Position numbers and translations under genes: made by a program. A model generated the notes under the pieces. The model ran no database searches. It saw nothing but the letters and a program-made list of their open reading frames with translations, and was not told the origin of the DNA. A stretch of DNA of 64,000 nt from Nocardia vinacea (GTDB taxonomy: Bacteria > Actinomycetota > Actinomycetes > Mycobacteriales > Mycobacteriaceae), in contig NZ_CP109149.1 in NCBI RefSeq assembly GCF_035920345.1, positions 9,300,001 through 9,364,000 on the forward strand, read 5' to 3'. Below are positions 1-64,000 of the stretch, in pieces (within the stretch, counting starts at the first letter, position 1; the number at the start of each line of letters is the position of its first letter).

Positions 1-1101
1 TTCGGGCTTGGTCAGCTGCACCCCGAGAGTGAGCGCACCGCGGACGACCTCGTTGGCCGGAGCTTTGTGCACACCACGAGACTCGTCGTTGCGGGCCCAG
101 ATCCCGGCGATATGACCGCTGGGCGGGACGAAGCGTCCGGTGCCCGCGGCAGGGTCGAATACCTTGATCCACGGGTAGTACAGAGCCGCGTATTTCGAGT
201 CGTACCCCGCCTTTTCGACCCGCCACTCCTTGACCTGTTGCGGACCGAGCGCAGGCGGCGGATCCAGGATCGCCACCCGATCACCCATCAATTCGCAGTG
301 CGTGATCATCGCGAGCTGCACGGCCTGCACCGATTCGAGATCGATCGCGCCCCGCTCGTAGGCGCTCATGAGGTCGGGCACCGCGACCATCGTCACCTCA
401 TCGATCGCCTCCAGCCCGGAGAAGCCGGTGCGATCGGCAACATCACCCACATAGTCCTCGGCACAGACGCGGTCCGGAGTCGGCTTCGGGGCCGGCGGCA
501 CCGCGAGGGTCACGTTGCCGAAGTCCGGACGGGCAAGTGCGCCACCGGAACTCAACTCCTCGATAGAGATGATCTTCGACTGTGCCCGCACGGCCGTCAC
601 CACATTGTCCTTACCGCGTTTGGTGGTGACCGGGCCGATCGTTTCCTCTACCTTCGGGCCCCGCTTGACGATGATCGTGAACTGGTCCTCCGGTGCACCG
701 TCACCCGCCGCGGCAACCTCGACGGTGATATCGGGCTTCACATTGCCCGGATCCAGCGCCGCAACCCGATACCCGCCCACCACCGCCTGACGCGTACCGG
801 CGGGAAGCTCCCTGTTCCCCTTGCCATTCCCGTTGCTGTCCACGCCGACCCGGATTACATAGCAGGCGCCACCACCATTGCCGAAAAACCCGTAGACCGC
901 ATGCGCCAGATAGCTCCCATCGATGAAATCGCCGAACTGCTGACTGAACTGGCTCCAATTGGTGATGAACGTCGGCTCGTTGAACGGCCCGCGCTCGGCG
1001 AATCCGACGAAGGCCGCCACCGCCGTACCGACACCCTCGATCGGTCGCGACCCGGCCTCCACCTCCTCGACATACACGCCAGGCGACAGATAGGTGGGCA
1101 T
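1..1101 (-). CDS. contractile tail sheath protein of an eCIS / phage-tail-like particle (C-terminus outside window)
   Basis: An open frame of 367 codons runs from an ATG at 1101 to the left edge without a stop. The N-terminus MPTYLSPGVYVEEVEAG is the hallmark start of contractile tail sheath proteins. It is followed by VAAFVGFAERGP, the ITNWSQFSQQFG block and, further on, a PSGHIAGIWARND block and a VRGALTLGVQLTK block, all in family order. The protein would polymerise around the inner tube and contract to drive it into a target or across the host's own envelope. A strong ribosome binding site (AGGAGG on the minus strand, 1106-1111) fixes the start. Sheath genes of eCIS and phages are normally followed by tube genes, expected to the left. 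A long plus-strand frame opposite (67-1233) is a GC-rich shadow. Whether this is eCIS or a prophage rests on the eCIS genes at 19-25 kb on the same strand. Confidence 0.9.
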   Translation of the reverse strand, partial: MPTYLSPGVYVEEVEAGSRPIEGVGTAVAAFVGFAERGPFNEPTFITNWSQFSQQFGDFIDGSYLAHAVYGFFGNGGGACYVIRVGVDSNGNGKGNRELPAGTRQAVVGGYRVAALDPGNVKPDITVEVAAAGDGAPEDQFTIIVKRGPKVEETIGPVTTKRGKDNVVTAVRAQSKIISIEELSSGGALARPDFGNVTLAVPPAPKPTPDRVCAEDYVGDVADRTGFSGLEAIDEVTMVAVPDLMSAYERGAIDLESVQAVQLAMITHCELMGDRVAILDPPPALGPQQVKEWRVEKAGYDSKYAALYYPWIKVFDPAAGTGRFVPPSGHIAGIWARNDESRGVHKAPANEVVRGALTLGVQLTKPE

Positions 1102-1345
1102 TGGGCCTCCTCATTCCGAGGTGAACTGTTCCCACCTAGCGTCGTACGACTATCGCTCCCGCAGTACGCCCGCGCGGCGAGCCGATGGGGAACGGGAAGC
1201 TGCCCCATCGTGCAGTCGGATGCGGAAGCTTGAACCTGCGCGATATCGAATCGTTCTCGTGACCGTCTTGGTCGCCGGCATCGGTGTGAGCCCTGAAAGG
1301 GGCGAAGGCCCGGCTCGCGAGGTTCGGCTGGGCACTGAGCCGTGA

Positions 1346-2209
1346 TCACCACCGCATGGCGCTGAAGTCGATCGGTTGGGGGCGAAGGGCTTTGACACGT
1401 TCGGCCAGGCCTCGCATACGGAGCGCCATCTCGTTTGCCGGAAGCTGTCGGCGACCCCCATGACCGGGCAATAGCCATTCGAAACTAAGCTGATCGGCCG
1501 ATCGTGCCAGCGACTCGGCCAGTACTTCGACCGAATACCAGGTTACGCTCTCGGCAATTTCGATATCTCCGGTGGTGCGGGACCAGTACAGGCTGTCTCC
1601 GCTGAAACAGTATCGGTCGTCGACTATATAAAGCACGCTTCCCACGGTGTGGCCCGGAAACGGATGCGCGATTACGCCGTCGACGATCTCGATGGGATCG
1701 GCTCCCCGTATTATCTGATCGGCATCCGGAGATGAATCGAGATCACCCTCGTGAATCCACAGTCGAGCCCGGAATCGGTCTGCGTAGCGCCGGCCGTGCG
1801 CGGCGTGATCACGGTGGGTCAGCAGAACGTCCGTCACCACGCCGAGCGCCTCGTATCGCGTTGCCAGCGACTCGCTCCAGCGTGGCGTATCGACCATGAG
1901 GTTGCCGCCGCAGCGCCGCAGCAGATAGGAGTTGGCGCCTGCTGTGCGCGACGAATTGTGGCCACACAGGTAAACACCCTCGTCCAGGCGCATCGGGAAC
2001 GGGTCGAACGCCGCGTTGAGTGACACGTTCCTGCGCCGAACCGACCGGGTTTGACAAGCGAATGCGGCCGCGGCCAGCGCCTGTTCTTCGGCTTCGTCGC
2101 GCGGTTGACGCAAAATTTCGGAGCGACCATCGACCTCGCCGATCAAGCCGGGCGCCAATTGCCGGGCCACATCGCAGTTCACGCAGCGATCGTCTACGAA
2201 CCAGGACAT
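1346..2209 (-). CDS. ferredoxin-like domain plus MBL-fold metallohydrolase
   Basis: A short N-terminal segment with CVNC and later a CQT cysteine (residues about 8-45) resembles a small ferredoxin. A metallo-beta-lactamase-fold domain follows. Visible metal-site elements are THRDHAAH (HxHxDH variant with R in place of the first inner H), the PGHTVGS histidine, SGDSLYW and the late LPGHGG. MBL proteins with a fused ferredoxin are known, but their substrates mostly are not. A longer frame reaches an ATG at 2272, but the ATG at 2209 has a purine-rich GAGGAGGGA site 9 bases upstream and starts directly at the cysteine motif, so it is preferred (287 aa). The gene lies upstream of, and on the same strand as, the sheath gene with a gap of about 245 bp. 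No functional link is evident. Confidence 0.75.
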   Translation of the reverse strand: MSWFVDDRCVNCDVARQLAPGLIGEVDGRSEILRQPRDEAEEQALAAAAFACQTRSVRRRNVSLNAAFDPFPMRLDEGVYLCGHNSSRTAGANSYLLRRCGGNLMVDTPRWSESLATRYEALGVVTDVLLTHRDHAAHGRRYADRFRARLWIHEGDLDSSPDADQIIRGADPIEIVDGVIAHPFPGHTVGSVLYIVDDRYCFSGDSLYWSRTTGDIEIAESVTWYSVEVLAESLARSADQLSFEWLLPGHGGRRQLPANEMALRMRGLAERVKALRPQPIDFSAMRW

Positions 2210-2579
2210 TTGCAGAACTCCCTCCTCGGTGCGACGCAGCAACGGACGCACCTTTTCAGGAATACCAACCATGGCACGGAAATTTCAAGCCTTGACTTAT
2301 TTTCAAAAGCCTATCTGCGAATACCGCCGACAATTTAATATTAATGCTGCGACGGCGCCTGGATAAGCTGGTGGTAGATGTGATCTGTGGTGTTGTATCG
2401 TTTTGTGGCCGAGTTGGATTCGTTGATATCGAGGATTGGTCAGTGATGCTCCGCGGTCCGGTCGGGGTGACCTCGGCCAGCTCGAAAGCCGCCACAGCTG
2501 GCACTGGCCCGCGCAGATCCCCATGATTCGACAGGTCAGCGGGATCCGGCAAAGAAGCGTGGACCACGGATAGCATGCG
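2210..2579. other. non-coding spacer, divergent promoter region
   Basis: About 370 bp between two divergent genes. It contains an unusually AT-rich stretch around 2280-2345 (runs of A and T, with an AATTTAATATTAATG core) in otherwise GC-rich DNA, which is where promoters for both flanking genes would be expected. The reading frames across it have no recognisable family features. No tRNA, repeat array or clear hairpin was seen. Confidence 0.4.
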
Positions 2580-3044
2580 GTGATGGAGTGCGAGTGTGAC
2601 CAGGATGCCGACCAGGGCATGGCAATATCCCTGGGCGCTCCGGGCGACGGGACATGGGCTCGGCTGTGCAACCGGGTCGATCAATGGGGCGATAACTCGA
2701 TCCAGGTCTGCGTTCGGATCGGGGCTCCTGGGCTACTCGCCGCCGTGCACCAGGTGACACTTGCTGTCATGGGCGATAGCGATCTCGTCTGGTTCTTCGA
2801 CGACCTGGCTCGCAACTTCACTGGCTGGGACGGCGCCCGTGTTTGGGAGAGCATGGACCGCGACCTACGGGTTGAGGCGGTCTTCGCTTCTCACGGCTAC
2901 GTGAGCCTGACGTGGACAGTCAAGCCGTGGCGGCATATGGATGGCAACTGGACAGCCTCCACAACTGTCGTGCTCGAGGCAGGCGAACAGATGCTCCAGT
3001 TCGCCAGGGACGTCCACCAGTTCCTCGGGCCCGTGGAACCCTAG
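2580..3044 (+). CDS. DUF6228-like small protein
   Basis: A 154-residue protein, starting at GTG 2580 or the adjacent ATG 2583. The middle part (WFFDDLARNFTGWDGARVWES) followed by alternating hydrophobic strands and an end of the form VVLEAGEQMLQFARDVHQFL matches the pattern I know from the DUF6228 family of streptomycetes and related actinomycetes. That family has no established function. Its fold pattern resembles small immunity-type or ligand-binding proteins, which is speculation. The gene stands alone, codirectional with the monooxygenase-like gene 290 bp downstream. Confidence 0.6.
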   Translation: MMECECDQDADQGMAISLGAPGDGTWARLCNRVDQWGDNSIQVCVRIGAPGLLAAVHQVTLAVMGDSDLVWFFDDLARNFTGWDGARVWESMDRDLRVEAVFASHGYVSLTWTVKPWRHMDGNWTASTTVVLEAGEQMLQFARDVHQFLGPVEP

Positions 3045-3337
3045 CGGGAGCCCAGCCTCCGGCGTGAGACGCTGAGCGCTGATCAGCGCCGGGAGATGTC
3101 GGCTGGGCTGTCGTCCTGCGTCTGCGCGACCTGGAGTACCTGGCGGATCCAGCGCGGGCACCGATCGACCACCGCCCGATGACAGACCGAGACAATCGTC
3201 GCGTGAGTTGCACTGGAGCCCTTGCTGTTTCGTCATTTTGGCCGACGAGGTATGCGACAAAGTTGCCTCAGTAGCCGAACATGCCGTAGCGCGCCTAACC
3301 GCCGAGCACTACCTACCGTCTGTTATACGGTGGGCCA

Positions 3338-3646
3338 ATGTTTGCACTCGTGGTGAAGTTCGACTTGTTCGACGTCGACAAGGCGGCAGCCTTCGACCAG
3401 CTCGTCGCCGAGACTGTCAAGAACATCACCGAAAACGAACCCGGCACGCTGGTCTATGCAACCAACACCGTTGACGGTGAACCGCTCTCGCGGATCTTCT
3501 ATGAGGTGTACCGCGACCGCGATGCGTTCGAGGAGCATGAGCGGCAGCCGCACACCCGGCGGTTCCTGGACAAGCGCAGCGAATACGTCGCGTCATTCCG
3601 CGTCGAGTTCCTGGCCCCGGCCGTCGCGAAGGGCCTGCCTACTTAG
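3338..3646 (+). CDS. antibiotic biosynthesis monooxygenase (ABM) domain protein
   Basis: A 102-residue single-domain protein. The start FALVVKFDLFDVDKAAAFDQLV, the ENEPGTLVYATN turn and the FYEVYRDRDAFEEHERQPHT segment, including the conserved H-x(n)-H/F pattern, are typical of the dimeric alpha-beta ABM family. Members include cofactor-free quinol monooxygenases and many proteins of unknown substrate. Size is normal and the protein looks intact. No operon partner is obvious; the next gene is convergent and overlaps its stop by a few bases. Confidence 0.8.
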   Translation: MFALVVKFDLFDVDKAAAFDQLVAETVKNITENEPGTLVYATNTVDGEPLSRIFYEVYRDRDAFEEHERQPHTRRFLDKRSEYVASFRVEFLAPAVAKGLPT

Positions 3647-4293
3647 AGTCGCGGGGCAATCCCGCACCACACGGCGAACCCGTGCACGCTGTCGACGGCG
3701 CGGGCCTCAGCGCGAGCAAGCGCTCGGGCGGTCTCGTGAACCATTGGGTTGTAGCGGGTCTGCGCCGGTGCGATCGACTTCGCAGTGAGCAGCGCGTCGA
3801 ACGCACGACGACGGTCACCGTGAAGTAGGTAGGCGCGCGACAGGTCGATGTAGTGATGGCCTGCACGCTCCTTCGGTGCGTCGGCGGGGAGCACCAGATC
3901 GCGGGCGCGGTTGAGCGCCTCGGTGCCGTCCATCGCTTCGACTGCCAGTGCGACCGACCATATGCCGACGTTTGTCGGGCCGAAGCTGAGGACCCGGTCG
4001 CGGTCGTCGCCGAGTCGCTCGGCAGTGGCTCGAGCCTCGCAGAGGTGCTCGTCCGCCAGGCGCTGGCGGCGGCCAGACCGTGACACGGCCAGGCCGGATT
4101 GCAGGTGCAGCCCACCCCTTCGCAAGACCACATTTCGGCTGTTCGCTATCAAACCGCGGCAGATGATCGCTATGGGGAACCCGCGCTGGCCGCGAAGGTA
4201 CCCTTCGCAAGGGCAACCATGCCGGCCATTATGTCGGGCACCCGGATGCGCAAATTCGCCGCTGCGCGCTGCGCGCAGGACCGGCTGCAGCAA
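3643..4293 (-). pseudogene. remnant of an XRE/TPR-type transcriptional regulator
   Basis: Roughly the last 140 residues (ARATAERLGDD, FGPTNVGIWSVALAVE, a RAGHHYIDLSRAYLLHGDRRRAFDALLTAKSIAPAQ repeat region seen in pieces, then a RYNPMVHE block) match the C-terminal TPR half of the large actinomycete helix-turn-helix plus TPR regulators. Those proteins are normally about 400 residues with an N-terminal XRE domain. Here the N-terminal 60-70 residues are arginine- and cysteine-rich, resemble no domain, and the helix-turn-helix part is absent. I read it as a 5'-truncated gene; a small expressed fragment cannot be excluded. Confidence 0.6.
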
Positions 4294-4314
4294 TGGCGGA
4301 AAACGTTCACGATT

Positions 4315-4626
4315 TCAGTCCCCACTGAACCAAAGATACCCATTCTTGCGGATAGCGGTTTCGGCGGCATCGCGCAATACGACAAGCATCTCTGCTTCTT
4401 TGTCGTTGTTCGGCGACAGATTTGCTAGTTCGTCCAAAAGCATGGTCAGCTGGGTTGTGTTGAACATTGTGTCCGCGTGCGCGTGAAGACCCCGAAGAAT
4501 TGAGCCTGCCGGAGCACTTCCTCGATACTTGACGAGCGTATCCTCCACGTCCCCATATACCAGGGCGATCCGTTCGTGGATTTGATTTTGAATAATTATA
4601 TCGATTCCCAATTCAACTCCTAACAT
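4315..4626 (-). CDS. small protein, candidate immunity partner of the upstream WXG-type large protein
   Basis: A 103-residue acidic, probably helical protein with no family I recognise. Its start codon follows the stop of the large WXG-type protein with no gap, so the two are almost certainly co-transcribed and translationally coupled. In T7SS polymorphic toxin loci the small gene directly after the toxin is typically its immunity protein. The function is inferred only from this position and size. Confidence 0.6.
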   Translation of the reverse strand: MLGVELGIDIIIQNQIHERIALVYGDVEDTLVKYRGSAPAGSILRGLHAHADTMFNTTQLTMLLDELANLSPNNDKEAEMLVVLRDAAETAIRKNGYLWFSGD

Positions 4627-6006
4627 CTACGGGATCGGATACATGGTAATAATGCCACCGAATCGGTCGGTAATTATCTTGTATCGACTGGTGGCGTGAC
4701 CACCCAACTGCTCTGACACGCTGCCGATGACTTTACCGGCGTCAACCTCGCGTTCAAAATTGCCGTCGTGGTTCGGTCCTCGTGCCGGTGAGTTTTCGGC
4801 TGCCTCGGCCAGCTCGTCGAGTGCCTCTCCGGAAATCGTGTCAGGCCATGTGCCCTTTGAAGGATTATAGTTGGGAGCGCCTTTGACATGCTTCCCAAGG
4901 ATGTACTTTTCAACTTCATCAGTCATACCCGGAGCCGGGTTGCCCGGAGCCGGCGGCAAGTTCTCGAATTTGTCTGACTCATCGATGTAAACCTTCATGG
5001 CGATGATGGCACCGAGTTTGAGGGCGATATCGGTGAGGCTGGGGACCTTGTCGAATGCAGTGACGGTGAAGGCTGCGGCACCCGCCACTGCGGAGGCCGT
5101 GCCGATTATTTTGATGAGTTTGCTGGTGTCGTAGGTGCTTTTGAGCACTCTGGCGGTGTTGCCGGCGATCGCTACGACGCCGACGCCGGCGGCGATGTCG
5201 CTGAGGGCGGCGGTGATCCAGGTGGCGGCGACGCCGATGACGACTGTGGTTCCGGCTGCTATCAAGGCGTTGGTGACCGCGTCCCGGAATTTGTCGCGGG
5301 TTTCGGAGGTAGCGGCGCTGTATTCCCCGACGGGTGTGGCGAGGTTGAGGGACGCGGAGGCAAGTTGAGTGGCACCGCCATTGAGGGTGGTGAGGTGGCC
5401 GAGGAGTGGTTCGAGGCCCTTTTTATCCTGGATATCGCTGAACAGGTTGGTGATCTCGGTGATCCTGGATGCGGCATCGGTGATGGTTTTGTGTTCGGCG
5501 AACGTTCGCCATGTCGATGCGGCCTTGGCGAGCTTGTCTTTGTTGCCGTTGGGCAGCTTGCTTCCGAACTCTTCCTGGATCTTCCCGACCAGGGCGTCGT
5601 AGAAGCCGGGGATACTGCCCTGTCCCTCGGTGACGCCGTCGCCGTTGTTGCCGACCGAAGTCGGGATTGTCACCTTGTACTCCGACATCGCCGTCACGGT
5701 GGGCCGGTCGGGCATCGGGTTGGAGTTATTGGCCAGTGCCCAGTTGTACCCGGCGGCGTAGAGCATGTTGCCGAAGTTGGTGAGGGCGTCGGCCAGGTTC
5801 GTACAGGTCTGCATCGTTTCCTGGGCGACGCGGTCGTAGGTCTTGCCCCATTGTTCGCAGCCCGCGGTGTTACCGGCCATGCTCGCGCATTCACCTTTGA
5901 CCGCATCGTGGACCGGTTTGTCGGCGGTACGGAGGTCGGTGGCCAAGGCGTGGCATTTCTTGCCGGCGTCGTAGTAGGTCTGCCAGTCGATAACCAGTAC
6001 ACCCAT
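4627..6006 (-). CDS. large ESX/T7SS-type secreted protein with putative C-terminal toxin domain
   Basis: A 459-residue protein. I start it at MGVLVIDWQTYYDAG (ATG 6006, AGGGATAAG upstream) because the longer frame has no homology-like content and overlaps the WXG gene. Residues 1-100 are an alpha-helical LXG/WXG-like region; a Gly/Ala-rich hydrophobic stretch (about 230-310) could be membrane-inserting. The C-terminal 90 residues contain an ARGPNHDGNFE block and end RFGGIITMYPIP. This ending resembles BECR-fold RNase toxins (barnase/EndoU/colicin E5-RelE class), whose last strand often finishes in a similar T-x-Y-P. The toxin family is therefore a guess. It follows two WXG100 genes and precedes a small gene with no gap, the classic toxin and immunity layout. 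Confidence 0.65.
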   Translation of the reverse strand: MGVLVIDWQTYYDAGKKCHALATDLRTADKPVHDAVKGECASMAGNTAGCEQWGKTYDRVAQETMQTCTNLADALTNFGNMLYAAGYNWALANNSNPMPDRPTVTAMSEYKVTIPTSVGNNGDGVTEGQGSIPGFYDALVGKIQEEFGSKLPNGNKDKLAKAASTWRTFAEHKTITDAASRITEITNLFSDIQDKKGLEPLLGHLTTLNGGATQLASASLNLATPVGEYSAATSETRDKFRDAVTNALIAAGTTVVIGVAATWITAALSDIAAGVGVVAIAGNTARVLKSTYDTSKLIKIIGTASAVAGAAAFTVTAFDKVPSLTDIALKLGAIIAMKVYIDESDKFENLPPAPGNPAPGMTDEVEKYILGKHVKGAPNYNPSKGTWPDTISGEALDELAEAAENSPARGPNHDGNFEREVDAGKVIGSVSEQLGGHATSRYKIITDRFGGIITMYPIP

Positions 6007-6011
6007 GTTTC

Positions 6012-6311
6012 TTATCCCTGGGAGAACATTTTGTAATTCGTGTCGTGGGCGGTGGTGTAGCGCGTGTGGGCCGCCTTGGCCGCGTCGCTCATATCCTTCA
6101 CGCCTTCGACGAATTCCCTTGCACCAGTGACCCATTGAGTGTGGGCATCGGCATATGCCTGGGCGGCAACACCTTCCCACCCACTCCCGGTCAAGGTAGC
6201 GACCCGATCGTCGATTTCATCGAGATGCTCGCCAATGAAGCCAGCGAGTCCGGACAGACGGACCACGATCTCATCGAGATGGTCCAGGTCGACCGAAAAC
6301 TGAGAGCTCAT
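6012..6311 (-). CDS. WXG100-family ESX protein
   Basis: A 99-residue two-helix protein with the SGWEG turn (WXG-type hairpin) at about residue 44 and no signal peptide. Such proteins form helical-hairpin dimers that are exported by ESX/type VII machinery and often carry larger partners. Its ATG overlaps the stop of the preceding WXG gene by 4 bp (ATGA), and the downstream large protein starts 5 bp later. The three genes form one translational unit. No ESX core genes (EccA-E) are in the window, so export would depend on a system elsewhere. Confidence 0.85.
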   Translation of the reverse strand: MSSQFSVDLDHLDEIVVRLSGLAGFIGEHLDEIDDRVATLTGSGWEGVAAQAYADAHTQWVTGAREFVEGVKDMSDAAKAAHTRYTTAHDTNYKMFSQG

Positions 6312-6646
6312 GGCAGATCCAAACTCGAAGTGTTCAATACAGCGGCGTTGCTCTCATCACGCGCCTGATAGGTATCTGCAGTGACGCCGAGCTTTTCCGC
6401 CATCCCAGTCAGGGCGGTCATGATCGTGGTGCCGCCATCGCGGACCTCGGTCCAGCCCTCTGAGAATTCATTGGCCGCGTCCCCGGTCCAGCTGCCATCG
6501 GTCAGCGAAGCGACGTCCTTAGCCGCGGAGTCCAGTGCCGATCGCAGTGCCTCGGCCAACTCGTAGACGTACTTGCCAACCTCCCGCACCTTCTCGGGCA
6601 CCACCGAGAGGTTCTGGCCAGAGGCTGGTGTCCCCCCATCACTCAT
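6308..6646 (-). CDS. WXG100-family ESX protein, first gene of the operon
   Basis: A 112-residue helical protein with a GSWTGDAANEF segment, the WXG turn. The start at ATG 6646 (MSDGGTP) is chosen because the longer frame to 6799 adds arginine-rich sequence unlike the family. It overlaps the next WXG gene by 4 bp, so the two probably make a heterodimer as EsxA/EsxB-type pairs do. The promoter should lie in 6647-6780. Confidence 0.85.
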   Translation of the reverse strand: MSDGGTPASGQNLSVVPEKVREVGKYVYELAEALRSALDSAAKDVASLTDGSWTGDAANEFSEGWTEVRDGGTTIMTALTGMAEKLGVTADTYQARDESNAAVLNTSSLDLP

Positions 6647-6783
6647 GACGCGAATCCTAACCGATGCCCGTTGGGGTAGCGATAGAGCGAAGTGGGAGAC
6701 CTTGGGACGCTGGGTGTGTAGGTCAGCGTGTCGCCTTCGACAGCTGCCTTGTTGGGTCGTCCACTTCGAATTCCACAGTGTGG

Positions 6784-6966
6784 CTATGGATCTCGACATT
6801 CAGTGGGCCGAATTCCGTCATGTACAGATCGGTCTCCCGTGCGGGCTGCGAACTCCTGTGCCGCTCGTACATGGTCGGCTGCTGCGTGGTAGTTCAGCGT
6901 CCGGGCGTCCTTGATCGCACTGGCCAGCGCGCCCCTGGATGATTCGAAACACTCATTTCGAGGCAC
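6784..6966 (-). pseudogene. decayed, internally deleted copy of the neighbouring helical protein gene
   Basis: A 60-codon frame in which ALASAIKDA and, 17 residues later, QEFAAR repeat two segments that are about 120 residues apart in the next gene upstream (6953-7471). About 23 nt around 6903-6925 are nearly identical to those at 7408-7430. This suggests a tandem duplicate that lost its middle. A real short protein is possible but less likely. Confidence 0.35.
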
Positions 6967-7471
6967 CGACGGCCGGCGGCGAAATCACGCCCAGTTGGGT
7001 CGGGGTACCGATCTGGCTGGGTTCTACATTCGCATTCAACTCGTTGTAGCGAGCGGCGAATTCTTGATCCTGCTCGACGTATTTCTGGGCGATTGCGCGG
7101 TGGAGGTTTTGGATCTCCTCGACGATCTGATAGTGCTGCTCGAGGATGTCGAAGACGTTATTGTCCGAGTCCGTGGCCGGATTGACAATTTTGGCCTTAC
7201 CGCGGAAGCGAGCCACCAGCGTCGCGGCCGAACTCATGCCGTCCGTCGTCTCGCCGAGACCCCAGTACTTTCGGTCCGAGATCGATTCCGCGATCCGTTG
7301 AAGGTTCCGGATCTCGTCCATGAAAGCCTGGCAGTCACGTTCGATGTAGACGAACTCGTCGGCGTTAACCCGCACTTCATTGCTGAAACTGACAGTCAGC
7401 TTGCCATCCTGAGCGTCCTTGATCGCGCTGGCCAACGGACCCGCAGACTGTGGCGTCGTATCGCTGCTCAT
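6953..7471 (-). CDS. helical ESX-associated protein of unknown family
   Basis: A 172-residue, mostly alpha-helical protein starting at MSSDTTPQSAG (ATG 7471 with a GGGGAGGAAG site). It has no signal peptide and no WXG motif, but its length, coiled-coil-like heptads (NVFDILEQHYQIVEEIQNLH) and Pro/Gly-rich tail resemble helical T7SS substrates or their partners. It sits between a DUF3558-like lipoprotein and the WXG operon on the same strand. I do not recognise the family. Confidence 0.6.
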   Translation of the reverse strand: MSSDTTPQSAGPLASAIKDAQDGKLTVSFSNEVRVNADEFVYIERDCQAFMDEIRNLQRIAESISDRKYWGLGETTDGMSSAATLVARFRGKAKIVNPATDSDNNVFDILEQHYQIVEEIQNLHRAIAQKYVEQDQEFAARYNELNANVEPSQIGTPTQLGVISPPAVGASK

Positions 7472-7529
7472 CGTTGATCTTCCTCCCCTGTGCTCTTCGG
7501 TTTTGAACCAACCGAAGGTCGGCACAAGT

Positions 7530-8105
7530 CTAGAGGGTGGCAGGTATCGCTGGAACGATCTGCTCCGCCAGACGCTTAGCGATGTCACAAGAGTGCTGGG
7601 AGGCAGTCAGTTTGGCCGAAGGCGGGTTGCTGATACTGAGCTCGAGGCTTCCGCCCTTCATCTCAACGAGAAGGATGCAGTGCTCATGCTGATCCGTCTG
7701 ATCATCGCTTGGGCGATAGGTAAGTGCCGCCCGCCCAGCTACATTGAGATCATCGGTCACAGTGTACTGACTGTTTGCGTGCACCATCGCCAGGGTGATG
7801 TTGGTGGTATCGATCGAGCCGAAGTAACCGTTGGACTGAACCCAGCCGCATCCGCGCCACTTGATGCCACCAGGCCTATCCGTGTTGTCGGCCCCCCCGT
7901 TCTTCAGCTTCTCCGACTGAATAAGACTCTGCGGGAGGTCTTTACACGCATCAAACCCCGCTGGTACATCCGCCGCGATGGTCGGCGTCACCGAGGCACT
8001 GTTCGTACTGCCCTTCGACTCCCCACCGGAATTGCACGCCGAAATCAGCATGATCATCCCCGCACCGAGAACCACACCCCGGACCACCCCACTCCAGCTG
8101 GCCAT
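7530..8105 (-). CDS. DUF3558-like lipoprotein
   Basis: A 191-residue protein with a signal peptide and lipobox LISAC (acylated Cys near residue 22) when started at ATG 8105 (MASWSG), which has a GAGAGGA site. The body has the DUF3558 pattern: an FDACKDLPQSLI helix, CGW, and a late HSCDIAKRLAEQIVPAIP segment, the latter two with paired cysteines. DUF3558 lipoproteins are very common in Nocardia and often sit beside helical secreted proteins like the next gene downstream (58 bp away). The function is unknown; the location is the outer face of the cytoplasmic membrane. Confidence 0.8.
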   Translation of the reverse strand: MASWSGVVRGVVLGAGMIMLISACNSGGESKGSTNSASVTPTIAADVPAGFDACKDLPQSLIQSEKLKNGGADNTDRPGGIKWRGCGWVQSNGYFGSIDTTNITLAMVHANSQYTVTDDLNVAGRAALTYRPSDDQTDQHEHCILLVEMKGGSLELSISNPPSAKLTASQHSCDIAKRLAEQIVPAIPATL

Positions 8106-8430
8106 CTCGTCCTCTCGCGCCGGTGCCATCCCCGACCTGGGGCCGGACCGGCTTCCCCGCCCCCACAAAGCTCGTCTTGACCGTACCGGCCAGGTCACCA
8201 CCACGCAAAGGCGTTGGTGATCCTGCAGAGTGGGTTCTACAGAGCCGCGCACGACGACAACGATGACGCTGGATGCGACGCTGCGGTTGCTTCGGATGTC
8301 GCCATCGTCAGCCGAGTAGATGCACGTCCACTTACCGTCGCCGACGCGCGGGCGTCGAGCCCTGAGAAAGGAATAGCCCCAGGCGACGAAAGCACCTGGA
8401 GCTCATTCAGTTTCGTGTGTCGACCGCCGA
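8106..8430. other. spacer upstream of the lipoprotein gene
   Basis: About 325 bp between the start of the lipoprotein gene and the end of the DUF397 gene, both on the minus strand. It presumably holds the lipoprotein promoter. Short frames here overlap on both strands and show no family features. No repeat or strong hairpin was recognised. Confidence 0.35.
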
Positions 8431-8637
8431 TCAGGCGCGATCGAACTCGCCTTCTTTGACTCCTGCCGCAAAGGCATCCCACTCCGCGGGACTGAAAACC
8501 AGCGCCGGACCGGTGCGATCCTTGGAGTCCCGCACGCCAACCATGCCCCCGTTGAGGTGTGCAACTTCCACGCAGGCCTGGGCGTCCTTGCTGCGGCTGG
8601 ACTTGAACCACTTTGCCCCGGATAGGTCGATGCTCAC
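8431..8637 (-). CDS. DUF397 protein
   Basis: A 68-residue protein with the complete DUF397 signature: KWFKSSRS, CVEVA, VGVRDSKD, and FSPAEWDAF near the end. DUF397 proteins are small partners encoded next to Scr1-type XRE regulators in actinomycetes; some pairs behave like regulator/antagonist pairs in development and antibiotic control. Here its ATG overlaps the regulator's stop by 4 bp, the usual arrangement. Intact. Confidence 0.92.
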   Translation of the reverse strand: MSIDLSGAKWFKSSRSKDAQACVEVAHLNGGMVGVRDSKDRTGPALVFSPAEWDAFAAGVKEGEFDRA

Positions 8638-9524
8638 CCTTCGTACTCCCTTGCTATCTGGGCCACCAGTTCCCTGGATTTCCCCTCATCCAACGCGACA
8701 CGCCGGATGCCCGCAAGTCCGGAGCGATACTGGTGAATCTCCGGCTCACGTTCCAGGTAGAGGGCACCTGTGTACCCCTCCACGTATACCACCGGGGGCT
8801 CCGACAGGTAGGCGGTCGGATGTTCAGGGAACTCCAGCAAGACGAAGCTCCCTACCTGCAGGCCGATATGCATTCCCGCGCTGAGCGGTACGACGCGAAT
8901 CGACACGTTAGACATTTGAGACGCCTCTTCGAGGTGGCGCAGCTGGCGTCCCATAACCGCCGGACCACCGATCGGGTACCGCAACGCCGACTCGCACAAC
9001 AGAGCATGCACAGTAAAGTTCTGGCTATCCTTCCGAAGCCGCTCTTGCCGCCGAATCGTCAACTCTACGTTGCGCTCCACCTCGGTCGGACTGACCTGCG
9101 GCTGCAGTGCCCAGACACCGGCGCGTCGATAATCGGCGGTCTGGAGGAGACCCGGCATCAGTGTGAGCTGAAAGGTCGTAAGCTCGCTGGCAAACTCTTC
9201 CAGGCCGATGAACAGGGCGAAGACTTCTGGAATGACATCTTCGTACGGGTGCCACCAGTTCTTCTGCTCGGCCAGCTCCACGAGACCGACAAGGACCTTC
9301 GTCTCGTCCGATGCCGCTCCGTACAGCTGGCAGAGTGCTTGCACATAAATCTCTTTCAGCTTCGGTCCCTGCTGTCCGGTTTCGATCCGCCACAACGTCT
9401 GCGCCGATACCCGAATGGCCTGCGCCGCAACCTTGGGCGGTACGCCCGATCCTTCCCGCAACCGCTTGAGCGCTCGGCCGAGCATACGACGCGGCAGAGT
9501 GGAGCCCGTTGAACCGATGGACAT
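8634..9524 (-). CDS. XRE-family regulator with DUF5753 (Scr1 type)
   Basis: A 296-residue regulator. Residues about 15-70 are a helix-turn-helix of the XRE type (LKRLREGSGVPPKVAAQA, then a TLWRIETGQQGP recognition segment). Residues about 95-285 are the DUF5753 ligand or partner domain (PGLLQTADYRRA, the ALLCESALR block, VVPLSAGMH, and the Y-rich PPVVYVEGYTG block). It is co-transcribed with the DUF397 gene. Such pairs act as local or global transcriptional regulators. The promoter lies in the 290 bp upstream, which also precedes a divergent array of small genes. Confidence 0.92.
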   Translation of the reverse strand: MSIGSTGSTLPRRMLGRALKRLREGSGVPPKVAAQAIRVSAQTLWRIETGQQGPKLKEIYVQALCQLYGAASDETKVLVGLVELAEQKNWWHPYEDVIPEVFALFIGLEEFASELTTFQLTLMPGLLQTADYRRAGVWALQPQVSPTEVERNVELTIRRQERLRKDSQNFTVHALLCESALRYPIGGPAVMGRQLRHLEEASQMSNVSIRVVPLSAGMHIGLQVGSFVLLEFPEHPTAYLSEPPVVYVEGYTGALYLEREPEIHQYRSGLAGIRRVALDEGKSRELVAQIAREYEG

Positions 9525-9812
9525 TCCTTAGCCTCGCTATCGGGTGATGTCGGTTTGGAATAAGTTTGCTCCTCGCCGTGGAATTTTGGAACAAACTTGG
9601 TCAATTCACGCGCTGAAATCTTCCACAGCTCTGCTGAGAAGCGTACTACTGAAATCACCCCGGTAGCCGGGATGTACCCGCCGCCTCAGTGAATCACTTT
9701 GTCACACAGGTTGTTTCGGCCTCGGCTACCGGGGATTCCAGATACTCACACCCACGTTCGGAGTCTCCGTATGCATGGCCTGCCCGTAACGAGCCACAGC
9801 GAATTGCCTGTG

Positions 9813-9956
9813 ATGACAATCGAATACGCCCACGCGGTGATGCAGGCCCATCTGGACTGCGCTGCGTCGATGTGCCCGGTCAAGGCGCAGGCGAAGAAAC
9901 GGCTGATCGAGGCCGGGCGGTTGGTCCCGGCCGATGTTCCGCACCAGGGGTTCTGA
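9813..9956 (+). CDS. small conserved-looking protein, first of a tiny-gene array
   Basis: A 47-residue protein from ATG 9813 (MTIEYAHAVM) with two cysteines spaced C-x5-C (DCAASMCPVK) and a KRLIEAGRLVP ending. An in-frame ATG at 9771 with a better-placed GGAG would add 14 residues. I have the impression of similar short proteins in other nocardiae but cannot confirm it. The function is unknown. Confidence 0.5.
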   Translation: MTIEYAHAVMQAHLDCAASMCPVKAQAKKRLIEAGRLVPADVPHQGF

Positions 9957-9957
9957 T

Positions 9958-10170
9958 ATGGCCGCCGATCCCATCGAGCACCGGTATCCGAGCCAGGCGA
10001 TGGCACCGGCGCAGATGCATCGGGAGATCTCCCGCGATCTACACGCCGACTGCACGGTAGGGACGTGTGAGATGTTGCGCGGCTGTTGGACACGCCTGAT
10101 CGAGACGGGACATCCGCACCCCACCGATTCGCCCGCTGACTGCCCGACCTGCACCAGCCCCTCTGTCTGA
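9958..10170 (+). CDS. small cysteine-containing protein of unknown function
   Basis: A 70-residue protein from ATG 9958, one base after the previous stop. It has four cysteines (DCTVGTC, GCW and CPTC patterns), possibly a small metal site. It is tightly coupled to the upstream gene. No family was recognised. Confidence 0.5.
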   Translation: MAADPIEHRYPSQAMAPAQMHREISRDLHADCTVGTCEMLRGCWTRLIETGHPHPTDSPADCPTCTSPSV

Positions 10171-10211
10171 CAACAGATCTCCGAAACCGGACAACCGAGG
10201 GGTGCTGTCCA

Positions 10212-10565
10212 ATGCCCGCTCTGATCGTCGTGCTCACTACCCTCCTTTACGGAGTGCGGCTGGTCTATGCCGTCGGGAACTTCACGCCGATCCGGGCGCG
10301 GAGAACACCGGTCAGGATGGCCGGTGACCACCCGAAACCTGAACCGCCGCCGATCGAGAGCGGTGCACGACGATTCGGAACGGAACTGCCGCAATGTGAT
10401 CCGTTCATCGGTCCAGCGGCCGACTACAGCGGCGCACCAGCCGATGTAGTCGAACGGTTCGCGGACGCGGTCTGCGAATGCGCAGATCAGCCCGTGCCCA
10501 CACCATCGTGCCGGAGCCGGGGTGCCGCATCCCCCGGCAGCGGGCGTGCCAACGGTTCGTCGTAG
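10212..10565 (+). CDS. small protein with N-terminal hydrophobic segment
   Basis: A 117-residue protein. Residues 3-22 (ALIVVLTTLLYGVRLVYAV) form one probable membrane segment; the remainder is Pro/Arg-rich and hydrophilic. A GAGGGG site precedes the ATG. It continues the series of short codirectional genes. Function unknown; existence moderately supported. Confidence 0.45.
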   Translation: MPALIVVLTTLLYGVRLVYAVGNFTPIRARRTPVRMAGDHPKPEPPPIESGARRFGTELPQCDPFIGPAADYSGAPADVVERFADAVCECADQPVPTPSCRSRGAASPGSGRANGSS

Positions 10566-10693
10566 CCCCTCCGACGGGTCGATGCCATGTTCCCCATCGG
10601 CACATCGACCGACCAGCCGAACCACCCGGTCGGTGGCGACTGCTCCTCGGCGACGGGTGCTTACCAATACGCGATCAGGAGGAACAACACGGA

Positions 10694-11008
10694 ATGAGCC
10701 CGGACATGGATATCTGCCAGCAGTACACGCCATGGCGATCTACAACCGCCGATGCCGACGAGAGAAGGCCGAAAGCCGTCCGCCTCGAACGGACCAATGG
10801 CCCGGAGCGCGTGATCGAGACTTGTTGTCACGCCGAGCGGCTGGACTGTCGCTATTTCGTTGATCCCAAGCTACCGGCGGCGCCCGGCCCCGACATGCAG
10901 ACCTTGCTGGATGTACTGGATGGGCTGACCGACCCCGGTGCGGATGCCGCGGCGCTCGCCGCACGGCTCACACCGACAACCGCACCCCGCGATGCAAGGC
11001 AGCGATGA
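10694..11008 (+). CDS. small protein of unknown function
   Basis: A 104-residue protein starting at ATG 10694 (MSPDMDICQQY) with AGGAGG 10 bases upstream; the longer frame to 10478 lacks such a site. It contains RVIETCCHAERLDCRYFVD, a cysteine-rich stretch, and a C-terminal LLDVLDGLTDPG helix. Its stop overlaps the next gene's ATG by 4 bp. Confidence 0.55.
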   Translation: MSPDMDICQQYTPWRSTTADADERRPKAVRLERTNGPERVIETCCHAERLDCRYFVDPKLPAAPGPDMQTLLDVLDGLTDPGADAAALAARLTPTTAPRDARQR

Positions 11009-11319
11009 GGCCGCTTCCGACCGCGCTGGGTTGGATAGACCCGGTGGTCACCGGAATGTCGGAATGGGATGCGGCGCAGGTGCGGCGGCTGGCGCGGCGG
11101 CTCGGCTACGCGCTGGTGTGGCCGCCGGACATCACGCTGGTGCCACTGGTCGACCAAGTTCGGGGCGCGGATGTGGATGCGGTGATCATGCCGTCGCCGC
11201 TGCACATGGATGTGCTGATGTTGCATGCGGTGATGTGTGTCGCGGACGTCGAAACTGTTGCTCCGCGAATGTCTTTCGCTCGATGGACCGCGTTCTCGTG
11301 TGGGAGGCAGGGATGGTGA
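11005..11319 (+). CDS. small protein of unknown function, resolvase-like N-terminal flavour
   Basis: A 104-residue protein coupled by an ATGA overlap to the gene before it. The stretch RRLGYALVWPPD and later DVDAVIMPSP faintly resembles the N-terminal alpha-beta fold of serine recombinases, but the catalytic serine region is not recognisable. This is only a resemblance and no recombinase activity is claimed. Confidence 0.5.
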   Translation: MRPLPTALGWIDPVVTGMSEWDAAQVRRLARRLGYALVWPPDITLVPLVDQVRGADVDAVIMPSPLHMDVLMLHAVMCVADVETVAPRMSFARWTAFSCGRQGW

Positions 11320-11444
11320 GTTGGAGCACGGCCGGGCTGGTGCTGGCGGCTGGCGTGCCGTTGGCGGTGTTGGTGTGGGCGCTGTGCTGGCCGGTGCGAG
11401 TGTCGCAGCGTACGCCCAAGCGCAAGTGGCGCGGAAGTGAATAG
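11313..11444 (+). CDS. single-pass membrane micro-protein
   Basis: A 43-residue frame from ATG 11313 (MVSWSTAG) overlapping the end of the previous gene, with a GGGAGG site just upstream. Residues 7-27 are a clear hydrophobic helix followed by a basic tail (RTPKRKWRG), a typical N-out/C-in micro-protein. The longer frame starting far upstream overlaps other genes and is not used. Confidence 0.45.
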   Translation: MVSWSTAGLVLAAGVPLAVLVWALCWPVRVSQRTPKRKWRGSE

Positions 11445-11527
11445 CGAAGACCCACGAGGATTTCGGCTGCTTCGAAAGCGGTGGCTTGGGCGCGGAAGGC
11501 GCATTTCAGGACGCGGCAGTCGTTGAA

Positions 11528-12082
11528 TCAGAGGGTCGTCAGCACGAACCGTTTGCCCGGGTCCACCATCTTGCGCACGGTTATGCCCTTGGCATATTCG
11601 CCGAGGGCCGTCATATTCCAGCCGTGCGTGCCGCGCGTGAGCATGCACATGAACACACCCGTGGTCGGCTCGCCCTTGGACAGTTCGAATCGCACTAGCT
11701 CCGTACCGGATTGATCGTCCACCAGGCGGCAGTGTGCGCGGCCCACCTGGTCGAACTTGTGGCCCGCGAACGAGTTCACGGTGAAGACCAATGCGTAGAC
11801 TTCGGGTGGCAGTGCGGTGAGGTCGACCGTGATGACCTCGTCGTCGCCTTCGCCGTGGCCGGTGAGGTTATCGCCGGAGTGCCGGATGGCGCCTTTGAAC
11901 GCTTCCTGCTTCAGGAACCAGACATTGACCAGCTTCTTGGCTCGGTGGTCGTATGCGATGACCGACGCGTCCAAGTCGATATTCCGGCCGTGTACCGCCG
12001 GGTCCCAACCCAAACCCATTCGTACCCGGCTCAGCGGCGGCGCGCCGTGCTTGGTGAGAGAGACGGTTTCGTTCTTGCGCAA
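11528..12082 (-). CDS. TerD-family domain, C-terminal half of a frame-broken two-domain protein
   Basis: The 184 residues counted from an unlikely TTG are a complete TerD domain: RVRMGLGWDP, NIDLDASVIAYD, HSGDNLTGHGEGDDE with its calcium-binding aspartates, and VFTVNSFAGHKF. In this frame the sequence continues upstream without an ATG or GTG as FGQPTLSLDKGRVSL, the usual second-domain entry of two-domain actinobacterial TerD proteins. It therefore looks like the second half of the gene at 12106-12855, separated by a frameshift in the Pro/Ala-rich linker. TerD proteins bind calcium and occur in stress and tellurite-resistance modules, with export or phage-defence links proposed. Confidence 0.75.
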   Translation of the reverse strand: MRKNETVSLTKHGAPPLSRVRMGLGWDPAVHGRNIDLDASVIAYDHRAKKLVNVWFLKQEAFKGAIRHSGDNLTGHGEGDDEVITVDLTALPPEVYALVFTVNSFAGHKFDQVGRAHCRLVDDQSGTELVRFELSKGEPTTGVFMCMLTRGTHGWNMTALGEYAKGITVRKMVDPGKRFVLTTL

Positions 12083-12105
12083 CGAGACTCGGCCCTTGTC
12101 GAGGC

Positions 12106-12855
12106 TCAGCGTCGGCTGCCCGAACTGCGCGCTGCGCCCGGGTGCGGCGTGACGGCGGCTGCGGCGGGCCGCTGTTGGGCGATGGGTTGCAGGGCTGGGG
12201 CGGATGGTTGCTGGGCGTAAGGCTGTGGTGCGGCGGGCAACTGTTCGACGTACGGCTGTGGCGCGGAGTATGGCTGCGGTCCGGCGTGTGGCTGGCCTGC
12301 TGGTGCGGCAGGGGACTGGGGGACCGGCGCGACGGGCGGCGATGCCGGCTGGCTGATGCTCGGCGCGTCGTCGACAGTGATCCCGAAATCGGCTGCGATA
12401 CCTGCCAATCCATTGGCATACCCTTGCCCAACCGCGCGCACCTTCCAGGCACCCTGACGCCGATAGAGCTCACAGGCGATCAGGGCGGTCTCCGGGCCCA
12501 AACCGGTCGGCACGAAGGTGGCCAGGACCGCCCCGGTGGCACCATCGGTCACCGAGATCCGCAGCGGGCCCGCCTGTCCCCAGTCGGCGGACCCGGAACC
12601 GTCGAGGCTGGCGGTGACGACAATCTTGTCGATATCGCCGGGCACCGCACCCGGGACAATGCGGATGGCGTCCGGAGGATGCACGTCCACGCCAGGCGCG
12701 GTCGGCTGGTTGTAGAAGACGAAATCACTGTCGGAGCGAACTTTCCCGGCGGGCGTGAGCAGCAGCGCCGCCACATCCACTGCCGCTGCAGCAGCTACCG
12801 CGACCCGCACCTCTCCCGCGGTAACCGGCGCGTTCGCACCCTTGACCAATTCCAT
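12106..12855 (-). CDS. TerD-family N-terminal domain with Pro/Ala/Gln-rich linker
   Basis: A 249-residue frame. Residues 1-180 form a TerD-like domain (MELVKGANAPV, DFVFYNQP, DKIVVTASLDGSG, the GLGPETALIACELYRR block). Then comes a linker rich in P, Q and A (APVPQSPAAPAGQPHAGPQP-type). It ends at a TGA (12106-12108) a few codons before the next TerD domain begins in another frame. Homologous actinomycete proteins continue through the linker into a second TerD domain, so the stop is probably the result of an indel. The cause could be a sequencing error, a mutation or a programmed shift. Confidence 0.75.
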   Translation of the reverse strand: MELVKGANAPVTAGEVRVAVAAAAAVDVAALLLTPAGKVRSDSDFVFYNQPTAPGVDVHPPDAIRIVPGAVPGDIDKIVVTASLDGSGSADWGQAGPLRISVTDGATGAVLATFVPTGLGPETALIACELYRRQGAWKVRAVGQGYANGLAGIAADFGITVDDAPSISQPASPPVAPVPQSPAAPAGQPHAGPQPYSAPQPYVEQLPAAPQPYAQQPSAPALQPIAQQRPAAAAVTPHPGAARSSGSRR

Positions 12856-13017
12856 GAGCCCTCCCTTGCTACCGCACCACCGTATCGGCTGTCGGCACCT
12901 CGGGCATGGGCTATTTCGACGCTCGCACGCCGACTTTCGATCTCGACGGGACCGATCCGGGTGAATCCGGAGGGCAATTCGTTTTCACAGTGTCTGAACG
13001 CCGTCAATACACGCGTG

Positions 13018-13530
13018 CTAGGAGAATTGCTGTATGTCCAGCACCCATACCGTGCCACGGGACAGCGGTCCCTTGTCTTGCTCCTCTCTCGCTTGCACAA
13101 GAGAATCGGGCGTCGCGTACTTGTGGGTACCCACACTGTGGCGCGGCAGTTTGTCATCGAAGGCGTAGACAACCTTGCCTCCGCGCACGAAGACCTGCAT
13201 TGCGGAGTCCGAGCCTTGCGCCAGCCCCTTCCAATCGAGGTCCGGGGTGCCGAGGACGGCATTGACCTTGTCCTCGGTGTTCGGGGAGTAGAAGCTGTAC
13301 ATCCGATCCCATTCGCCAATACCTACTCCGGATTCGGCGACGATATCGCCGAGTCGTGCGCTGCCATGTGCATCCTGCACCCGATCGAATGCCGCTGCCA
13401 GAGAGGGATTCTCGGCTTGAACGGTCACGCTCTCACCGCTGAACGGGAGCTTGCATCCGGCGGTGGCTGTGACAACAGCCGCCAGTGCGCACAGCCCTGA
13501 TACCGCTCGAGTTGTCGTGTTCATGCTCAC
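13018..13530 (-). CDS. secreted lipoprotein of unknown family
   Basis: A 170-residue protein with a signal peptide and lipobox TAGC (Cys near residue 26). The GTG at 13530 is preferred over the ATG at 13524 because AAGGAGA sits 8 bases before it. The mature part is hydrophilic with EWDRMYSFYSPN and DDKLPRH segments that I cannot place. It lies 57 bp after the DUF6973 gene on the same strand, so it may be an immunity or accessory lipoprotein for that protein; this is inferred from position only. Confidence 0.65.
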   Translation of the reverse strand: MSMNTTTRAVSGLCALAAVVTATAGCKLPFSGESVTVQAENPSLAAAFDRVQDAHGSARLGDIVAESGVGIGEWDRMYSFYSPNTEDKVNAVLGTPDLDWKGLAQGSDSAMQVFVRGGKVVYAFDDKLPRHSVGTHKYATPDSLVQAREEQDKGPLSRGTVWVLDIQQFS

Positions 13531-13587
13531 TGATCGAATCTCCTTAGGAGGAAGTCCCAATTCACCAGGAAGTATCGATCCTGTGTG

Positions 13588-14778
13588 TCACTTGGGCGAA
13601 GGTCGGTCGTTCGGTAGTGGGGTACCGGGCAGGAACTTCGGATTCTTATCGAACAGGTCCGAATCCACGGCTTGACCTTCGGCGACCTGGTTGGTGCGGC
13701 TGAGCTGTTTGTCCTGGTTGATCAGCACGGTATCCCCGCGCTGGACAGCGTCTTTGGCGAGATCGCGCAACTCCTCCTGGCTTGCGCCGGGATTGTTCAA
13801 CGCGATCGAACGTCCGATTTCGTTGTTGTACAGGTCCATTGCCTCGCGCACGGCGGCGTTATCGGGTCGGCCTTCGTGCTTGGAGGTGTATTCCTTGGTC
13901 CAGTCCTCGCCGAATTCCTGAGTCATCAGCGCGTTCCAGTAAGTGTGGCGGAAGGCGTCGGTGTGGTTGTCCTGGGTATTGTCGTTGGGGAAGACTTCCT
14001 TGGCAGTGTCCTCCGCCTCGGTCATAATGCGATAGAACCGAATTTTGTCGCCGAGGCTGAGCTGATCGAGCATGGCGGCCTCGCTCGCCGTGACATCCTT
14101 GGGCTCGAAGTCGCCCAAGCTCTTTGCTTCCATCAACGCCTTGAGCGCCCCATCCGGCCACTTCACCATTCCGTCCGGATCGGCCTCGACCTGATAGTCG
14201 GTCACGATCCGCTCCAGTTCGGCGTCGGGCGGGATCGGCACGTCGGCGAATGCGTTTTCGATGGATTTGCGGGCGGATTCCGCAGCATCGGCCGCGTCCT
14301 GGAGCGCTTTGACGATTTTCGTCCCATGGTCGTTGGCAAGTTTGCGCAACACGAAATCGGCTGTCAGCCAGGAGGTGTCCTCGGATTGGCTGTAAAGCCA
14401 GGCCAGAGTCGCGTCGTCGTAGCTGACCACACCATTCTCGGCGACGATGAACTTCTGGTTCTCGGCCTCGGTAATCGCGTTCACCGCAGTGGATTTCGCG
14501 AAACCTAGAATGTTGGCAATCTGCGAACTGGCCAGCTCGCCCTTTTCGAAGGCGGTGACCACCTTGGATAGAGACGATAGGGCCTCGGTGCCCTTATCGC
14601 GCATGGCATCGCTTGCGTCGCCACGCCAGAAGCCAGGGGAGTCCGCGAGTTGGCGGGAAATGGCTCCGTGCTCGTCGGTGATGGACTGGACCCCGCGGCC
14701 CCATTCCAGCCCTTGATCGGCCAGCGGGGCAACGTTCCAGGCGCGGATCTGCGACTTGGTCGGTGGGATCGCACTCAT
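13588..14778 (-). CDS. ESX-type secreted protein with C-terminal DUF6973 domain
   Basis: A 396-residue protein. The first 100 residues are helical with an SPGFWRGDASDAMR segment, a WXG-like T7SS hairpin (F-W-R-G). The last 150 contain the DUF6973 signature: HTDAFRHTYWNALMTQEFG, then MDLYNNEIGRSIA and a DTVLINQDKQL tail. DUF6973 is a His-rich domain found at the C-terminus of actinobacterial WXG-headed proteins; its activity is not established as far as I know, but the layout is that of a polymorphic effector. Its ATG overlaps the stop of the small ESX-like gene by 4 bp. Confidence 0.75.
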   Translation of the reverse strand: MSAIPPTKSQIRAWNVAPLADQGLEWGRGVQSITDEHGAISRQLADSPGFWRGDASDAMRDKGTEALSSLSKVVTAFEKGELASSQIANILGFAKSTAVNAITEAENQKFIVAENGVVSYDDATLAWLYSQSEDTSWLTADFVLRKLANDHGTKIVKALQDAADAAESARKSIENAFADVPIPPDAELERIVTDYQVEADPDGMVKWPDGALKALMEAKSLGDFEPKDVTASEAAMLDQLSLGDKIRFYRIMTEAEDTAKEVFPNDNTQDNHTDAFRHTYWNALMTQEFGEDWTKEYTSKHEGRPDNAAVREAMDLYNNEIGRSIALNNPGASQEELRDLAKDAVQRGDTVLINQDKQLSRTNQVAEGQAVDSDLFDKNPKFLPGTPLPNDRPSPK

Positions 14779-15080
14779 CGGGGGGCGTCCTCGAGCGCCT
14801 GGACCGCACCCGCGGTGTGCTGATCGCGGTTGTTGTACTCGACGATGCTGATTCCGGCTTTGTCGGTGATATCAGTGAGCTGAGCGTTGACGCCACGCAC
14901 GCTTGCTCCCCCGCGCCACCCGGCTTTGAGGTAGGCGTGGCCGAGGCCCGAGCCTGGCAATGCAGATTCGATCGCGGCGATGAAGCTGCTGGTGGGGACG
15001 CCAGCCAACACGTCACGGGACTGGTTCAGCGCGCCGATCATGCCCTCCACCGCTGGCTGGTCGACATAGAGTTCGGTCAT
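14775..15080 (-). CDS. small ESX-like helical protein
   Basis: A 101-residue, mostly helical protein with a KAGWRGGAS turn near residue 55, equivalent to the WXG turn. It opens the operon with the DUF6973 protein (ATGA overlap) and probably serves as its partner for T7SS export. Its promoter must lie in the 72 bp shared with the divergent YbaB gene, which suggests common control. Confidence 0.75.
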   Translation of the reverse strand: MTELYVDQPAVEGMIGALNQSRDVLAGVPTSSFIAAIESALPGSGLGHAYLKAGWRGGASVRGVNAQLTDITDKAGISIVEYNNRDQHTAGAVQALEDAPR

Positions 15081-15152
15081 CAGATCCCTCCCCTGAAAGT
15101 GCCGCTACGCTAGCACGGCTGCAATGGGTCATCGGGAAGGGCGGAGTCGAGG

Positions 15153-15581
15153 ATGTATCCGAACAGTGGGGACATCGACCCGATCACCGGTCGGATGGAG
15201 GCAGTGCGTCGGGCGTTGCTGACTGATACGGCCAGCGCCGGGCGATACGGGGTCACCGTCGAGGTGGGCGCGGACGGAACATTGGCTGCGGTGCGCATCG
15301 ATGAGAGTGTTACGCCGTACGGGGCCGAGCTCGGCAAGCTGATCACCACTCTCGCTCGGGAAGCGCTCGACGAAGCGCGAATCAACGTGCGTGAACGATT
15401 GGCCGAGTTCAATGCGGATCCGCGGATCGAGGCGGCACTCGACAATCTCGAGCTCGCCGCGGGACGTCCGCATGTGGTGAAGCCGAAAGTTCAGTCGCAA
15501 CCTATGACGTACGAAGACGAGCTCACCGAGGACGAGTTGATCGAGCTCAACGAGCGGCGCAATCAGTCATGGTTCCGCTAG
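15153..15581 (+). CDS. YbaB/EbfC-family protein
   Basis: A 142-residue protein with the YbaB-type core: a GRYGVTVEVGADGTLAAVRI beta-sheet and a long helix (GAELGKLITTLAREALDEARINV). The C-terminus is acidic. EbfC proteins are small dimeric nucleoid-associated proteins; ESX-linked YbaB homologues (EspL class) are common in mycobacteria and nocardiae next to WXG genes. It is divergent from the DUF6973 operon over 72 bp. Confidence 0.8.
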   Translation: MYPNSGDIDPITGRMEAVRRALLTDTASAGRYGVTVEVGADGTLAAVRIDESVTPYGAELGKLITTLAREALDEARINVRERLAEFNADPRIEAALDNLELAAGRPHVVKPKVQSQPMTYEDELTEDELIELNERRNQSWFR

Positions 15582-15631
15582 CCGGGCCGTTGGGGAAGTG
15601 CGGTCGGCACGAATGGGCAGCGGACGGTATG

Positions 15632-18600
15632 TCATTTGCCCGCAGCTGCTTTGACCTCCGCCGCAAGTTTGGAGAGCGCATCGGCCGTTATCGCGACGTT
15701 CTCGAATTCCGCCTCCACGCCTTGATCGTCAAGCTTCTCCTTGACCGTGTCACCGGGCTTCACATCGCTGGGCAGGACGCCCACCGTGACTATCTGACGG
15801 GGCGAGAATGCGACGACGGCATAGGGTTTTTCGTCGATGGTCACGACGGCCGGGATATCAGCTGCGGTCTTCATGTCGACATCCGGGCTGAATCGCTCGC
15901 GATTTCGAACCGCCTGGCCGGTAGTAGCCTCGCGATACTTGGCAGCCATGAGTGATTCGATCCTCGACTTGAATCTGGTCGTGACCTTGGCCTGCGCTGC
16001 CGCGTACGGCTCACCGGGGCAGTGCTGCGCAATGAGGTCTTCGATGACTTCTTTTCGGAGGAAGTCCTTGTCGCTCATCTGGTATTCGCCCTGCGGCGTG
16101 GTGGATATGCGGCTGTAGCGATCGTGCTCCTCGGCGAGCTTGTACTTCTGGCGTTCGCTCGACTTCGCCTCGTAGATCTTGTGAATCTTGACCACACGCC
16201 TGTTGTTCTCCATGCCGAGGGTTGCGAGAACACCGTCGGTGAGAGATCTGCCGCCCATGCTGAGACGACGTCCCGCTATGAACTCCGGCTGCGGTCGTCC
16301 CTTGGCATCCTTCGCTGGTTTGCCAGGCTTCGAGGGATGCGCCTTGGCCTTAGTGCGGGCCAGTATCCCCTCCATGATCGCCGACTTGATCAGATTGATG
16401 TTGGGCGCTTGGTCGAAGACGTGGGTGATCTCGTCTCGGTCGAGTCCGCGTGCCTGCAGCTTTGTCGCCGGAGGTTTATCCCACTGAATGCCCTTGGCCG
16501 CTTTGGCGGCCGTCACCTTCGTCGCGCGTTGCACCTCCGCGTGCACCGCCCAGTGATCACCCTGCTGCACGGGCTCGACCACCTGCAATCCGTACCGCAG
16601 CCGTACGGCGCTCAGTAGTGGTCGCAGCACACTTTCGCCGACGGTCTTGCCGGAGAATCGGTTTGCGATCGACACACCGGTCGCGAGTCCACTCTCGAGC
16701 CGCTTCTGCTTGCCCTCCGGGCTGTCGTCCCCGCCGCGAAGTTTGGCTTTCACCTTGTCTGCGGCTCGTCCGGCCGCCTTCCCGAGTTTCGAATTCTTCA
16801 GCTTCCCCAGGAACTTCTTCCCGTACTTCACCGCGACGCCGATGAGCTTGTCGACCACCTGGCCGACCGGTTTTTGCACCGTCTCCAGGATCTTCTTGAT
16901 CTTGTCGGCGATGCCGCCGAGACCGAGCAGGCTGGCCAGGCCGCTGATGAGCATGGGGACGGTCTTGGAGAGGGTGCCTTCGATCAGGGCGGCGACTTTG
17001 CCGACACCGCCGGAGGCGATCGATTCGACCGAATCCAGTACCGAGTCGACGAATTCCTTGAGGCGCTCGGCATTGTCCACGAACCACATGACCGCGTCGT
17101 AGATCATTTTGCAGGCCTTGACGAAGGCGGCCGCGGGGTTGAGTAGTGAGATCAGCCAGGTGATTCCGGCGGTGATCACCTTGCTGATCACGAATTCCCG
17201 GATCTGGCCCATCACTTGCTCTTTGAGGTCGGTGATCTTCTGCGCGATCCACTTCCACAGTCCCGGAATGCCTTCGGTGACGATCGCCTTCACGAAATCG
17301 ACGGCTCCCTCGATCTTCTGCATAGCGGGTTCGCCGACGACCTTGACGATGCGCGCGCGGATCGAGTTCCAGGTGAGGCCGAGCAGTGAAAGCAGCAGCG
17401 TAATAATGCCTTTGAGGTCGAACTTCGCCGGAATCTCGATGCCTGCCTCGGCGAGGGCCCCGAACAGCCAGCCCTGTAGGCCCTTCTTCAGGTGCGTTCC
17501 GATATTCGACATGAAGTTGCTGATCCCGGCCTTGACCGCATTGACGAAATTGCCGAGGAAGGCGATCGGATCCTTGATGATCTTCTCGACCGCACCCGCC
17601 GCCCGCGCCAGTACGCCCAGGAGCATGTCCTTTAGTTTCTTGATCGTCTCGATCGCGCCGCCGACCGCATCGATGGTCTTGCCGACCAGCCCCTTGTTCT
17701 CGTCCTGAAGTTTCTTGATCTCCTCGTCGATTCCGTCGCGCGCCTCGCTGTAGCGGGTCGCCAGATCGTCGACCAGCGACTGCTGCTTCTCGTCGACGGT
17801 TTTCTCCAGATCCGCGAATTGCGAACCGATTTCATCGACGGCCTGCCCTGCGAGCTTCTGCAAATTCGCCGGTTGTTCGGCGACGAACTTCTGAACTTGG
17901 GTGCGCCCCTGCGCAATCCGCTCTTTGGCCCGGTTCAACTGGGTCCCGACGGTGTCGGCGATATCGCTGATGACCGCCGACATCTTGGACTCGTAGAGCT
18001 TCTTGGACTCCAGGAAGAGGTTATTCGCCTCGGCGGGCATATCGAGGAGCAGATCCTTCACCCACAGTGTGGGTCCGAGCGGACCGCCGTAGCGGCGCAG
18101 CTTGTACTGCCACATCCGCTCCTTGTGGTCGGCGGTGAACGCCTCCTTGGCCTTGCGTTCGCCCTCCTCGAACTTCTGGGCCACCAACCCGTCCAGACCG
18201 GTGAGGATCTGTTCCACCTCGGTCTTGGTGGCGTCGAAGATCTTGTTGATCTCCCCGGTGATGCGCGCGCGTTCGGCCTCGTCCTTGGCTTTGGTGGCAT
18301 CCTTGCCCGCTCCGGTGGCCTGCAGCGAGGCGGACTTGGCCGAACCCATCGCGGCCAGACCGGTTTTTGCGCTCGCACCGGCCTGATCCTTGGCCGCGGC
18401 GAGGGTGGCGGCTTCCTGCTGGCGGAATTGCGCAGGCGCTGCGGCGTCGTGGGACTGCAGCTCCTTCTTGGTGTCCAGCGCGCCGGTGAACTCGGGCTCG
18501 TTGGATTTGGCGAGTTGTTCGTCGGTGACTCCGGCCTCGGCCATCTTCGCGTTGGCCTCGCAGCTGCCCGCACCGAGCTGGACCTGTTCGGCGGGTGCGG

Positions 18601-19294
18601 GTTTCGGCGCCGCCGCCGCGGGATCGGGCGTGACGGGTTGGCGGGCCGGTGGCGCGGCGGGCATCGCTGTGACCGGTTTGTCTTTGGCGACGGAAGTGTC
18701 CGGTGTCGCTTTGGTGGTATCGGCGACATTTTTCGCCGAGGACTCCTTGCCCGCGCTGACCTTGCCGAGCACCTCGTTCTTGACCTGATCGGCCTTGCCG
18801 GAGGTCGCGAATTTGTCGGCCTCGTCGAGATTCTTGGGCGCTTTGGCCGCGATCGCGGTATTGACCGCGGCGATGAATCCGGCCTTGTCGAAGCCCGCCG
18901 GTTTCGCTGCCGCCATGGTCGCGGTGTGTGCAGCTTTGGCCTGTGCGTCCTTATCGTCGGCCGGTGCGACGGCGGCGTCCTGGGCCGCCTTGACCTCCTT
19001 CGCCGGGGCCGGATGTGCTTTTGCCGCAGCCGATTCCGCCGCGACCTGATCGGTGGCCGCTGCGAACTTCGGATCCTGCTTCGGTGTCATCGAGGTCGGA
19101 GCCACGATGGGCGGTAGACATGCCGATGCATCCTCGCCCGCGCTGAGTCGCTGAGCGAACAGCGCGGCGACGGCGCCGTTGCCAGCGGTCGCCTGCAACC
19201 GCTGCATCGCATTCGCGGTGCCGACCGCGCGCACCGGAGTCGCCGGATTATGCGGCGGCCGAGGCGGTTTCGATTTGCGGGCGGGCTCGGGCAT
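15632..19294 (-). CDS. 1220-residue DUF4157-associated protein, candidate eCIS cargo or effector
   Basis: The N-terminus carries MQRLQATAGNGAVAALF, the same LQ-x-TAGN motif found in the adjacent DUF4157 protein. Residues about 50-530 are Ala/Lys/Gln-rich and partly coiled coil. Residues about 600-860 hold amphipathic and hydrophobic segments (ITLLLSLLGLTWNSIRARIVK, the GITWLISLLNPAAAFVKACK block) typical of very large DUF4157-linked proteins. The last 260 residues form a separate-looking domain with a VVKIHKIYEAKSS segment, possibly a nuclease-like E-x-K element. eCIS loci commonly encode such modular proteins as payloads. The gene is 26 bp after the DUF4157 gene; the long plus-strand frame opposite is a shadow. 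Confidence 0.75.
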   Translation of the reverse strand: MPEPARKSKPPRPPHNPATPVRAVGTANAMQRLQATAGNGAVAALFAQRLSAGEDASACLPPIVAPTSMTPKQDPKFAAATDQVAAESAAAKAHPAPAKEVKAAQDAAVAPADDKDAQAKAAHTATMAAAKPAGFDKAGFIAAVNTAIAAKAPKNLDEADKFATSGKADQVKNEVLGKVSAGKESSAKNVADTTKATPDTSVAKDKPVTAMPAAPPARQPVTPDPAAAAPKPAPAEQVQLGAGSCEANAKMAEAGVTDEQLAKSNEPEFTGALDTKKELQSHDAAAPAQFRQQEAATLAAAKDQAGASAKTGLAAMGSAKSASLQATGAGKDATKAKDEAERARITGEINKIFDATKTEVEQILTGLDGLVAQKFEEGERKAKEAFTADHKERMWQYKLRRYGGPLGPTLWVKDLLLDMPAEANNLFLESKKLYESKMSAVISDIADTVGTQLNRAKERIAQGRTQVQKFVAEQPANLQKLAGQAVDEIGSQFADLEKTVDEKQQSLVDDLATRYSEARDGIDEEIKKLQDENKGLVGKTIDAVGGAIETIKKLKDMLLGVLARAAGAVEKIIKDPIAFLGNFVNAVKAGISNFMSNIGTHLKKGLQGWLFGALAEAGIEIPAKFDLKGIITLLLSLLGLTWNSIRARIVKVVGEPAMQKIEGAVDFVKAIVTEGIPGLWKWIAQKITDLKEQVMGQIREFVISKVITAGITWLISLLNPAAAFVKACKMIYDAVMWFVDNAERLKEFVDSVLDSVESIASGGVGKVAALIEGTLSKTVPMLISGLASLLGLGGIADKIKKILETVQKPVGQVVDKLIGVAVKYGKKFLGKLKNSKLGKAAGRAADKVKAKLRGGDDSPEGKQKRLESGLATGVSIANRFSGKTVGESVLRPLLSAVRLRYGLQVVEPVQQGDHWAVHAEVQRATKVTAAKAAKGIQWDKPPATKLQARGLDRDEITHVFDQAPNINLIKSAIMEGILARTKAKAHPSKPGKPAKDAKGRPQPEFIAGRRLSMGGRSLTDGVLATLGMENNRRVVKIHKIYEAKSSERQKYKLAEEHDRYSRISTTPQGEYQMSDKDFLRKEVIEDLIAQHCPGEPYAAAQAKVTTRFKSRIESLMAAKYREATTGQAVRNRERFSPDVDMKTAADIPAVVTIDEKPYAVVAFSPRQIVTVGVLPSDVKPGDTVKEKLDDQGVEAEFENVAITADALSKLAAEVKAAAGK

Positions 19295-19320
19295 GCTCTG
19301 ACTCCGATCGAATCACCGGC

Positions 19321-20040
19321 CTACGCCGACTCCTCGTCCTCTTCGCTCTCGGCGCGCTGGACATAGGTTTGCGCCGTCGGCTCCTCTTCCTCCTGCTCGG
19401 CGGGCGCTTCGGTCCGCTGGACCGCGGCCGGTTCGTCGGCGCAGCGCTGTACCGCGGGCTCGGCCGCCACTGATGGCGCGGACATCACGCGGTCGGCATT
19501 GGCGACGGCCTCCCGTTCGAATCGGTCCGACGGGTCGCTGACCTTCACGCCCCCACCGGCGTCGGTGCCATCGACCGGGCCGCCGCGCTGCTGCACCACA
19601 TGGGTGAGTTCATGGGCGAGGGTGTGCCGTCCGGCATCCGATGACGGGTCGTAGGTGTCGCGCTGGAAGACGATATCGGAGCCAACCGTGTAGGCGTGGG
19701 CGTTCACGGATTTGGCCGACTGATGCGCGCGGTCGTCGGTGTGTACACGCACGTCGCCGAAATCCTGTCCGAAGCGGGATTCCATATCGGCGCGCACCTC
19801 GGGTTCGAGCGCGGCGCCGCCGCCGGATCCGATGACGCCGTGCACCGGCGACTGCTCCTCGAATAGCGTTGTCGTACCGGCATTTCCGGCGGTGCGCTGC
19901 AATCCGAGCAGGCCGCTCGGCGTTACCGCGTCCAGCCGTCCCGACAGTGCCGCGCGCAGTTGCGCAGCGGTCGGGTCCTCGACCCGGCTCGACTTGGGGC
20001 GAACCGTTTCCTCGGCGGTCTCGTGGTCATGTGCTCGCAT
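19321..20040 (-). CDS. eCIS core DUF4157 protein with HExxH motif
   Basis: A 239-residue protein. LQRTAGN (residues 48-54) is followed by the DUF4157 core: [22 protein letters not shown] segment, [13 protein letters not shown], then [11 protein letters not shown] with HELTH at 143-147, a zincin-type metal site. The C-terminal 80 residues are acidic and Gln/Ala-rich. DUF4157 is the eCIS-associated domain most often fused to or encoded beside payload proteins and is thought to aid loading or processing. It lies between the PASTA membrane protein (6 bp gap) and the giant protein. Confidence 0.9.
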
Positions 20041-20046
20041 GATTCC

Positions 20047-22131
20047 TCACTTGGCGTGTCGATCCTTGTCGGCTGCGTTGTCCGTCGCGGCGTCGGTGCG
20101 GGATTGCGGTACCACGCAGACGTGGTCGTCTTTCACCGCCTCCCGCCACACATAGCCTTGGATGCAGGTATCCGGTCCATAGGTGTGGTCGGTAGCACTG
20201 ACCCGTGCAGCGGCTTGGCTGTTCTCCGTTTTGGTGCGATCCGCGATCGTTTGGGTGACACAGACGTGGTCGTCAGGTTTGGCGAGCCGGAAGACGGAAC
20301 CTGACTTGCACGGCGGTCCCTGCGATACCGTCACGGTGACCACCGTGTCCTTGGCGACCGCGGTCTTCGCGACGGGGTCGGTCGATATCACAGCACCGTC
20401 GGCGATCTTGGTATCCGGCTGTTCGACCACCTTGGTCTTCAGCCCGGCCGCGGTCAGAGCCGAGAGTGCGTCGGCCCTCGATTTCTTGGTCACATCGGGG
20501 ATCGGGATAGGCGCTGGACCGCTCGAAACGGTGACCTTGACCGCGGATCCCTTGTCCACCTCGGATTTCGCGGCGGGATCGGTGGCGATGACCTTGCCCG
20601 CGGCGACGGTGGCGTTCGACTGTTCCGCGATGTCGGCAGTCAGACCAACGGCCTGAATCTTCTCGGTTGCTTCGGCTTTCGACTTTCCGATCACATCGGG
20701 TACCTCGACCTGTTCCTTACCGTCGGTGCCACCCGTACCGCCGGTCGTGGTCGGTGGAGCCACCGTGGTGGTCGGCGTCGGACCGGTCGATACCTTGAGA
20801 ACGATCTTGCTGCCTGGTTCCTTCTTTTCGCCCGCCGCGGGACTGCTCGAGATCACCAACCCTTTGGCGATGGCCGGATCCGGCACTTCGATGGACCGCT
20901 CGACCTCGAATTGCGCCGCTTTCAGCGCGGCCTCGGCATCGGCTCGCCTCAACCCCTCCACATTCGGGACCTCGATCAGGCATCCGCCGTCACACGGCCC
21001 GATCGACACGAACAGCTGGACCGGCTCACCGTGCTTCAACTCATATCCCGCAACCGGTTTGGACTCGATCACCTGGCCCAGCGGCACATTCGGGTCGGCC
21101 CGTTGCACGATGACCGGCTTATAGCCCGCGTTCTCCAGGATCTGCTCGGCAGCGAGCTGGATCATGCCGGTGGTTCCCGGCACCGTGTCCTTGTGCTTGG
21201 GCACCAGCGCGACAACGGCCAACGTCAGCGCGAGCAGTACCACCACCGCGGTAGGCACCCACCACGGGAAGACCGGAACCTGATTCCGTACACCGTTCAG
21301 CCCGATCGGGGGAGCGCCGTCGGCCGGACTCACCTGAGCGGTGAATGCATGAGATTCCGTGCGGCCGAACCACTTTCGTGATCCACCCACCAATACCGAC
21401 GTTTCGGCACTCGCACCCGGCGGGAGGGTGGTGATGGCCTGCGGTGGTTCGAAGGTCAGCGCACCGGCCCGGTCGGCGAGCACCACCTGCACGCCCAACG
21501 GAACATTACCGAGATTCGTGGCCACCACGGTATGCCGCGCGGGTTTGCGCCCGCGACTGGATTCCGGTTGCAGCGCCGCCTTCAACTCGGTGAACGAGCC
21601 GATGGTCACCGTGCCGGAGACCTTGTCCTCGACCCTGGCGTTTACCCGCGATCGCGCGCCGACCACGAATGGCGCGCGCCCGGCCCGCACCCCGGCATCG
21701 CGTGGTGGTGCGAACCGAAGCACCGCGGTGACCTTCGCATCCGGATATACGCTGAGCACAGCGGGTTCCAGATATGCGAACGGTCGCAGCGGACCGGCGA
21801 CGCCGAGCTCGAACTCCTCCACCCGGGTGCCGGTGTTGTGCACGGTCACCGTGCTGACCACGGCCGCGCCCGGATCGACGCTCAACTCGGTCGGGTCCAT
21901 GGTCACCCGGACCCCGAAGCGCTGTGGGCTCGACGGTGTCGCCGGACCGTTCGGTTGCCGAGGCGGCCCGGGGAAGACCCCGACCGTCTCGGCGCGCGTC
22001 GGGGTCGGCGGCTTTGCCGCCGGATCCGAGAACGCCGTCGTCGCCCAACCCAGGTACGTGCGGCACTGCGGATTCACGCAGAATTCGGCATTCTCGGAGT
22101 TGGGCTGTCCGCAGTTCGAACATTCGCGCAC
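20047..22131 (-). CDS. zinc-ribbon, membrane-anchored PASTA-repeat protein of the eCIS locus
   Basis: A 694-residue protein started at GTG 22131 (VRECSNCGQPNS) with GGAAGGAGA upstream. Residues 2-25 form a four-cysteine zinc ribbon (CSNC and CVNPQC). Beta-rich Ig-like modules follow to about residue 310. One membrane helix comes next (WWVPTAVVVLLALTLAVVAL). Four PASTA-like repeats follow (for example VPNVEGLRRADAEAALKAA, VPDVIGKSKAEATEKIQAVG and IPDVTKKSRADALSALTAAG). The end is a Cys-containing segment with two KDDHVCV- or PDDHVCV-type repeats. The topology places the ribbon in the cytosol and PASTA outside, so it could anchor the injection machine to the envelope or peptidoglycan. That role is inference. 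Confidence 0.85.
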   Translation of the reverse strand: MRECSNCGQPNSENAEFCVNPQCRTYLGWATTAFSDPAAKPPTPTRAETVGVFPGPPRQPNGPATPSSPQRFGVRVTMDPTELSVDPGAAVVSTVTVHNTGTRVEEFELGVAGPLRPFAYLEPAVLSVYPDAKVTAVLRFAPPRDAGVRAGRAPFVVGARSRVNARVEDKVSGTVTIGSFTELKAALQPESSRGRKPARHTVVATNLGNVPLGVQVVLADRAGALTFEPPQAITTLPPGASAETSVLVGGSRKWFGRTESHAFTAQVSPADGAPPIGLNGVRNQVPVFPWWVPTAVVVLLALTLAVVALVPKHKDTVPGTTGMIQLAAEQILENAGYKPVIVQRADPNVPLGQVIESKPVAGYELKHGEPVQLFVSIGPCDGGCLIEVPNVEGLRRADAEAALKAAQFEVERSIEVPDPAIAKGLVISSSPAAGEKKEPGSKIVLKVSTGPTPTTTVAPPTTTGGTGGTDGKEQVEVPDVIGKSKAEATEKIQAVGLTADIAEQSNATVAAGKVIATDPAAKSEVDKGSAVKVTVSSGPAPIPIPDVTKKSRADALSALTAAGLKTKVVEQPDTKIADGAVISTDPVAKTAVAKDTVVTVTVSQGPPCKSGSVFRLAKPDDHVCVTQTIADRTKTENSQAAARVSATDHTYGPDTCIQGYVWREAVKDDHVCVVPQSRTDAATDNAADKDRHAK

Positions 22132-22243
22132 GGCCGATCTCCTTCCGTCACGTGAGTCGAGTATGCGCGGCAGCGACGCCGCCGACAGTCGACCGGCGTG
22201 ACGGCGAAAGGGCAGCCAATACTGCCCGATCGGGCAATCCGCA

Positions 22244-24286
22244 CTAGCGCAGAGCTTCGTGGTATTCGCCGAATTCCGTTGCCAGGGTGAGTCTTCCGAG
22301 CTTGCGGTACTCCCGGTGCACACCGGTGACGAGGTCTGCGGTGCGTAGTTCCCTTCCGGCCTCCGCGGCCGAATAGGCGGCGGTGACGACGGCCGAGCGG
22401 ATATTGCCGCCGGACAATTCGAAACCGCGGGCGCAGAAATCCAGGTCGAGATCTGCGGCCCGGGGAATCCTGGTGCCGATGCAGCGCTCCCACAGGCTGC
22501 GCCGCGCGCTCTCGTCGGGCAGCGTGTAATTCACCACGACATCGAGGCGCCGAGTGAAGGCGTCGTCCAGATTCGCCCGCAGATTCGTCGCGAGAATGGC
22601 CAGTCCGTCGAAGGATTCCAAGCGCTGCAGCAGATAGGCGCTTTCGATATTCGCGTATCGGTCGTGTGAGTCGCGGACCTCGGTGCGACGGCCGAACAGG
22701 GCATCCGCCTCGTCGAACAGCAGCACCGCGTTCACACCCGCCGCCGCGACGAAGATGCGCTCCAGATTCTTCTCGGTCTCGCCGATGTACTTGTCGACCA
22801 CCGTCGCGAGATTCACGGTGTAGAGGTCGAGTCCGAGATCCGCGGCGATCACCTCCGCTGACATCGTCTTGCCGGTGCCGGAGTCGCCCGCGAACAGCGC
22901 CGTGACGCCGCGGCCACGTCCGCCGCCCGGCCGCATCCGCCACTCGTCGAGCACTAGCGCGCGCTGCCTGGCGCGCAACGCCACCTCGCGCAGTTGGTCG
23001 AGCACCGGCGCGGGCAGCACCAGATCCGACCAGCCGACGCCGGGTTCGATCCGGCGGGCCAGGTGCTCGAGGCCCGCGCCGTTCTGAGCGCGGGCACCGC
23101 GGCGCAGATCCGCCGCGGAGACCGGCCGCCCGGAAAGTTCGGCATACGCGGCGGCTGCGGCGGCGGCCCGCGCGACTTGTTCGGGGGTCAGCACGAATTG
23201 CATGGTCGCGCCCGCTGGGTCGAGTTCGTCGGGCAGTAGGTCATCGAGGGTGCTGCGCCACATGCGGGTGCGGTCCTCGGCATTCGGCGGCTCGATATCG
23301 AAGGTCAGCGGCTGCCGGGTCACCCATTCCGGATCCCAAACCGCCGTGCCGACCAGTACGACGCAGGTCGACGCCTCGGCGATCTGCCGGATGGTTTCGG
23401 GTCGTTCGGTGAAAACATCGATACCGGCCGCGATCAGCACCGCGCCGGTCAGTCGCGCCTCCAGCACCGCGGCGGACAACAGATCCGAATGTTCGGCGAC
23501 CCGGCGCAGGTCGATGATCAGTACGGCGCGGTCGTGGTGTCGCGTGGCTGCGACGGCGGCGGCGACGCCACCCCCGCCGGGGCGTTCCCGCAAATAGAGC
23601 AGCGGCGCGCGGGTGCGCAGTGCCGCGACCAGTCGGGGATCCGCGGTGTCGGGGCACGGCGGTTCTGGCGAGATAGCTCGGCGCAGTTCGGGTTCAGGTG
23701 TGTTATCGCCCAGGAGGTATCCGACAACGCGGTCCGGTACGCGTAGCGTCCGTGATAGCAGTGGGCGGTCCGCGTCATCGACCGCGATCAGACCCCCACG
23801 CACCAACGCAGCGGTCGCGGCGAATCTGGCGCGACCCTCGGCCGCTGCGGCGGGCACACCGCACAGCGAAAGGGCAAGGCCCACAGTCGCTCTGCGACGG
23901 GTCACGTCGTCGTTGAGATAGCCGTACAACCATTCGAATCTGGCATCCACATCCGGTATCAGTGCGACGAGCAGGATTTCGACATCGAGGGCATCGAGTC
24001 CGAACGCGTCGACCACCCGCGCGAGCCGCACCTCCTTGCCATCGGCCTGCGCCGCAGCGGCCGCGGTATCGGCATCGATGACGCCGTGTGACTCTGGTTG
24101 ATCCGGTCCGACCGGCTCGTGTTGGGTCCGCAGCAACCGGTCGACCGCGTCATCGGAGAGATACAGACCGCGAAACGGGTCGTCCGGCTGCGGGTCGCCG
24201 ACGCGACGCTGCGCGACTGCCCGACGCACTCTCGCCTCGACAATTCCCAAGCGGGCCAACAGATATCGCAGACTCGACGCGCTCAC
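22244..24286 (-). CDS. AAA+ ATPase of the eCIS locus
   Basis: A 680-residue protein. The C-terminal third is a classical AAA+ module: Walker A GDSGTGKT at about 466-473, Walker B AVLLFDEADALF at about 520-531, sensor 1 ILATNLRANLDDAF, and an arginine-finger-type RRLD. The N-terminal 400 residues form the accessory region usual for eCIS ATPases. This ATPase family is a near-constant part of eCIS loci and is thought to remodel or recycle the particle or its payload. Its ATG overlaps the stop of the DUF4255 gene by 4 bp. The protein looks intact. Confidence 0.92.
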   Translation of the reverse strand: MSASSLRYLLARLGIVEARVRRAVAQRRVGDPQPDDPFRGLYLSDDAVDRLLRTQHEPVGPDQPESHGVIDADTAAAAAQADGKEVRLARVVDAFGLDALDVEILLVALIPDVDARFEWLYGYLNDDVTRRRATVGLALSLCGVPAAAAEGRARFAATAALVRGGLIAVDDADRPLLSRTLRVPDRVVGYLLGDNTPEPELRRAISPEPPCPDTADPRLVAALRTRAPLLYLRERPGGGGVAAAVAATRHHDRAVLIIDLRRVAEHSDLLSAAVLEARLTGAVLIAAGIDVFTERPETIRQIAEASTCVVLVGTAVWDPEWVTRQPLTFDIEPPNAEDRTRMWRSTLDDLLPDELDPAGATMQFVLTPEQVARAAAAAAAYAELSGRPVSAADLRRGARAQNGAGLEHLARRIEPGVGWSDLVLPAPVLDQLREVALRARQRALVLDEWRMRPGGGRGRGVTALFAGDSGTGKTMSAEVIAADLGLDLYTVNLATVVDKYIGETEKNLERIFVAAAGVNAVLLFDEADALFGRRTEVRDSHDRYANIESAYLLQRLESFDGLAILATNLRANLDDAFTRRLDVVVNYTLPDESARRSLWERCIGTRIPRAADLDLDFCARGFELSGGNIRSAVVTAAYSAAEAGRELRTADLVTGVHREYRKLGRLTLATEFGEYHEALR

Positions 24287-24897
24287 CGCGACACCGCCTT
24301 ACGTGGCGCGTCGACGGTCGCACCGTCGCGGTCCTGCATACCGACCGTGACACCGTCGGTCGCGGGCGGCGCGGCAGGCAGCCGTCGGCCTCCGTCCGCG
24401 GGTGCGGTGACAACGAGATCCAGCGACGGTTTCAACTCCCCGCCGAGTGCCGACCAGACGTCGGCGAAGGAGCGATCCTCCGGCGGTGGCAAGGCGATAT
24501 TCAATGCCACCGGCAAGCCGATATCCGCCAGCGTCCCGTTCAGCGAGTCGGGCGGAATCTGGTCGTGGCGCAGGAAACACGACAGCAGCGCCGATAGCAG
24601 TCGATGCTCATCCTCGGGCCGCTGGGTCCACGCCGTGATCAAGTAGGAGAGTTTGAAATACCGGGGACCTTGGTGCCGATTCACCACCACGCCGCGGTCG
24701 TCGTACTCGTTGATCAGGCCGCGCTGGCGTCGCCGCAGATCCTCGCGGATGTCGTAGAGAAACATATTGACCGTCGGCGAATTGCGCCGCGCGGCCCAGT
24801 CTTTGGTCGGCGCGTCGAATACCACATCGACCTCGTTCCGATCGACCGCGTCGGCTCCGATCAGCGTCCGCAGTGCCTCGTCCACCTCGACGAACAC
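24283..24897 (-). CDS. DUF4255 (Pvc16-like) eCIS protein
   Basis: A 204-residue protein beginning with GTG 24897: FVEVDEALRTLI, then VNMFLYDIREDLRRRQRG, and a YFKLSYLITAWTQRPEDEHRLLSALL block. This is the DUF4255 N-terminal domain found in Pvc16-type cap or sheath-terminator proteins of contractile injection systems. It probably caps the sheath or tube end. It is translationally coupled to the ATPase, with the LuxR regulator 13 bp upstream. Confidence 0.9.
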   Translation of the reverse strand: MFVEVDEALRTLIGADAVDRNEVDVVFDAPTKDWAARRNSPTVNMFLYDIREDLRRRQRGLINEYDDRGVVVNRHQGPRYFKLSYLITAWTQRPEDEHRLLSALLSCFLRHDQIPPDSLNGTLADIGLPVALNIALPPPEDRSFADVWSALGGELKPSLDLVVTAPADGGRRLPAAPPATDGVTVGMQDRDGATVDAPRKAVSR

Positions 24898-24910
24898 CGT
24901 GTCACCAGCC

Positions 24911-25525
24911 TTAGATCAGGCCCTGGCGCAGCGCGTAGGCCACGGCATGGGACCGGTTGCGCAACTGCAGGCGGCTGGTGATGTCGTGCAGCGCATTCTT
25001 GATGGTGCGCTGCGAATAGCAGAGTTTGGCGGCGATCTCGGCCGTGTCATCGCCCTCGGCGACCAGGCGCAGGATCTCGGTCTCCCGCTGCGAAAGACCG
25101 GTCAGGCTGAGTCCGCGCGGATGCAGCACCTGGCGCTGTAACCGACCGACCTGATCGAGCAGCCGGCCGAGCAGATCGGGCGGCACCGTGCCTTCGCCGC
25201 GCGCCGCAGCACATGCCGCACGGGCCAGGCGTTCGGCCGATGCGTCCTGTCGGCGCACCAGTCCCGCGATCCCGGCCTCGACCGCCGCAGCCAATCCGTG
25301 TTCGTCGAAATCGGATGCGACGAGTACCGGGCGGCAGCTGCCGCGCTGCAGGCGCCGCAGCGTCTGCAGGGTGGACTCGTCGACGGTATCGGCGACGACC
25401 AGTGCGACAACGGCCCGCGTCGGATCGTCGGCGACCAGCACCTCCGTGCGTGATCGCAACTGGGCGATGAGACCGGCGCGCGAGATCGGGTCGCGCGCGT
25501 CGACATAGACCGCGGTTCTCTCCAT
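24911..25525 (-). CDS. LuxR-type response regulator heading the eCIS operon
   Basis: A 204-residue protein. The N-terminal 120 residues have the alpha-beta receiver outline but an atypical acidic pocket (VYVDARDP in place of the usual paired acidic residues; the phosphoacceptor may be the Asp of VVADTVDE). Residues about 145-204 are a LuxR-type helix-turn-helix (LSQRETEILRLVAEG, SQRTIKNALHDI). No sensor kinase gene is near, so it may be phosphorylation-independent. As the first gene of the minus-strand eCIS block it is the likely controller of the locus. Confidence 0.88.
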   Translation of the reverse strand: MERTAVYVDARDPISRAGLIAQLRSRTEVLVADDPTRAVVALVVADTVDESTLQTLRRLQRGSCRPVLVASDFDEHGLAAAVEAGIAGLVRRQDASAERLARAACAAARGEGTVPPDLLGRLLDQVGRLQRQVLHPRGLSLTGLSQRETEILRLVAEGDDTAEIAAKLCYSQRTIKNALHDITSRLQLRNRSHAVAYALRQGLI

Positions 25526-25802
25526 CGGAGCACCTCTCGTGAGGACTGGGCTTCGAGTGCTCTCGATGCCTGGAACTCGAGCATCCGCGGACTTCTAACC
25601 GTGCACTCATCAAGAACTAAACGTGCAGGTCGTTGCCCGTTCGGGCACGGCATTCGAGGGCATCGGCGCAGGTAGGGGCCGATATTGTTCGCGGCGCTCA
25701 CGACCGGGGCGGCCGCGTGGTGTCGGTTCGGGCAGGTGCGGTGCGGTTGGCGTGCGGCCACGCTGTTGTCCATTCCGCATTCGATCGCGTGGAGACATCT
25801 GG

Positions 25803-27848
25803 ATGGGACCGATTCGTAATAACCGTGAACCGCATCGTCGGCTGGTGTCGGTGCTGCTCGTTGTGACGACCGCCGCCGTGGTCGTCGTGCTGGCGGTGAG
25901 CGGGCTGCTGTCCGGGAATCGAATCGGGTACGCCGGTGCCGCGCCGGTCACCACGTCACCCGATCCGGCTCCGGTCACGGTGGTAACCGGAACCACTGTG
26001 CCGCCGCCGGTGGCTTCGTCCGCTGCCGGGTCGACCACTCGGGTCGAGCCCACGACCACGACGACGACTACGACGGCGCCGTTGCGAACGACGGTTGCCG
26101 CCACCACGGTGACTTCGTCCGGAACCGCGACCAGCACTGGACAGACGACAACGACCACGACCTGCCCCAGCACGACCGGACCGACGGCCTCGACCACGAC
26201 GACCGGTCGACCCTGCGAAACCAAAGTTTCGGCGTGCCCGACGGTCACGACAACGGCCACCACTTCCGCCGCCCCGTGCGTGGACGTCGAATCCGGTGTC
26301 TCCTCGACGATTTCAACCATCGTCACCACGACCACGTCGACCACGACGACCACAACCACCGACCGCCCGGTGGTGCTGACGACCACCGATCCGCAGATCC
26401 CGGCACCGCCGCGCAACCAGCCCGCGCCCGAACGCACGGTTCCCGACGATCTGTCCCAATCGTCGCCATGCGCGGTGATCACCGGCCCGATGGCCAAGGG
26501 GCAGTACACGGTTTCGTCGCCATTCGGTCAGCGCGGCGGTGAATTCCACCGCGGCATCGATCTCGCCGCGCGGGAGGGCACCCCGATCTATGCGGCACTG
26601 GACGGGAAAGTCTCGGCGGCCGGACCGGCGACCGGATTCGGGAACTGGATCGTCATCGACTCGACGACATCCAGCGGTCAGGTCTCGACCGTCTACGGGC
26701 ATATGTACGACAACGGTCTACACGTCAGAACAGGTGACATCGTGAAGGCGGGGCAGCATATCGCCGATGTCGGCAGCAATGGCCAATCCTCCGGTGCCCA
26801 TTTGCATTTCGAGCTGTGGCAGGGCCTGCGGCTGGGCAGCGGTAAAGCCGTCGATCCCGCGCCGATGCTCGAGCAGGCCGCGCCCGCGGCGTCGCAGTCG
26901 GCGTTGAAGATCGCACATGCGATCGCCGACTGTGCCGTGCGCCCCGGGACCGGCCTAGCTCCGGGCAAGGTGCCGCAGGAATTCGTGCCGTGGCTGGTCA
27001 AGGGTGCCGCCGAATGCCCGAACAGCGGTATCACCGCGCCGCTGCTGGCCGGACAACTCGAGGCGGAGAACAACTTCAACTACGGTGCGAATGCTCCGGT
27101 GTCGTCCACCGGTGCCAGGGGACCGGCGCAGTTCATGCCCGGTACCTGGGAGACCTGGAAGGTCGACGCCGACAGCAACGGTGTCGCCGATATCAACAGC
27201 ATTGCCGATTCCGTTGTGGCACAGGCACATTTCATGTGCAAGAACTGGAAGGACACCTCGGCCGGGGTGAACAGCGGCTCGTTGCAGGGCGATGCGGTCG
27301 ATCTCGCGTTGGCCGCGTACAACGCGGGCTTCGGGGCGGTCCAGGCCGCGGGCGGTATGCCGTCCGGCGGTGATTACACCACGCAGACCCGGCCTTATGT
27401 GCGCACCATCAGGGATCTCGAACGCCAATTCGCCGCGACCGACTTCGGTGCGACGCCGGATCAGCAGTCCGATCGCGAGGCCAAGGCGGCACAGGCGGCG
27501 AAGGAGTATCTCGGCACCGAATACACCTGGGGCGGCGGAAATACCAAGGGCCCCACGCTCGGTGGTTTCGACTCACCCGGTCTGACGAGCTACGTCACCT
27601 ACGTCGCGACCAGTGGCAGCACCACGCTGCCACGTACCGTCCAGCAGCAATGGGCACAGGGCGACGAGATAGCCACCGATCAGGCGAAACCGGGTGATCT
27701 CGTATTCAGCGAATGGAATTCGAACGGAACACCGCGGCACGTCGGTGTCGCGATCGGTGGTGGCCGGATGGTGCACGCGTCGAGCACCGACGGCACGGTT
27801 GCCGAGGCAGACATCGCCGCCGATGCCAAGGTACGGAGCATGTCATGA
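25803..27848 (+). CDS. three-domain cell-wall hydrolase (M23, lytic transglycosylase, NlpC/P60 with lost cysteine)
   Basis: A 681-residue protein from ATG 25803 (MGPIRNN). It has a membrane anchor at about residues 15-35, then a long Thr/Ser-rich segment (to about 205). A LytM/M23 endopeptidase domain follows with H249-x3-D253 (HRGID) and H333-x-H335 (HLH). A lytic-transglycosylase domain follows (LEAENNFN, ARGPAQFMPGTWE). Last is an NlpC/P60 domain (YLGTEYTWGGGN, PGDLVF, RHVGVAIGGG with H646). The usual FDCSG cysteine is replaced: the sequence reads FDSPG with Ser591, so the third domain should lack thiol peptidase activity. It is coupled by ATGA to a lipoprotein gene. Such combined hydrolases often open the wall for secretion or conjugation machines. 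Confidence 0.88.
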   Translation: MGPIRNNREPHRRLVSVLLVVTTAAVVVVLAVSGLLSGNRIGYAGAAPVTTSPDPAPVTVVTGTTVPPPVASSAAGSTTRVEPTTTTTTTTAPLRTTVAATTVTSSGTATSTGQTTTTTTCPSTTGPTASTTTTGRPCETKVSACPTVTTTATTSAAPCVDVESGVSSTISTIVTTTTSTTTTTTTDRPVVLTTTDPQIPAPPRNQPAPERTVPDDLSQSSPCAVITGPMAKGQYTVSSPFGQRGGEFHRGIDLAAREGTPIYAALDGKVSAAGPATGFGNWIVIDSTTSSGQVSTVYGHMYDNGLHVRTGDIVKAGQHIADVGSNGQSSGAHLHFELWQGLRLGSGKAVDPAPMLEQAAPAASQSALKIAHAIADCAVRPGTGLAPGKVPQEFVPWLVKGAAECPNSGITAPLLAGQLEAENNFNYGANAPVSSTGARGPAQFMPGTWETWKVDADSNGVADINSIADSVVAQAHFMCKNWKDTSAGVNSGSLQGDAVDLALAAYNAGFGAVQAAGGMPSGGDYTTQTRPYVRTIRDLERQFAATDFGATPDQQSDREAKAAQAAKEYLGTEYTWGGGNTKGPTLGGFDSPGLTSYVTYVATSGSTTLPRTVQQQWAQGDEIATDQAKPGDLVFSEWNSNGTPRHVGVAIGGGRMVHASSTDGTVAEADIAADAKVRSMS

Positions 27849-28354
27849 GCATTCGCCGAATCCTGTTGGCCCTGCTGTTCGCGGCCTTCGGTATCGCGTC
27901 GATCAGCGGTTGCGGTTCGACGGTGCGCGGTCTCGCACTTCCGGCCCCGCTCGGTGCCGCTGACACCGCGGATCCGAATATCGTTCTGCGCGACGGCTTC
28001 TCGACGATGTTCGGTTGGCGGCCGCAGAGCGACAACTCACCCGACGACGCTTACGCCCGCGCCCGCCCGTACCTCACCGATCAACTCGGCGCCCGCGCTC
28101 GCGAGACCACCTCCGGCGGTGCGAAGACCCAGTGGAAGGCATGGGCGGACGCCAAGGCGAAGGTCGAGGTCACCGTGCAGGTCACGACCGACGAACATCC
28201 GGCGGATCAACCCGCGCGCATCGATCGTGTAGTGCTGATCGGGCAGGCCATCACCGATGCCGCGGCGAAACCGATCGAGAACATCGAAATCACGGTCTGG
28301 GCAACCGTTGTGCAGACCGAACAAGGCTGGCGCATCCACGCCATGCACTTCTGA
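27845..28354 (+). CDS. lipoprotein, paralogue 1
   Basis: A 169-residue protein with a lipoprotein signal (ISGC, Cys near residue 24). The mature part has the pattern TMFGWRP, YLTDQLG, a KAWADAKAKVEVTV strand and a QGWRIHAMHF end, giving an NTF2-like or Mce-associated-protein-like alpha-beta fold. The next gene encodes the same pattern. It overlaps the hydrolase stop by 4 bp, so it probably works with the hydrolase at the membrane surface. Confidence 0.8.
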   Translation: MSIRRILLALLFAAFGIASISGCGSTVRGLALPAPLGAADTADPNIVLRDGFSTMFGWRPQSDNSPDDAYARARPYLTDQLGARARETTSGGAKTQWKAWADAKAKVEVTVQVTTDEHPADQPARIDRVVLIGQAITDAAAKPIENIEITVWATVVQTEQGWRIHAMHF

Positions 28355-28364
28355 AGAGGTTGCC

Positions 28365-28859
28365 ATGTCCAAACTGCGGTACGCATTCATCCTGCTCGCG
28401 TCGCTCGCCGCGGCACTGTGCGTCGCGTGTTCCTCGACGCCGTCCGGCAGCGATGACAAACCCGCCGACAAGGCAGCGATCGAGACGATCACCTCCGGAC
28501 TGCAGACCATGTTCACCTGGCGCCCGGGGGCCGATACCAGCAGGCTCGACGCATTCCGGCGGGCAACACCCTGGCTCACCGACCAGTTCGCGGCGACGTC
28601 GACCACGACCTCGGAACGCGGACCCGGTGTGCAGTGGGATCAGTGGGCGCGTGCGCGTTCCACCGTGGAGGCCACTGTGCTCATCCTGGGTACCGAGCAC
28701 GGCGCCGATACCGATCAGCGGATCGATCGGCTGGCCATGATCACCCAGGATGTCAAGGCGCCCGACGGCACCGTTGTCGACCGCATCGACCTCACCGCCA
28801 AGGTGACCCTGCAGCGCTCCGGCAGGGACTGGCGCATCGATTCGGTCGAATTCGTCTGA
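28365..28859 (+). CDS. lipoprotein, paralogue 2
   Basis: A 164-residue protein with lipobox CVAC. Its mature part parallels the preceding lipoprotein: TMFTWRPG, DAFRRATPWLTDQFA, QWDQWARARSTVEATV, and a RDWRIDSVEFV end. The two genes are a tandem duplication that has diverged well beyond 50% by eye. The three-gene operon (hydrolase, lipoprotein, lipoprotein) ends here; 158 bp separate it from the RiPP locus. Confidence 0.8.
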   Translation: MSKLRYAFILLASLAAALCVACSSTPSGSDDKPADKAAIETITSGLQTMFTWRPGADTSRLDAFRRATPWLTDQFAATSTTTSERGPGVQWDQWARARSTVEATVLILGTEHGADTDQRIDRLAMITQDVKAPDGTVVDRIDLTAKVTLQRSGRDWRIDSVEFV

Positions 28860-28931
28860 ACCGCAACGGTATTCATGCTGGCTGCGATTTCGCCGAATGC
28901 CACCGCTCGGCGGTGCCCCGTTCGGACAGAC

Positions 28932-28945
28932 TCCCAAGTTTGGGA
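28932..28945. promoter_or_regulatory. short inverted repeat upstream of the RiPP precursor
   Basis: TCCCAA and TTGGGA form a perfect 6-bp inverted repeat around a 2-nt centre, about 75 bp before the precursor start and within the only spacer that can carry its promoter. It could be an operator. No convincing -35/-10 pair with normal spacing was found next to it. Confidence 0.25.
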
Positions 28946-29017
28946 AATTGGTGTGCGGCGTTGTGCGTAGCATTCAGCAAGAGCGCCAAAGGGTTTCGCT
29001 CGTTAGGAGGACTAATC

Positions 29018-29170
29018 ATGAAGTCGAACAATCGCGCGGTGGTGTCCGCTGTGGCCGATCTGCGGGGCACTCCGCTCGGGCAGCTTTCAGGTCAGAGCCT
29101 GACTGATCTGCTTGCGAATCTGGCCAACTCCTCGACCACCGGTATCTCGTTCAGCTCCGCTCTCATCTGA
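29018..29170 (+). CDS. fxsA: FxsA-like RiPP precursor peptide
   Basis: A 50-residue peptide from ATG 29018 with a strong TAGGAGG 7 bases upstream. The leader is helical (VSAVADLRGTPLGQL, SLTDLLANLA) and the C-terminus reads GISFSSALI. Precursors of the FxsB radical SAM enzymes end in F-x-S-x-x; here the motif FSSAL is followed by one extra residue, Ile50. The radical SAM gene starts 31 bp downstream. In this enzyme class the aromatic residue is crosslinked to a residue two positions away, giving a three-residue cyclophane, so Phe45 and Ser47 are the expected site (inference). Confidence 0.85.
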   Translation: MKSNNRAVVSAVADLRGTPLGQLSGQSLTDLLANLANSSTTGISFSSALI

Positions 29171-29201
29171 TCCGAATACCGCTCGGCGTACCGGCTATCC
29201 C

Positions 29202-31628
29202 GTGAACCGTAAACCGCTTCCTTTTCGTCAGTTTGTGATCAAGGTGCATAGCCGGTGCGATTTGGCGTGCAATCACTGCTATATGTATGAGCACGTCGAC
29301 CAATCCTGGCGTGGTCGCCCGATGGGGCTGGCCCCGGAGACGGCCACCCGGATTGCGTTCCGCATCGCCGAACATGCGGCGGCGCACGCGCTGCCCGAGG
29401 TCGCCATCGTGCTACACGGCGGCGAACCGCTGCTGCTCGGTGTGGACCGCACCAGGGAATTCCTGGCCGCTCTGCACGCGGCCGTCGCTCCGGTGGCCCG
29501 CCTGAATCTGCATATCCATACCAACGCGATCCTGCTCAGCGCGGCCTACCTCGACCTGTTCACCGAATACAATGTGCGGGTTGGTGTTTCGCTGGACGGC
29601 GATCGCGCCGCCAATGACCGGCATCGGCTGTACCGCAACGGACGCAGCAGTTACGACCAGGTGATTGCGAGCCTCGACCGGTTGCGCCAGCCGCAGTATC
29701 GCGCGCTGTATTCCGGCCTGCTGTGCACGGTGGATATTGCCAACGATCCGATCGCCGTCTATCGCGGGCTGCTGGAGCAGCAGCCGCCGCGCATGGATCT
29801 GCTGCTGCCGCACTCGAATTGGGAGCATCAGCCGCCGGGTTTGCGGATACCGCGCGATCCGGACACTCCGGCGCGGGGTGGTGGCGAGTACGCGCAATGG
29901 CTCATCGCCATGTTCGACGCCTGGAATGCCGACGGTCGACCGGTACCGCTGCGCACCTTCGAATCGGTGGTGGCGGCCATGTACGGTCGTCCGAGCACCG
30001 CCGAGGCCATCGGACTCGATCCGGTGGATCTGCTGGTGATCGAAACCGACGGCACGCTCGAGCAGGTCGATTCGCTCAAGACCGCCTTCGAAGGCGCTGC
30101 GGCGACTGGACTGAACGTGTGGGACAACAGCCTCGACGAGGCCGCCGTGCTCCCTGGCATCACGGTGCGTCGTGACGGCATCGACGGCGTCAGCGCCACG
30201 TGCCGATCCTGTGACGTGGTCCAGGTCTGCGGTGGTGGGTTCTATCCGCACCGGTACCGGCCGGGCACCGAATTCGACAACCCCTCTGTCTACTGCTCCG
30301 ATCTGAAGGAGATGATCGATCACGTGGCCGAGTCCGAAGCCGCAGCAGGGAGAGGCGGCGCACAAACCTCCGCACATGACGCCGTCGTCGAGTCGCACAG
30401 ATTGTCCGATGACGAATTCGACCAATTGGCAGCCGGTTTCGGTGATGCCGCCACAGTGAATTGGTTGGCGCAGGCCCAGGCTTCGCTGCAGCGCGAATTA
30501 TTGTCTGCCGTCGGCCGATTCGGTCCACAGGATGACGAAAGATTCACCGCAGCTTGGGATGTGCTCGTCTCACTGGACACGTCGGCGCCTGACGCGGTGG
30601 CTACGGTGCTGGCGCATCCCTACACCCGGGTATGGGCCACCGCCCTGCTGGAGGGGGTAAGCAAGGGCGAGATGGTGGCCGAGGATGTCCATCACCTGCA
30701 AGCGGTCGCGGCGGGTGCGGCGCTGCACGCGGGTAAGGATTTGCGGCTGCCGGTGCCGGTGCGCGGCGGGGTCGCGCCACTGCCAACCTTCGGCGCACTG
30801 AAAGCCGGTGCGGACGAACAGGTTTGGATCGATACCGGCTCGATCGACAGGCTGGATCTGGTACATCCATTGCGCCGGCTGACCGCCACCGACCTGATCG
30901 TCCCGCTCGAGGACACCGACCCATATCGCATCGGCCACAGCTATGCGGCCGACCGGCTCAGCGATGCCGAGGCACACCGCTGGCAGCTCGCTTTCGCCGC
31001 GGGTATCGACTTCATCGACGCATATCTGCCCGTCTACGCGCCCGGTCTGCGCTCCGGTTTGCGTGCGGTCATGCCGATGGAGCCGGATGAGAACTACGAC
31101 CGAAGCGCCTCCATGCGACTGGCTTTCGGCGCGGTCGGCATCGGGCTGCGACGGGCGCTGGTATCGGCCGCGCTTCCGCTTATCCACGAATTCCAACACG
31201 TGAAGATGGGCGCCATCCTCGACATGTTCGAATTGTTCGACCGCTCCGATACGGCGCAGCGGTATTACGCGCCGTGGCGACCGGATCCGCGTCCGATCGA
31301 GGGGTTGTTGCAAGGCACCTACGCCCATATCGGCGTGACCGATTTCTGGCGGGTGCATCGCACGCGGGCCGAGGGGGCGCAGCGCCAGGAATCGGAGCGG
31401 GAATTCGTGCGGTGGCGCATGATGACCGCGGAAGCTATTCGCCAACTCCAGGGATCCGGATCACTGACCCCGCTAGGGGAGCGGTTCGTTGCGGGCATGA
31501 GTGCGACGGTGCGGCCGTGGCTCGCCGAATCGGTCGATCCCACCGCGGAAAGTGCTGCGGTGCGTGCCGCCGAAACGCACCGCGCCGCCTTCGACGAGCG
31601 CATGAAGGTCAGCCGTGCCGTCGATTGA
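29202..31628 (+). CDS. fxsB: FxsB-like radical SAM maturase fused to an HExxH domain
   Basis: An 808-residue protein, start at GTG 29202 (VNRKPLPFRQFV) because this is where FxsB-type proteins begin; upstream codons overlap the precursor. C19-x3-C23-x2-C26 binds the SAM-cleaving 4Fe-4S cluster. A SPASM-like C-terminal cysteine region (CRSCDVVQVCGGGFYPHRY) ends the first half near residue 400. The second half (from about 405) is the HExxH modification domain with HEFQH at 662-666. Published work on fused radical SAM/HExxH enzymes shows cyclophane formation by the first part and 2-oxoglutarate-dependent beta-hydroxylation by the second. The precursor is directly upstream and a stand-alone HExxH gene overlaps the 3' end. 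Confidence 0.9.
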   Translation: MNRKPLPFRQFVIKVHSRCDLACNHCYMYEHVDQSWRGRPMGLAPETATRIAFRIAEHAAAHALPEVAIVLHGGEPLLLGVDRTREFLAALHAAVAPVARLNLHIHTNAILLSAAYLDLFTEYNVRVGVSLDGDRAANDRHRLYRNGRSSYDQVIASLDRLRQPQYRALYSGLLCTVDIANDPIAVYRGLLEQQPPRMDLLLPHSNWEHQPPGLRIPRDPDTPARGGGEYAQWLIAMFDAWNADGRPVPLRTFESVVAAMYGRPSTAEAIGLDPVDLLVIETDGTLEQVDSLKTAFEGAAATGLNVWDNSLDEAAVLPGITVRRDGIDGVSATCRSCDVVQVCGGGFYPHRYRPGTEFDNPSVYCSDLKEMIDHVAESEAAAGRGGAQTSAHDAVVESHRLSDDEFDQLAAGFGDAATVNWLAQAQASLQRELLSAVGRFGPQDDERFTAAWDVLVSLDTSAPDAVATVLAHPYTRVWATALLEGVSKGEMVAEDVHHLQAVAAGAALHAGKDLRLPVPVRGGVAPLPTFGALKAGADEQVWIDTGSIDRLDLVHPLRRLTATDLIVPLEDTDPYRIGHSYAADRLSDAEAHRWQLAFAAGIDFIDAYLPVYAPGLRSGLRAVMPMEPDENYDRSASMRLAFGAVGIGLRRALVSAALPLIHEFQHVKMGAILDMFELFDRSDTAQRYYAPWRPDPRPIEGLLQGTYAHIGVTDFWRVHRTRAEGAQRQESEREFVRWRMMTAEAIRQLQGSGSLTPLGERFVAGMSATVRPWLAESVDPTAESAAVRAAETHRAAFDERMKVSRAVD

Positions 31629-32769
31629 GTCCGCACACAGTCTGTCAGAGGATCAATTCGCCCAGCTGGCATCGGGGTTCGGCGATGCGGAGACGGTGCG
31701 TTGGCTGGTGCAGGCCCAGGCCTCGGTGCAGCGTGAATTGTTGGCGGCGGTAGGCAGATTCGGCCCGCACGACGATGCGCGCTTCGCCGCCGCCTGGGAT
31801 GTGCTGGTGGGCTTGGACACATCGGCACCGGACGCGGTCGCGGCAGTGCTCACTCATCCCTACACCCGGGTGTGGGCGACCGCATTGCTCGAAAACATCA
31901 GTCGCGCAGAGTTCGTCGCCGCGGACGTTTACCACTTGGAGGCGGTGGCGGCGAGCGCCGCGCTGCTGGCAGGCGCGAAGCTGCGAATGCCGGTGCCCGT
32001 GCGCGACGGTGTGGCACCTTTGCCGATGTTCGGTGCGTTGCGGGCCTCGGAGCTGGTATGGATCGATACCGGCGACGGGGACGTCGTACTGGCCGAGCCG
32101 GTGCGCAAGCTGAGCTATGGCGATTTGACGGTCACGCTGGAGGATACCGATCCCTATCGAGCGCTGCCTTATCTCGGGAGCGAAATTCATCCGACCGGGC
32201 GGTTGAGTGATGTCGAGGCCGAGCGGTGGCAGCAGGCTTTCGTGGGCGCTCTCGGATTCATAGAAGAGCATCTGCCCGCGTATCTGCCCGGCCTGCGTGC
32301 CGGTCTGCGGACGATATTGCCGCTGCGACCGGATGGCTCGACGAACCGGAGCGCCTCGGCCAGACTGGCATTCGGCGCGGTGGGCATCGCTGCCCGGCAC
32401 CTGGATCCGCAAGCACTCGCCGAACTGCTGGTGCACGAATTCCAGCACGTCAAGCTCGGCGCGATGATGGATGCCTTCGAACTCTACGACCGCGCCGATA
32501 TCGAACCGCGCTACCACCCACCATGCTTTTCGCATCCACGCCCGATCGAAGGCCTACTGCACAGCACCTACGCCCACCTCGCCATCACCGATTTCTGGCG
32601 CGTCCAGCGCACCGTGACGACTGGAGCGGCAGCCGAGGCCGCCGCGCGGCGCTTCACCGAAGTTCGCCTGCTCACCGCCGAAGGTATCGCGCTACTGGAG
32701 GCCGCCGGATCGCTCACCGCCCTCGGTGACACCATCGTCGAGGCAATGCGAAGCAGGATTACCGACTAG
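31615..32769 (+). CDS. stand-alone HExxH peptide-modification protein, duplicate of the FxsB C-terminal half
   Basis: A 384-residue protein from GTG 31615, overlapping the end of the fusion gene by 14 bp. It aligns along its whole length with the FxsB second half: FAQLASGFGDAETV, QRELLAAVGRFGP, the HPYTRVWATALLE block, then HEFQH at residues 274-278. The two share long identical runs, so this is a tandem domain duplication. It is probably a second hydroxylase-type tailoring enzyme acting on the same precursor, or one released from the radical SAM partner to act on another residue. Confidence 0.88.
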   Translation: MPSIESAHSLSEDQFAQLASGFGDAETVRWLVQAQASVQRELLAAVGRFGPHDDARFAAAWDVLVGLDTSAPDAVAAVLTHPYTRVWATALLENISRAEFVAADVYHLEAVAASAALLAGAKLRMPVPVRDGVAPLPMFGALRASELVWIDTGDGDVVLAEPVRKLSYGDLTVTLEDTDPYRALPYLGSEIHPTGRLSDVEAERWQQAFVGALGFIEEHLPAYLPGLRAGLRTILPLRPDGSTNRSASARLAFGAVGIAARHLDPQALAELLVHEFQHVKLGAMMDAFELYDRADIEPRYHPPCFSHPRPIEGLLHSTYAHLAITDFWRVQRTVTTGAAAEAAARRFTEVRLLTAEGIALLEAAGSLTALGDTIVEAMRSRITD

Positions 32770-32914
32770 CGTCGGGTGCCGCCACGCGCATAGTGCTCGT
32801 CTGACCAGCCTGTCGGCGGTCAGGGTGGGTGTAATTCGCGTTCGGGGTGCGGCGGGGTGGATGGGGTGCTTAGGCTCACGGGGCTTGTACGTTCGAACGC
32901 CTGGAGTTTTCTCG

Positions 32915-34156
32915 ATGACGATTCCGTCTTCGGCACACAGCCGTGCACCGTTCACTTCGCCGATCGACACGGATGGGCCGCGGGTGGCGTTGTATACGCC
33001 GGAGTTCGCGGCGGACCCGCATCGGGCGTATCGGGAGATGCGTGAGCGGTACGGGGCGTTGGTGCCGGTGGATCTGGCGCCGGGGGTGCCTGCCACGTTG
33101 GTGGTCGGCTATTACACGGCCTTGCGGATCATGAATGATCCGGATCATTTTCCGGCCGATCCGCGCACCTGGCAGCAGAGCGTGGCCGCCGACTGCCCGG
33201 TGCTGCCGATGATGCAGTGGCGACCGAATGCCTTGCGCAATGCCGGTGAAGCGCATGCCAGGTATCGGCAGACCAATGTCGCGGGCCTGGAGAAGGTCGA
33301 TCAGTACGACTTGCACGATACGGTGGCGAAACTCGCTGTTCCGCTGATCAATTCGTTCTGCGGCGACGGGTCGGCCGATCTGGTGCGCCAGTACGCGTTT
33401 CCGCTCGCCTTCACGGTGCTCAACGCCATGCTCGGGTGCCCGGACGATATCGCGCAGCAGGCCGCGACCGGTATGGCCGCGATCTTCGAGGGCATCGATG
33501 CCGAGCACGGCAACCAGTTGCTCGTCGGGGCGATGCTGGAATTGACCCAGCTCAAACGCATCGAGCCCGGCGACGACATCACCACCCGGATGCTGCGGCA
33601 TCCGGCGGCGCTGAGCGATATCGAGATGGTGCACCAGTTGGGCACGCTGTACGGCGCGGGAATCGAACCGCAGCAGAATCTGATCGTCAATGCTCTGATG
33701 CTGATCCTCACCGACGAGCGGTTCGGCGGCAGCGTACTCGGCGGGAGCCTGTCGACCAGGGACGCGCTCGACGAGGTGTTGTTCAACAATCCGCCGATGG
33801 CGAACTTCTGCATCACCTTTCCGCGCCAGCCGATCCTGATCGACGATGTCTGGCTACCCGCCCACCAGCCGGTCGTCATCAGCATCGCCGCCAGCAATAC
33901 CGATCCGGCGATCGTCGCGAATAAGTACGCGGGCAATCGCTCCCATCTGGCCTGGGGCGCCGGACCACACGTGTGCCCGGCGAATTCGATGGCCTACCTG
34001 ATCGCCCAGGACGCCATCGACCAACTACTCGACGCGCTGCCCGAGATCCGCCTCGCGGTGCCGCCCGATCAGCTGACCTGGCGGCCGGGACCGTTCCACC
34101 GGGCACTCACTGCACTCCCCATCGAGTTCCCACCCTCCCCGCCGCTGCGGTCCTAG
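32915..34156 (+). CDS. cytochrome P450 lacking the EXXR motif (CYP157-like)
   Basis: A 413-residue P450 from ATG 32915. The heme loop is LAWGAGPHVCPA with Cys354. The K-helix, where nearly all P450s have E-x-x-R, reads DEVLFNNPP: Glu287 is present but the Arg position is Phe290. The I-helix has GAGIEPQQN instead of AGHET. Loss of EXXR is known for the CYP157 family of streptomycetes, often found in conservons, and PRTWQQS plus RPNAL resembles that group. Function is unknown; it may be structural or have altered activity. It is 145 bp after the HExxH gene, so a role in the RiPP pathway is possible but unsupported. Confidence 0.85.
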   Translation: MTIPSSAHSRAPFTSPIDTDGPRVALYTPEFAADPHRAYREMRERYGALVPVDLAPGVPATLVVGYYTALRIMNDPDHFPADPRTWQQSVAADCPVLPMMQWRPNALRNAGEAHARYRQTNVAGLEKVDQYDLHDTVAKLAVPLINSFCGDGSADLVRQYAFPLAFTVLNAMLGCPDDIAQQAATGMAAIFEGIDAEHGNQLLVGAMLELTQLKRIEPGDDITTRMLRHPAALSDIEMVHQLGTLYGAGIEPQQNLIVNALMLILTDERFGGSVLGGSLSTRDALDEVLFNNPPMANFCITFPRQPILIDDVWLPAHQPVVISIAASNTDPAIVANKYAGNRSHLAWGAGPHVCPANSMAYLIAQDAIDQLLDALPEIRLAVPPDQLTWRPGPFHRALTALPIEFPPSPPLRS

Positions 34157-34158
34157 GA

Positions 34159-34193
34159 CCGGCCGTGCCTCCCCGGCGCGCGCCGGCCGTGCC
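34159..34193. repeat. palindrome flanked by 11-bp direct repeats
   Basis: CCGGCCGTGCC occurs at 34159-34169 and again at 34183-34193. Between and overlapping them is a 14-bp perfect palindrome CCGGCGCGCGCCGG (34173-34186). It fills the 48-bp gap between the P450 stop and the luciferase-like gene. It could be a terminator stem or an operator. Confidence 0.35.
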
Positions 34194-34204
34194 AGGCTCG
34201 GCTC

Positions 34205-35071
34205 ATGCGACTGAGTATCTCCCTTGCCGACTTCACCTGGCCGGATTCACCGGGTGCGATCGGCCCGCGAGTCGACCGGATCGTGCGCGCCGCCGATCAG
34301 TCCGGGCTCGACTCGGTATTCGTCATGGATCACCTGTTCCAGATCGGTTCGAACGGCCCGGCGGCACACGACATGCTCGAGGCCTACGCCGCGCTCGGGT
34401 ATATCGCGGCTCGGACCGAGCGAATTCGGTTCGGCGCTTTGGTCACCGCCGTCAGCTATCGGGATCCCGGTCTGCTGGTCAAGAGTGTCACGACCCTCGA
34501 TGTGCTCTCCGGTGGCCGCGCTTGGCTCGGCATCGGCGCGGCCTGGAATGCCGATGAAGCCGCGGGGCTCGGCCTGTTCTTCCCACCGACCTCCGAGCGA
34601 TACGAGCGCCTGGAGGAAACCCTGCGGATCGCGAAGCAGATGTGGGCGGGCTCCGAAAAGCCTTTCCACGGACAGCATTACACCCTCGAACGCCCGCTCA
34701 ACGTCCCCAACGCGCTGACCCGCCCGCATCCGCCCATCATGATCGGCGGACAAGGCGAGCGGAAGACCTTGCGCCTGGTCGCGCAATACGCCGACGCCTG
34801 CAATCTCTTCGGTGAATCCGTCGACGCCGTCGCAGTCAAACTCGGCGTCCTGCAAGGACATTGCGAAGCCGTCGGACGACCGTACGAGAACATCGAAAAG
34901 ACCATGGTCGCGTACTGGTATCCGGACAAATCGGTTGCGGAGCAGGCGGATTCATTCGCCCGCTTCGCCGAGGTCGGCATCGAGCACGTCGTACTCGGCC
35001 GCCCCGGCCCGTTCGTGGACGAGGACTTCGAGCAGATCGCCGAATTGGTGCGCGCGGTCGCCGACCTCTGA
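34205..35071 (+). CDS. LLM-class (F420-dependent) oxidoreductase
   Basis: A 288-residue protein of the luciferase-like TIM-barrel family. Features include an early FVMDHLFQ, RIRFGALVT, the LDVLSGGRAWLGIGAAW signature and MIGGQGERKTLRLVAQYADACN. Members of this actinobacterial subgroup use coenzyme F420 rather than FMN. The substrate is unknown. It is codirectional with the thioesterase gene 106 bp downstream and precedes the strong terminator, so it belongs to the plus-strand block, not the minus lipid operon. Confidence 0.88.
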   Translation: MRLSISLADFTWPDSPGAIGPRVDRIVRAADQSGLDSVFVMDHLFQIGSNGPAAHDMLEAYAALGYIAARTERIRFGALVTAVSYRDPGLLVKSVTTLDVLSGGRAWLGIGAAWNADEAAGLGLFFPPTSERYERLEETLRIAKQMWAGSEKPFHGQHYTLERPLNVPNALTRPHPPIMIGGQGERKTLRLVAQYADACNLFGESVDAVAVKLGVLQGHCEAVGRPYENIEKTMVAYWYPDKSVAEQADSFARFAEVGIEHVVLGRPGPFVDEDFEQIAELVRAVADL

Positions 35072-35177
35072 TTTCGATCAGCCGATCGAAGGTGGATATG
35101 CAGTGGGTTGTGGCCAGGTGGAATTCACCGGGCGCTGGTCGAATGGGCTGGCATTGTTCGCCAGGGAGGAAGAGGCC

Positions 35178-35645
35178 ATGACCAGCATCGATACTCACAG
35201 CAATGGGACCGTCGGCACTCGCGTCGAGGAATTGACGGCGGTATTCGAGCGGGGGCTGCAGGAGAATCTGGGGGTCGGCGCGTCGCTTGGGATTCGGCTG
35301 GAGACGGCTGGGGACGGCTTCACCCGGTACTATCTGGATCCCAATCCGGCCACCATCAACGCCATGTTCACGGTGCACGGCGGGGTGATCGCGACGCTCA
35401 TGGATACCGCGATGGGGAGTGCGGTATTCACGAAACTCGGTGACGGCGTGGCCTATACGACGCTGGAGCTGAAGGTGAATTTCATCCGGTCGGTGACATT
35501 GGACGGATCGCGACTCACCTGTGAGGCCAATGCGATTCACGTCGGGCGACGCACCGCGACGGCGGAGGGGCGGATCGTGGACGCGAACGGCAAGTTGATC
35601 GCACATGGTTCGACCACGATTCTGGTGCTGAATCCGGAGCAGTGA
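35178..35645 (+). CDS. PaaI-type hotdog thioesterase
   Basis: A 155-residue hotdog-fold protein: FTVHGGVIATLMDTAMG (with the HGG-x-x-x-x-x-D active-site pattern), TTLELKVNFIRSV and GRRTATAEGRIVD. PaaI-type enzymes hydrolyse acyl- or aryl-CoA thioesters. GGAGGAAGAGG precedes ATG 35178. The gene runs into the terminator hairpin at 35646. Confidence 0.85.
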   Translation: MTSIDTHSNGTVGTRVEELTAVFERGLQENLGVGASLGIRLETAGDGFTRYYLDPNPATINAMFTVHGGVIATLMDTAMGSAVFTKLGDGVAYTTLELKVNFIRSVTLDGSRLTCEANAIHVGRRTATAEGRIVDANGKLIAHGSTTILVLNPEQ

Positions 35646-35691
35646 AATAAATAGCCCTGCCGCCGAGGATTTGGCGGCAGGGCTATTTATT
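35646..35691. terminator. bidirectional intrinsic terminator
   Basis: A perfect 19-bp inverted repeat (35646-35664 and 35673-35691) with an 8-nt loop. The inner stem is G/C-rich and the outer arms are A/T-only (AATAAAT and ATTTATT). Read on either strand it ends in a U-rich tail. It lies exactly between the convergent thioesterase and desaturase-like genes and shares their end codons. This is exceptionally clean for GC-rich DNA. Confidence 0.93.
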
Positions 35692-36533
35692 CAGGCCAGC
35701 GCGTTGCACTCTCCGATGAAGCGAACCAGTTCGTCGAGCCGGTCGGATCTGGCATCCACCGTCCGGTCGATTACCTTCACCAGATGCTCGTAGGCCTCGG
35801 TGTGGTCATAGGAGGCCACATCGGCGATCTTCAGCGCCCACCGCCAATAGCCGCGCATGGTATCGGCCAGTGGCATACGGAAATTGGCGATCACATCGCG
35901 GATCGGTTCCACTGTCGCATCGCCCTGCACCCGCAGATACCGCCCGACCACATCGGCCATGAAGCTGAAATGCCTTGCCTCATCGCGAGATAACCGGGCC
36001 AGCACCGACGCGAGAATCGGTTCGTCGACCACATCCCGCAGGTGCTGGTAGTACATCTGGGTCGCCTTCTCCTGCACGAGCGCGTAGGCGAAAAACTGCA
36101 CCGGATGGTCGTAGGGCAGATCGAAGGGCTGCTGGCCCTCGACCGCCAATTCCGCACGGAGAGAACCGCGGTCGGCGATTCCGGCGGCCTCCTGGTAGCG
36201 AGCGAGAGCGCGGGCGTGGGTGTCCTCCTCCAGCGCCCACCGCACGGTGAAGTGATAGAGCTCGCGGTTGTGGATGAAGGTGGTCCGATCCACGGTGTCG
36301 TCCACCGGGAAATGGCGGTGGTACACATCGAAATAGCCGGGCAGATGGTCCTCGATGAGGGTGACGAACTGCACCGCCGAACGCTGCCCCTCGGTGAGCC
36401 GGCCCGCATCGGCGAGCGACCAGTCGAAGGCGGTCTCCACATCCCAGGCGCGCGTGGCCGGGGATGCGGCGAGGAAGCCGTCCACCGCGGCCGCTACCTC
36501 GTCGACCGGAAGCAGAGCCGATTCCATATTCAT
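35691..36533 (-). CDS. acyl-ACP desaturase-like diiron protein (last gene of the lipid operon)
   Basis: A 280-residue all-helical protein with two E-x-x-H motifs: WALEEDTHARAL (E-D-T-H) and SRDEARHFSF (E-A-R-H). This matches the soluble stearoyl-ACP desaturase/ferritin-like diiron class. Another Glu lies in LVQEKATQMYYQH. Such enzymes desaturate or oxidise acyl chains on a carrier protein, in line with the ACP encoded two genes upstream. The gene is 9 bp after the methyltransferase and ends in the terminator. The reaction (desaturation, hydroxylation or other) cannot be told from sequence. Confidence 0.82.
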   Translation of the reverse strand: MNMESALLPVDEVAAAVDGFLAASPATRAWDVETAFDWSLADAGRLTEGQRSAVQFVTLIEDHLPGYFDVYHRHFPVDDTVDRTTFIHNRELYHFTVRWALEEDTHARALARYQEAAGIADRGSLRAELAVEGQQPFDLPYDHPVQFFAYALVQEKATQMYYQHLRDVVDEPILASVLARLSRDEARHFSFMADVVGRYLRVQGDATVEPIRDVIANFRMPLADTMRGYWRWALKIADVASYDHTEAYEHLVKVIDRTVDARSDRLDELVRFIGECNALA

Positions 36534-36542
36534 CTGTGTCTC

Positions 36543-37376
36543 CTACCGGGCATTGCGACAGGTCAGCGCGTAATGCTTGGTCGTATAACCCCATCCGGCA
36601 TTGGCGATCTCCAGATAGTGCCGCAGCTTTGCGGCCAGGCCCGGACCGTGCGCGTCGATGCGCTCGGCGGCCGCGTCGACATTGGCGATCCAGTCATCGA
36701 TGGTGCGGCGGTAGTGCTCGGTGAGGTCGTCCACCGCGATGATGGATAACCCGGTGTCCTCGGCGGCGGTCACCAGCTCCGACAGCGGGCGCAGATCACC
36801 CCAGCCGAAAATGTCCTCGCGAACGAATTCGGTGCCGACACGGGTATCGAAAGCATTGCGGGCGGAGGCATTTCGGAAACAGCTCTCCGAAACATAGAGC
36901 ACGCCGCCACGCCGCAGCACCGACCGTGCGCGCCGGAACACCGCGCCGAGATCGGGCATGTGCACGATCGAGCCGAGCAGGGACACCGCGTCGAAGCTGC
37001 GAACCGGCAGGTCGAGCTCTTCGAAGTGTCCGACCCTGGTGTGCACGCGTTCGGTGACACCACGCGCGACGGCTTGTTCGGCGATGTACTCGTGCTGGCG
37101 CGGTGCCGGGCTGACTCCCATTGTGTCGCAACCGAATTCCTCGGCCATGAACAGGATCAGCGAACCCCAGCCGCAGCCGACATCGAGCAGTCGCTCCCCA
37201 CCGCGCACTCCGAGCCGGTCGGCGACGAAGCGCAGCTTCTGCCGCTGCGCCTGTTCAAGGGTGTCGGTCGACGAATTGTACAGCGCCGAACTGTATTTGC
37301 GCAGCGGGTCGAGGAACTGGCCGAAGATATCCGGATCCAGGTCATAGTGCTGGTTGGTATCGGCGGTGATTGTCAC
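36543..37376 (-). CDS. SAM-dependent methyltransferase
   Basis: A 277-residue protein, start GTG 37376 (VTITADTNQHYDLD) overlapping the ACP stop. It has the class I motif LLDVGCGWGSLILFMAEEFG, then GVSPAPRQHEYI and an FDAVSLLGSIVHMPD motif. The overall shape (DIFGQFLDPLRKY opening and a helical insertion) resembles fatty-acid cyclopropane/methyl-branch and UbiE/geranyl-PP-type methyltransferases. In this operon it probably methylates or cyclopropanates an unsaturated acyl chain, or caps an oxygen; the choice is open. Confidence 0.82.
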   Translation of the reverse strand: MTITADTNQHYDLDPDIFGQFLDPLRKYSSALYNSSTDTLEQAQRQKLRFVADRLGVRGGERLLDVGCGWGSLILFMAEEFGCDTMGVSPAPRQHEYIAEQAVARGVTERVHTRVGHFEELDLPVRSFDAVSLLGSIVHMPDLGAVFRRARSVLRRGGVLYVSESCFRNASARNAFDTRVGTEFVREDIFGWGDLRPLSELVTAAEDTGLSIIAVDDLTEHYRRTIDDWIANVDAAAERIDAHGPGLAAKLRHYLEIANAGWGYTTKHYALTCRNAR

Positions 37377-37633
37377 GCCGCCGCCTCGTGCAGGGCCCGA
37401 TCGACGACTTTGACGACATCCGCGAGCGTGGCGAGACCGAAGACGTCCTGGTCCTCCAGCTCGATGTCGTAGGTGCGTTCGATCTTGGCGACCATGCGCA
37501 GCACGCGCACCGAATCGACGCCCGCCATGCCTCGCAGGTCGACGTCGGGCCGTAGTTCGGCCTCGGCGATGCCGGTCTCGGTGACGGCGATATCGGTGAC
37601 GGTGCGCAGGATGTCGTCGGCGGTGTGGGTCAT
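37373..37633 (-). CDS. free-standing acyl carrier protein
   Basis: An 86-residue four-helix protein with the phosphopantetheine site GVDSVRV (Ser41) in place of the usual DSL. It overlaps the thioesterase stop on one side and the methyltransferase start on the other, each by 4 bp. It is the likely acceptor of acyl groups activated by the fatty acyl-AMP ligase upstream and the platform on which the diiron proteins and methyltransferase act. A phosphopantetheinyl transferase is not in the window. Confidence 0.9.
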   Translation of the reverse strand: MTHTADDILRTVTDIAVTETGIAEAELRPDVDLRGMAGVDSVRVLRMVAKIERTYDIELEDQDVFGLATLADVVKVVDRALHEAAA

Positions 37634-38157
37634 TGCTGAACTCCATTCGAAGAGAGGGCATTCGCGGTGGTCAGTGCGTGGGAGAGCAGGGCGACCTCGT
37701 CGTCGCGGAGGGTTAGTTGATGGCGGACCGCATCGAGTTCGAACGGCTGATAGGCCGCGCTGGAGGTGGCGCAGACGGTGCCGTCGGCGTCCCGGATCTC
37801 GGCCGATGCCTGAATCGGGAGCTGTGTCTCGGATAGCGTTGCCACACAGTGGTATTCGGAGTCGATCAGCAGCGGGGAAATGAATCGGGTGCGCTGCGAG
37901 ACCGTGAATGCGGGATGGTGGCGGGCCAGCACGATGAGATTGCCCATCACCTCATCGCAGATCACACCGATGAGCCCGCCGTGTACCACCCCCGGATAGG
38001 ACTCGAAGCTGCGTCCGAGTCGGAAGTGGGCCTGCAGGCCGTCCGGATGCGGTTCGAACTCGAGTCGCAGCCCGGACGCGTTGTGCGGGGAGCAGCCGAA
38101 GCAGTGGTAGTCCGGAATCACCGACCACGGCACCTGAACCGAGCTGTGTCGTTCCAT
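37630..38157 (-). CDS. PaaI/4HBT-type hotdog thioesterase
   Basis: A 175-residue hotdog-fold protein: YHCFGCSPHNASGLRLEF opening, YPGVVHGGLIGVICDEVMG (active-site HGG..D pattern) and FTVSQRTRFISPLL. It could release the finished acyl chain from the ACP or proofread it. It is coupled to the ACP gene by a 4-bp overlap and lies 3 bp after the diiron protein. Confidence 0.87.
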   Translation of the reverse strand: MERHSSVQVPWSVIPDYHCFGCSPHNASGLRLEFEPHPDGLQAHFRLGRSFESYPGVVHGGLIGVICDEVMGNLIVLARHHPAFTVSQRTRFISPLLIDSEYHCVATLSETQLPIQASAEIRDADGTVCATSSAAYQPFELDAVRHQLTLRDDEVALLSHALTTANALSSNGVQQ

Positions 38158-38160
38158 GAG

Positions 38161-38949
38161 CTAGGCGATCGCGTCAGCGAGGGCGCGGCGGACCTTCGCA
38201 TTGGAGGACAGGTCGAGGCCGGTCATATTGGCAAAGGTGCGACGCACCTTGTCGTGCAGCACATCCAGCTCGCCCTCGGCGGCGACCTGCTCGAGAAACA
38301 GATCGAATCCGGTGTCGATGGTCTCGTGGTCGCCGAGTTCGCTGATACCCGCCTTGAAGGTGCTCACCGGATGCTTGATCTTGGCCTCGGAGCTGTAGAC
38401 ATACAGGGTCTCCAGCACCGAGGGCAACTCCTCGGGCCGCTGCTCCAGCCGCTTCGTCGCGTAGTGGATGAATTCGCGGGCATGTCCGGCCTCATCGCGA
38501 CTCGCATTGAGCAGCAGGCCCTTCAGCACCGGCTCCTGCACCCAGCTCGCGACGGCGCGGTAGATGTGGTTCACCGTGAGTTCGGAGATGATATTGGTGG
38601 CCAGGGTGGCCGAGGGAGTGGTGCCGGGCGCATACGGCTCGCGCATGGAGTCGACGGCCTTCTCGTCCACGCTCTCGCCGACCGCGCCGAGCCAGGAGCG
38701 AAATGCGTAGTGGTGCTGCACTTCCTGGTAGCCCCACACCACGGCGAAGGTGGAGAAGTCGTAGTCGTCGACGAATTCGTTCATGAAGCCGTGTACCGCG
38801 GCGATGACATTGGATTCGCCCATCGTCGCGCTCTTGGCCAGCGTCACGTATTCGGGGCGGACAAGTGCGCGGTCGACGGCGTCGAGGTCCAGATCGGTCA
38901 GCCGCCAATGCAGGCGCTCGTAGTGACGGAAGACTTCATAGCTGTGCAC
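38161..38949 (-). CDS. ferritin-like diiron protein, desaturase family
   Basis: A 262-residue helical protein started at GTG 38949 (VHSYEVFRHYERLHW), which overlaps the FAAL 3' end by 14 bp and has GGAGTC upstream; the longer frame overlaps FAAL sequence heavily. Two diiron-type motifs are visible: YQEVQHHYAF (E-V-Q-H) and SRDEAGHAREF (E-A-G-H). It is related in pattern to the second diiron protein in this operon but differs in size and sequence. Acyl-ACP oxidation is the expected role; the exact chemistry is unknown. Confidence 0.8.
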   Translation of the reverse strand: MHSYEVFRHYERLHWRLTDLDLDAVDRALVRPEYVTLAKSATMGESNVIAAVHGFMNEFVDDYDFSTFAVVWGYQEVQHHYAFRSWLGAVGESVDEKAVDSMREPYAPGTTPSATLATNIISELTVNHIYRAVASWVQEPVLKGLLLNASRDEAGHAREFIHYATKRLEQRPEELPSVLETLYVYSSEAKIKHPVSTFKAGISELGDHETIDTGFDLFLEQVAAEGELDVLHDKVRRTFANMTGLDLSSNAKVRRALADAIA

Positions 38950-40627
38950 AGGAGACTCCAGTTCGGTCGATGCGAATGTCATTGCCGTGGGAGATGAGGT
39001 CGCGGGCGGCGAGGCGCTGCAGTTTGCCGCTGCTGGTGCGTGGAATGCTGCGTGGCGCGACGAGATACACCTCGACTGCGGCCAGCCCGAGTTCGGTGGA
39101 GATGCGGCCGCGGATCTGATCGGCGAGCGCATCTGCCGCCGCGCCGGTGCATTCGGATTCGGCGATCAGCGCGATGACATCCGCGCCGTCGGGATCGGTT
39201 GCGGCGGTGCAGCGGCCCTTGTAGATGCCGTCGAGGTCGCGTACGGCGGCCTCGACATCCTGGGCGTAGTAGTTGACGCCGCGCACGGTGATCATGTCCT
39301 TGCACCGGCCGGTGACGAAAAGTTCGCCATCACGCTGGTAGCCGAGATCACCGGTGCACAGCCAACCTTCGGTATGCAGTCCGGCCACGCTCGACGGGTC
39401 GGCGGTCAGGTAGCCGTCGGTCACCGAGGGGCCTTGGATGTGGATTTCACCGACCGCGCCGTCCGGAAGTTCCACGCCGGTACCGAGGTCCACGATCCGC
39501 AGTCGCAGATCGGCCACGGCGGAGCCGACACCCGCGACGGCACGCGCACCGGGTGTGTCAGGTGAAACAAGCTGCGCCCGAGCGTTATCGGCTAGCGCGG
39601 TGCGGTCGACCCACTCGAACAGCGGCTCCCGGCCGAGCGGTGGGAAGGCTACAGCGAGGGTGGCCTCGGCCATGCCGTAGACCCCGAACATCGTCGACGG
39701 CGCGAAACCGGCGGGCGCGAAACGCTCGCGGAACGCCTCGACCACATCGCGGGCGATCGGTTCGGAACCGTTGAAGGCAATGCGCCAGTGCCGCAGGTCG
39801 TAGTCGGTGACCTCGTCCGCCGGGATGGCATTGAGCAACGCCTCGTAGCCGAAATTCGGCATCGCGGTGATCGTGATGCCGCTGGCCGCGAATTCGGCGA
39901 GCCAGCGGGCCGGATCCTTGACGAATGCCAGCGGCGACCAGACATGTGCCGGGATGCCGCGCAGGATCGCGGACAATGTGCCGAACAGGCCCATATCGTG
40001 GAACAGCGGCAGCCAGAACCCGCCCTGATCGGTGAGATCGAGCGCGATGCCGGTGCGGATCGCGGCAAGGCCACTGAGTGCGTTGTGGTGGGTCAGCCGA
40101 ACGCCTTTGGGGGCGGCGGTGCTGCCGGAGGTGAACTGCACGATGGCCAGGTCGTCGGCGTTGATGGTGGGCAGCGGTGTGCTGTCCTCGGTGAATAGCG
40201 TTGCGGTGTCGACTAATTCGACGTTCACCGCAGTGACGAGCAGCGCGGCGAGCTCGGCGAACCGGTGCGACACCAGCACCGTGCGCATCCCGGCCGCCGC
40301 CACAATGGCCGCGAGCTTCTGTGGATATCCGCTCAGCTGCGCGGAACCGGCGGGCAGGGGCAGGGGAGTGGCGGCACCGCCCGCTGCGGCGACACCGAAC
40401 AGACCGATCAGGAATTCGGGCGCGTTCGGGCACAGAATGCCCACCGGCTCGCCGCGCCGTATCCCACGGCGGACCAGCGCCGCGGCGGTTCCGCGGGACT
40501 GCCGGTCGAGTTCGGCGTAGGTCAGCGTTTCCGACACCGACCAAAAGGTGGCGGCCACCTCGGGATGCTCGGCCGCGACCCGCGCCAGCCGGCCCGGCAG
40601 CGTTTCGACCGATTCCGCAGAATTCAT
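38936..40627 (-). CDS. fatty acyl-AMP ligase (FAAL)
   Basis: A 563-residue adenylate-forming enzyme from ATG 40627 (MNSAESVETLPG). It has the P-loop VQFTSGSTAAPKGVRLTH, FHDMGLFG, GVYGMAEATLAV, and the WLCTGDLGY and GRCKDMI motifs. It belongs to the FAAL branch (the PLFHDMG and AFNGSEPI motifs are typical), which makes acyl-adenylates and transfers them to carrier proteins rather than CoA. As first gene of the operon it would load the ACP. The frame extends to 41905 without homology and that part is a shadow of the divergent P450. Confidence 0.9.
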   Translation of the reverse strand: MNSAESVETLPGRLARVAAEHPEVAATFWSVSETLTYAELDRQSRGTAAALVRRGIRRGEPVGILCPNAPEFLIGLFGVAAAGGAATPLPLPAGSAQLSGYPQKLAAIVAAAGMRTVLVSHRFAELAALLVTAVNVELVDTATLFTEDSTPLPTINADDLAIVQFTSGSTAAPKGVRLTHHNALSGLAAIRTGIALDLTDQGGFWLPLFHDMGLFGTLSAILRGIPAHVWSPLAFVKDPARWLAEFAASGITITAMPNFGYEALLNAIPADEVTDYDLRHWRIAFNGSEPIARDVVEAFRERFAPAGFAPSTMFGVYGMAEATLAVAFPPLGREPLFEWVDRTALADNARAQLVSPDTPGARAVAGVGSAVADLRLRIVDLGTGVELPDGAVGEIHIQGPSVTDGYLTADPSSVAGLHTEGWLCTGDLGYQRDGELFVTGRCKDMITVRGVNYYAQDVEAAVRDLDGIYKGRCTAATDPDGADVIALIAESECTGAAADALADQIRGRISTELGLAAVEVYLVAPRSIPRTSSGKLQRLAARDLISHGNDIRIDRTGVSCAQL

Positions 40628-40852
40628 GTCTGCCACCACAACAGCGAATTGTGACAGCGCATTGAACACATTGTGAATTACGGTCTGCGATAAACAAGCG
40701 CGATCATTCAATCGCGTTGCCCGATACGGTATTCGGGCTATGGCGCGATAGGAACGGACAATCGTCGCCGTACCGCCGGGTGCGACGGCACCACGATGGA
40801 CCGGAATTGTTTTCGCCCGGTTTCCATTTCGCATTCCATTCAGGAGTTGCCG
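40628..40852. promoter_or_regulatory. divergent promoter region between the FAAL operon and the P450 block
   Basis: A 225-bp non-coding gap between two divergent transcription units, with relatively AT-rich stretches (40660-40720). It must hold both promoters, so a single regulator could control the whole lipid cluster from here. No clear operator repeat could be fixed by eye. Confidence 0.5.
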
Positions 40853-42091
40853 GTGAGTTCCGACCATTCCGCGGTCGAGGAGTTGACCCCGGTTCAGCTG
40901 GCCGTCGTCGAGAGCGTCGCACCGCATATGCGACACAATCCGTATGACAGTTATGCGGTGCTGCGTGACGCGGGCCCCTTCGTGCCCGGGCCGCACGACA
41001 TGCACTTGGTGACCCGTCACCACGAGGCACAGACGATCATGCAGGACCCGCGCTGGAGCCACGCCGAGGAACCGCAACTGCTGCACGGCGACAGCGATGT
41101 CGAACTGCCCGGCTCGTTCCTCTGGATGGAGCCGCCGGAGCACACTCGGCTGCGCGGACTGGTCAGCAAGGCATTCACCGCGCGCACCGTCAGCGGCATG
41201 CGGGACAGGGCCGAAAAGTTGGTCGACGATCTGCTGGCGAAGATGCTCGCCGCGGGCGAGGTCGATCTGCTGGATGCGCTGGCCTATCCGCTGCCGCTCA
41301 CCATGGTGTGTGAGCTGCTCGGCGTCCCGGCCGAGGCGCATGAGCACGTGCGTCAGATCTCGACCGGAATCGCTCGCGGCCTCGATCCGGATCTGCTGCT
41401 CTCGCCCGCGGAATTGGCCGCACGCACCGCGGCGGTGCACGCCTTCCTGGAGTTCTTCGGCGAGCTGGTGGAGCAGCGCCGCAAATCCCCACGCGACGAC
41501 CTGATCACGGCGCTGGTGCAGGCCGATGATGCGGGCGCCCGGCTGACCCGCACTGAATTGCTCGGCACGCTGCTGATTCTCGTGGTCGCCGGGCACGAGA
41601 CGACCGTCAACCTGATCGGCAACGGTGTGCTCGCGCTGATCCGCAATCCGGAGCAGTTCGAGCGGCTGCGCGAATTCCCGGAGCTGTGCGAATCCGCCGT
41701 CGACGAGGTGCTGCGCTACGACGCGCCGGTGCACCTCACCACTCGCACGGCGCACGACGTGATCACCGTTTCCGGGCGGACTTTCGCACCCGGTGATGCG
41801 GTGATCGTCCTGCTGGCCTCGGCCAACCGCGACCCGCTCGCCTTCCCGGATGCCGACAAGTTCGATATCGCGCGATACGCCGGGGGTCGAAAGGCCGAGC
41901 GGCACTTATCTTTCGGCCTCGGCCTGCACTACTGCCTCGGTGCGCCGCTGGCCCGGCTGGAGATGCAGGTGGTGCTGCGCGCCATCGCCGATCGTGTCGG
42001 TGCCATGACCCTGCTCGAGGAACCGCCGTATCGGCCGAATGTGGTCGTGCGCGGCATGTCCGAACTTCATGTGCGGCTGGAGGGCCGATGA
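40853..42091 (+). CDS. cytochrome P450 (first of three in the cluster)
   Basis: A 412-residue bacterial class I P450 started at GTG 40853 (VSSDHSAVEE) with AGGAG upstream. Standard motifs are present: LVVAGHETT (I-helix), EVLR (K-helix EXXR) and FGLGLHYCLGAPLA (Cys361 heme ligand). It shares SHAEE and FLWMEPPEHTRLR with the P450 at 44888, so the two are close paralogues. It is coupled by ATGA to the next P450. Substrate unknown; oxidation of an acyl chain is likely from context. No ferredoxin gene is beside it. Confidence 0.92.
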   Translation: MSSDHSAVEELTPVQLAVVESVAPHMRHNPYDSYAVLRDAGPFVPGPHDMHLVTRHHEAQTIMQDPRWSHAEEPQLLHGDSDVELPGSFLWMEPPEHTRLRGLVSKAFTARTVSGMRDRAEKLVDDLLAKMLAAGEVDLLDALAYPLPLTMVCELLGVPAEAHEHVRQISTGIARGLDPDLLLSPAELAARTAAVHAFLEFFGELVEQRRKSPRDDLITALVQADDAGARLTRTELLGTLLILVVAGHETTVNLIGNGVLALIRNPEQFERLREFPELCESAVDEVLRYDAPVHLTTRTAHDVITVSGRTFAPGDAVIVLLASANRDPLAFPDADKFDIARYAGGRKAERHLSFGLGLHYCLGAPLARLEMQVVLRAIADRVGAMTLLEEPPYRPNVVVRGMSELHVRLEGR

Positions 42092-43299
42092 ACACAGCAA
42101 TTCCGATTACGTTCGATGCCTTCGATCCCAGCGAGCGGGCGGACCCGTATCCGGCATACCGTCGGGTGCGCGATGCCGCCGCACTGTTCCCGTACGAATT
42201 CGGCGATGTGCCGGTCACTTTGATCACCCGATACGAGGAATGCGCCGCCATCCTGACCGGCTCGGACTGGGGTCACGGCTATGCCGCCGGAATCAGCCCG
42301 TTCCGCGACACCACCGCCGCGATTCCGGGCTCCTTCGTCCGAATGGACCCGCCGGAACACGGCCGCTACCGCAAGCTGGTCGCGAAGGCGTTCACGCCGC
42401 GGCTGATGGCGGAGATGGTTCCGGTGGCCGGTCAGGTTGTCAGCGACCTGGTCGACGCGGCGGTGCGTCGTGGTGAGCTGGATGTGCTCAACGATCTCGC
42501 CGTTCCCCTCGCGGTGGCGATGGTGCCGGTCCGGCTGCTCGGCGCCGATCCGGCCGATGGCGCACTGTTCCGCGAGTGGCAGCTGGCGATCGCGCGGGGC
42601 AGTGATCCGGATTCGCTGCTCGGCCCGGACGAGGTGGCCGCACGCGGCACCGCGGCGATGGAGTGCATGGGCTACTTCGCCCGGCTGATCCAGCAGAAGA
42701 AGGCGAATCCGACACCGGATCTGCTGAGCGCGCTGGTGGCCGCGAGCGGTGCGCAGCTGACCGAGCCCGAGGTGATCGGGATCGCGCTGCTGACGCTGGT
42801 CGCAGGCATGGAGACCTCGATCAACCTGATCGGCAACGGCATGCTCGCACTGCTGCGCAATCCGGCTCAGCTGCAGCTGCTTCGGGACAATCCGGAGTTG
42901 ATCGGTCCGTCGCTGGACGAGATGCTGCGCTACGACGCCCCGACCCAGTTCACCATCCGAGTCGCCTTGGCCGACACCACCGTCGGTGAGCACGAATTCC
43001 GTCGCGGCGACGGCGTGGTCGTACTCACTGCCTCGGCCAGCCGGGACGATCGGGTATACCCGGACGCGGACACCTTCGATGTCACTCGCTACGCCGGAAA
43101 CCGACCGGCGCGCAAGCATCTCGGCTTCAGCCTCGGCATCCACTATTGCGTCGGTGCACCGCTCGCGCGCATCGAGGCGCAGGCGACCCTCGGCACCCTG
43201 CTCGACCGGGCCCCGAAACTCGAACTCGCTACCGACACCGTCGAACACCGGCCCAGCCTGATCCACCGCGGCATCGTGTCGCTGCCGGTGTCCTTGTGA
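42088..43299 (+). CDS. cytochrome P450 (second)
   Basis: A 403-residue P450 with LVAGMETS (I-helix; Met replaces the usual His), EMLR (EXXR) and FSLGIHYCVGAPLA (Cys354). It overlaps the preceding P450 by 4 bp. A pair of degenerate repeats begins at its stop codon. It is more distant from the other two P450s of the cluster than they are from each other. Confidence 0.92.
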   Translation: MNTAIPITFDAFDPSERADPYPAYRRVRDAAALFPYEFGDVPVTLITRYEECAAILTGSDWGHGYAAGISPFRDTTAAIPGSFVRMDPPEHGRYRKLVAKAFTPRLMAEMVPVAGQVVSDLVDAAVRRGELDVLNDLAVPLAVAMVPVRLLGADPADGALFREWQLAIARGSDPDSLLGPDEVAARGTAAMECMGYFARLIQQKKANPTPDLLSALVAASGAQLTEPEVIGIALLTLVAGMETSINLIGNGMLALLRNPAQLQLLRDNPELIGPSLDEMLRYDAPTQFTIRVALADTTVGEHEFRRGDGVVVLTASASRDDRVYPDADTFDVTRYAGNRPARKHLGFSLGIHYCVGAPLARIEAQATLGTLLDRAPKLELATDTVEHRPSLIHRGIVSLPVSL

Positions 43300-43446
43300 G
43301 CGCGCGAGCAACCAACGCGGCCGACCTCGGTCGGGACGAGCCGAGCGTTGGCGAGGCGGAGGTATGAGCGAGCGCGGCGAGCGAACCACGAACACAGCCG
43401 AGCTCTCGCTCGTGCCGGAGCTGAGCGCCGGCGAGGCGGAGTCATG
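43297..43446. repeat. two tandem MIRU-like intergenic elements
   Basis: Two degenerate units (43297-43364 and 43365-43446), each starting with TGAGCG at a stop-codon-like TGA and ending with GGCGAGGCGGAG(G/T) followed by an ATG. They fill the gap between the P450 stop and the flavoprotein start, so the TGA of the P450 and the ATG of the next gene are the borders. A related unit occurs at 50385-50454. This is the behaviour of mycobacterial MIRU-type elements that insert at coupled ATGA junctions. Confidence 0.6.
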
Positions 43447-44796
43447 AACGAGCGGCGGCACGCGGTAGTGCTCGGCGCAGGCATTGCGGGGCTGCTCGCC
43501 GCCCGGGTGCTTTCCGAGCACTACGCCCGGGTCACCATTTTCGAGCGCGACATGGTGGCCGGTACCGCCATGCGACGCGGCGTACCACAGGCACGGCACC
43601 TGCACGGACTGCTGGATCGTGGCCGGACCATTATCGAGCAGCTGTATCCGGGTTTCACCTCCGAAATGGCCGATCGGGGCGCGACCACTGCGGAGGCATT
43701 GGTCGGAACCCGTTGGTACGTAGGCGGATTGCGTGTCGCGCCCACCTCGACCGGACTCACCTCGGTAATGGCGACCAGGCCGCTATTGGAAGAGGTACTG
43801 CGACAACGAACACTCGCCGTGCCCGGCGTGCGCCTGTATGAGGGCATGGCGCGCGGCCTCATCGGCGATGCCGCACGGGTGCGTGCGGTGTCGGTCTCCG
43901 GCGGATACGGCGCAGAGGCGCACGCCACGGACCTCATCGTCGACGCGACCGGACGCGGCTCCCGCGCGAGCGTATGGCTAGCTGCCCTCGGCGCGCGGAT
44001 ACCCCTGGAGGAGCGTCTCGAGGTCGACCTCGGCTATGCCTCCCGACTCTTCCGCTGGCGGCCCGGACAATTGGGCGACCACTCCTCGGTGATCATCTCC
44101 ACCGGCCCGAATGGCCGTGGTGGCGGCGCGATTCGGGTCGAGGGCGACCGGTGGCACATCACGCTGGCCGGAATGCTCGGCGACCATCCACCGACCGATC
44201 CGGACGGCTTCGCCGAATTCGCCGCCACCATTGCGGCACCCGATATCCACGAACTCATCACCAGCTCCGAACCGCTCGAGGATGCCGTGCCGCATCGATT
44301 CCGCTCTCCGGTGCGGCGCCGATTCGAGCGGCTTTCCGCTGTGCCGCGGGGGTTTCTGGTACTCGGTGACGCGCTGTGCGGCTTCAATCCGCTGTACGCG
44401 CAGGGCATGGCGGTGGCCGCGCAACAGGCCCTGGTGCTGCGCGACTGTCTGCGCGCCGGATCCGAGGCCGAGCTACCTGCCCGGTTCTACTCCGCCGCGG
44501 GCAAAGTGGTCGATGTCGCGTGGCAGCTCGCGGCCGGTGCCGATCTCAGCCATCCGGGCGTCATCGGCTCGCGCACGACGCGCACGCGCCTCACCAATGC
44601 CTATGTCGCTCGAGCACACCGCGCCGCACATGTCGATCCGCAGGTCGCGCGGACATTTCTACGCGTCGCAAATCTCGTCGAACCACCCGCTGCACTTCTG
44701 CATCCACTGATCGCTGGCCGAATCCTGTTGCGCGGCAACATCAAACCAGCCGAAATAGCCGAACGCACACCGATCCTCATCGAACCGACGAGGTGA
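43444..44796 (+). CDS. FAD-dependent oxidoreductase
   Basis: A 450-residue flavoprotein started at ATG 43444. It has the dinucleotide motif VVLGAGIAGLLAARVLSEH, an ATRPLLEE segment, LIVDATGRGSRA, and FLVLGDALCGFNPLYAQGM (second FAD contact). It resembles the squalene-epoxidase-like/geranylgeranyl-reductase-like group of monooxygenases and reductases. Epoxidation, hydroxylation or reduction of the lipid product are possible. It sits between P450s two and three. Confidence 0.85.
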   Translation: MNERRHAVVLGAGIAGLLAARVLSEHYARVTIFERDMVAGTAMRRGVPQARHLHGLLDRGRTIIEQLYPGFTSEMADRGATTAEALVGTRWYVGGLRVAPTSTGLTSVMATRPLLEEVLRQRTLAVPGVRLYEGMARGLIGDAARVRAVSVSGGYGAEAHATDLIVDATGRGSRASVWLAALGARIPLEERLEVDLGYASRLFRWRPGQLGDHSSVIISTGPNGRGGGAIRVEGDRWHITLAGMLGDHPPTDPDGFAEFAATIAAPDIHELITSSEPLEDAVPHRFRSPVRRRFERLSAVPRGFLVLGDALCGFNPLYAQGMAVAAQQALVLRDCLRAGSEAELPARFYSAAGKVVDVAWQLAAGADLSHPGVIGSRTTRTRLTNAYVARAHRAAHVDPQVARTFLRVANLVEPPAALLHPLIAGRILLRGNIKPAEIAERTPILIEPTR

Positions 44797-44887
44797 CGGG
44801 TCCGCAATGTCGCGCCCCGCACCGCAACAGTCCGACCGGCCGCACCGCCCGTTCGGCGGTGCACCGCAAAGAAGGGACCACCCCGAC

Positions 44888-46150
44888 ATGTCGCATGCGA
44901 ATACGGCGGTGGCGGAACAGGATTCCGCCATCCAGACCGCCATCGCTCACTTATTCGGCCCGGAAGGCAGATCCGACCCCTACACCCCCGCACGGGTCCT
45001 GCGCGAAGCGGGTCCGCTGCATCAGACCCCGCTCGGCCACCACCTGCTGACCCGCTACGAGGACTGCACGGCCGTGCTGTCGACCACCGCGTGGAGTCAT
45101 GCGGAAGAGGCCGCGATGATGCACCCCACCGTGTCACCCGAGGACGCGGCCGAGGAACTGCCCACTTCGTTCCTCTGGATGGAGCCGCCGGACCACACCC
45201 GGCTGCGCAATCTGGTGACCAAGGGCTTCACCCCGCGCATGGTGACCCGGCTGCGCCCGCGCATCGAGGAGCTCACCGCGGAACTCGTCGACAATGCGCT
45301 GGCCGCGGGCGAATTCGATCTCGTCGAGATGATCGCCTACCCGCTCCCGCTGATCATCGCCTGCGAGTTGATCGGCGTGCCGCCGGAGGCCTATGAGCGG
45401 GTGCACCAGTGGTCCCAGGACCTGGCGCGCGGCTTCGATCACGACTACACGCTGCCCGAAGCGGCGCTGAAGGCCCGCAGCGCAGGTTCGCGCGGCTTCA
45501 TGGGTTACTTCCGTGAGTTGCTGAACGAGCGGCGCCACGATCCGAAGGACGACCTGCTGAGCGTGTTGTCGCAGGTCGAGGACCGCGGCGATGTGCTCAC
45601 CGAACAGGAACTGCTGGCCACCTGCATCACCACCTTCGTCGCCGGGCACGAGACCACCGCCAATCTGATCGGCACCGGCATGCTGCAGCTGATGCGCAAT
45701 CCGGGCGAAGTCGCGGCCCTGCGCGCACGTCCCGAGCTGACCGCATCCGCACCCGACGAACTGCTGCGGCTGGAGCCGTCGGTGCAGATCACCACCCGTG
45801 CCGCCACTCGGCCGATCACCATCGCGGGCCACGAGTTCGAAACCGGCGAAGGGGTTGTGGTGCTGATCAATTCGGCCAACCGCGACGACGCCGTCTTCGC
45901 CGATCCGGACCGGGTCGACGTCGCCAGGTATTCCGATCCGATGCGTCCGGCCAAGAAGCACCTCGGCTTCAGTCTCGGCATCCACTACTGCCTCGGCGCA
46001 CCCCTGGCACTGCTGGAAATGGAGGTGCTGCTCGACGTGCTGTTGCGGAAAGTGCGTGATATCGAACTGCTTTCGGACGAACCGCCCTATAAGCCGAATG
46101 TGGTCATTCGCGGGCTGGAATCCCTGCCGACGAGGTTCACCGCCAAGTGA
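44888..46150 (+). CDS. cytochrome P450 (third)
   Basis: A 420-residue P450 from ATG 44888 (MSHANTAVAEQ). It has VAGHETTA (I-helix), ELLR (EXXR) and FSLGIHYCLGAPLA (Cys368). Like the first P450 it has SHAEE and SFLWMEPPDHTRLR, so these are paralogues that probably oxidise related substrates. A hairpin begins 8 bases after its stop. Confidence 0.92.
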   Translation: MSHANTAVAEQDSAIQTAIAHLFGPEGRSDPYTPARVLREAGPLHQTPLGHHLLTRYEDCTAVLSTTAWSHAEEAAMMHPTVSPEDAAEELPTSFLWMEPPDHTRLRNLVTKGFTPRMVTRLRPRIEELTAELVDNALAAGEFDLVEMIAYPLPLIIACELIGVPPEAYERVHQWSQDLARGFDHDYTLPEAALKARSAGSRGFMGYFRELLNERRHDPKDDLLSVLSQVEDRGDVLTEQELLATCITTFVAGHETTANLIGTGMLQLMRNPGEVAALRARPELTASAPDELLRLEPSVQITTRAATRPITIAGHEFETGEGVVVLINSANRDDAVFADPDRVDVARYSDPMRPAKKHLGFSLGIHYCLGAPLALLEMEVLLDVLLRKVRDIELLSDEPPYKPNVVIRGLESLPTRFTAK

Positions 46151-46158
46151 GTTGCGCT

Positions 46159-46188
46159 CGGACTCGGTGTGATAGCGCACCGGGTCCG
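46159..46188 (+). terminator. GC-rich hairpin terminator after the P450 block
   Basis: An 11-bp stem (46159-46169 paired with 46178-46188, one G-U wobble) and an 8-nt loop directly after the P450 stop, without a U tract, as is common for actinobacterial terminators. It would separate the P450 block from the LysR/PUFA block. Confidence 0.45.
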
Positions 46189-46389
46189 CAGGTGAGTTAT
46201 TCGCTATTGCCTCGGCCCGTCGTTTCGGGGATGCTGAATGGTCACGGCTCCGCGATAGCACACCTGCGCAACGCCCGGGGTCAGTTCACCCGGCCGCAAT
46301 GCTCTCGGCGATATCCGTCCGATCGCGGTTCATCCTCGGTTACCTGGCTCCGCTAACGTTTCGGGTACGCGGAATAAGGAGCCGGCGGC

Positions 46390-47322
46390 ATGGAGTTCCG
46401 ACATCTGGTTTCATTCATCACTATTGCCGAAGAGCTGCATTTCGGACGCGCAGCGCAGCGCTTGCATCTCACGCAGCCCAGTCTCAGTGCCCAGCTGCAG
46501 AAGCTGGAGAAATCACTCGGCGTGCAACTGGTCGCACGTAACTCCCACGAGGTCAAGTTGACCCCGGCGGGCCGAGAATTCGAGAGTCAAGCCCGCATAA
46601 TCGTGGCCCAGATGGACCGGGCCGCCCAGGTCGCCAAGGCGACCGCCGAGGGGCGCGCGGGCACCCTCAATATCGGTTACAACCTTCCGGCCAGCAGACA
46701 TGTGCTGCCGGAGGCGCTCACCGGAATGACCGAACGACATCCCGATATCGTGGTGTCGCTGTGGGAGAAGCGCACCGGCCCGCAGCTGGCGGCGCTGGCC
46801 GACGGCTCGCTCGACGTGGCGCTGGTCTACGGCCACCCGAGCACCTCGGACTTCTCGTATCGCCGATTGCTGCACCGGGTTCCGCTGGTCGCGGTGGTCG
46901 GGCGCAGGCACCGCTGGGCCGACCGGCCCGGCGTGCCCTTCGCCGAATTGGCGGGGCAGGAGTGTGTGCTGTTCGCCCGCGAACAGTGTCCGGCCATGTA
47001 CGACTCCATCTTCCGCGCGGCCGCGGACACCAGGATCAGCCTGGCGGTCGCGCATACCGCGGATGATCCCGGCGCGACCGCGCATATGGTCTCGGTGCGT
47101 CCGTTCGTCGGATTCGCCTCGCTACCGCGCGCGATCTCGATGGGTATGGGTGCGCCGGGCAGTAACTCGGTGGCGGTCAAACTGTTCGATCCGGTGCCGA
47201 CATTGGATTTGTACGCGGTGTGGCGTACGGACGAGTCGAATCCGGCGGTTTCGTTTTTCCTGGAGTGCATCGATTCCCCCGAACCGGCACGTATAGATAT
47301 TGCCCGTGCACTATCGGCCTGA
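46390..47322 (+). CDS. LysR-family transcriptional regulator
   Basis: A 310-residue regulator. The N-terminal winged helix-turn-helix reads MEFRHLVSFITIAEELHFGRAA, LHLTQPSLSAQLQKLE, then a substrate-binding domain (LNIGYNLPASRHVLPEAL onward). It lies inside the cluster, codirectional with and 88 bp before the acyl-CoA synthetase. LysR proteins usually control adjacent genes with a small-molecule effector, so it is the natural pathway regulator. It is unusual in not being divergent from its likely targets. Confidence 0.9.
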   Translation: MEFRHLVSFITIAEELHFGRAAQRLHLTQPSLSAQLQKLEKSLGVQLVARNSHEVKLTPAGREFESQARIIVAQMDRAAQVAKATAEGRAGTLNIGYNLPASRHVLPEALTGMTERHPDIVVSLWEKRTGPQLAALADGSLDVALVYGHPSTSDFSYRRLLHRVPLVAVVGRRHRWADRPGVPFAELAGQECVLFAREQCPAMYDSIFRAAADTRISLAVAHTADDPGATAHMVSVRPFVGFASLPRAISMGMGAPGSNSVAVKLFDPVPTLDLYAVWRTDESNPAVSFFLECIDSPEPARIDIARALSA

Positions 47323-47410
47323 GTCCTTCGATAGGCCATGACATTCGCGCGGTAGGAACCTCTGTATCGGCGGGGACGTAATTCGTTGCCGCCGACCAGA
47401 ATTCGACATT

Positions 47411-49087
47411 GTGAATACAGTGTCAGTGACCGAGAACGGGATCGACCTCCCGGACGACGCGAGTTTGTACTCGGTGATTTCCGGTGCGGCCGCGGCACAT
47501 CCGCAACGGCATTCGCTGTGCGGCGCGGACGGTACGCAACTCACCTGCGCCGAAGTGGACCGGCGGGCACGGGCGCTGGCCTCGGCGCTGGCCGGGCGTG
47601 GCGTGCAAGCGGGGGATCGGGTCGCGATCCTCGGCCGCACGAGCCTGGAGTGGGCGCTGCTGGATTGCGCACTGCTCGCCCTCGGCGCCGTGGTCGTTCC
47701 GGTGTATCCGACGTCGTCGGCGGCGCAGATCGAGCACATCCTGCGCGATAGTGGCAGTGCGTATTTCGTCGCCGAGGACGAATCCGATGGAGCGCGCCTG
47801 CGTGCCGCGGGTGCGGGCGAGGTCTGGACCTTCGCACTGATCGCGGAGTGGACGGCGACCGAGATCGACGCGGATCTCGGTGCCCGCATCGCCGCGGTGC
47901 ACGCCGATGACCTGGCCATGATCGTCTACACCAGCGGCACCACCGGCGTCTCCAAGGGATGCCTGATCACGCACCGCAATATGTTCGTATCCTCGGCCAA
48001 TACCGTGCGGCAGACCGGTGACCTGTTCGACGGCACGACCGTGCTCGCGCTGCCGCTGTCGCACGTCTTCGGCCAGACCATCCTGTTCGCCTGCCTGTTC
48101 GGCGGCAGCCGTACCCATCTGCTGCCCGCCATTCCGGACATGGTGCCGGTGCTGCCGGCGCTGCGGCCCACCTTCCTGGCGCTGATTCCCTACGGACTGG
48201 AGAAGATTCGCAAGTACTGCCGAACGCTGCTGTCCGGCACCGAGGAGCAGGAGGCGGTGGCGCGCGGCCTGGGACTGCTGCGTGACCAGGCGACGCCGCA
48301 GCCGTCCGACCATCCGGTGGCGGCCGCGCTCGGTGGCGAGCTGCGCTACGTCATCTCCGGCGGCGCCTCGCTCGACGAATCGACCATCGGGTTCTACGCC
48401 GGATTCGGTGTGGTGCTGCTGAACTGCTACGGGCTCACCGAGGCGGCGACGGCCGTGACGGTCAGCGCGCCGGAAAACAATCGGCTCGGCACCGTGGGCC
48501 GACCGATTCCGGGCACTTCGGTCGTCATCGCGGAGGTCGACGGCGAGGTGCTGGTCGGTGGCCCGCACGTCTCACCGGGCTACTGGGGTGCGGCGGCGGA
48601 CCAGGCCGTCGTCGACCGCGAAGGTTGGCTGCACACAGGCGATCTCGGTGAACTCGATTCCGACGGCTATCTGCGCATCACCGGCCGCAAAAAGGAGATC
48701 CTGGTGACCTCCGGCGGCAAGAATGTCGCGCCCGCGCCGCTGGAAGATCGGGTGCGGCTGCATCCGCTGGTGAGCAACTGCATGGTGGTCGGTGACGGCC
48801 GCGACTACGTCACCGCGCTGGTGACGCTGGACCCGGTGCAGGTGCAGCGCTGGCGCGGCGACCATTCCGACGGTGATCTCGAAGCCGCCGTGCAGATCGC
48901 GGTCGACGATGCGAATTCCCTTGTCTCCCGCGCGGAATCGATCCGCGCATTCCGAATTGTGGACGGCGACTTCACCGTTGACGATGGCTTGCTCACCTCG
49001 TCTCGGAAACTGCGCAGAGCCGCGATCACCACGGCCTATTCCGCCGATATCGATTACCTCTACCCGGCACGCCAACCCGCGCAATAA
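47411..49087 (+). CDS. long-chain acyl-CoA synthetase (AMP-binding)
   Basis: A 558-residue adenylate-forming enzyme from GTG 47411. It has MIVYTSGTTGVSKGC, LPLSHVFGQTI, NCYGLTEAA, WLHTGDLGE and GRKKEILVTSGGKNVAP. The pattern is that of the FACS/FadD15-type long-chain acyl-CoA ligases, distinct from the FAAL in the opposite operon. It may activate a starter fatty acid for the PUFA-like synthase, or the released product. It is 49 bp upstream of the flavoprotein. Confidence 0.9.
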   Translation: MNTVSVTENGIDLPDDASLYSVISGAAAAHPQRHSLCGADGTQLTCAEVDRRARALASALAGRGVQAGDRVAILGRTSLEWALLDCALLALGAVVVPVYPTSSAAQIEHILRDSGSAYFVAEDESDGARLRAAGAGEVWTFALIAEWTATEIDADLGARIAAVHADDLAMIVYTSGTTGVSKGCLITHRNMFVSSANTVRQTGDLFDGTTVLALPLSHVFGQTILFACLFGGSRTHLLPAIPDMVPVLPALRPTFLALIPYGLEKIRKYCRTLLSGTEEQEAVARGLGLLRDQATPQPSDHPVAAALGGELRYVISGGASLDESTIGFYAGFGVVLLNCYGLTEAATAVTVSAPENNRLGTVGRPIPGTSVVIAEVDGEVLVGGPHVSPGYWGAAADQAVVDREGWLHTGDLGELDSDGYLRITGRKKEILVTSGGKNVAPAPLEDRVRLHPLVSNCMVVGDGRDYVTALVTLDPVQVQRWRGDHSDGDLEAAVQIAVDDANSLVSRAESIRAFRIVDGDFTVDDGLLTSSRKLRRAAITTAYSADIDYLYPARQPAQ

Positions 49088-49136
49088 GCGCGGCCGATCT
49101 CGAAATCGAATTCGACTACCGGAAAGTGATGCGAAC

Positions 49137-50387
49137 ATGTACGACGTCATCGTTGTCGGAACTCGGGTTGCGGGTTCCCCGCTGGCCATGCTGCTGGCCA
49201 GGAAGGGTTACCGGGTCCTCGCCGTGGACCGCGCCACCTTCCCGAGCGATACCCCCTCGACCCACTACATCCACCAGGCCGGACTCGGCATGCTGAAGTC
49301 GTGGGGTCTGCTGGACCAGGTGGTGGCCTCCGGCTGCCCGCCCATCCGGCACCTGAACTTCTCCTACACCGACATCGTCATCAAGGGCTTCGCCGATATT
49401 GCGGCCGACGGCATCGACGCCGTGTACTGCCCGCGCCGCACCGTGCTGGACAAGATCCTGGTCGACGCGGCCGGTAATGCGGGCGTGGAGGTGATCCACG
49501 GGTTCTCCGTCACCGAGTTGGTGTTCGACGAGGATCGGGTGGTCGGCATTCGCGGGCGCATCCGCGATGGTGTGGAACAGGAGTTCCGCGCCGGACTGGT
49601 GATCGGTGCCGACGGGTCGAATTCGACCGTGGCGAAGGCGGTCGGCACCGAGGTCTACGAGGGTTCCCCGGCGGCGTGCTTCGTCTACTACTCCTACTAC
49701 GACGGCGTCGACTGGGGCATGCAGCACCGCACCGGATTCGGTGAGCAGCAGTTCGCGGCGTGGCCGACCAATGACGGACTCTCGCTGGTCGCGGTGATGC
49801 GCAAGCGTGACCGTTTCCGCGACTTCCGCACCGATCCGGATGCCGGTGTGCAGGAGATCGTCGACCAGATCGACCCGGAACTCGGTGCGCGCCTGCGGGA
49901 TACCGGCAAGCGGGTCGAGCAGTTCCGGCCCATGCTCTACCCGGACAACTACCGTCGCCGCTCCTACGGACCCGGTTGGGCGCTGGTTGGAGACGCCGGT
50001 TACCACAAGGATCCGTTCACCGGCTGGGGCATTACCGATGCCTTCAAGTACGCCCAGCTGCTGGCCGATCTGGTCGACGCGGGGCTGTCCGGCGCCCGGC
50101 CGCTCGATGAGGCGCTGGCCGAGTACCAGGTCGAGCGCGACGCGCAGAGCGCGAGCACTTACGAACTGACGCAGAGCATTTCGGAGCTGTCGCTGACGCC
50201 GTACTACGACTCGGTATTCCGCGCGACCAGCTATGACGAGGACTACTCGAAGAAATTCTTCGGGCTTATCGCCGGAATCTACTCGCCGGACAAGTACTTC
50301 GGCGAGCAGGAGCTCACCGAGCTGTACGAGAAGGTCGACTTCCCGGTCGACGCGCGGCATGTCACCAACGATGGGGTGACGGCGTGA
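49137..50387 (+). CDS. FAD-dependent monooxygenase/reductase
   Basis: A 416-residue flavoprotein from ATG 49137. It starts MYDVIVVGTRVAGSPLAMLL (Rossmann GxRxxGS variant seen in geranylgeranyl-reductase and halogenase-like enzymes). LVIGADGSNSTVA follows, then WALVGDAGYHKDPFTGWGI. The lack of a WxWxIP motif argues against a tryptophan-type halogenase. The role is probably oxidation or double-bond reduction of the polyketide lipid. It ends at a MIRU-like repeat. Confidence 0.85.
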   Translation: MYDVIVVGTRVAGSPLAMLLARKGYRVLAVDRATFPSDTPSTHYIHQAGLGMLKSWGLLDQVVASGCPPIRHLNFSYTDIVIKGFADIAADGIDAVYCPRRTVLDKILVDAAGNAGVEVIHGFSVTELVFDEDRVVGIRGRIRDGVEQEFRAGLVIGADGSNSTVAKAVGTEVYEGSPAACFVYYSYYDGVDWGMQHRTGFGEQQFAAWPTNDGLSLVAVMRKRDRFRDFRTDPDAGVQEIVDQIDPELGARLRDTGKRVEQFRPMLYPDNYRRRSYGPGWALVGDAGYHKDPFTGWGITDAFKYAQLLADLVDAGLSGARPLDEALAEYQVERDAQSASTYELTQSISELSLTPYYDSVFRATSYDEDYSKKFFGLIAGIYSPDKYFGEQELTELYEKVDFPVDARHVTNDGVTA

Positions 50388-50454
50388 GCGAGCGAACCAT
50401 GTCACAGCGCACATCGCGCACGACGGAACCGAGCGTCAGCGAGGTGCGGTCGTG
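50385..50454. repeat. single MIRU-like intergenic element
   Basis: A third copy of the element found at 43297-43446: it begins TGAGCGAGCGAACCA at the flavoprotein stop and ends AGCGAGGTGCGGTCG at the GTG start of the hydrolase. It spans the whole junction and nothing else. It shares the GAGCGAGCG opening and the GAGC..AGCGAGG closing block with the other copies. Confidence 0.6.
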
Positions 50455-51057
50455 AGCGGCCCCGGACTGACCGCGTTGGGGGACAGCTTCGTCGAGGGCC
50501 GCGGTGATGCCGCGGCTGGTGGCGGCTACCGCGGCTGGGTGCCCCGATTAGGCGGCCAGCTAGGCCTGCGACCCGCTGCTGTGCGCAACTTCGGTGCGCA
50601 TGGGGCTACCACCAGTATTGTGCTCGAACAGCAACTGCGCCTCGCTATTTCGGCGCGATCGGGTCTGTTCGGTGTCGTCGTCGGCGTGAACGATCTGGTC
50701 AGTGACTTCGACCCGAATCGGTTCGAGCGCAATCTCGGGATCCTGTTCGGCACGTTACGTAGCGCTGGCGCAACGGTTTTCACGGCAAGCTACCCGGATA
50801 TTCCGGCCCGGCTGCCGGTGCCGGACGGGTTTCGTGCGCTGCTGCGGGAGCGGTTCGTCTTCGCCAATACGGTGCTGGCCGCCGTCACCGCCGAAACCGG
50901 CACACTGCTGCTGGATATCGCCGCCCAGTCCGAGTGGGAGCGGCCCGAGGTGTGGACCGCCGATGGTCTGCACCCGAGCTCGCTCGGTCATCACATGTTC
51001 GCCGCGGGTGCGGCCGAACTCATCGCGTCGCGTACCGCGACCACCGTCGCCGCCTGA
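50452..51057 (+). CDS. SGNH/GDSL-family hydrolase
   Basis: A 201-residue SGNH-fold enzyme from GTG 50452. Block I is ALGDSFVEG (Ser12), block III is VVGVNDLV, and block V is TADGLHPSSLGHH (catalytic Asp/His). No signal peptide is present, so it acts in the cytosol. Its place directly before the synthase suggests a release thioesterase or esterase for the synthase product, since the synthase itself carries no thioesterase domain. Confidence 0.88.
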   Translation: MSGPGLTALGDSFVEGRGDAAAGGGYRGWVPRLGGQLGLRPAAVRNFGAHGATTSIVLEQQLRLAISARSGLFGVVVGVNDLVSDFDPNRFERNLGILFGTLRSAGATVFTASYPDIPARLPVPDGFRALLRERFVFANTVLAAVTAETGTLLLDIAAQSEWERPEVWTADGLHPSSLGHHMFAAGAAELIASRTATTVAA

Positions 51058-51086
51058 TCTTTCCACCCGGTTCGAGAGGAACTTTC

Positions 51087-54000
51087 GTGACAGACGACAG
51101 ACGCCTGGCGCGCAACCCGATCGCTATTGTCGGGATGTCCGGGCTGCTGCCCAACGCGCACAACCATCGAGAGTATTGGCAGAACATCGTCGACGGCGTG
51201 GACTGCACCACCGAGGTGCCCACATCGCGCTGGAGCCTCGACGACTACTTCGACGCCGATCCGGACGCCCCGGATAAGACCTACTCGCGTCGCGGTGCGT
51301 TCCTGCCCGATATCGACTTCGACCCACTGGAATTCGGGCTGCCACCCAATCAGCTCGAAGTCACCAGCACCATGCAGACGCTCAGCCTCGGTGTGGCGCG
51401 CGATCTGCTGATCGATGCGGGCGCGGTCGATTCCGCCTGGTACGACCCGGGCAAGACCGGCGTCGTGCTCGGCACCACCGGACCGGTGCCGCTGATGCAT
51501 CCGCTGGCGGCACGACTTTCGACACCGGTGTTGAAGGAGGCGGCGCGCTCGGTCGGACTCTCCGATACCGACGCCGATGCGATCGCCGATAAGTTCGTCG
51601 CGGCTTTCGCACCGTGGGAGGCGAATTCGTTCCCGGGCCTGCTGGCCAATATCACCGCGGGCCGGGTCGCCAATCGGCTCGGCCTCGGCGGTATCAACTG
51701 CACCGTCGATGCGGCGTGTGCGGCATCGCTTGCCGCACTGCGGACGGCCATTGCCGAACTGCAGGACGGCCGCGCCGACATGATGATCACCGGCGGTGTG
51801 GATACCGAGAACACCATCTTCATCTACATGTGCTTCAGCAAGGTGGGGGCGCTGTCGGCGAACGGACAGATCAGCCCGTTCTCCTCCGATGCGAACGGCA
51901 CCCTGCTCGGTGAGGGCATCACCATGCTCGCCCTGCGGCGGCTGGAAGACGCACGTCGTGATGGCAATCGGATCTACGCCGTCATCCGCGGCCTGGGTTC
52001 CTCCAGTGACGGCCGGGCGAAGAGCATCTACGCGCCGCGTGCGGGCGGGCAGCGGGTCGCCCTCGATCGGGCCTATGCCGACGCCGAATGCTCACCGGCG
52101 GATGTCGCGCTTATCGAGGCGCATGCGACCGGTACGCCGGTCGGCGACAAGACCGAGCTCACCGCGCTGAAATCGGTCCTGTCGGACGCGACTTCGGAGT
52201 CTCGCTTCGCGGCGCTGGGCAGTGTGAAGTCGCAGATCGGGCATACCAAGGGTGCCGCGGGTACCGCCTCGGTCATGAAGTTGGCGCTCGCACTGCACCA
52301 GAAGGTGTTGCCGGGCACCATCAATGTGGATGCGCCGAATGCGGAGATCGCGCCGGACGACGCGCCCTATTACGTGAATACCCGGACGCGGCCGTGGATC
52401 CGGGATCCGCAGCGTCCGGTGCGTCGGGCGGCAGCTTCGGCATTCGGGTTCGGCGGCACCAACTTCCACGTTGTGTTGGAGGAGGCCGACTCCGGTCGGA
52501 CCGAGCCGGTATTGCATCGCACCGCGCGGGCACATCTGTGGCATGCGCCCGATGTGGCCGGGCTGGTGGATGCGGTCCGCAGCGTGGATGGCATTGACGG
52601 CGGTGATATTCCGGAGGATCACGCCCGCATCGGATTCGTTTCGGTGGACGATGAGAACGCCGCGCACCTGCGGGCGCTCGCGGTGGACGAACTGGTCCGC
52701 AATCCCGAGGCCGTGGCGTGGGACCACCCGGAGGGCGTGTACTTCCGGGCGGCGGCATTGCCGGAGCGCAAGATCGGTGCGCTCTTCGCCGGACAGGGCA
52801 GTCAGTACGTCGATATGGGAGCGGATGCGGCACTGAGCAATCCGGCGGTCGGCGCGGCCTTCGATGCGGCGAATATCGCATTCGCCGGAGCGCCGGTGCG
52901 GCTGTCTTCGGTGGTGTTCCCGCCGCCCGCGTTCGATGAAGAAACATCATCGAAGCAGGAAACGTCTTTGCGCCGAACTGAATTCGCGCAGCCTGCGATC
53001 GGTGCGCTGTCGTCGGGGCAGTTCCGGGCGCTGGCGGACCGCGGGTTCCGTGCGGACGGATATCTGGGCCACAGCTTCGGTGAACTCACCGCGCTGTGGG
53101 CCGCCGGTGCGGTCGGCACCGAGGACTTCTTCGCCCTGGCCCGGGCGCGCGGTGCGGCGATGACGCCGGCCGCCGGTGTCGAGGCCGGGACCATGGTGGC
53201 GCTCGGTGCGTCGAGGGAGATCGCCGAGGAACTGCTCACCGGTGTCGACGATGTGTGGATCTGCAACCACAATGCGCCCGATCAGGTCGTTGTCGGCGGT
53301 GGGCCGGAGGGGATCGCCGCCGTGGTCGAGCGGGCCGGTGCGCGTGGGGTGGCCACTCGGGCACTGCCGGTGTCGGGTGCGTTCCACACGCCGTATGTGG
53401 CGCATGCGGTGGACGCGTTCGCCGACGCGACCGCGGCGGTGACGATCGGTGCGCCCGACGCGCCGGTATACGCGAATACCCCCGATGCCCGCTATGGCGA
53501 TGATGTCGCGGCCAATCGAGCGCTGCTCACCGGACAGCTCAGTAAGCCGGTCGAATTCGTCGCCGCGCTGACCGCGATGCGTGCAGATGGCTGCACGGTG
53601 TTCGTGGAATTCGGGCCGAAGCAGGTGCTGACCTCATTGGTGCGGCGCACCCTCGGCGACGATGTCGTTGCCATCCCGACGGACTCCGGTCCCATCGGCA
53701 ATAGCGATCTGGCGCTGGTACGTGCGGCGGTACGGCTGGCTGTGCTCGGCTTCGGCCTGCACGGCATCAATCGGCACGCCGCGCCTTTGCCTGCTTCGCG
53801 CACCTCGAATCGTGCGATGACCGTGACGATCTCGGCGCCCGAGTACGTGCCGGAGAGCCGGCGTGCGGCGTATGCGGCCGCACTCGACGACGGCTATCGC
53901 GTCAGTGTTGCCGCACCAACTCCTGTCGACACCGTCGTCGATCCTCAGCCTGAAACGCTGCCCGTGGCAGCAACTTTCGCCGAACCAACGGAGACGACCG

Positions 54001-57000
54001 TGTATCAGCCCTACGACTCGGGCTCGGACGCACTCGACAGTGCGCTCGTACAGCACCTACAGACCCACCGTCAGTTCCTCGACGGGCAGCTGGATATGGC
54101 CCGCAACCTGGCCGGGGCGCTCGGCAATGGATCGCTCGACGAGGCGACCGTGCGGGCGATCGAAGCCGTGAAGGATCACGGTGTGGCGATCAGTGAAAGT
54201 CATTCGCGGGCAAATGAAGTGCTCGCGCAGTTGGCGGAGCTGGAGGGTGGATTCGCGCCTGTTGCGCGGACGGCGGCCGTGACGCGGCGGGTGGAGTCCA
54301 CTCGGCAGGCGGCCATCGAGTCGGCGCCTGAGCGTCGGCCGTTGGCTCCGAAAGGCGTCGGCGCATCGGGTGCTGCCGAAACCGATGCGGCGCATTCGGG
54401 GATCTCCACCAACGGTGGACCGGTCACTCCGGAGAGTGGCACTTCCGCCGCTCCCCAGCTCAACGGTGGCGTCGCCGCTGCTCCCGAGTTCCAGGCCAAT
54501 GGTGGTGCGGCTGCTAGGGAGTCCGGAGGTGGCGCGGTATCCAGTTCTCAGGCCGCATCCACCGACGCACTGCTGAGCGCGTTGCGGGAGGTCGTGGCCG
54601 AGAAGACCGGGTATCCGGTGGAGATGGTGGATCCGTCGATGGATCTGGAGGCCGATCTCGGGGTGGATTCGATCAAGCGGGTTCAGGTGATCGGGGCGCT
54701 GCAGGAGCTGTTCCCGCAGCTGCCGAACCTCGGGCCGGAGCAGTTGGGGACGCTGCGGACGCTCGATCAGATTGCGAGTTTGCTGGGTGCGGGTGGGGCG
54801 GCCTCGGAGGGGTCGGGCGCGCCTACGGCGGCTCCCGGAACCGCTGGGCCGACTGCACCTGCGGTTGCCGGAACTGCTGGGGCGGCTGCGGTTGGTGCCG
54901 AAGCTGCTGTACCTGCCGGAGCTGCTGCGGCGGCCGGTGCCGGAAACACCTCGGCGGCCGCACCCACGGGTGACGACCTGCGGATCGCGTTGCGGGAGGT
55001 CGTCGCCGAGAAGACCGGCTATCCGGTCGAAATGGTGGATCCGTCGATGGATCTGGAGGCCGACCTCGGGGTCGATTCGATCAAGCGGGTTCAGGTGATC
55101 GGCGCACTCCAGGAACGGTTTCCGGACTTACCCAGCCTCGGTCCGGAGCAGCTCGGCACGCTACGCACAGTGGATCAGATCGTCGACGAGCTCGCGACGT
55201 CGGTGGGCGGTGATGTCCACCCAAAAGCTGAGGCCGCGGCCGAAACGCCGCGGTATGCCGTCGAACTGATCACCCTGCCGTCGCTGGACCGGGCCGTTGC
55301 CCCATATCGCGAGGGCGGTGTGGTCGCGCTGGTCGACCTCACCGGCCAGGCGGATGCAGACTGCGCCGCCATCGAATCCGTGCTCACCGAGCAGGGCTGG
55401 TCGGTGCATCGGACGGATTCGGCAGGCCTGTCGGATCTCGATTCCGTCGATGCCTTCCTCGCGGTGCTGAGCTGTGAGTTCGCCGATTGGGAGGCCGCGC
55501 AGCGGTGGCTCGGCGCCGCCGTGCTGACCGCCGGTCATGCGGTGCCGCGCCTCGCGAAGACCGCTGATCGGGCGGCGTTCGTCACGGTGACCCGGATCGA
55601 CGGTCACCTCGGCTTCCTCGGCACGGCGGGTCCGATTGCCGCACTGCTCGGCGGTGTCGGCGGTGTCGTGAAAACCCTTGCGGCCGAACAGCCCGCGCTG
55701 TTCTGCCGGGCACTGGACATCGACCCGGAAATCACACCGGCGCGACTGGCCGAGCTGGTCACCGCGGAGTTGCACGACGCCGCACGTGACACGCTCGAGG
55801 TCGGTATCGATGCGGCTGAGCAGCGCAGGACGCTGGTGCCCAGTGCACATGCGCCCGCCCGTTCGGTCAGCATCGTGCGTCACGCGCAGGGGCCGAGTGT
55901 ACTTACAGCACAGGATGTTCTGCTCGTCACGGGTGGTGCGCGTGGCGTCACCGCCACATGTGTCAGAGCGCTGGCACAGCGGAGCGATGCGCGCTTCGTC
56001 CTGCTCGGTCGTTCCGAGCTGACACCTGAACCGGACTGGGCTGCAGGCGTTTCCGATGCCGAGCTCAAGGCTGCGGCGGTGCGCGCACTCGCCGGCACCG
56101 GAGCAAAGCCGCGCGATATCGAGCGTGCGTGCGCGCAAATACGGGCCACCCGCGAAATCAGCGAAACGTTGACCGAATTGGGTTCGCGGGCAGAGTATCT
56201 GGCCGTCGATGCCACCGACGAGGCGGCGGTACGCACCGCACTCGCACCGTGGCGCGACACCATAACCGGCGTCGTGCACGGGGCAGGTGTGCTGGCGGAC
56301 TCCATGATCACCGACAAAACAGCCGAATCCATCGAGCGGGTACTGGATCCCAAGATCTCCGGGCTGGCCACCGTGCTGGCCGCACTCGGCGAACTACGGC
56401 ATCTGGTGCTGTTCACCTCGGTGGCCGGACTGTTCGGTAACACGGGTCAGGCCGACTACGCGGCCGCGAACGAGGCGCTGTCTCGATTCGCGGTGAGCTA
56501 TCGGCGGCGCTATCCCGACTGCCACGTCACCGCGATCGACTGGGGTGCCTGGGACGGCGGCATGGTGACGCCCGAACTGCGCGAGCATTTCCACGCTCGC
56601 GGCATCGCCCTGCTGGACCCAGAGACGGGTGCGGCGGCCTTCACCGAACAGTTCACCGCGGACCGACGTGACGATGCGGTAGTACTGATCGGTCCAGCCG
56701 AAAGTCTCACGGGCGATACGACAGTCGATCCACCCGCGATACAGGCCCGGCGGATCATCACCGGGCTCACCGACGATCCGATTATCCAGGCGCACCGAAT
56801 CGGCGAACATATCGTGCTACCAGCCACGTTCGGCATCGGCGCGATGGTGAATCTGGCCGAGCGCAGCTTGCCCGGCCGAATGGTCGTCGGTGCCAGGGGT
56901 TTCCAGGTCCTCAAGGGAATCGTGTTCGATCATCCGCTGGATGAGCTCGAACTCGAACTCGTCCCCGGCGAGTCTGTCGATGGCCTGGCGCTGGTCGAGG

Positions 57001-57557
57001 CGGCTGTCCGCAGTGACGATGCGCTGCATTTCCGGGCGACACTGCTGCTGGCTGCCGAACCCGATCAGCCGCCGACCAAGGCGATCCCGACCGGCTCGGT
57101 CAGCGACGCGAATATCTACCGCGATGCCATCCAGTTCCACGCGCCCGCCCTCCAGGGCCTGCGCACGGTACTGGCGGCCTCGGACGAGGCGATCGTCTTC
57201 GAATGCGCCTTGCCCGCCGCGCGAGTGGCCGACGGCGCCTACGCCGGCCGCCTGCACGACCCGGTCCTCGCCGACCTGATCTTGCAGGGCCCACCGGTGC
57301 TGGGCTACCGACTCCTCGGAGCGGCCTGTCTGCCACTGGGCGTCGGTCGCGTGGACTACTACGGGCAGCTGCCCACGGACGAGCCGTTCCTGCTCACCGT
57401 GGACAACCCACGGCCCGGCAGCTTCGATGTCCGGATCGACGCCACCGCGACAACACCGGATGGGACAGTGCTGCAACGCTTCTCGGACGTCACCGTGGTG
57501 ACGACGCCGGATCTGACCGCGAAATTCCAGGCTTCGGTCCGGGGGTGGATGGCATGA
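51087..57557 (+). CDS. PUFA-synthase-like multidomain protein (PfaA-like): KS-AT-ACP-ACP-KR-DH-like
   Basis: A 2156-residue iterative synthase from GTG 51087 with GAGAGGA upstream. The ketosynthase (about 5-460) has Cys211 in DAACAAS, His346 and His386. The acyltransferase (about 555-880) has GHSFGE (Ser663). Two tandem ACP domains have DSIKR phosphopantetheine sites at Ser1195 and Ser1331, joined by an Ala/Gly/Pro-rich linker. The ketoreductase (about 1610-1880) has VTGGARG, Ser1778 and Tyr1791. The last 245 residues form a dehydratase-like hotdog region with a degenerate H-x-x-x-P pattern (His1908). This order matches PfaA of bacterial PUFA synthases, here with two ACPs. The DSIKR motif is the PUFA type, not the DSL of ordinary PKS. 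Confidence 0.92.
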   Translation: MTDDRRLARNPIAIVGMSGLLPNAHNHREYWQNIVDGVDCTTEVPTSRWSLDDYFDADPDAPDKTYSRRGAFLPDIDFDPLEFGLPPNQLEVTSTMQTLSLGVARDLLIDAGAVDSAWYDPGKTGVVLGTTGPVPLMHPLAARLSTPVLKEAARSVGLSDTDADAIADKFVAAFAPWEANSFPGLLANITAGRVANRLGLGGINCTVDAACAASLAALRTAIAELQDGRADMMITGGVDTENTIFIYMCFSKVGALSANGQISPFSSDANGTLLGEGITMLALRRLEDARRDGNRIYAVIRGLGSSSDGRAKSIYAPRAGGQRVALDRAYADAECSPADVALIEAHATGTPVGDKTELTALKSVLSDATSESRFAALGSVKSQIGHTKGAAGTASVMKLALALHQKVLPGTINVDAPNAEIAPDDAPYYVNTRTRPWIRDPQRPVRRAAASAFGFGGTNFHVVLEEADSGRTEPVLHRTARAHLWHAPDVAGLVDAVRSVDGIDGGDIPEDHARIGFVSVDDENAAHLRALAVDELVRNPEAVAWDHPEGVYFRAAALPERKIGALFAGQGSQYVDMGADAALSNPAVGAAFDAANIAFAGAPVRLSSVVFPPPAFDEETSSKQETSLRRTEFAQPAIGALSSGQFRALADRGFRADGYLGHSFGELTALWAAGAVGTEDFFALARARGAAMTPAAGVEAGTMVALGASREIAEELLTGVDDVWICNHNAPDQVVVGGGPEGIAAVVERAGARGVATRALPVSGAFHTPYVAHAVDAFADATAAVTIGAPDAPVYANTPDARYGDDVAANRALLTGQLSKPVEFVAALTAMRADGCTVFVEFGPKQVLTSLVRRTLGDDVVAIPTDSGPIGNSDLALVRAAVRLAVLGFGLHGINRHAAPLPASRTSNRAMTVTISAPEYVPESRRAAYAAALDDGYRVSVAAPTPVDTVVDPQPETLPVAATFAEPTETTVYQPYDSGSDALDSALVQHLQTHRQFLDGQLDMARNLAGALGNGSLDEATVRAIEAVKDHGVAISESHSRANEVLAQLAELEGGFAPVARTAAVTRRVESTRQAAIESAPERRPLAPKGVGASGAAETDAAHSGISTNGGPVTPESGTSAAPQLNGGVAAAPEFQANGGAAARESGGGAVSSSQAASTDALLSALREVVAEKTGYPVEMVDPSMDLEADLGVDSIKRVQVIGALQELFPQLPNLGPEQLGTLRTLDQIASLLGAGGAASEGSGAPTAAPGTAGPTAPAVAGTAGAAAVGAEAAVPAGAAAAAGAGNTSAAAPTGDDLRIALREVVAEKTGYPVEMVDPSMDLEADLGVDSIKRVQVIGALQERFPDLPSLGPEQLGTLRTVDQIVDELATSVGGDVHPKAEAAAETPRYAVELITLPSLDRAVAPYREGGVVALVDLTGQADADCAAIESVLTEQGWSVHRTDSAGLSDLDSVDAFLAVLSCEFADWEAAQRWLGAAVLTAGHAVPRLAKTADRAAFVTVTRIDGHLGFLGTAGPIAALLGGVGGVVKTLAAEQPALFCRALDIDPEITPARLAELVTAELHDAARDTLEVGIDAAEQRRTLVPSAHAPARSVSIVRHAQGPSVLTAQDVLLVTGGARGVTATCVRALAQRSDARFVLLGRSELTPEPDWAAGVSDAELKAAAVRALAGTGAKPRDIERACAQIRATREISETLTELGSRAEYLAVDATDEAAVRTALAPWRDTITGVVHGAGVLADSMITDKTAESIERVLDPKISGLATVLAALGELRHLVLFTSVAGLFGNTGQADYAAANEALSRFAVSYRRRYPDCHVTAIDWGAWDGGMVTPELREHFHARGIALLDPETGAAAFTEQFTADRRDDAVVLIGPAESLTGDTTVDPPAIQARRIITGLTDDPIIQAHRIGEHIVLPATFGIGAMVNLAERSLPGRMVVGARGFQVLKGIVFDHPLDELELELVPGESVDGLALVEAAVRSDDALHFRATLLLAAEPDQPPTKAIPTGSVSDANIYRDAIQFHAPALQGLRTVLAASDEAIVFECALPAARVADGAYAGRLHDPVLADLILQGPPVLGYRLLGAACLPLGVGRVDYYGQLPTDEPFLLTVDNPRPGSFDVRIDATATTPDGTVLQRFSDVTVVTTPDLTAKFQASVRGWMA
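54580..55180. repeat. tandem ACP-domain repeat inside the synthase gene
   Basis: The two ACP-coding segments share two perfect blocks: 32 nt (54624-54655 against 55032-55063) and a further 29 nt over the phosphopantetheine site. Identity at third codon positions shows a recent duplication or gene conversion. The segment between them encodes a low-complexity Ala/Gly/Pro/Thr linker. Confidence 0.85.
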
Positions 57558-59716
57558 CGATGCTCGAATTCGACGGGGTTCCGTTCGATCTGGTCGGCGC
57601 TGCTGCCGTCCGGGGCACGTCGGCGCTTGTGGTCCAGGAAAGTCCGGCGGCGCTGGGAAGCCCGGCAGCGCAGGGAAGCCCGGCGGCACAGGAAAGCCGG
57701 GGGGCCCAGGGAAGCCCGGGGGCGCACGAAACGTCTTCGGCGCACCAAACATCTGCGGGGAGCGGGACGCCTGGGGTGCATCAAATGTCTGTGGGGAGCG
57801 GGACGCCTGGGGTGCATCAAATGTCTGCGGGGAGCGAGGCGCCAGAGGCGCACCGAACGCCTGCGGTGCACGAAGTTGCGATGCCGACGGTGACCGCACT
57901 GCCACATTTGCACACCCAGGGACCGCTTACCGAGATTCGTTCGGGCGTCGTCGCCGCGCACCGCGCCGCGCTGAACGCCCAGGTCGCAATGCAACGGGCG
58001 ATATGGCAGCGGACTGCGCGCCCGCAGACCCCCGATACGGCAACGGAACAGCGGCGCAGCGGATCGCCCATCTTCGGCGCACGCATCGCTGCCGCACCGG
58101 AGTGGGCATTCAAGCCGCCGGCCCGCACCACGCGGACCAGTCTGGATCGCGCGGCATTGCTACGCCTCACCGAGGGTGATGTCACCGGTGTGTTCGGATA
58201 TCGGCGCTCCGGCGTCGAATCCGTCGCGCGACTATCGGCGGCGGGTCCCTTGGTGCTCACCGAGGTAGTAACTATCGAACTGCGCGGTGGCACCGGGCAC
58301 GGTCGCGTGGTCGCACATTTCGACGGCGATACGTGGGCGGCTGCGGTACAGGCGGCGGAGGTGTTCGCACTGTGCACCGGAATGCACCTGTGCCTCTCGC
58401 GGAGCACGTTCGCCAGCATGCCCGGTACGGCGGAAAGTGCAACTGGCACAGTTGAATTCGTAGTCTCCGATATCGACCTGGTGCCCCGACCGCATGTCAC
58501 CGGCACCGCGACCATCGCGGGTACCGCTCCGCTCCAGGTCACCGTGACGGTGGCCGAACCGGCGGGCGCGGGCGTCGGCCCAGGTGCCGCCGTACCTGGC
58601 CTACTGCTCAACGAATTCCACATGACCCACCTCGCCCGCGGCGATCAAGCCATCGCCATGGGACCCGAATTCGCCGAATACACGGGCGTCCGAGCGACCC
58701 GCCTACCGACGGGCGGGCTGCTCCTGGTCGACCGTGTTCTCGAATTCGACGGTGCCCGTGGCAAATTGGATGGCGCGACGTACCGTACCGAATACGATTC
58801 ACCCGCCGATTCCTGGTACTACGGCGATACCGCCAACGAATCCATGCCGCATTTCGTGTACATGGAGACCTCGCTGCAGGCGGCGCTGCTGATGGGCTAC
58901 TACGCCGGTCCCACGCTCACCCAGCCGGGTGTCACCCTGAGCCTGCGCAACCTCGGCGGCACTGCGACCGTCCTGCGCCAGGTAGATCTGCGGGACAAGA
59001 CGATCGAGCAGACCTCGCGCCTGCTGTCGACGACGATCCTGCCCGGCTCGTCACTGCAGAATTTCGACTACACGCTGAGTGTGGACGGTGAACCGTTCTA
59101 TACCGGCGAGACCATGTTCGGGTACTTCAGCGACGAAGCACTGGCGAACCAGACCGGCCTCGACGCCGGACGGTCCGTCCCGACCTGGCTGGACGAGCAT
59201 CCGCAAGCCACCCGCACCATCGACGTCGCCGCTCGCCGCTCGGATCCGAATGCCCGGCTGTGTGCGCGACGCACCCTGGCACTGATCGATCGGATCGACG
59301 TGGTCGACGGCGGCGGAAAACACGGTGCGGGATATCTGCATTCACTACGCGAAATCGACCCGGCGGACTGGTATTTCGCCCGCCACTTCCACCTGGACCC
59401 GGTGATACCGGGATCGCTCGGAGTGGAATCGGTCATCCACGCCATCCAGGAGTGGATGCTCGATGCCGGATTCGCCGACACCATCGGCGATCCGGTCTTC
59501 CGCATCCCCAGCGATATCGCCTTCAGCTGGCGCTACCGCGGCCAATTCCTGCCGACCGACGCAACGGTGCGGCTGGAGGCGCACATCAAGGAAGTCCGCA
59601 GGGGCGCAAACGGTGTCACCGTCATCACGGACGGTTCGCTGTGGAAGCCGGGGCTGCGCATCTACGAACTGGTCGATCTGGCAATCGAACTCGGTGAGCG
59701 AGAGGAGCGGCCGTGA
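57554..59716 (+). CDS. PfaC-like double dehydratase (FabA-type DH-DH) without chain-length factor
   Basis: A 720-residue protein starting at an ATGA overlap with the synthase. Residues about 25-110 are a low-complexity repeat. Two FabA-like hotdog dehydratase domains follow. The first contains TEYDSPADSWYYGD and MPHFVYMETSLQAALLMGYY; the second contains ARHFHLDPVIPGSLGVES, where His611 or His613 of the H-F-H motif is the catalytic candidate. In PUFA synthases the PfaC protein is KS-CLF-DH-DH. Here the KS-CLF part is missing, so the N-terminal region is replaced by the repeat-rich segment. It should install the double bonds during chain growth. Confidence 0.88.
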   Translation: MTMLEFDGVPFDLVGAAAVRGTSALVVQESPAALGSPAAQGSPAAQESRGAQGSPGAHETSSAHQTSAGSGTPGVHQMSVGSGTPGVHQMSAGSEAPEAHRTPAVHEVAMPTVTALPHLHTQGPLTEIRSGVVAAHRAALNAQVAMQRAIWQRTARPQTPDTATEQRRSGSPIFGARIAAAPEWAFKPPARTTRTSLDRAALLRLTEGDVTGVFGYRRSGVESVARLSAAGPLVLTEVVTIELRGGTGHGRVVAHFDGDTWAAAVQAAEVFALCTGMHLCLSRSTFASMPGTAESATGTVEFVVSDIDLVPRPHVTGTATIAGTAPLQVTVTVAEPAGAGVGPGAAVPGLLLNEFHMTHLARGDQAIAMGPEFAEYTGVRATRLPTGGLLLVDRVLEFDGARGKLDGATYRTEYDSPADSWYYGDTANESMPHFVYMETSLQAALLMGYYAGPTLTQPGVTLSLRNLGGTATVLRQVDLRDKTIEQTSRLLSTTILPGSSLQNFDYTLSVDGEPFYTGETMFGYFSDEALANQTGLDAGRSVPTWLDEHPQATRTIDVAARRSDPNARLCARRTLALIDRIDVVDGGGKHGAGYLHSLREIDPADWYFARHFHLDPVIPGSLGVESVIHAIQEWMLDAGFADTIGDPVFRIPSDIAFSWRYRGQFLPTDATVRLEAHIKEVRRGANGVTVITDGSLWKPGLRIYELVDLAIELGEREERP
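57639..57870. repeat. in-frame minisatellite in the dehydratase gene
   Basis: A 36-bp unit encoding GSGTPGVHQMS-A/V occurs as two near-identical full copies (57752-57787 and 57788-57823) and a partial third. Before it are shorter degenerate G/C-rich units encoding GSPAAQ-like repeats. Unit length is a multiple of three, so copy-number changes keep the frame. It lies outside the folded domains and could vary between strains. Confidence 0.8.
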
Positions 59717-61308
59717 CCGCATTGTCAACCACCGTCGTCGCGGAAACCGCCGACGACATCACGGCCGTACTGCTCGACGTGCGGCAACCGTGCTGGATCG
59801 TGCGGCACGACGGCCGGATGGGCGCGACCTCGGATGCGGCGGTCGCGGCACGATCGCAGGTACTCACCGCGGTCGCGCCGCTGCCGCCGGAGTTGCTAGG
59901 GGACAGAAAGTTCCACGTGGCTCACGGCGTGCGCGCGGCATACGCGGCAGGTGCGATGGCCAATGGCATCGCCGCTCCGGCCTTGGTTGCGGCGATGGCG
60001 CGTGCGGGCTACCTGGCGTCATATGGTGCGGCCGGGGTGACGCCCCCGGCGGTGGATGCGGCGCTGGCCGAGCTCAGTTCGCTGGGAAAGCCCTTTGCCT
60101 GCAATCTGATTCACAGTCCGTCCGAACCGGCGCTGGAACGCGCGATCGTCGATTCCTGCCTGCGCCACCGTGTGCGCTGCGTAGAGGCCTCGGCATTCAT
60201 GGGCCTGACCACCGAGGTCGTGCGATACCGGGCGGCGGGCCTCGGCATCGACCGGCACGGCCGGATCGAGGTGCGCAATCGCCTGATAGCCAAGGTGTCC
60301 CGAGTCGAGGTCGCGGAACCCTTCTTGCGACCGGCACCTGTCGCTCTGCTGCGCCGATTGGTCGAATCCGGTGATCTGACACCGGAACAGGCCCGCTTGG
60401 CCGAACATGTGCCGATGGCCGACGACATCACCGCGGAAGCCGATTCCGGCGGCCACACCGACCGTAGGCCGTTGCTCGTGCTGTTCCCGGAACTGGTCGC
60501 CGCGCGCGATCGGATTGCCACCACCGTGCCCGCGGCGGCGGCGGTGCGGATCGGTGCTGCCGGCGGTATCGGCACCCCCGCCGCCGCTGCGGCGGCCTTC
60601 GCGCTCGGTGCCGCCTATGTGGTGACGGGATCGATCAACCAGGCCACCCGCGAGGCGGCCCAGTGTGAAACAACCAAACAGCTACTGGCCCGAGCGGATT
60701 TCGCCGACTGCACGATGGCGCCATCCTCCGACATGTTCGAACTCGGTGTGCAGGTCCAGGTCCTGCGCCGCGGCACCATGTTCGCCGCCCGCGCCCAGCG
60801 CTTGTACGACACCTACCGCGCCTACGCCGGGTTGGACGACATCCCCGCCGACCTACGCCGCGACCTCGAGGCAACCCTCTTCCGGCGGCCACTGGAGACG
60901 GTATGGCAGGACTGCGTCGCCTACTTCACCGAACGTGACCCCGGACAGTTGGCCGGCGCGGACGAAGATCCAAAACGCAAGATGGCCTTGGTATTCCGGT
61001 GGTATCTCGGGTTGTCCTCCGGCTGGAGCATCCGCGGCGAAGCCGACCGTACCGCCGACTACCAGATCTGGTGCGGCCCCGCCATGGGCGGCTTCAACAA
61101 CTGGGTCGCCGGAACCTACCTGGCCGCCCTCGACAACCGCCACGCAGCCGACATAGCCGACCAAATGATGCTGGGCGCGGCCTATCTCACCCGAATCGCG
61201 CAACTCCGCACCGCAGGCGTACGCCTACCAGCCGAATGCACCCGCTTCGTGCCGCGACCCATACAGCAGCCAGCTGGCCGAGCTGGCCGCGTCGAAAGCC
61301 GTTGCTGA
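59713..61308 (+). CDS. PfaD-like enoyl reductase
   Basis: A 531-residue TIM-barrel flavoprotein with a GTGA overlap to the dehydratase gene. Typical PfaD features: FACNLIHSPSEPALE, CVEASAFMGLTTEVVRYR, RIGAAGGIGTPAAAAAAFALGAAYVVTGS (nitronate-monooxygenase-like FMN-binding part), MAPSSDMFELG and a conserved WCGPAMGGFNNWV late motif. PfaD reduces enoyl-ACP intermediates in trans for PUFA synthases. It completes the KS/AT/ACP/KR + DH-DH + ER set and is the last gene of the operon. Confidence 0.92.
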   Translation: MTALSTTVVAETADDITAVLLDVRQPCWIVRHDGRMGATSDAAVAARSQVLTAVAPLPPELLGDRKFHVAHGVRAAYAAGAMANGIAAPALVAAMARAGYLASYGAAGVTPPAVDAALAELSSLGKPFACNLIHSPSEPALERAIVDSCLRHRVRCVEASAFMGLTTEVVRYRAAGLGIDRHGRIEVRNRLIAKVSRVEVAEPFLRPAPVALLRRLVESGDLTPEQARLAEHVPMADDITAEADSGGHTDRRPLLVLFPELVAARDRIATTVPAAAAVRIGAAGGIGTPAAAAAAFALGAAYVVTGSINQATREAAQCETTKQLLARADFADCTMAPSSDMFELGVQVQVLRRGTMFAARAQRLYDTYRAYAGLDDIPADLRRDLEATLFRRPLETVWQDCVAYFTERDPGQLAGADEDPKRKMALVFRWYLGLSSGWSIRGEADRTADYQIWCGPAMGGFNNWVAGTYLAALDNRHAADIADQMMLGAAYLTRIAQLRTAGVRLPAECTRFVPRPIQQPAGRAGRVESRC

Positions 61309-61531
61309 GCCCGCGTTCTCATCACCCGCTGGGTGTGGTCTACGGTGTCTTGACGATCTCGCGCAACGATCCGCTGTACAGATTCGGCGTATTTCGCAGG
61401 GGGATGGGGGTGTTCACGTACTCGATGGAACCGACTTCCATGTGGTTGCGTCCAACTACTGAGGCATGTGGTCTTCCGCCGCTCCCATCCCGGGACCGGC
61501 TCGAGCCATATCGGTATGAAGGAGCGTGGAC

Positions 61532-61864
61532 ATGGCCAGTGTTCTGAGTACGGACATAGAGGTGCTCGGTAAGGCAGTCCAGTCTCTGAAGAGTGCTGAA
61601 CAGGTGCTCACCGATGCTATGAAAGCGATGTCGAAAGACAGCCATCCCGACATCGGTACCAAAGAGCTCAACGCCGCCGCTGACAGCTTTCAGACTCGAT
61701 GGAAATTCGGCATCGAACGCATCGGTGAGTCGGCCAAGACGACCGCGGAGGGCATTTCGAAGTGCCTCGAGGCTTACCAGACAACCGACAGCGCCTTCGC
61801 GAAGGCGCTCGAACAGGCCAAAGCGAGCGTCAACGGTACCGACACGCCGAACGCGCAGGGATAA
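61532..61864 (+). CDS. small WXG/ESX-like helical protein
   Basis: A 110-residue helical protein from ATG 61532 (MASVLSTD) with AAGGAG upstream. Mid-protein it has a TRWKFGIERIGES helix, with no strict W-x-G but the same hairpin size as ESX proteins. It heads an operon with a large WXG protein 3 bp downstream. The 223-bp gap before it carries the promoter; no gene is visible there. Confidence 0.7.
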   Translation: MASVLSTDIEVLGKAVQSLKSAEQVLTDAMKAMSKDSHPDIGTKELNAAADSFQTRWKFGIERIGESAKTTAEGISKCLEAYQTTDSAFAKALEQAKASVNGTDTPNAQG

Positions 61865-61867
61865 GGC

Positions 61868-63145
61868 ATGAGCGACAACCCCTACCCCAACCTGGGATTC
61901 AACCCTGTTCCTGGCTCGGTGAACGACGTGGCCGGCATGCAAGGACAGATCAACAGCGCATACGAAGCCGTCAAAGAAACGAACGGATTGTTGAGTCGTT
62001 TGCGCAACAACAACGACGATGTATGGAAGGGCGCCGCCGGCAATGCGTTTCGCGCCAGCTTCGATGCAACGCTGGCACAGGACCTCAACTATGCGCAGAG
62101 TTCACTCGAAAAAGCGGTGGCACTGATCCAAGAGTGGCACACGAACCTCGTCACCTTGCAGGAAACCGCCAAGGGATTGGACACCGAGGCCGCGGCGGCC
62201 AAGGCGCAGCACACGCAGGCTGTCGCGACATTGAGCAGTGCTCAGTCCAATCCGGACTTGTCACTGGCGAACCACACCTACACGGACGCGGAAAGTCTGC
62301 GGGCCGCGCAGACACGCATCGATGCCGCAGTGGCCCAGGTGCGGACTGCGAGTGCGGCAGTAGACGATTGGCAATCGAAGATCGATGCGATCATCAAACG
62401 CGCACGCGACCTGGAAACAGCGCACGACACGCTTGCCCGTCGTATCGCCCGGGAGTTGGACGCCGCCGCAAAGGATTTCGCTCCCAGCCCACCGGACAAG
62501 AGCATTTGGGACAGGATCACCGACGCCGTCAAATCCTTGGGTGAATGGATCGATGAGCACCGTGAGGGGATCCATCAAGTGCTGTCGATCATCGCAGCGG
62601 TCGGCAGTGTTGTCGCCGTCTGCACACCCCCACCTATCGACGCCATCGGTTTCGCGGTCGCAGCCGCTGCCACCGGCGGCTTGATAGCACTGGATCTGTC
62701 TGATCCAGAAATACGACAAGGCCTCGCGAACGGCGATTTGAGTACATGGGGCAAAGTCGGACTCGACTCCTTGGGGATTGCACCGGTCGGCGGCGCTGGT
62801 ATTGCTTCGGCAAAGGTCGGCTGGAGCCTGTTCAAGGGCGGGGAGGCTGTTGCGGCGGGAACGCACGCCCTACAGGGAGTCGGTGTCGGTGAACGGTTCG
62901 GTGCGGCCGCGTATAACGCGGTGACACATGAGCCCTTGCTGTCGTCGAAGATCGTCGGTGCGCTCGGGGGGTCGAAAGTCGCGGAAGTCTTGAAGCTCGA
63001 TGGTGCAGCCACCAAAGTACTGCAGCTCACCGGCGTAGCCGGGCCGCATGCGTCCGTCGCCGGAGTCGAAGCGGTGGACCTGTTCGCCCGTTCGGGCAAA
63101 GCGGTTTCCAAGATTCTGGACCCATTCAGTGGAGGTGACGACTGA
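61868..63145 (+). CDS. large T7SS-type protein with N-terminal WXG domain
   Basis: A 425-residue protein. Residues 1-100 are a WXG-like hairpin (DDVWKGAAGNAFRASF), followed by long coiled-coil helices to about 210. Two hydrophobic segments follow (HQVLSIIAAVGSVVAVC and DAIGFAVAAAATGGLIAL), then a Gly/Ala-rich C-terminus without a recognisable toxin motif. This is the architecture of nocardial and mycobacterial T7SS substrates that carry membrane-active regions. It is adjacent to the small partner (3 bp) and has only 1 bp before the next gene. Confidence 0.75.
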   Translation: MSDNPYPNLGFNPVPGSVNDVAGMQGQINSAYEAVKETNGLLSRLRNNNDDVWKGAAGNAFRASFDATLAQDLNYAQSSLEKAVALIQEWHTNLVTLQETAKGLDTEAAAAKAQHTQAVATLSSAQSNPDLSLANHTYTDAESLRAAQTRIDAAVAQVRTASAAVDDWQSKIDAIIKRARDLETAHDTLARRIARELDAAAKDFAPSPPDKSIWDRITDAVKSLGEWIDEHREGIHQVLSIIAAVGSVVAVCTPPPIDAIGFAVAAAATGGLIALDLSDPEIRQGLANGDLSTWGKVGLDSLGIAPVGGAGIASAKVGWSLFKGGEAVAAGTHALQGVGVGERFGAAAYNAVTHEPLLSSKIVGALGGSKVAEVLKLDGAATKVLQLTGVAGPHASVAGVEAVDLFARSGKAVSKILDPFSGGDD

Positions 63146-63146
63146 C

Positions 63147-63806
63147 ATGCCGACAACCGACACATCCGCAAATGTATCGATCACAGTCGAGATCCCATCG
63201 GGGTATATGGCGCTACCGCTCGACACCATTGACGATTCCATCGCACAAGCCGAATCGCTGTTCGCTTCGCTCGGCCCCGGCACAGTGAGCTCCAGTGCTC
63301 CCGCGGTCCTTCGAACACTGAGGGTGTTGCTTACTCGCCTTGCACAGCTCAACACCATGTATTGCGGCCTCGGGAGGCACGTATCAGCAGACGGCCAGGA
63401 GATCTCGTCGACGCTGACCATAACGGCGACCGAGTATGGTGACCAAAGAAACCCACGGCTGACGCTGGGCGACGTGCTCACTGCGAGGCGAGATGCCGGT
63501 GAACGATTCAATAATGCCGAATTCGTCGAGGTAGCAGGGCAACTGATGCTGTTACTCGACCGGGTGAGAACTGTTCCAACCCCCGACCTGCCCGTATACG
63601 ACACCTCCGAAACCGAGCAGTCGATCTATCAAATCGAGGCCGTTGTTTCCGCACCGGACGGATCTGCGATCGCCGTCATCGAGTTGTCTACGCCATTCGT
63701 AGAGTACGGGGAAGAGTATCTCCTGCCGGTTGCCGCGATGGCCGCATCGATAGAATTCGCGGTCACCCCGAGACAGTCGACAGGCCCATCCTCGTTGGAT
63801 CTGTGA
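63147..63806 (+). CDS. unknown protein in the T7SS-like operon
   Basis: A 219-residue protein starting at ATG 63147 with GGAGGTGA upstream. The first half is helical and the second half is predicted beta-rich by eye (IYQIEAVVSAPDGSAIAVIEL and following strands). It has no signal peptide and matches no family I can name. Position after the WXG protein suggests a chaperone (EspG-like) or immunity role; no EspG signature is evident. Confidence 0.6.
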   Translation: MPTTDTSANVSITVEIPSGYMALPLDTIDDSIAQAESLFASLGPGTVSSSAPAVLRTLRVLLTRLAQLNTMYCGLGRHVSADGQEISSTLTITATEYGDQRNPRLTLGDVLTARRDAGERFNNAEFVEVAGQLMLLLDRVRTVPTPDLPVYDTSETEQSIYQIEAVVSAPDGSAIAVIELSTPFVEYGEEYLLPVAAMAASIEFAVTPRQSTGPSSLDL

Positions 63807-63816
63807 GGGTTTCGAT

Positions 63817-64000
63817 GTGAATCAGACCAGCGTAAGGGACTCACCTCCGGCGATTTCTTGCCCGGAGACCAAAGCAGCGACACGGAAGGGGATGGTCGTT
63901 CGGTGGTCGCTGCTTCTGATCGGGTTGGCGTTCCTGGTCTTGACTATGGTGCTGATCGACGTTGGCGACCGAATCGAGTCCGAGAGCCGATCGGCGGTTG
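63817..64000 (+). CDS. membrane protein, truncated by the window end
   Basis: A GTG-started frame (VNQTSVRDSPP) 10 bases after the previous stop with a GAGGG site. After about 30 polar residues comes a clear membrane helix (WSLLLIGLAFLVLTMVLI) and then a polar segment, the start of an extracytoplasmic or cytoplasmic domain. It is open at the right edge, so length and family are unknown. It probably belongs to the T7SS-like operon. Confidence 0.55.
   Translation, partial: MNQTSVRDSPPAISCPETKAATRKGMVVRWSLLLIGLAFLVLTMVLIDVGDRIESESRSAV

Follow-up and report, generated by a model that had tools for sequence, protein, structure and literature searches.

In the window, by which we mean the whole 64-kb stretch of Nocardia vinacea DNA that was analysed, profile searches have located a 26-kb region of 18 genes arranged in two modules. 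The left module comprises 11 divergently oriented genes (FAAL, FER, HOT, ACP, CMA, DES, HOT2, P450a, P450b, P450c and FADa), and the right module comprises seven (LysR, ACS, FADb, an SGNH hydrolase, PfaA, PfaC and PfaD). The profile search recovered, at their expected positions, all genes named in the initial annotation, and one more conserved gene, HOT2, for a hotdog thioesterase, belongs at the left end. No match to Rfam at gathering thresholds and no tRNA were found in the 64-kb window.

Genes and control regions of the two modules

The minus strand of the left module carries a core of six genes. FAAL (38936..40627) is a fatty acyl-AMP ligase with an AMP-binding domain (E 1.1e-65); its top NCBIfam model is fatty acyl-AMP ligase at 378.9 bits, below the cut-off of 600, and FAAL models were matched below their curated cut-offs. 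FER (38161..38949), assigned from a structure model and conserved ligands, exceeded no curated desaturase profile, and Pfam gave only Rubrerythrin at 21.2 bits, below the cut-off of 22.8. The model (mean pLDDT 88.6) has acyl-ACP desaturases as its best PDB folds (TM about 0.65, rmsd about 7 Å), with R2-like oxidases close behind, and the ligand residues E59, E90, H93, E137, E167 and H170 are invariant in 39 sequences. As modelled, FER is a ferritin-like protein with a diiron helical fold, to which acyl-ACP desaturase is the nearest fold. Next to it lie HOT (37630..38157), a hotdog-fold protein that is thioesterase- or dehydratase-like (Pfam 4HBT, E 1.9e-4); a stand-alone acyl carrier protein, ACP (37373..37633; PP-binding, E 1.6e-12; serine motif GVDSVRVL); and CMA (36543..37376), a CMAS-type SAM methyltransferase for cyclopropanation or C-methylation (Pfam CMAS, E 5.4e-46). 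The last core gene, DES (35691..36533), encodes a soluble diiron acyl-ACP desaturase-like protein, which passes the FA_desaturase_2 cut-off (E 1.2e-16; 60.9 bits vs 22.7) and matches DesA2 in the PDB (1za0, E 2.2e-8). On the plus strand, HOT2 (about 35178..35645, its ORF read from 35160) is a 4HBT-family hotdog thioesterase (E 2.8e-19). In the gene maps of 47 loci used below, the first codons of HOT2 and FER differ slightly from the coordinates given here.

The plus strand of the left module continues with three cytochromes P450, namely P450a (40853..42091; Pfam p450, E 9.9e-34), P450b (42088..43299; E 2e-24) and P450c (44888..46150; E 1.6e-32), and with the flavin enzyme FADa (43444..44796). 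The last matches the Lsd18/LasC structure 8up4 (E 9.2e-56) over nearly its full length (residues 3-428 of 451) and also MonCI in the PDB search (E 5.9e-51). By sequence FADa is kin of the polyether-type epoxidases, and epoxidation of a polyene is its putative role.

The right module, all on the plus strand, is headed by a LysR-type regulator (46390..47322; Pfam LysR_substrate, E 1.1e-31; HTH_1, E 8.1e-21), followed by ACS (47411..49087), a FadD-like long-chain acyl-CoA ligase (AMP-binding, E 1.3e-73). FADb (49137..50387) belongs to the flavin monooxygenase/halogenase superfamily (FAD_binding_3, E 1.4e-25). Its nearest solved kin are named halogenases (PDB 3e1t, E 4.1e-21). WxWxIP is the halogenase motif, and since it was not seen by eye we have preferred a monooxygenase. 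The SGNH hydrolase (50452..51057; Lipase_GDSL_2, E 2.3e-22) has intact GDSF, GVND and DGLH blocks and is a candidate releasing thioesterase.

The synthase itself consists of three genes. PfaA (51087..57557) scores 1537.9 bits against the TIGR02813 cut-off of 1010.1 and has by profile the order KS-AT-ACP-ACP-KR, with two PP-binding stretches and with intact catalytic motifs. The PfaC-like protein (57554..59716) has only a FabA-type dehydratase (E 2e-31); FabA was the sole family found at E up to 1 in its 720 aa, and no KS-CLF was detected there by profile. PfaD (59713..61308), the enoyl reductase subunit, scores 604.9 bits against the TIGR02814 cut-off of 449.25. The domain set of PfaA, the presence of PfaD and the FabA-type dehydratase in the PfaC position are those of a Pfa-type secondary lipid synthase; the KS-CLF in PfaC that marks the canonical EPA/DHA synthase was not detected. 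Neither PfaB nor the dedicated PPTase PfaE was found among the family hits of the cluster.

The initial annotation had assigned one common promoter gap, at 40628-40852, to the whole cluster. Its coordinates are exact, but this divergent control region serves only the FAAL and P450a operons, and a separate LysR and separate gaps (46151-46389 and 47323-47410) belong to the right unit. The divergent region contains conserved CTATCG and TTATCG elements, and the LysR-ACS gap (47323..47410) contains CGATAG, here at 47329, in all 12 Nocardia rows compared. The CTATCG/CGATAG element, which is thus present in control regions of both modules, occurs 24 times across the 64-kb window. Of 33 rows, 3 have no copy in the divergent gap; FAAL ends are approximate in rows other than the window, whose own gap ends are firm. 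Four of 18 sources, those whose compared LysR does not adjoin ACS, have no copy following LysR, and only 3 of the 18 have one upstream of LysR. The rows include several that are almost identical, and some sources duplicate one genome, as L080 and G151 do. The element is suggestive only of a possible common LysR operator or shared regulation of both modules.

A proposed pathway

We propose, at what we judge to be an even chance, that the Pfa synthase makes a chain and the left module tailors it, the two modules being one cluster for a specialised lipid. The reactions, their order, the targets of LysR and the product that we infer are as follows. PfaA, PfaC and PfaD, acting iteratively with a single KS, would assemble a polyunsaturated chain carried by the tandem ACPs within PfaA; its release would fall to the SGNH enzyme, FADb may oxidise the released chain and ACS would be able to activate it. 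FAAL would adenylate a fatty acid, most probably the chain freed from Pfa, and load it onto the stand-alone ACP, where FER and DES, as two diiron acyl-ACP oxidases, may desaturate or oxidise it. CMA may modify a double bond with a methylene or methyl group, FADa may epoxidise an alkene, the three P450s may hydroxylate or further oxidise the chain, and HOT and HOT2 would unload the tailored product. LysR probably controls both modules. The 26-kb set would probably, in other words, build a polyunsaturated fatty acid and then oxidise and decorate it.

FAAL and ACS are both kept, and one chain would not need both, an observation that speaks against a single-chain pathway. These two activation systems, together with two sorts of enzyme that could release a chain (HOT/HOT2 and SGNH) and the occurrence of either module alone in some genomes, would suit a scheme in which two acyl parts are made apart and then joined into an ester, amide or mixed lipid. 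The family hits, however, include no acyltransferase (the AT domain of PfaA aside), condensation domain or obvious joining enzyme, and we consider this scheme improbable.

Occurrence of the modules in other genomes

The left core is tightly conserved. In all 47 named loci a FAAL-type enzyme and a stand-alone ACP both lie within 4.5 kb of FER, and the core of FAAL, FER, HOT, ACP, CMA and DES is intact in 46 of them, which is more than chance; the remaining locus (L061) lacks DES, its stretch ending at that point. A HOT2 homologue with more than 50% identity is present in 43 of the 47.

FER was found in 54 of 150 Nocardia genomes, and PfaD (presence threshold E <= 1e-60) in all 54 of these vs 23 of the 96 without FER (Fisher p 1e-22, uncorrected for ancestry), although PfaD is merely 61-63% identical in four of the 54. 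FADa reaches an identity of at least 65% in 52 of the 54, with a partial match in five of these. Both FER and PfaD lie on one contig in 39 of the 54, at distances of 14.6-81.8 kb and in two arrangements, with PfaD on the FAAL/P450 side in 14 and on the DES side in 25. In a class-wide sample of 394 genomes, PfaD homologues were found in 48, comprising 25 of the 31 with FER vs 23 of the 363 without it. The modules are contiguous in Actinokineospora sp. NBRC 105648, Thermocatellispora tengchongensis (G151) and genome G390; near-complete clusters recur in Actinokineospora, in Thermocatellispora and in genomes of another family. Across several actinobacterial families the two parts are found near each other. 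The stretches read of Thermocatellispora and G390 showed no FADa, and that of G390 has one P450, so the oxidation set varies. What lies in the window is therefore a recurring two-module lipid cluster, and the co-occurrence in Nocardia and the contiguity in other genera bear out the proposal in the initial annotation of a candidate cluster of about 26 kb, with two connected halves, that is directed to an oxidised unsaturated lipid.

Separate conservation of the halves had been named there as evidence against one cluster. In Nocardia the halves go together, PfaD accompanying every FER, yet the modules are separable, because each occurs alone in some genomes. Complete right modules of seven genes, with no left gene in the stretches read, are found in three Nocardia genomes (G085, G114 and G131), and two genomes (G258 and G289) have the left core without PfaD, keeping two P450s and HOT2 and lacking FADa. 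Three others (G399, G504 and G417, the last being 87% complete) gave a match for FER and none for PfaD. Distances also vary: N. brasiliensis (L053/G157) has both modules on separate contigs, FER and PfaD are 1.2 Mb apart in G246, and in G128 and G001 the modules are split by 27-44 kb of other DNA. Among the genes that these two genomes share between P450c and LysR are those for an MFS protein, an amidase, an amino acid permease, proline dehydrogenase and aldehyde dehydrogenase, identified from their five G128 copies. A missing assembly line between the halves was considered and set aside, short of full exclusion, as the shared intervening genes include these five kinds.

Such intervening DNA, the occurrence of each module alone and the separate control region of each would be expected if a Pfa lipid locus of wide occurrence and a locus for acyl tailoring were independent neighbours held near by common ancestry. 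As a main reading, an accidental neighbourhood is countered by the co-occurrence and contiguity described above: no FER-carrying Nocardia lacks PfaD, proximity is kept while relative order differs between genomes, and the modules are contiguous in genera of other families. We have kept it as a rival of low probability.

The single-module genomes bear also on the direction of the pathway. If the left module tailors the product of the right one, FER in Nocardia should occur only with PfaD and right modules may also occur alone, as found. The reverse order, in which an ordinary fatty acid is first tailored on the ACP by the left module and then serves the PfaA KS as an unusual primer for extension by Pfa, would suit a single-KS synthase with no detectable KS-CLF performing a few extensions, and the left core without PfaD in G258 and G289 indicates that this core can act on another acid. 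Conversely, right modules without left genes indicate that a tailored primer is not required, and the SGNH enzyme and ACS suggest a free acid leaving the synthase; we regard the reverse order as unlikely, if somewhat less so than joined parts or independent neighbours.

In G258 the place of Pfa is taken by a PLP enzyme of the aminotransferase I/II family, a sulfotransferase-family protein and an AMP-binding/ACP/reductase protein, so the left core may have a substrate other than a Pfa chain. The genomes with the left core or FER and without PfaD, the distance in G246, the other DNA between the modules in G128 and G001, the less identical PfaD of four Nocardia and the variable oxidation set are observations against our main pathway. 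A tentative extension, which we hold to be less probable than that pathway, is that a single operon of FAAL, ACP, the CMAS enzyme and two distinct soluble diiron oxidases of acyl-ACP makes up a portable cassette, spread as a unit between actinobacterial families. In some genomes it would be attached to a PUFA-type synthase, accompanied by P450s and, in the majority of Nocardia carriers, by the epoxidase, and would yield an epoxidised polyunsaturated lipid bearing a cyclopropane or methyl group; in others it would serve a different pathway that has a PLP enzyme and a reductase. For the cluster in the window, the most likely reading is that a PUFA-type synthase supplies a portable cassette for acyl-ACP tailoring.

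Comparison with known systems

A study of Nocardia PKS-I clusters in BMC Genomics in 2014 is reportedly by Komaki. Its passages on PKS-I cluster #11 (pfaA) give the order KS/AT/ACP/ACP/KR and predict a polyunsaturated fatty acid, none having yet been found in Nocardia, and they list N. brasiliensis among the hosts (PMC4035055). The synthase design is thus already on record there as an orphan Nocardia PUFA-type PKS, with the same domain order as the present PfaA and with a host that has both modules seen here; those passages describe the synthase alone and mention no FAAL, ACP, diiron, P450 or epoxidase module (PMC4035055). Judged by domain order and species, cluster #11 would be the same locus as our right module. 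In titles and abstract starts of open-licence PubMed Central, no paper on this gene set or the linked cassette was found.

Secondary lipid synthases were treated in PLoS One in 2011, reportedly by Shulse and Allen. The section on synthase types puts on record Pfa types with uncharacterised products; homologous PfaA and PfaD and an expected fatty acyl product are shared with the present cluster, whereas PfaC here has no detectable KS-CLF, the types being set against the cluster by description (PMC3098273). That section describes no tailoring module, and the word 'P450' is absent from the main text (PMC3098273). The main texts of two Nocardia genome surveys (PMC7413640, PMC12153302) contain no 'PUFA', 'hglE' or 'PfaA', and the words 'Nocardia', 'desaturase' and 'P450' were not found in two papers on PUFA-synthase hybrids (PMC13291983, PMC12964715).

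The marine EPA/DHA synthases (pfaABCDE) are alike in that PfaA and PfaD here exceed the TIGR02813 and TIGR02814 cut-offs, and different in that the family hits here include no PfaB or PfaE and no KS-CLF in PfaC. The polyether epoxidases Lsd18/LasC and MonCI, the closest kin of FADa among solved structures, act in modular PKS pathways, whereas neither an epoxide hydrolase nor a modular PKS is among the family hits here. Amycomicin is a fatty-acid-type metabolite. Its pathway, in a passage of a citing paper, includes an epoxide and three P450s (PMC13273461); likened by description only, the present cluster differs in having no isonitrile-forming enzyme among its family hits. In the passages on JamA/JamB, a stand-alone FAAL loads a stand-alone ACP and a desaturase then acts on the acyl-ACP (PMC11837247). 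The FAAL-ACP loading and the acyl-ACP tailoring proposed here are alike, whereas in the present cluster no NRPS or modular PKS follows and the oxidases are soluble, ferritin-like diiron proteins accompanied by CMAS, P450s and an epoxidase. PUFA-type synthases occur in many actinobacteria, and the present one is accompanied across genera by a defined set of tailoring genes, so that an orphan synthase becomes a testable pathway of two clean modules, for which single-module genomes are natural controls and which offers two uncharacterised soluble diiron acyl-ACP-type enzymes and a putative polyether-type epoxidase that would act on a fatty chain.

Gene content of the window

The window lies at 9,300,001–9,364,000 within one 10.36-Mb contig, and all genes that the initial annotation had assigned to a candidate cluster for an oxidised polyunsaturated lipid were present in it according to family profile matches. 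Left of the divergent gap (40628–40852), FAAL, FER (a ferritin-like diiron protein), HOT (hotdog), ACP, CMA (a CMAS-type methyltransferase) and DES (FA_desaturase_2) are located on the minus strand, overlapping or a few bases apart; ACP was masked by an over-long CMA frame and was recovered by translation (PP-binding, E 1.6e-12). A second hotdog gene on the plus strand, HOT2 (about 35178–35645), terminates this left module. The other side of the gap holds P450a, P450b, FADa and P450c in that order, and beyond P450c the right module LysR, ACS, FADb, SGNH, PfaA, PfaC and PfaD, again in that order. FADa is related to polyether epoxidases (Lsd18/LasC, E 9.2e-56; MonCI, E 5.9e-51).

The three Pfa genes, which encode a PUFA-type synthase, overlap one another by 4 bases. 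PfaA has the arrangement KS-AT-ACP-ACP-KR, both PfaA and PfaD exceed curated cut-offs, and the catalytic motifs of PfaA and SGNH are intact. In the PfaC-like protein the FabA dehydratase was the sole domain assigned by profile, and because profile search did not detect the KS-CLF part of marine PfaC there, the synthase is one with a single KS. In 12 of the 20 compared loci L002–L021 (L005, L006, L009, L011 and L013–L020), a gene for an acetyl-CoA carboxylase of the ACCA/Carboxyl_trans type comes after PfaD; it is absent from the 2.7 kb downstream of PfaD in the window (61309 onward), and a dedicated malonyl-CoA supply gene is therefore missing at that place. Several relatives have a binding-protein ABC transporter set close to the left module (genome G043, L046–L047, by Pfam; G005, by homology; G258 and G289, by eye), and none is among the family matches of the window cluster.

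FER matched no curated family above cut-off in profile searches. The best solved-structure matches of its structure model (mean pLDDT 88.6) were acyl-ACP desaturases (TM about 0.65, rmsd about 7 A, 12–15% identity), with R2-like ligand-binding oxidases as close runners-up. All six expected metal-ligand residues are shared without exception by the window protein and 38 relatives aligned with it, picked among the best 120 of 321 matches; the closest named relatives, from Nocardia vinacea and N. pseudovaccinii, showed 99% identity, and on this ground a Nocardia host is assumed. DES is kin of DesA2, and the left operon encodes two different soluble diiron acyl-ACP-type enzymes, FER and DES. Many genomes of family f20 have a second FER paralogue of about 50% identity, and at the one place read (G196, L126) it adjoins an ACP gene.

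The window also carries, by profile match, an FxsB-type radical SAM maturase of the cyclophane-forming kind, to which an aKG-HExxH hydroxylase domain is fused (29112–31628), followed by a second HExxH hydroxylase (31615–32769). A 50-aa ORF just upstream (29018–29170), ending in SFSSALI, looks like an FxsA-type precursor. In genome G121, FxsB and the second hydroxylase likewise adjoin the left module.

Linkage of the two modules

The initial annotation had treated both halves as one cluster, a view against which their separate conservation would speak. When this was examined, the view held in part: FER was always accompanied by PfaD in the 54 Nocardia genomes that carry it, but in some genomes either module occurs without the other. 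PfaD (E <= 1e-60) was found in 77 and FER in 54 of 150 Nocardia genomes, PfaD being present in 54/54 FER-positive versus 23/96 FER-negative genomes (Fisher p 1e-22, ancestry ignored) and, at an identity of at least 74%, in 50/54 versus 3/96. The two genes share a contig in 39 of the 54 genomes, 14.6 to 81.8 kb apart. In 14 of these the Pfa unit flanks the FAAL/P450 end, which is the arrangement of the window, and in 25 it flanks the DES end; thus proximity has been kept while order and spacing vary. In the remaining 15 they are on different contigs of the assembly. Of the 54 FER carriers, 52 also have FADa at an identity of at least 65%, as a long match in 47 and a partial one in 5; the exceptions are G005 and G006. 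P450c and LysR are separated by inserts of 44 kb in G001 and 27 kb in G128, and the genes common to both inserts include a proline-catabolism block.

The sequence of the divergent gap is conserved, and 30 of the 33 rows compared contain CTATCG or its complement there; the LysR-ACS gap (47323–47410) has CGATAG in 12/12 Nocardia rows, and at a different position in G390 and G196. Several rows are close relatives. Upstream of LysR, the element appeared in only 3 of 18 sources. This pattern is compatible with LysR control of both modules, short of proof.

A single scan with FER through named genomes yielded 47 loci, of which 46 have the complete six-gene core from FAAL to DES, the 47th lacking DES where its stretch ends. 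HOT2 comes after the left core, with right-module genes beyond it, in Actinokineospora enzanensis (as far as SGNH), A. auranticolor (to the start of PfaA), A. sp. NBRC 105648 (G153) and Thermocatellispora tengchongensis (G151), in the last two through PfaD. NBRC 105648 and A. iranica carry FADa, which did not turn up in the stretches from A. enzanensis, A. auranticolor, Thermocatellispora and G390. In G390, HOT2, the core, one P450, LysR, ACS, FADb, SGNH, PfaA, PfaC and PfaD are packed into about 23 kb. PfaD was found in 10/10 genomes checked via their loci (seven non-Nocardia, three Nocardia), that counted in Streptomyces sp. AJS327 being only a 48% homologue. Across 394 genomes sampled evenly from the class, FER occurred in 31 and PfaD in 48, PfaD being present in 25/31 genomes with FER versus 23/363 without. 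All 29 non-Nocardia FER carriers of this sample belong to family f20, suspected to be Pseudonocardiaceae, and 24 of them have PfaD (E <= 1e-30), as fragments only in two (G381 and G473). Ten f20 genomes of the sample have both genes on one contig; nine of them place the closest pair 19–39 kb apart, and in G246 the distance is 1.2 Mb.

Modules found apart and the proposed order of the pathway

We read stretches for nine of the 23 PfaD-positive, FER-negative Nocardia. Three (G085, G114 and G131) have the seven-gene right module with zero left genes in these stretches. A fourth, G099 (L136–L137), retains the left module only in part: HOT2, DES, CMA, ACP, a piece of HOT, P450c and a short FADa remain, and FER, FAAL, P450a and P450b are absent from the stretch. 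In the other five (G057, G074, G060, G119 and G018), the Pfa loci are more distant or partly covered.

We consider it most likely that the Pfa synthase acts first and the left module tailors its product, the strongest argument being that FER occurs only alongside PfaD in Nocardia while the right module is also found alone. The Pfa enzymes would make a polyunsaturated chain, which SGNH would set free from the synthase and FAAL would reload onto the stand-alone ACP; FER, DES, CMA, FADa and the P450s could then modify the loaded chain before final release by HOT or HOT2.

The strongest argument against this order is that G258 and G289 have the left core but no Pfa genes. PfaD was not found in five FER-positive genomes (G258, G289, G399, G504 and the 87% complete G417). 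G258 and G289, the sole PfaD-free genomes whose surroundings were read, have the core with P450a, P450b and HOT2, and two other schemes are therefore real rivals: PfaA may extend a product of the left module, or two acyl chains may be made, though the latter is less favoured because no enzyme joining them was seen in the cluster. After the core, G258 (L120–L121) encodes an SDR, a sulfotransferase-family protein, an aminotransferase I/II-family PLP enzyme, which we infer to be an oxoamine synthase, and an AMP-binding/ACP/reductase protein; this locus is a second cluster type on the same six-gene cassette. G258, G289 and G399 group as a single clade (100/97) in the FER tree, next to relatives that carry Pfa genes; this grouping fits one swap or loss, in a direction that the tree does not fix.

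Relation to recorded synthases

Nocardia cluster #11 of a 2014 survey (PMC4035055) is a KS/AT/ACP/ACP/KR protein with a polyunsaturated fatty acid as its predicted product; the survey states that such an acid has been found in no Nocardia strain. Pfa types with uncharacterised products are on record in a 2011 survey (PMC3098273). Searches of open-licence PubMed Central papers brought up no description of a linked tailoring module.
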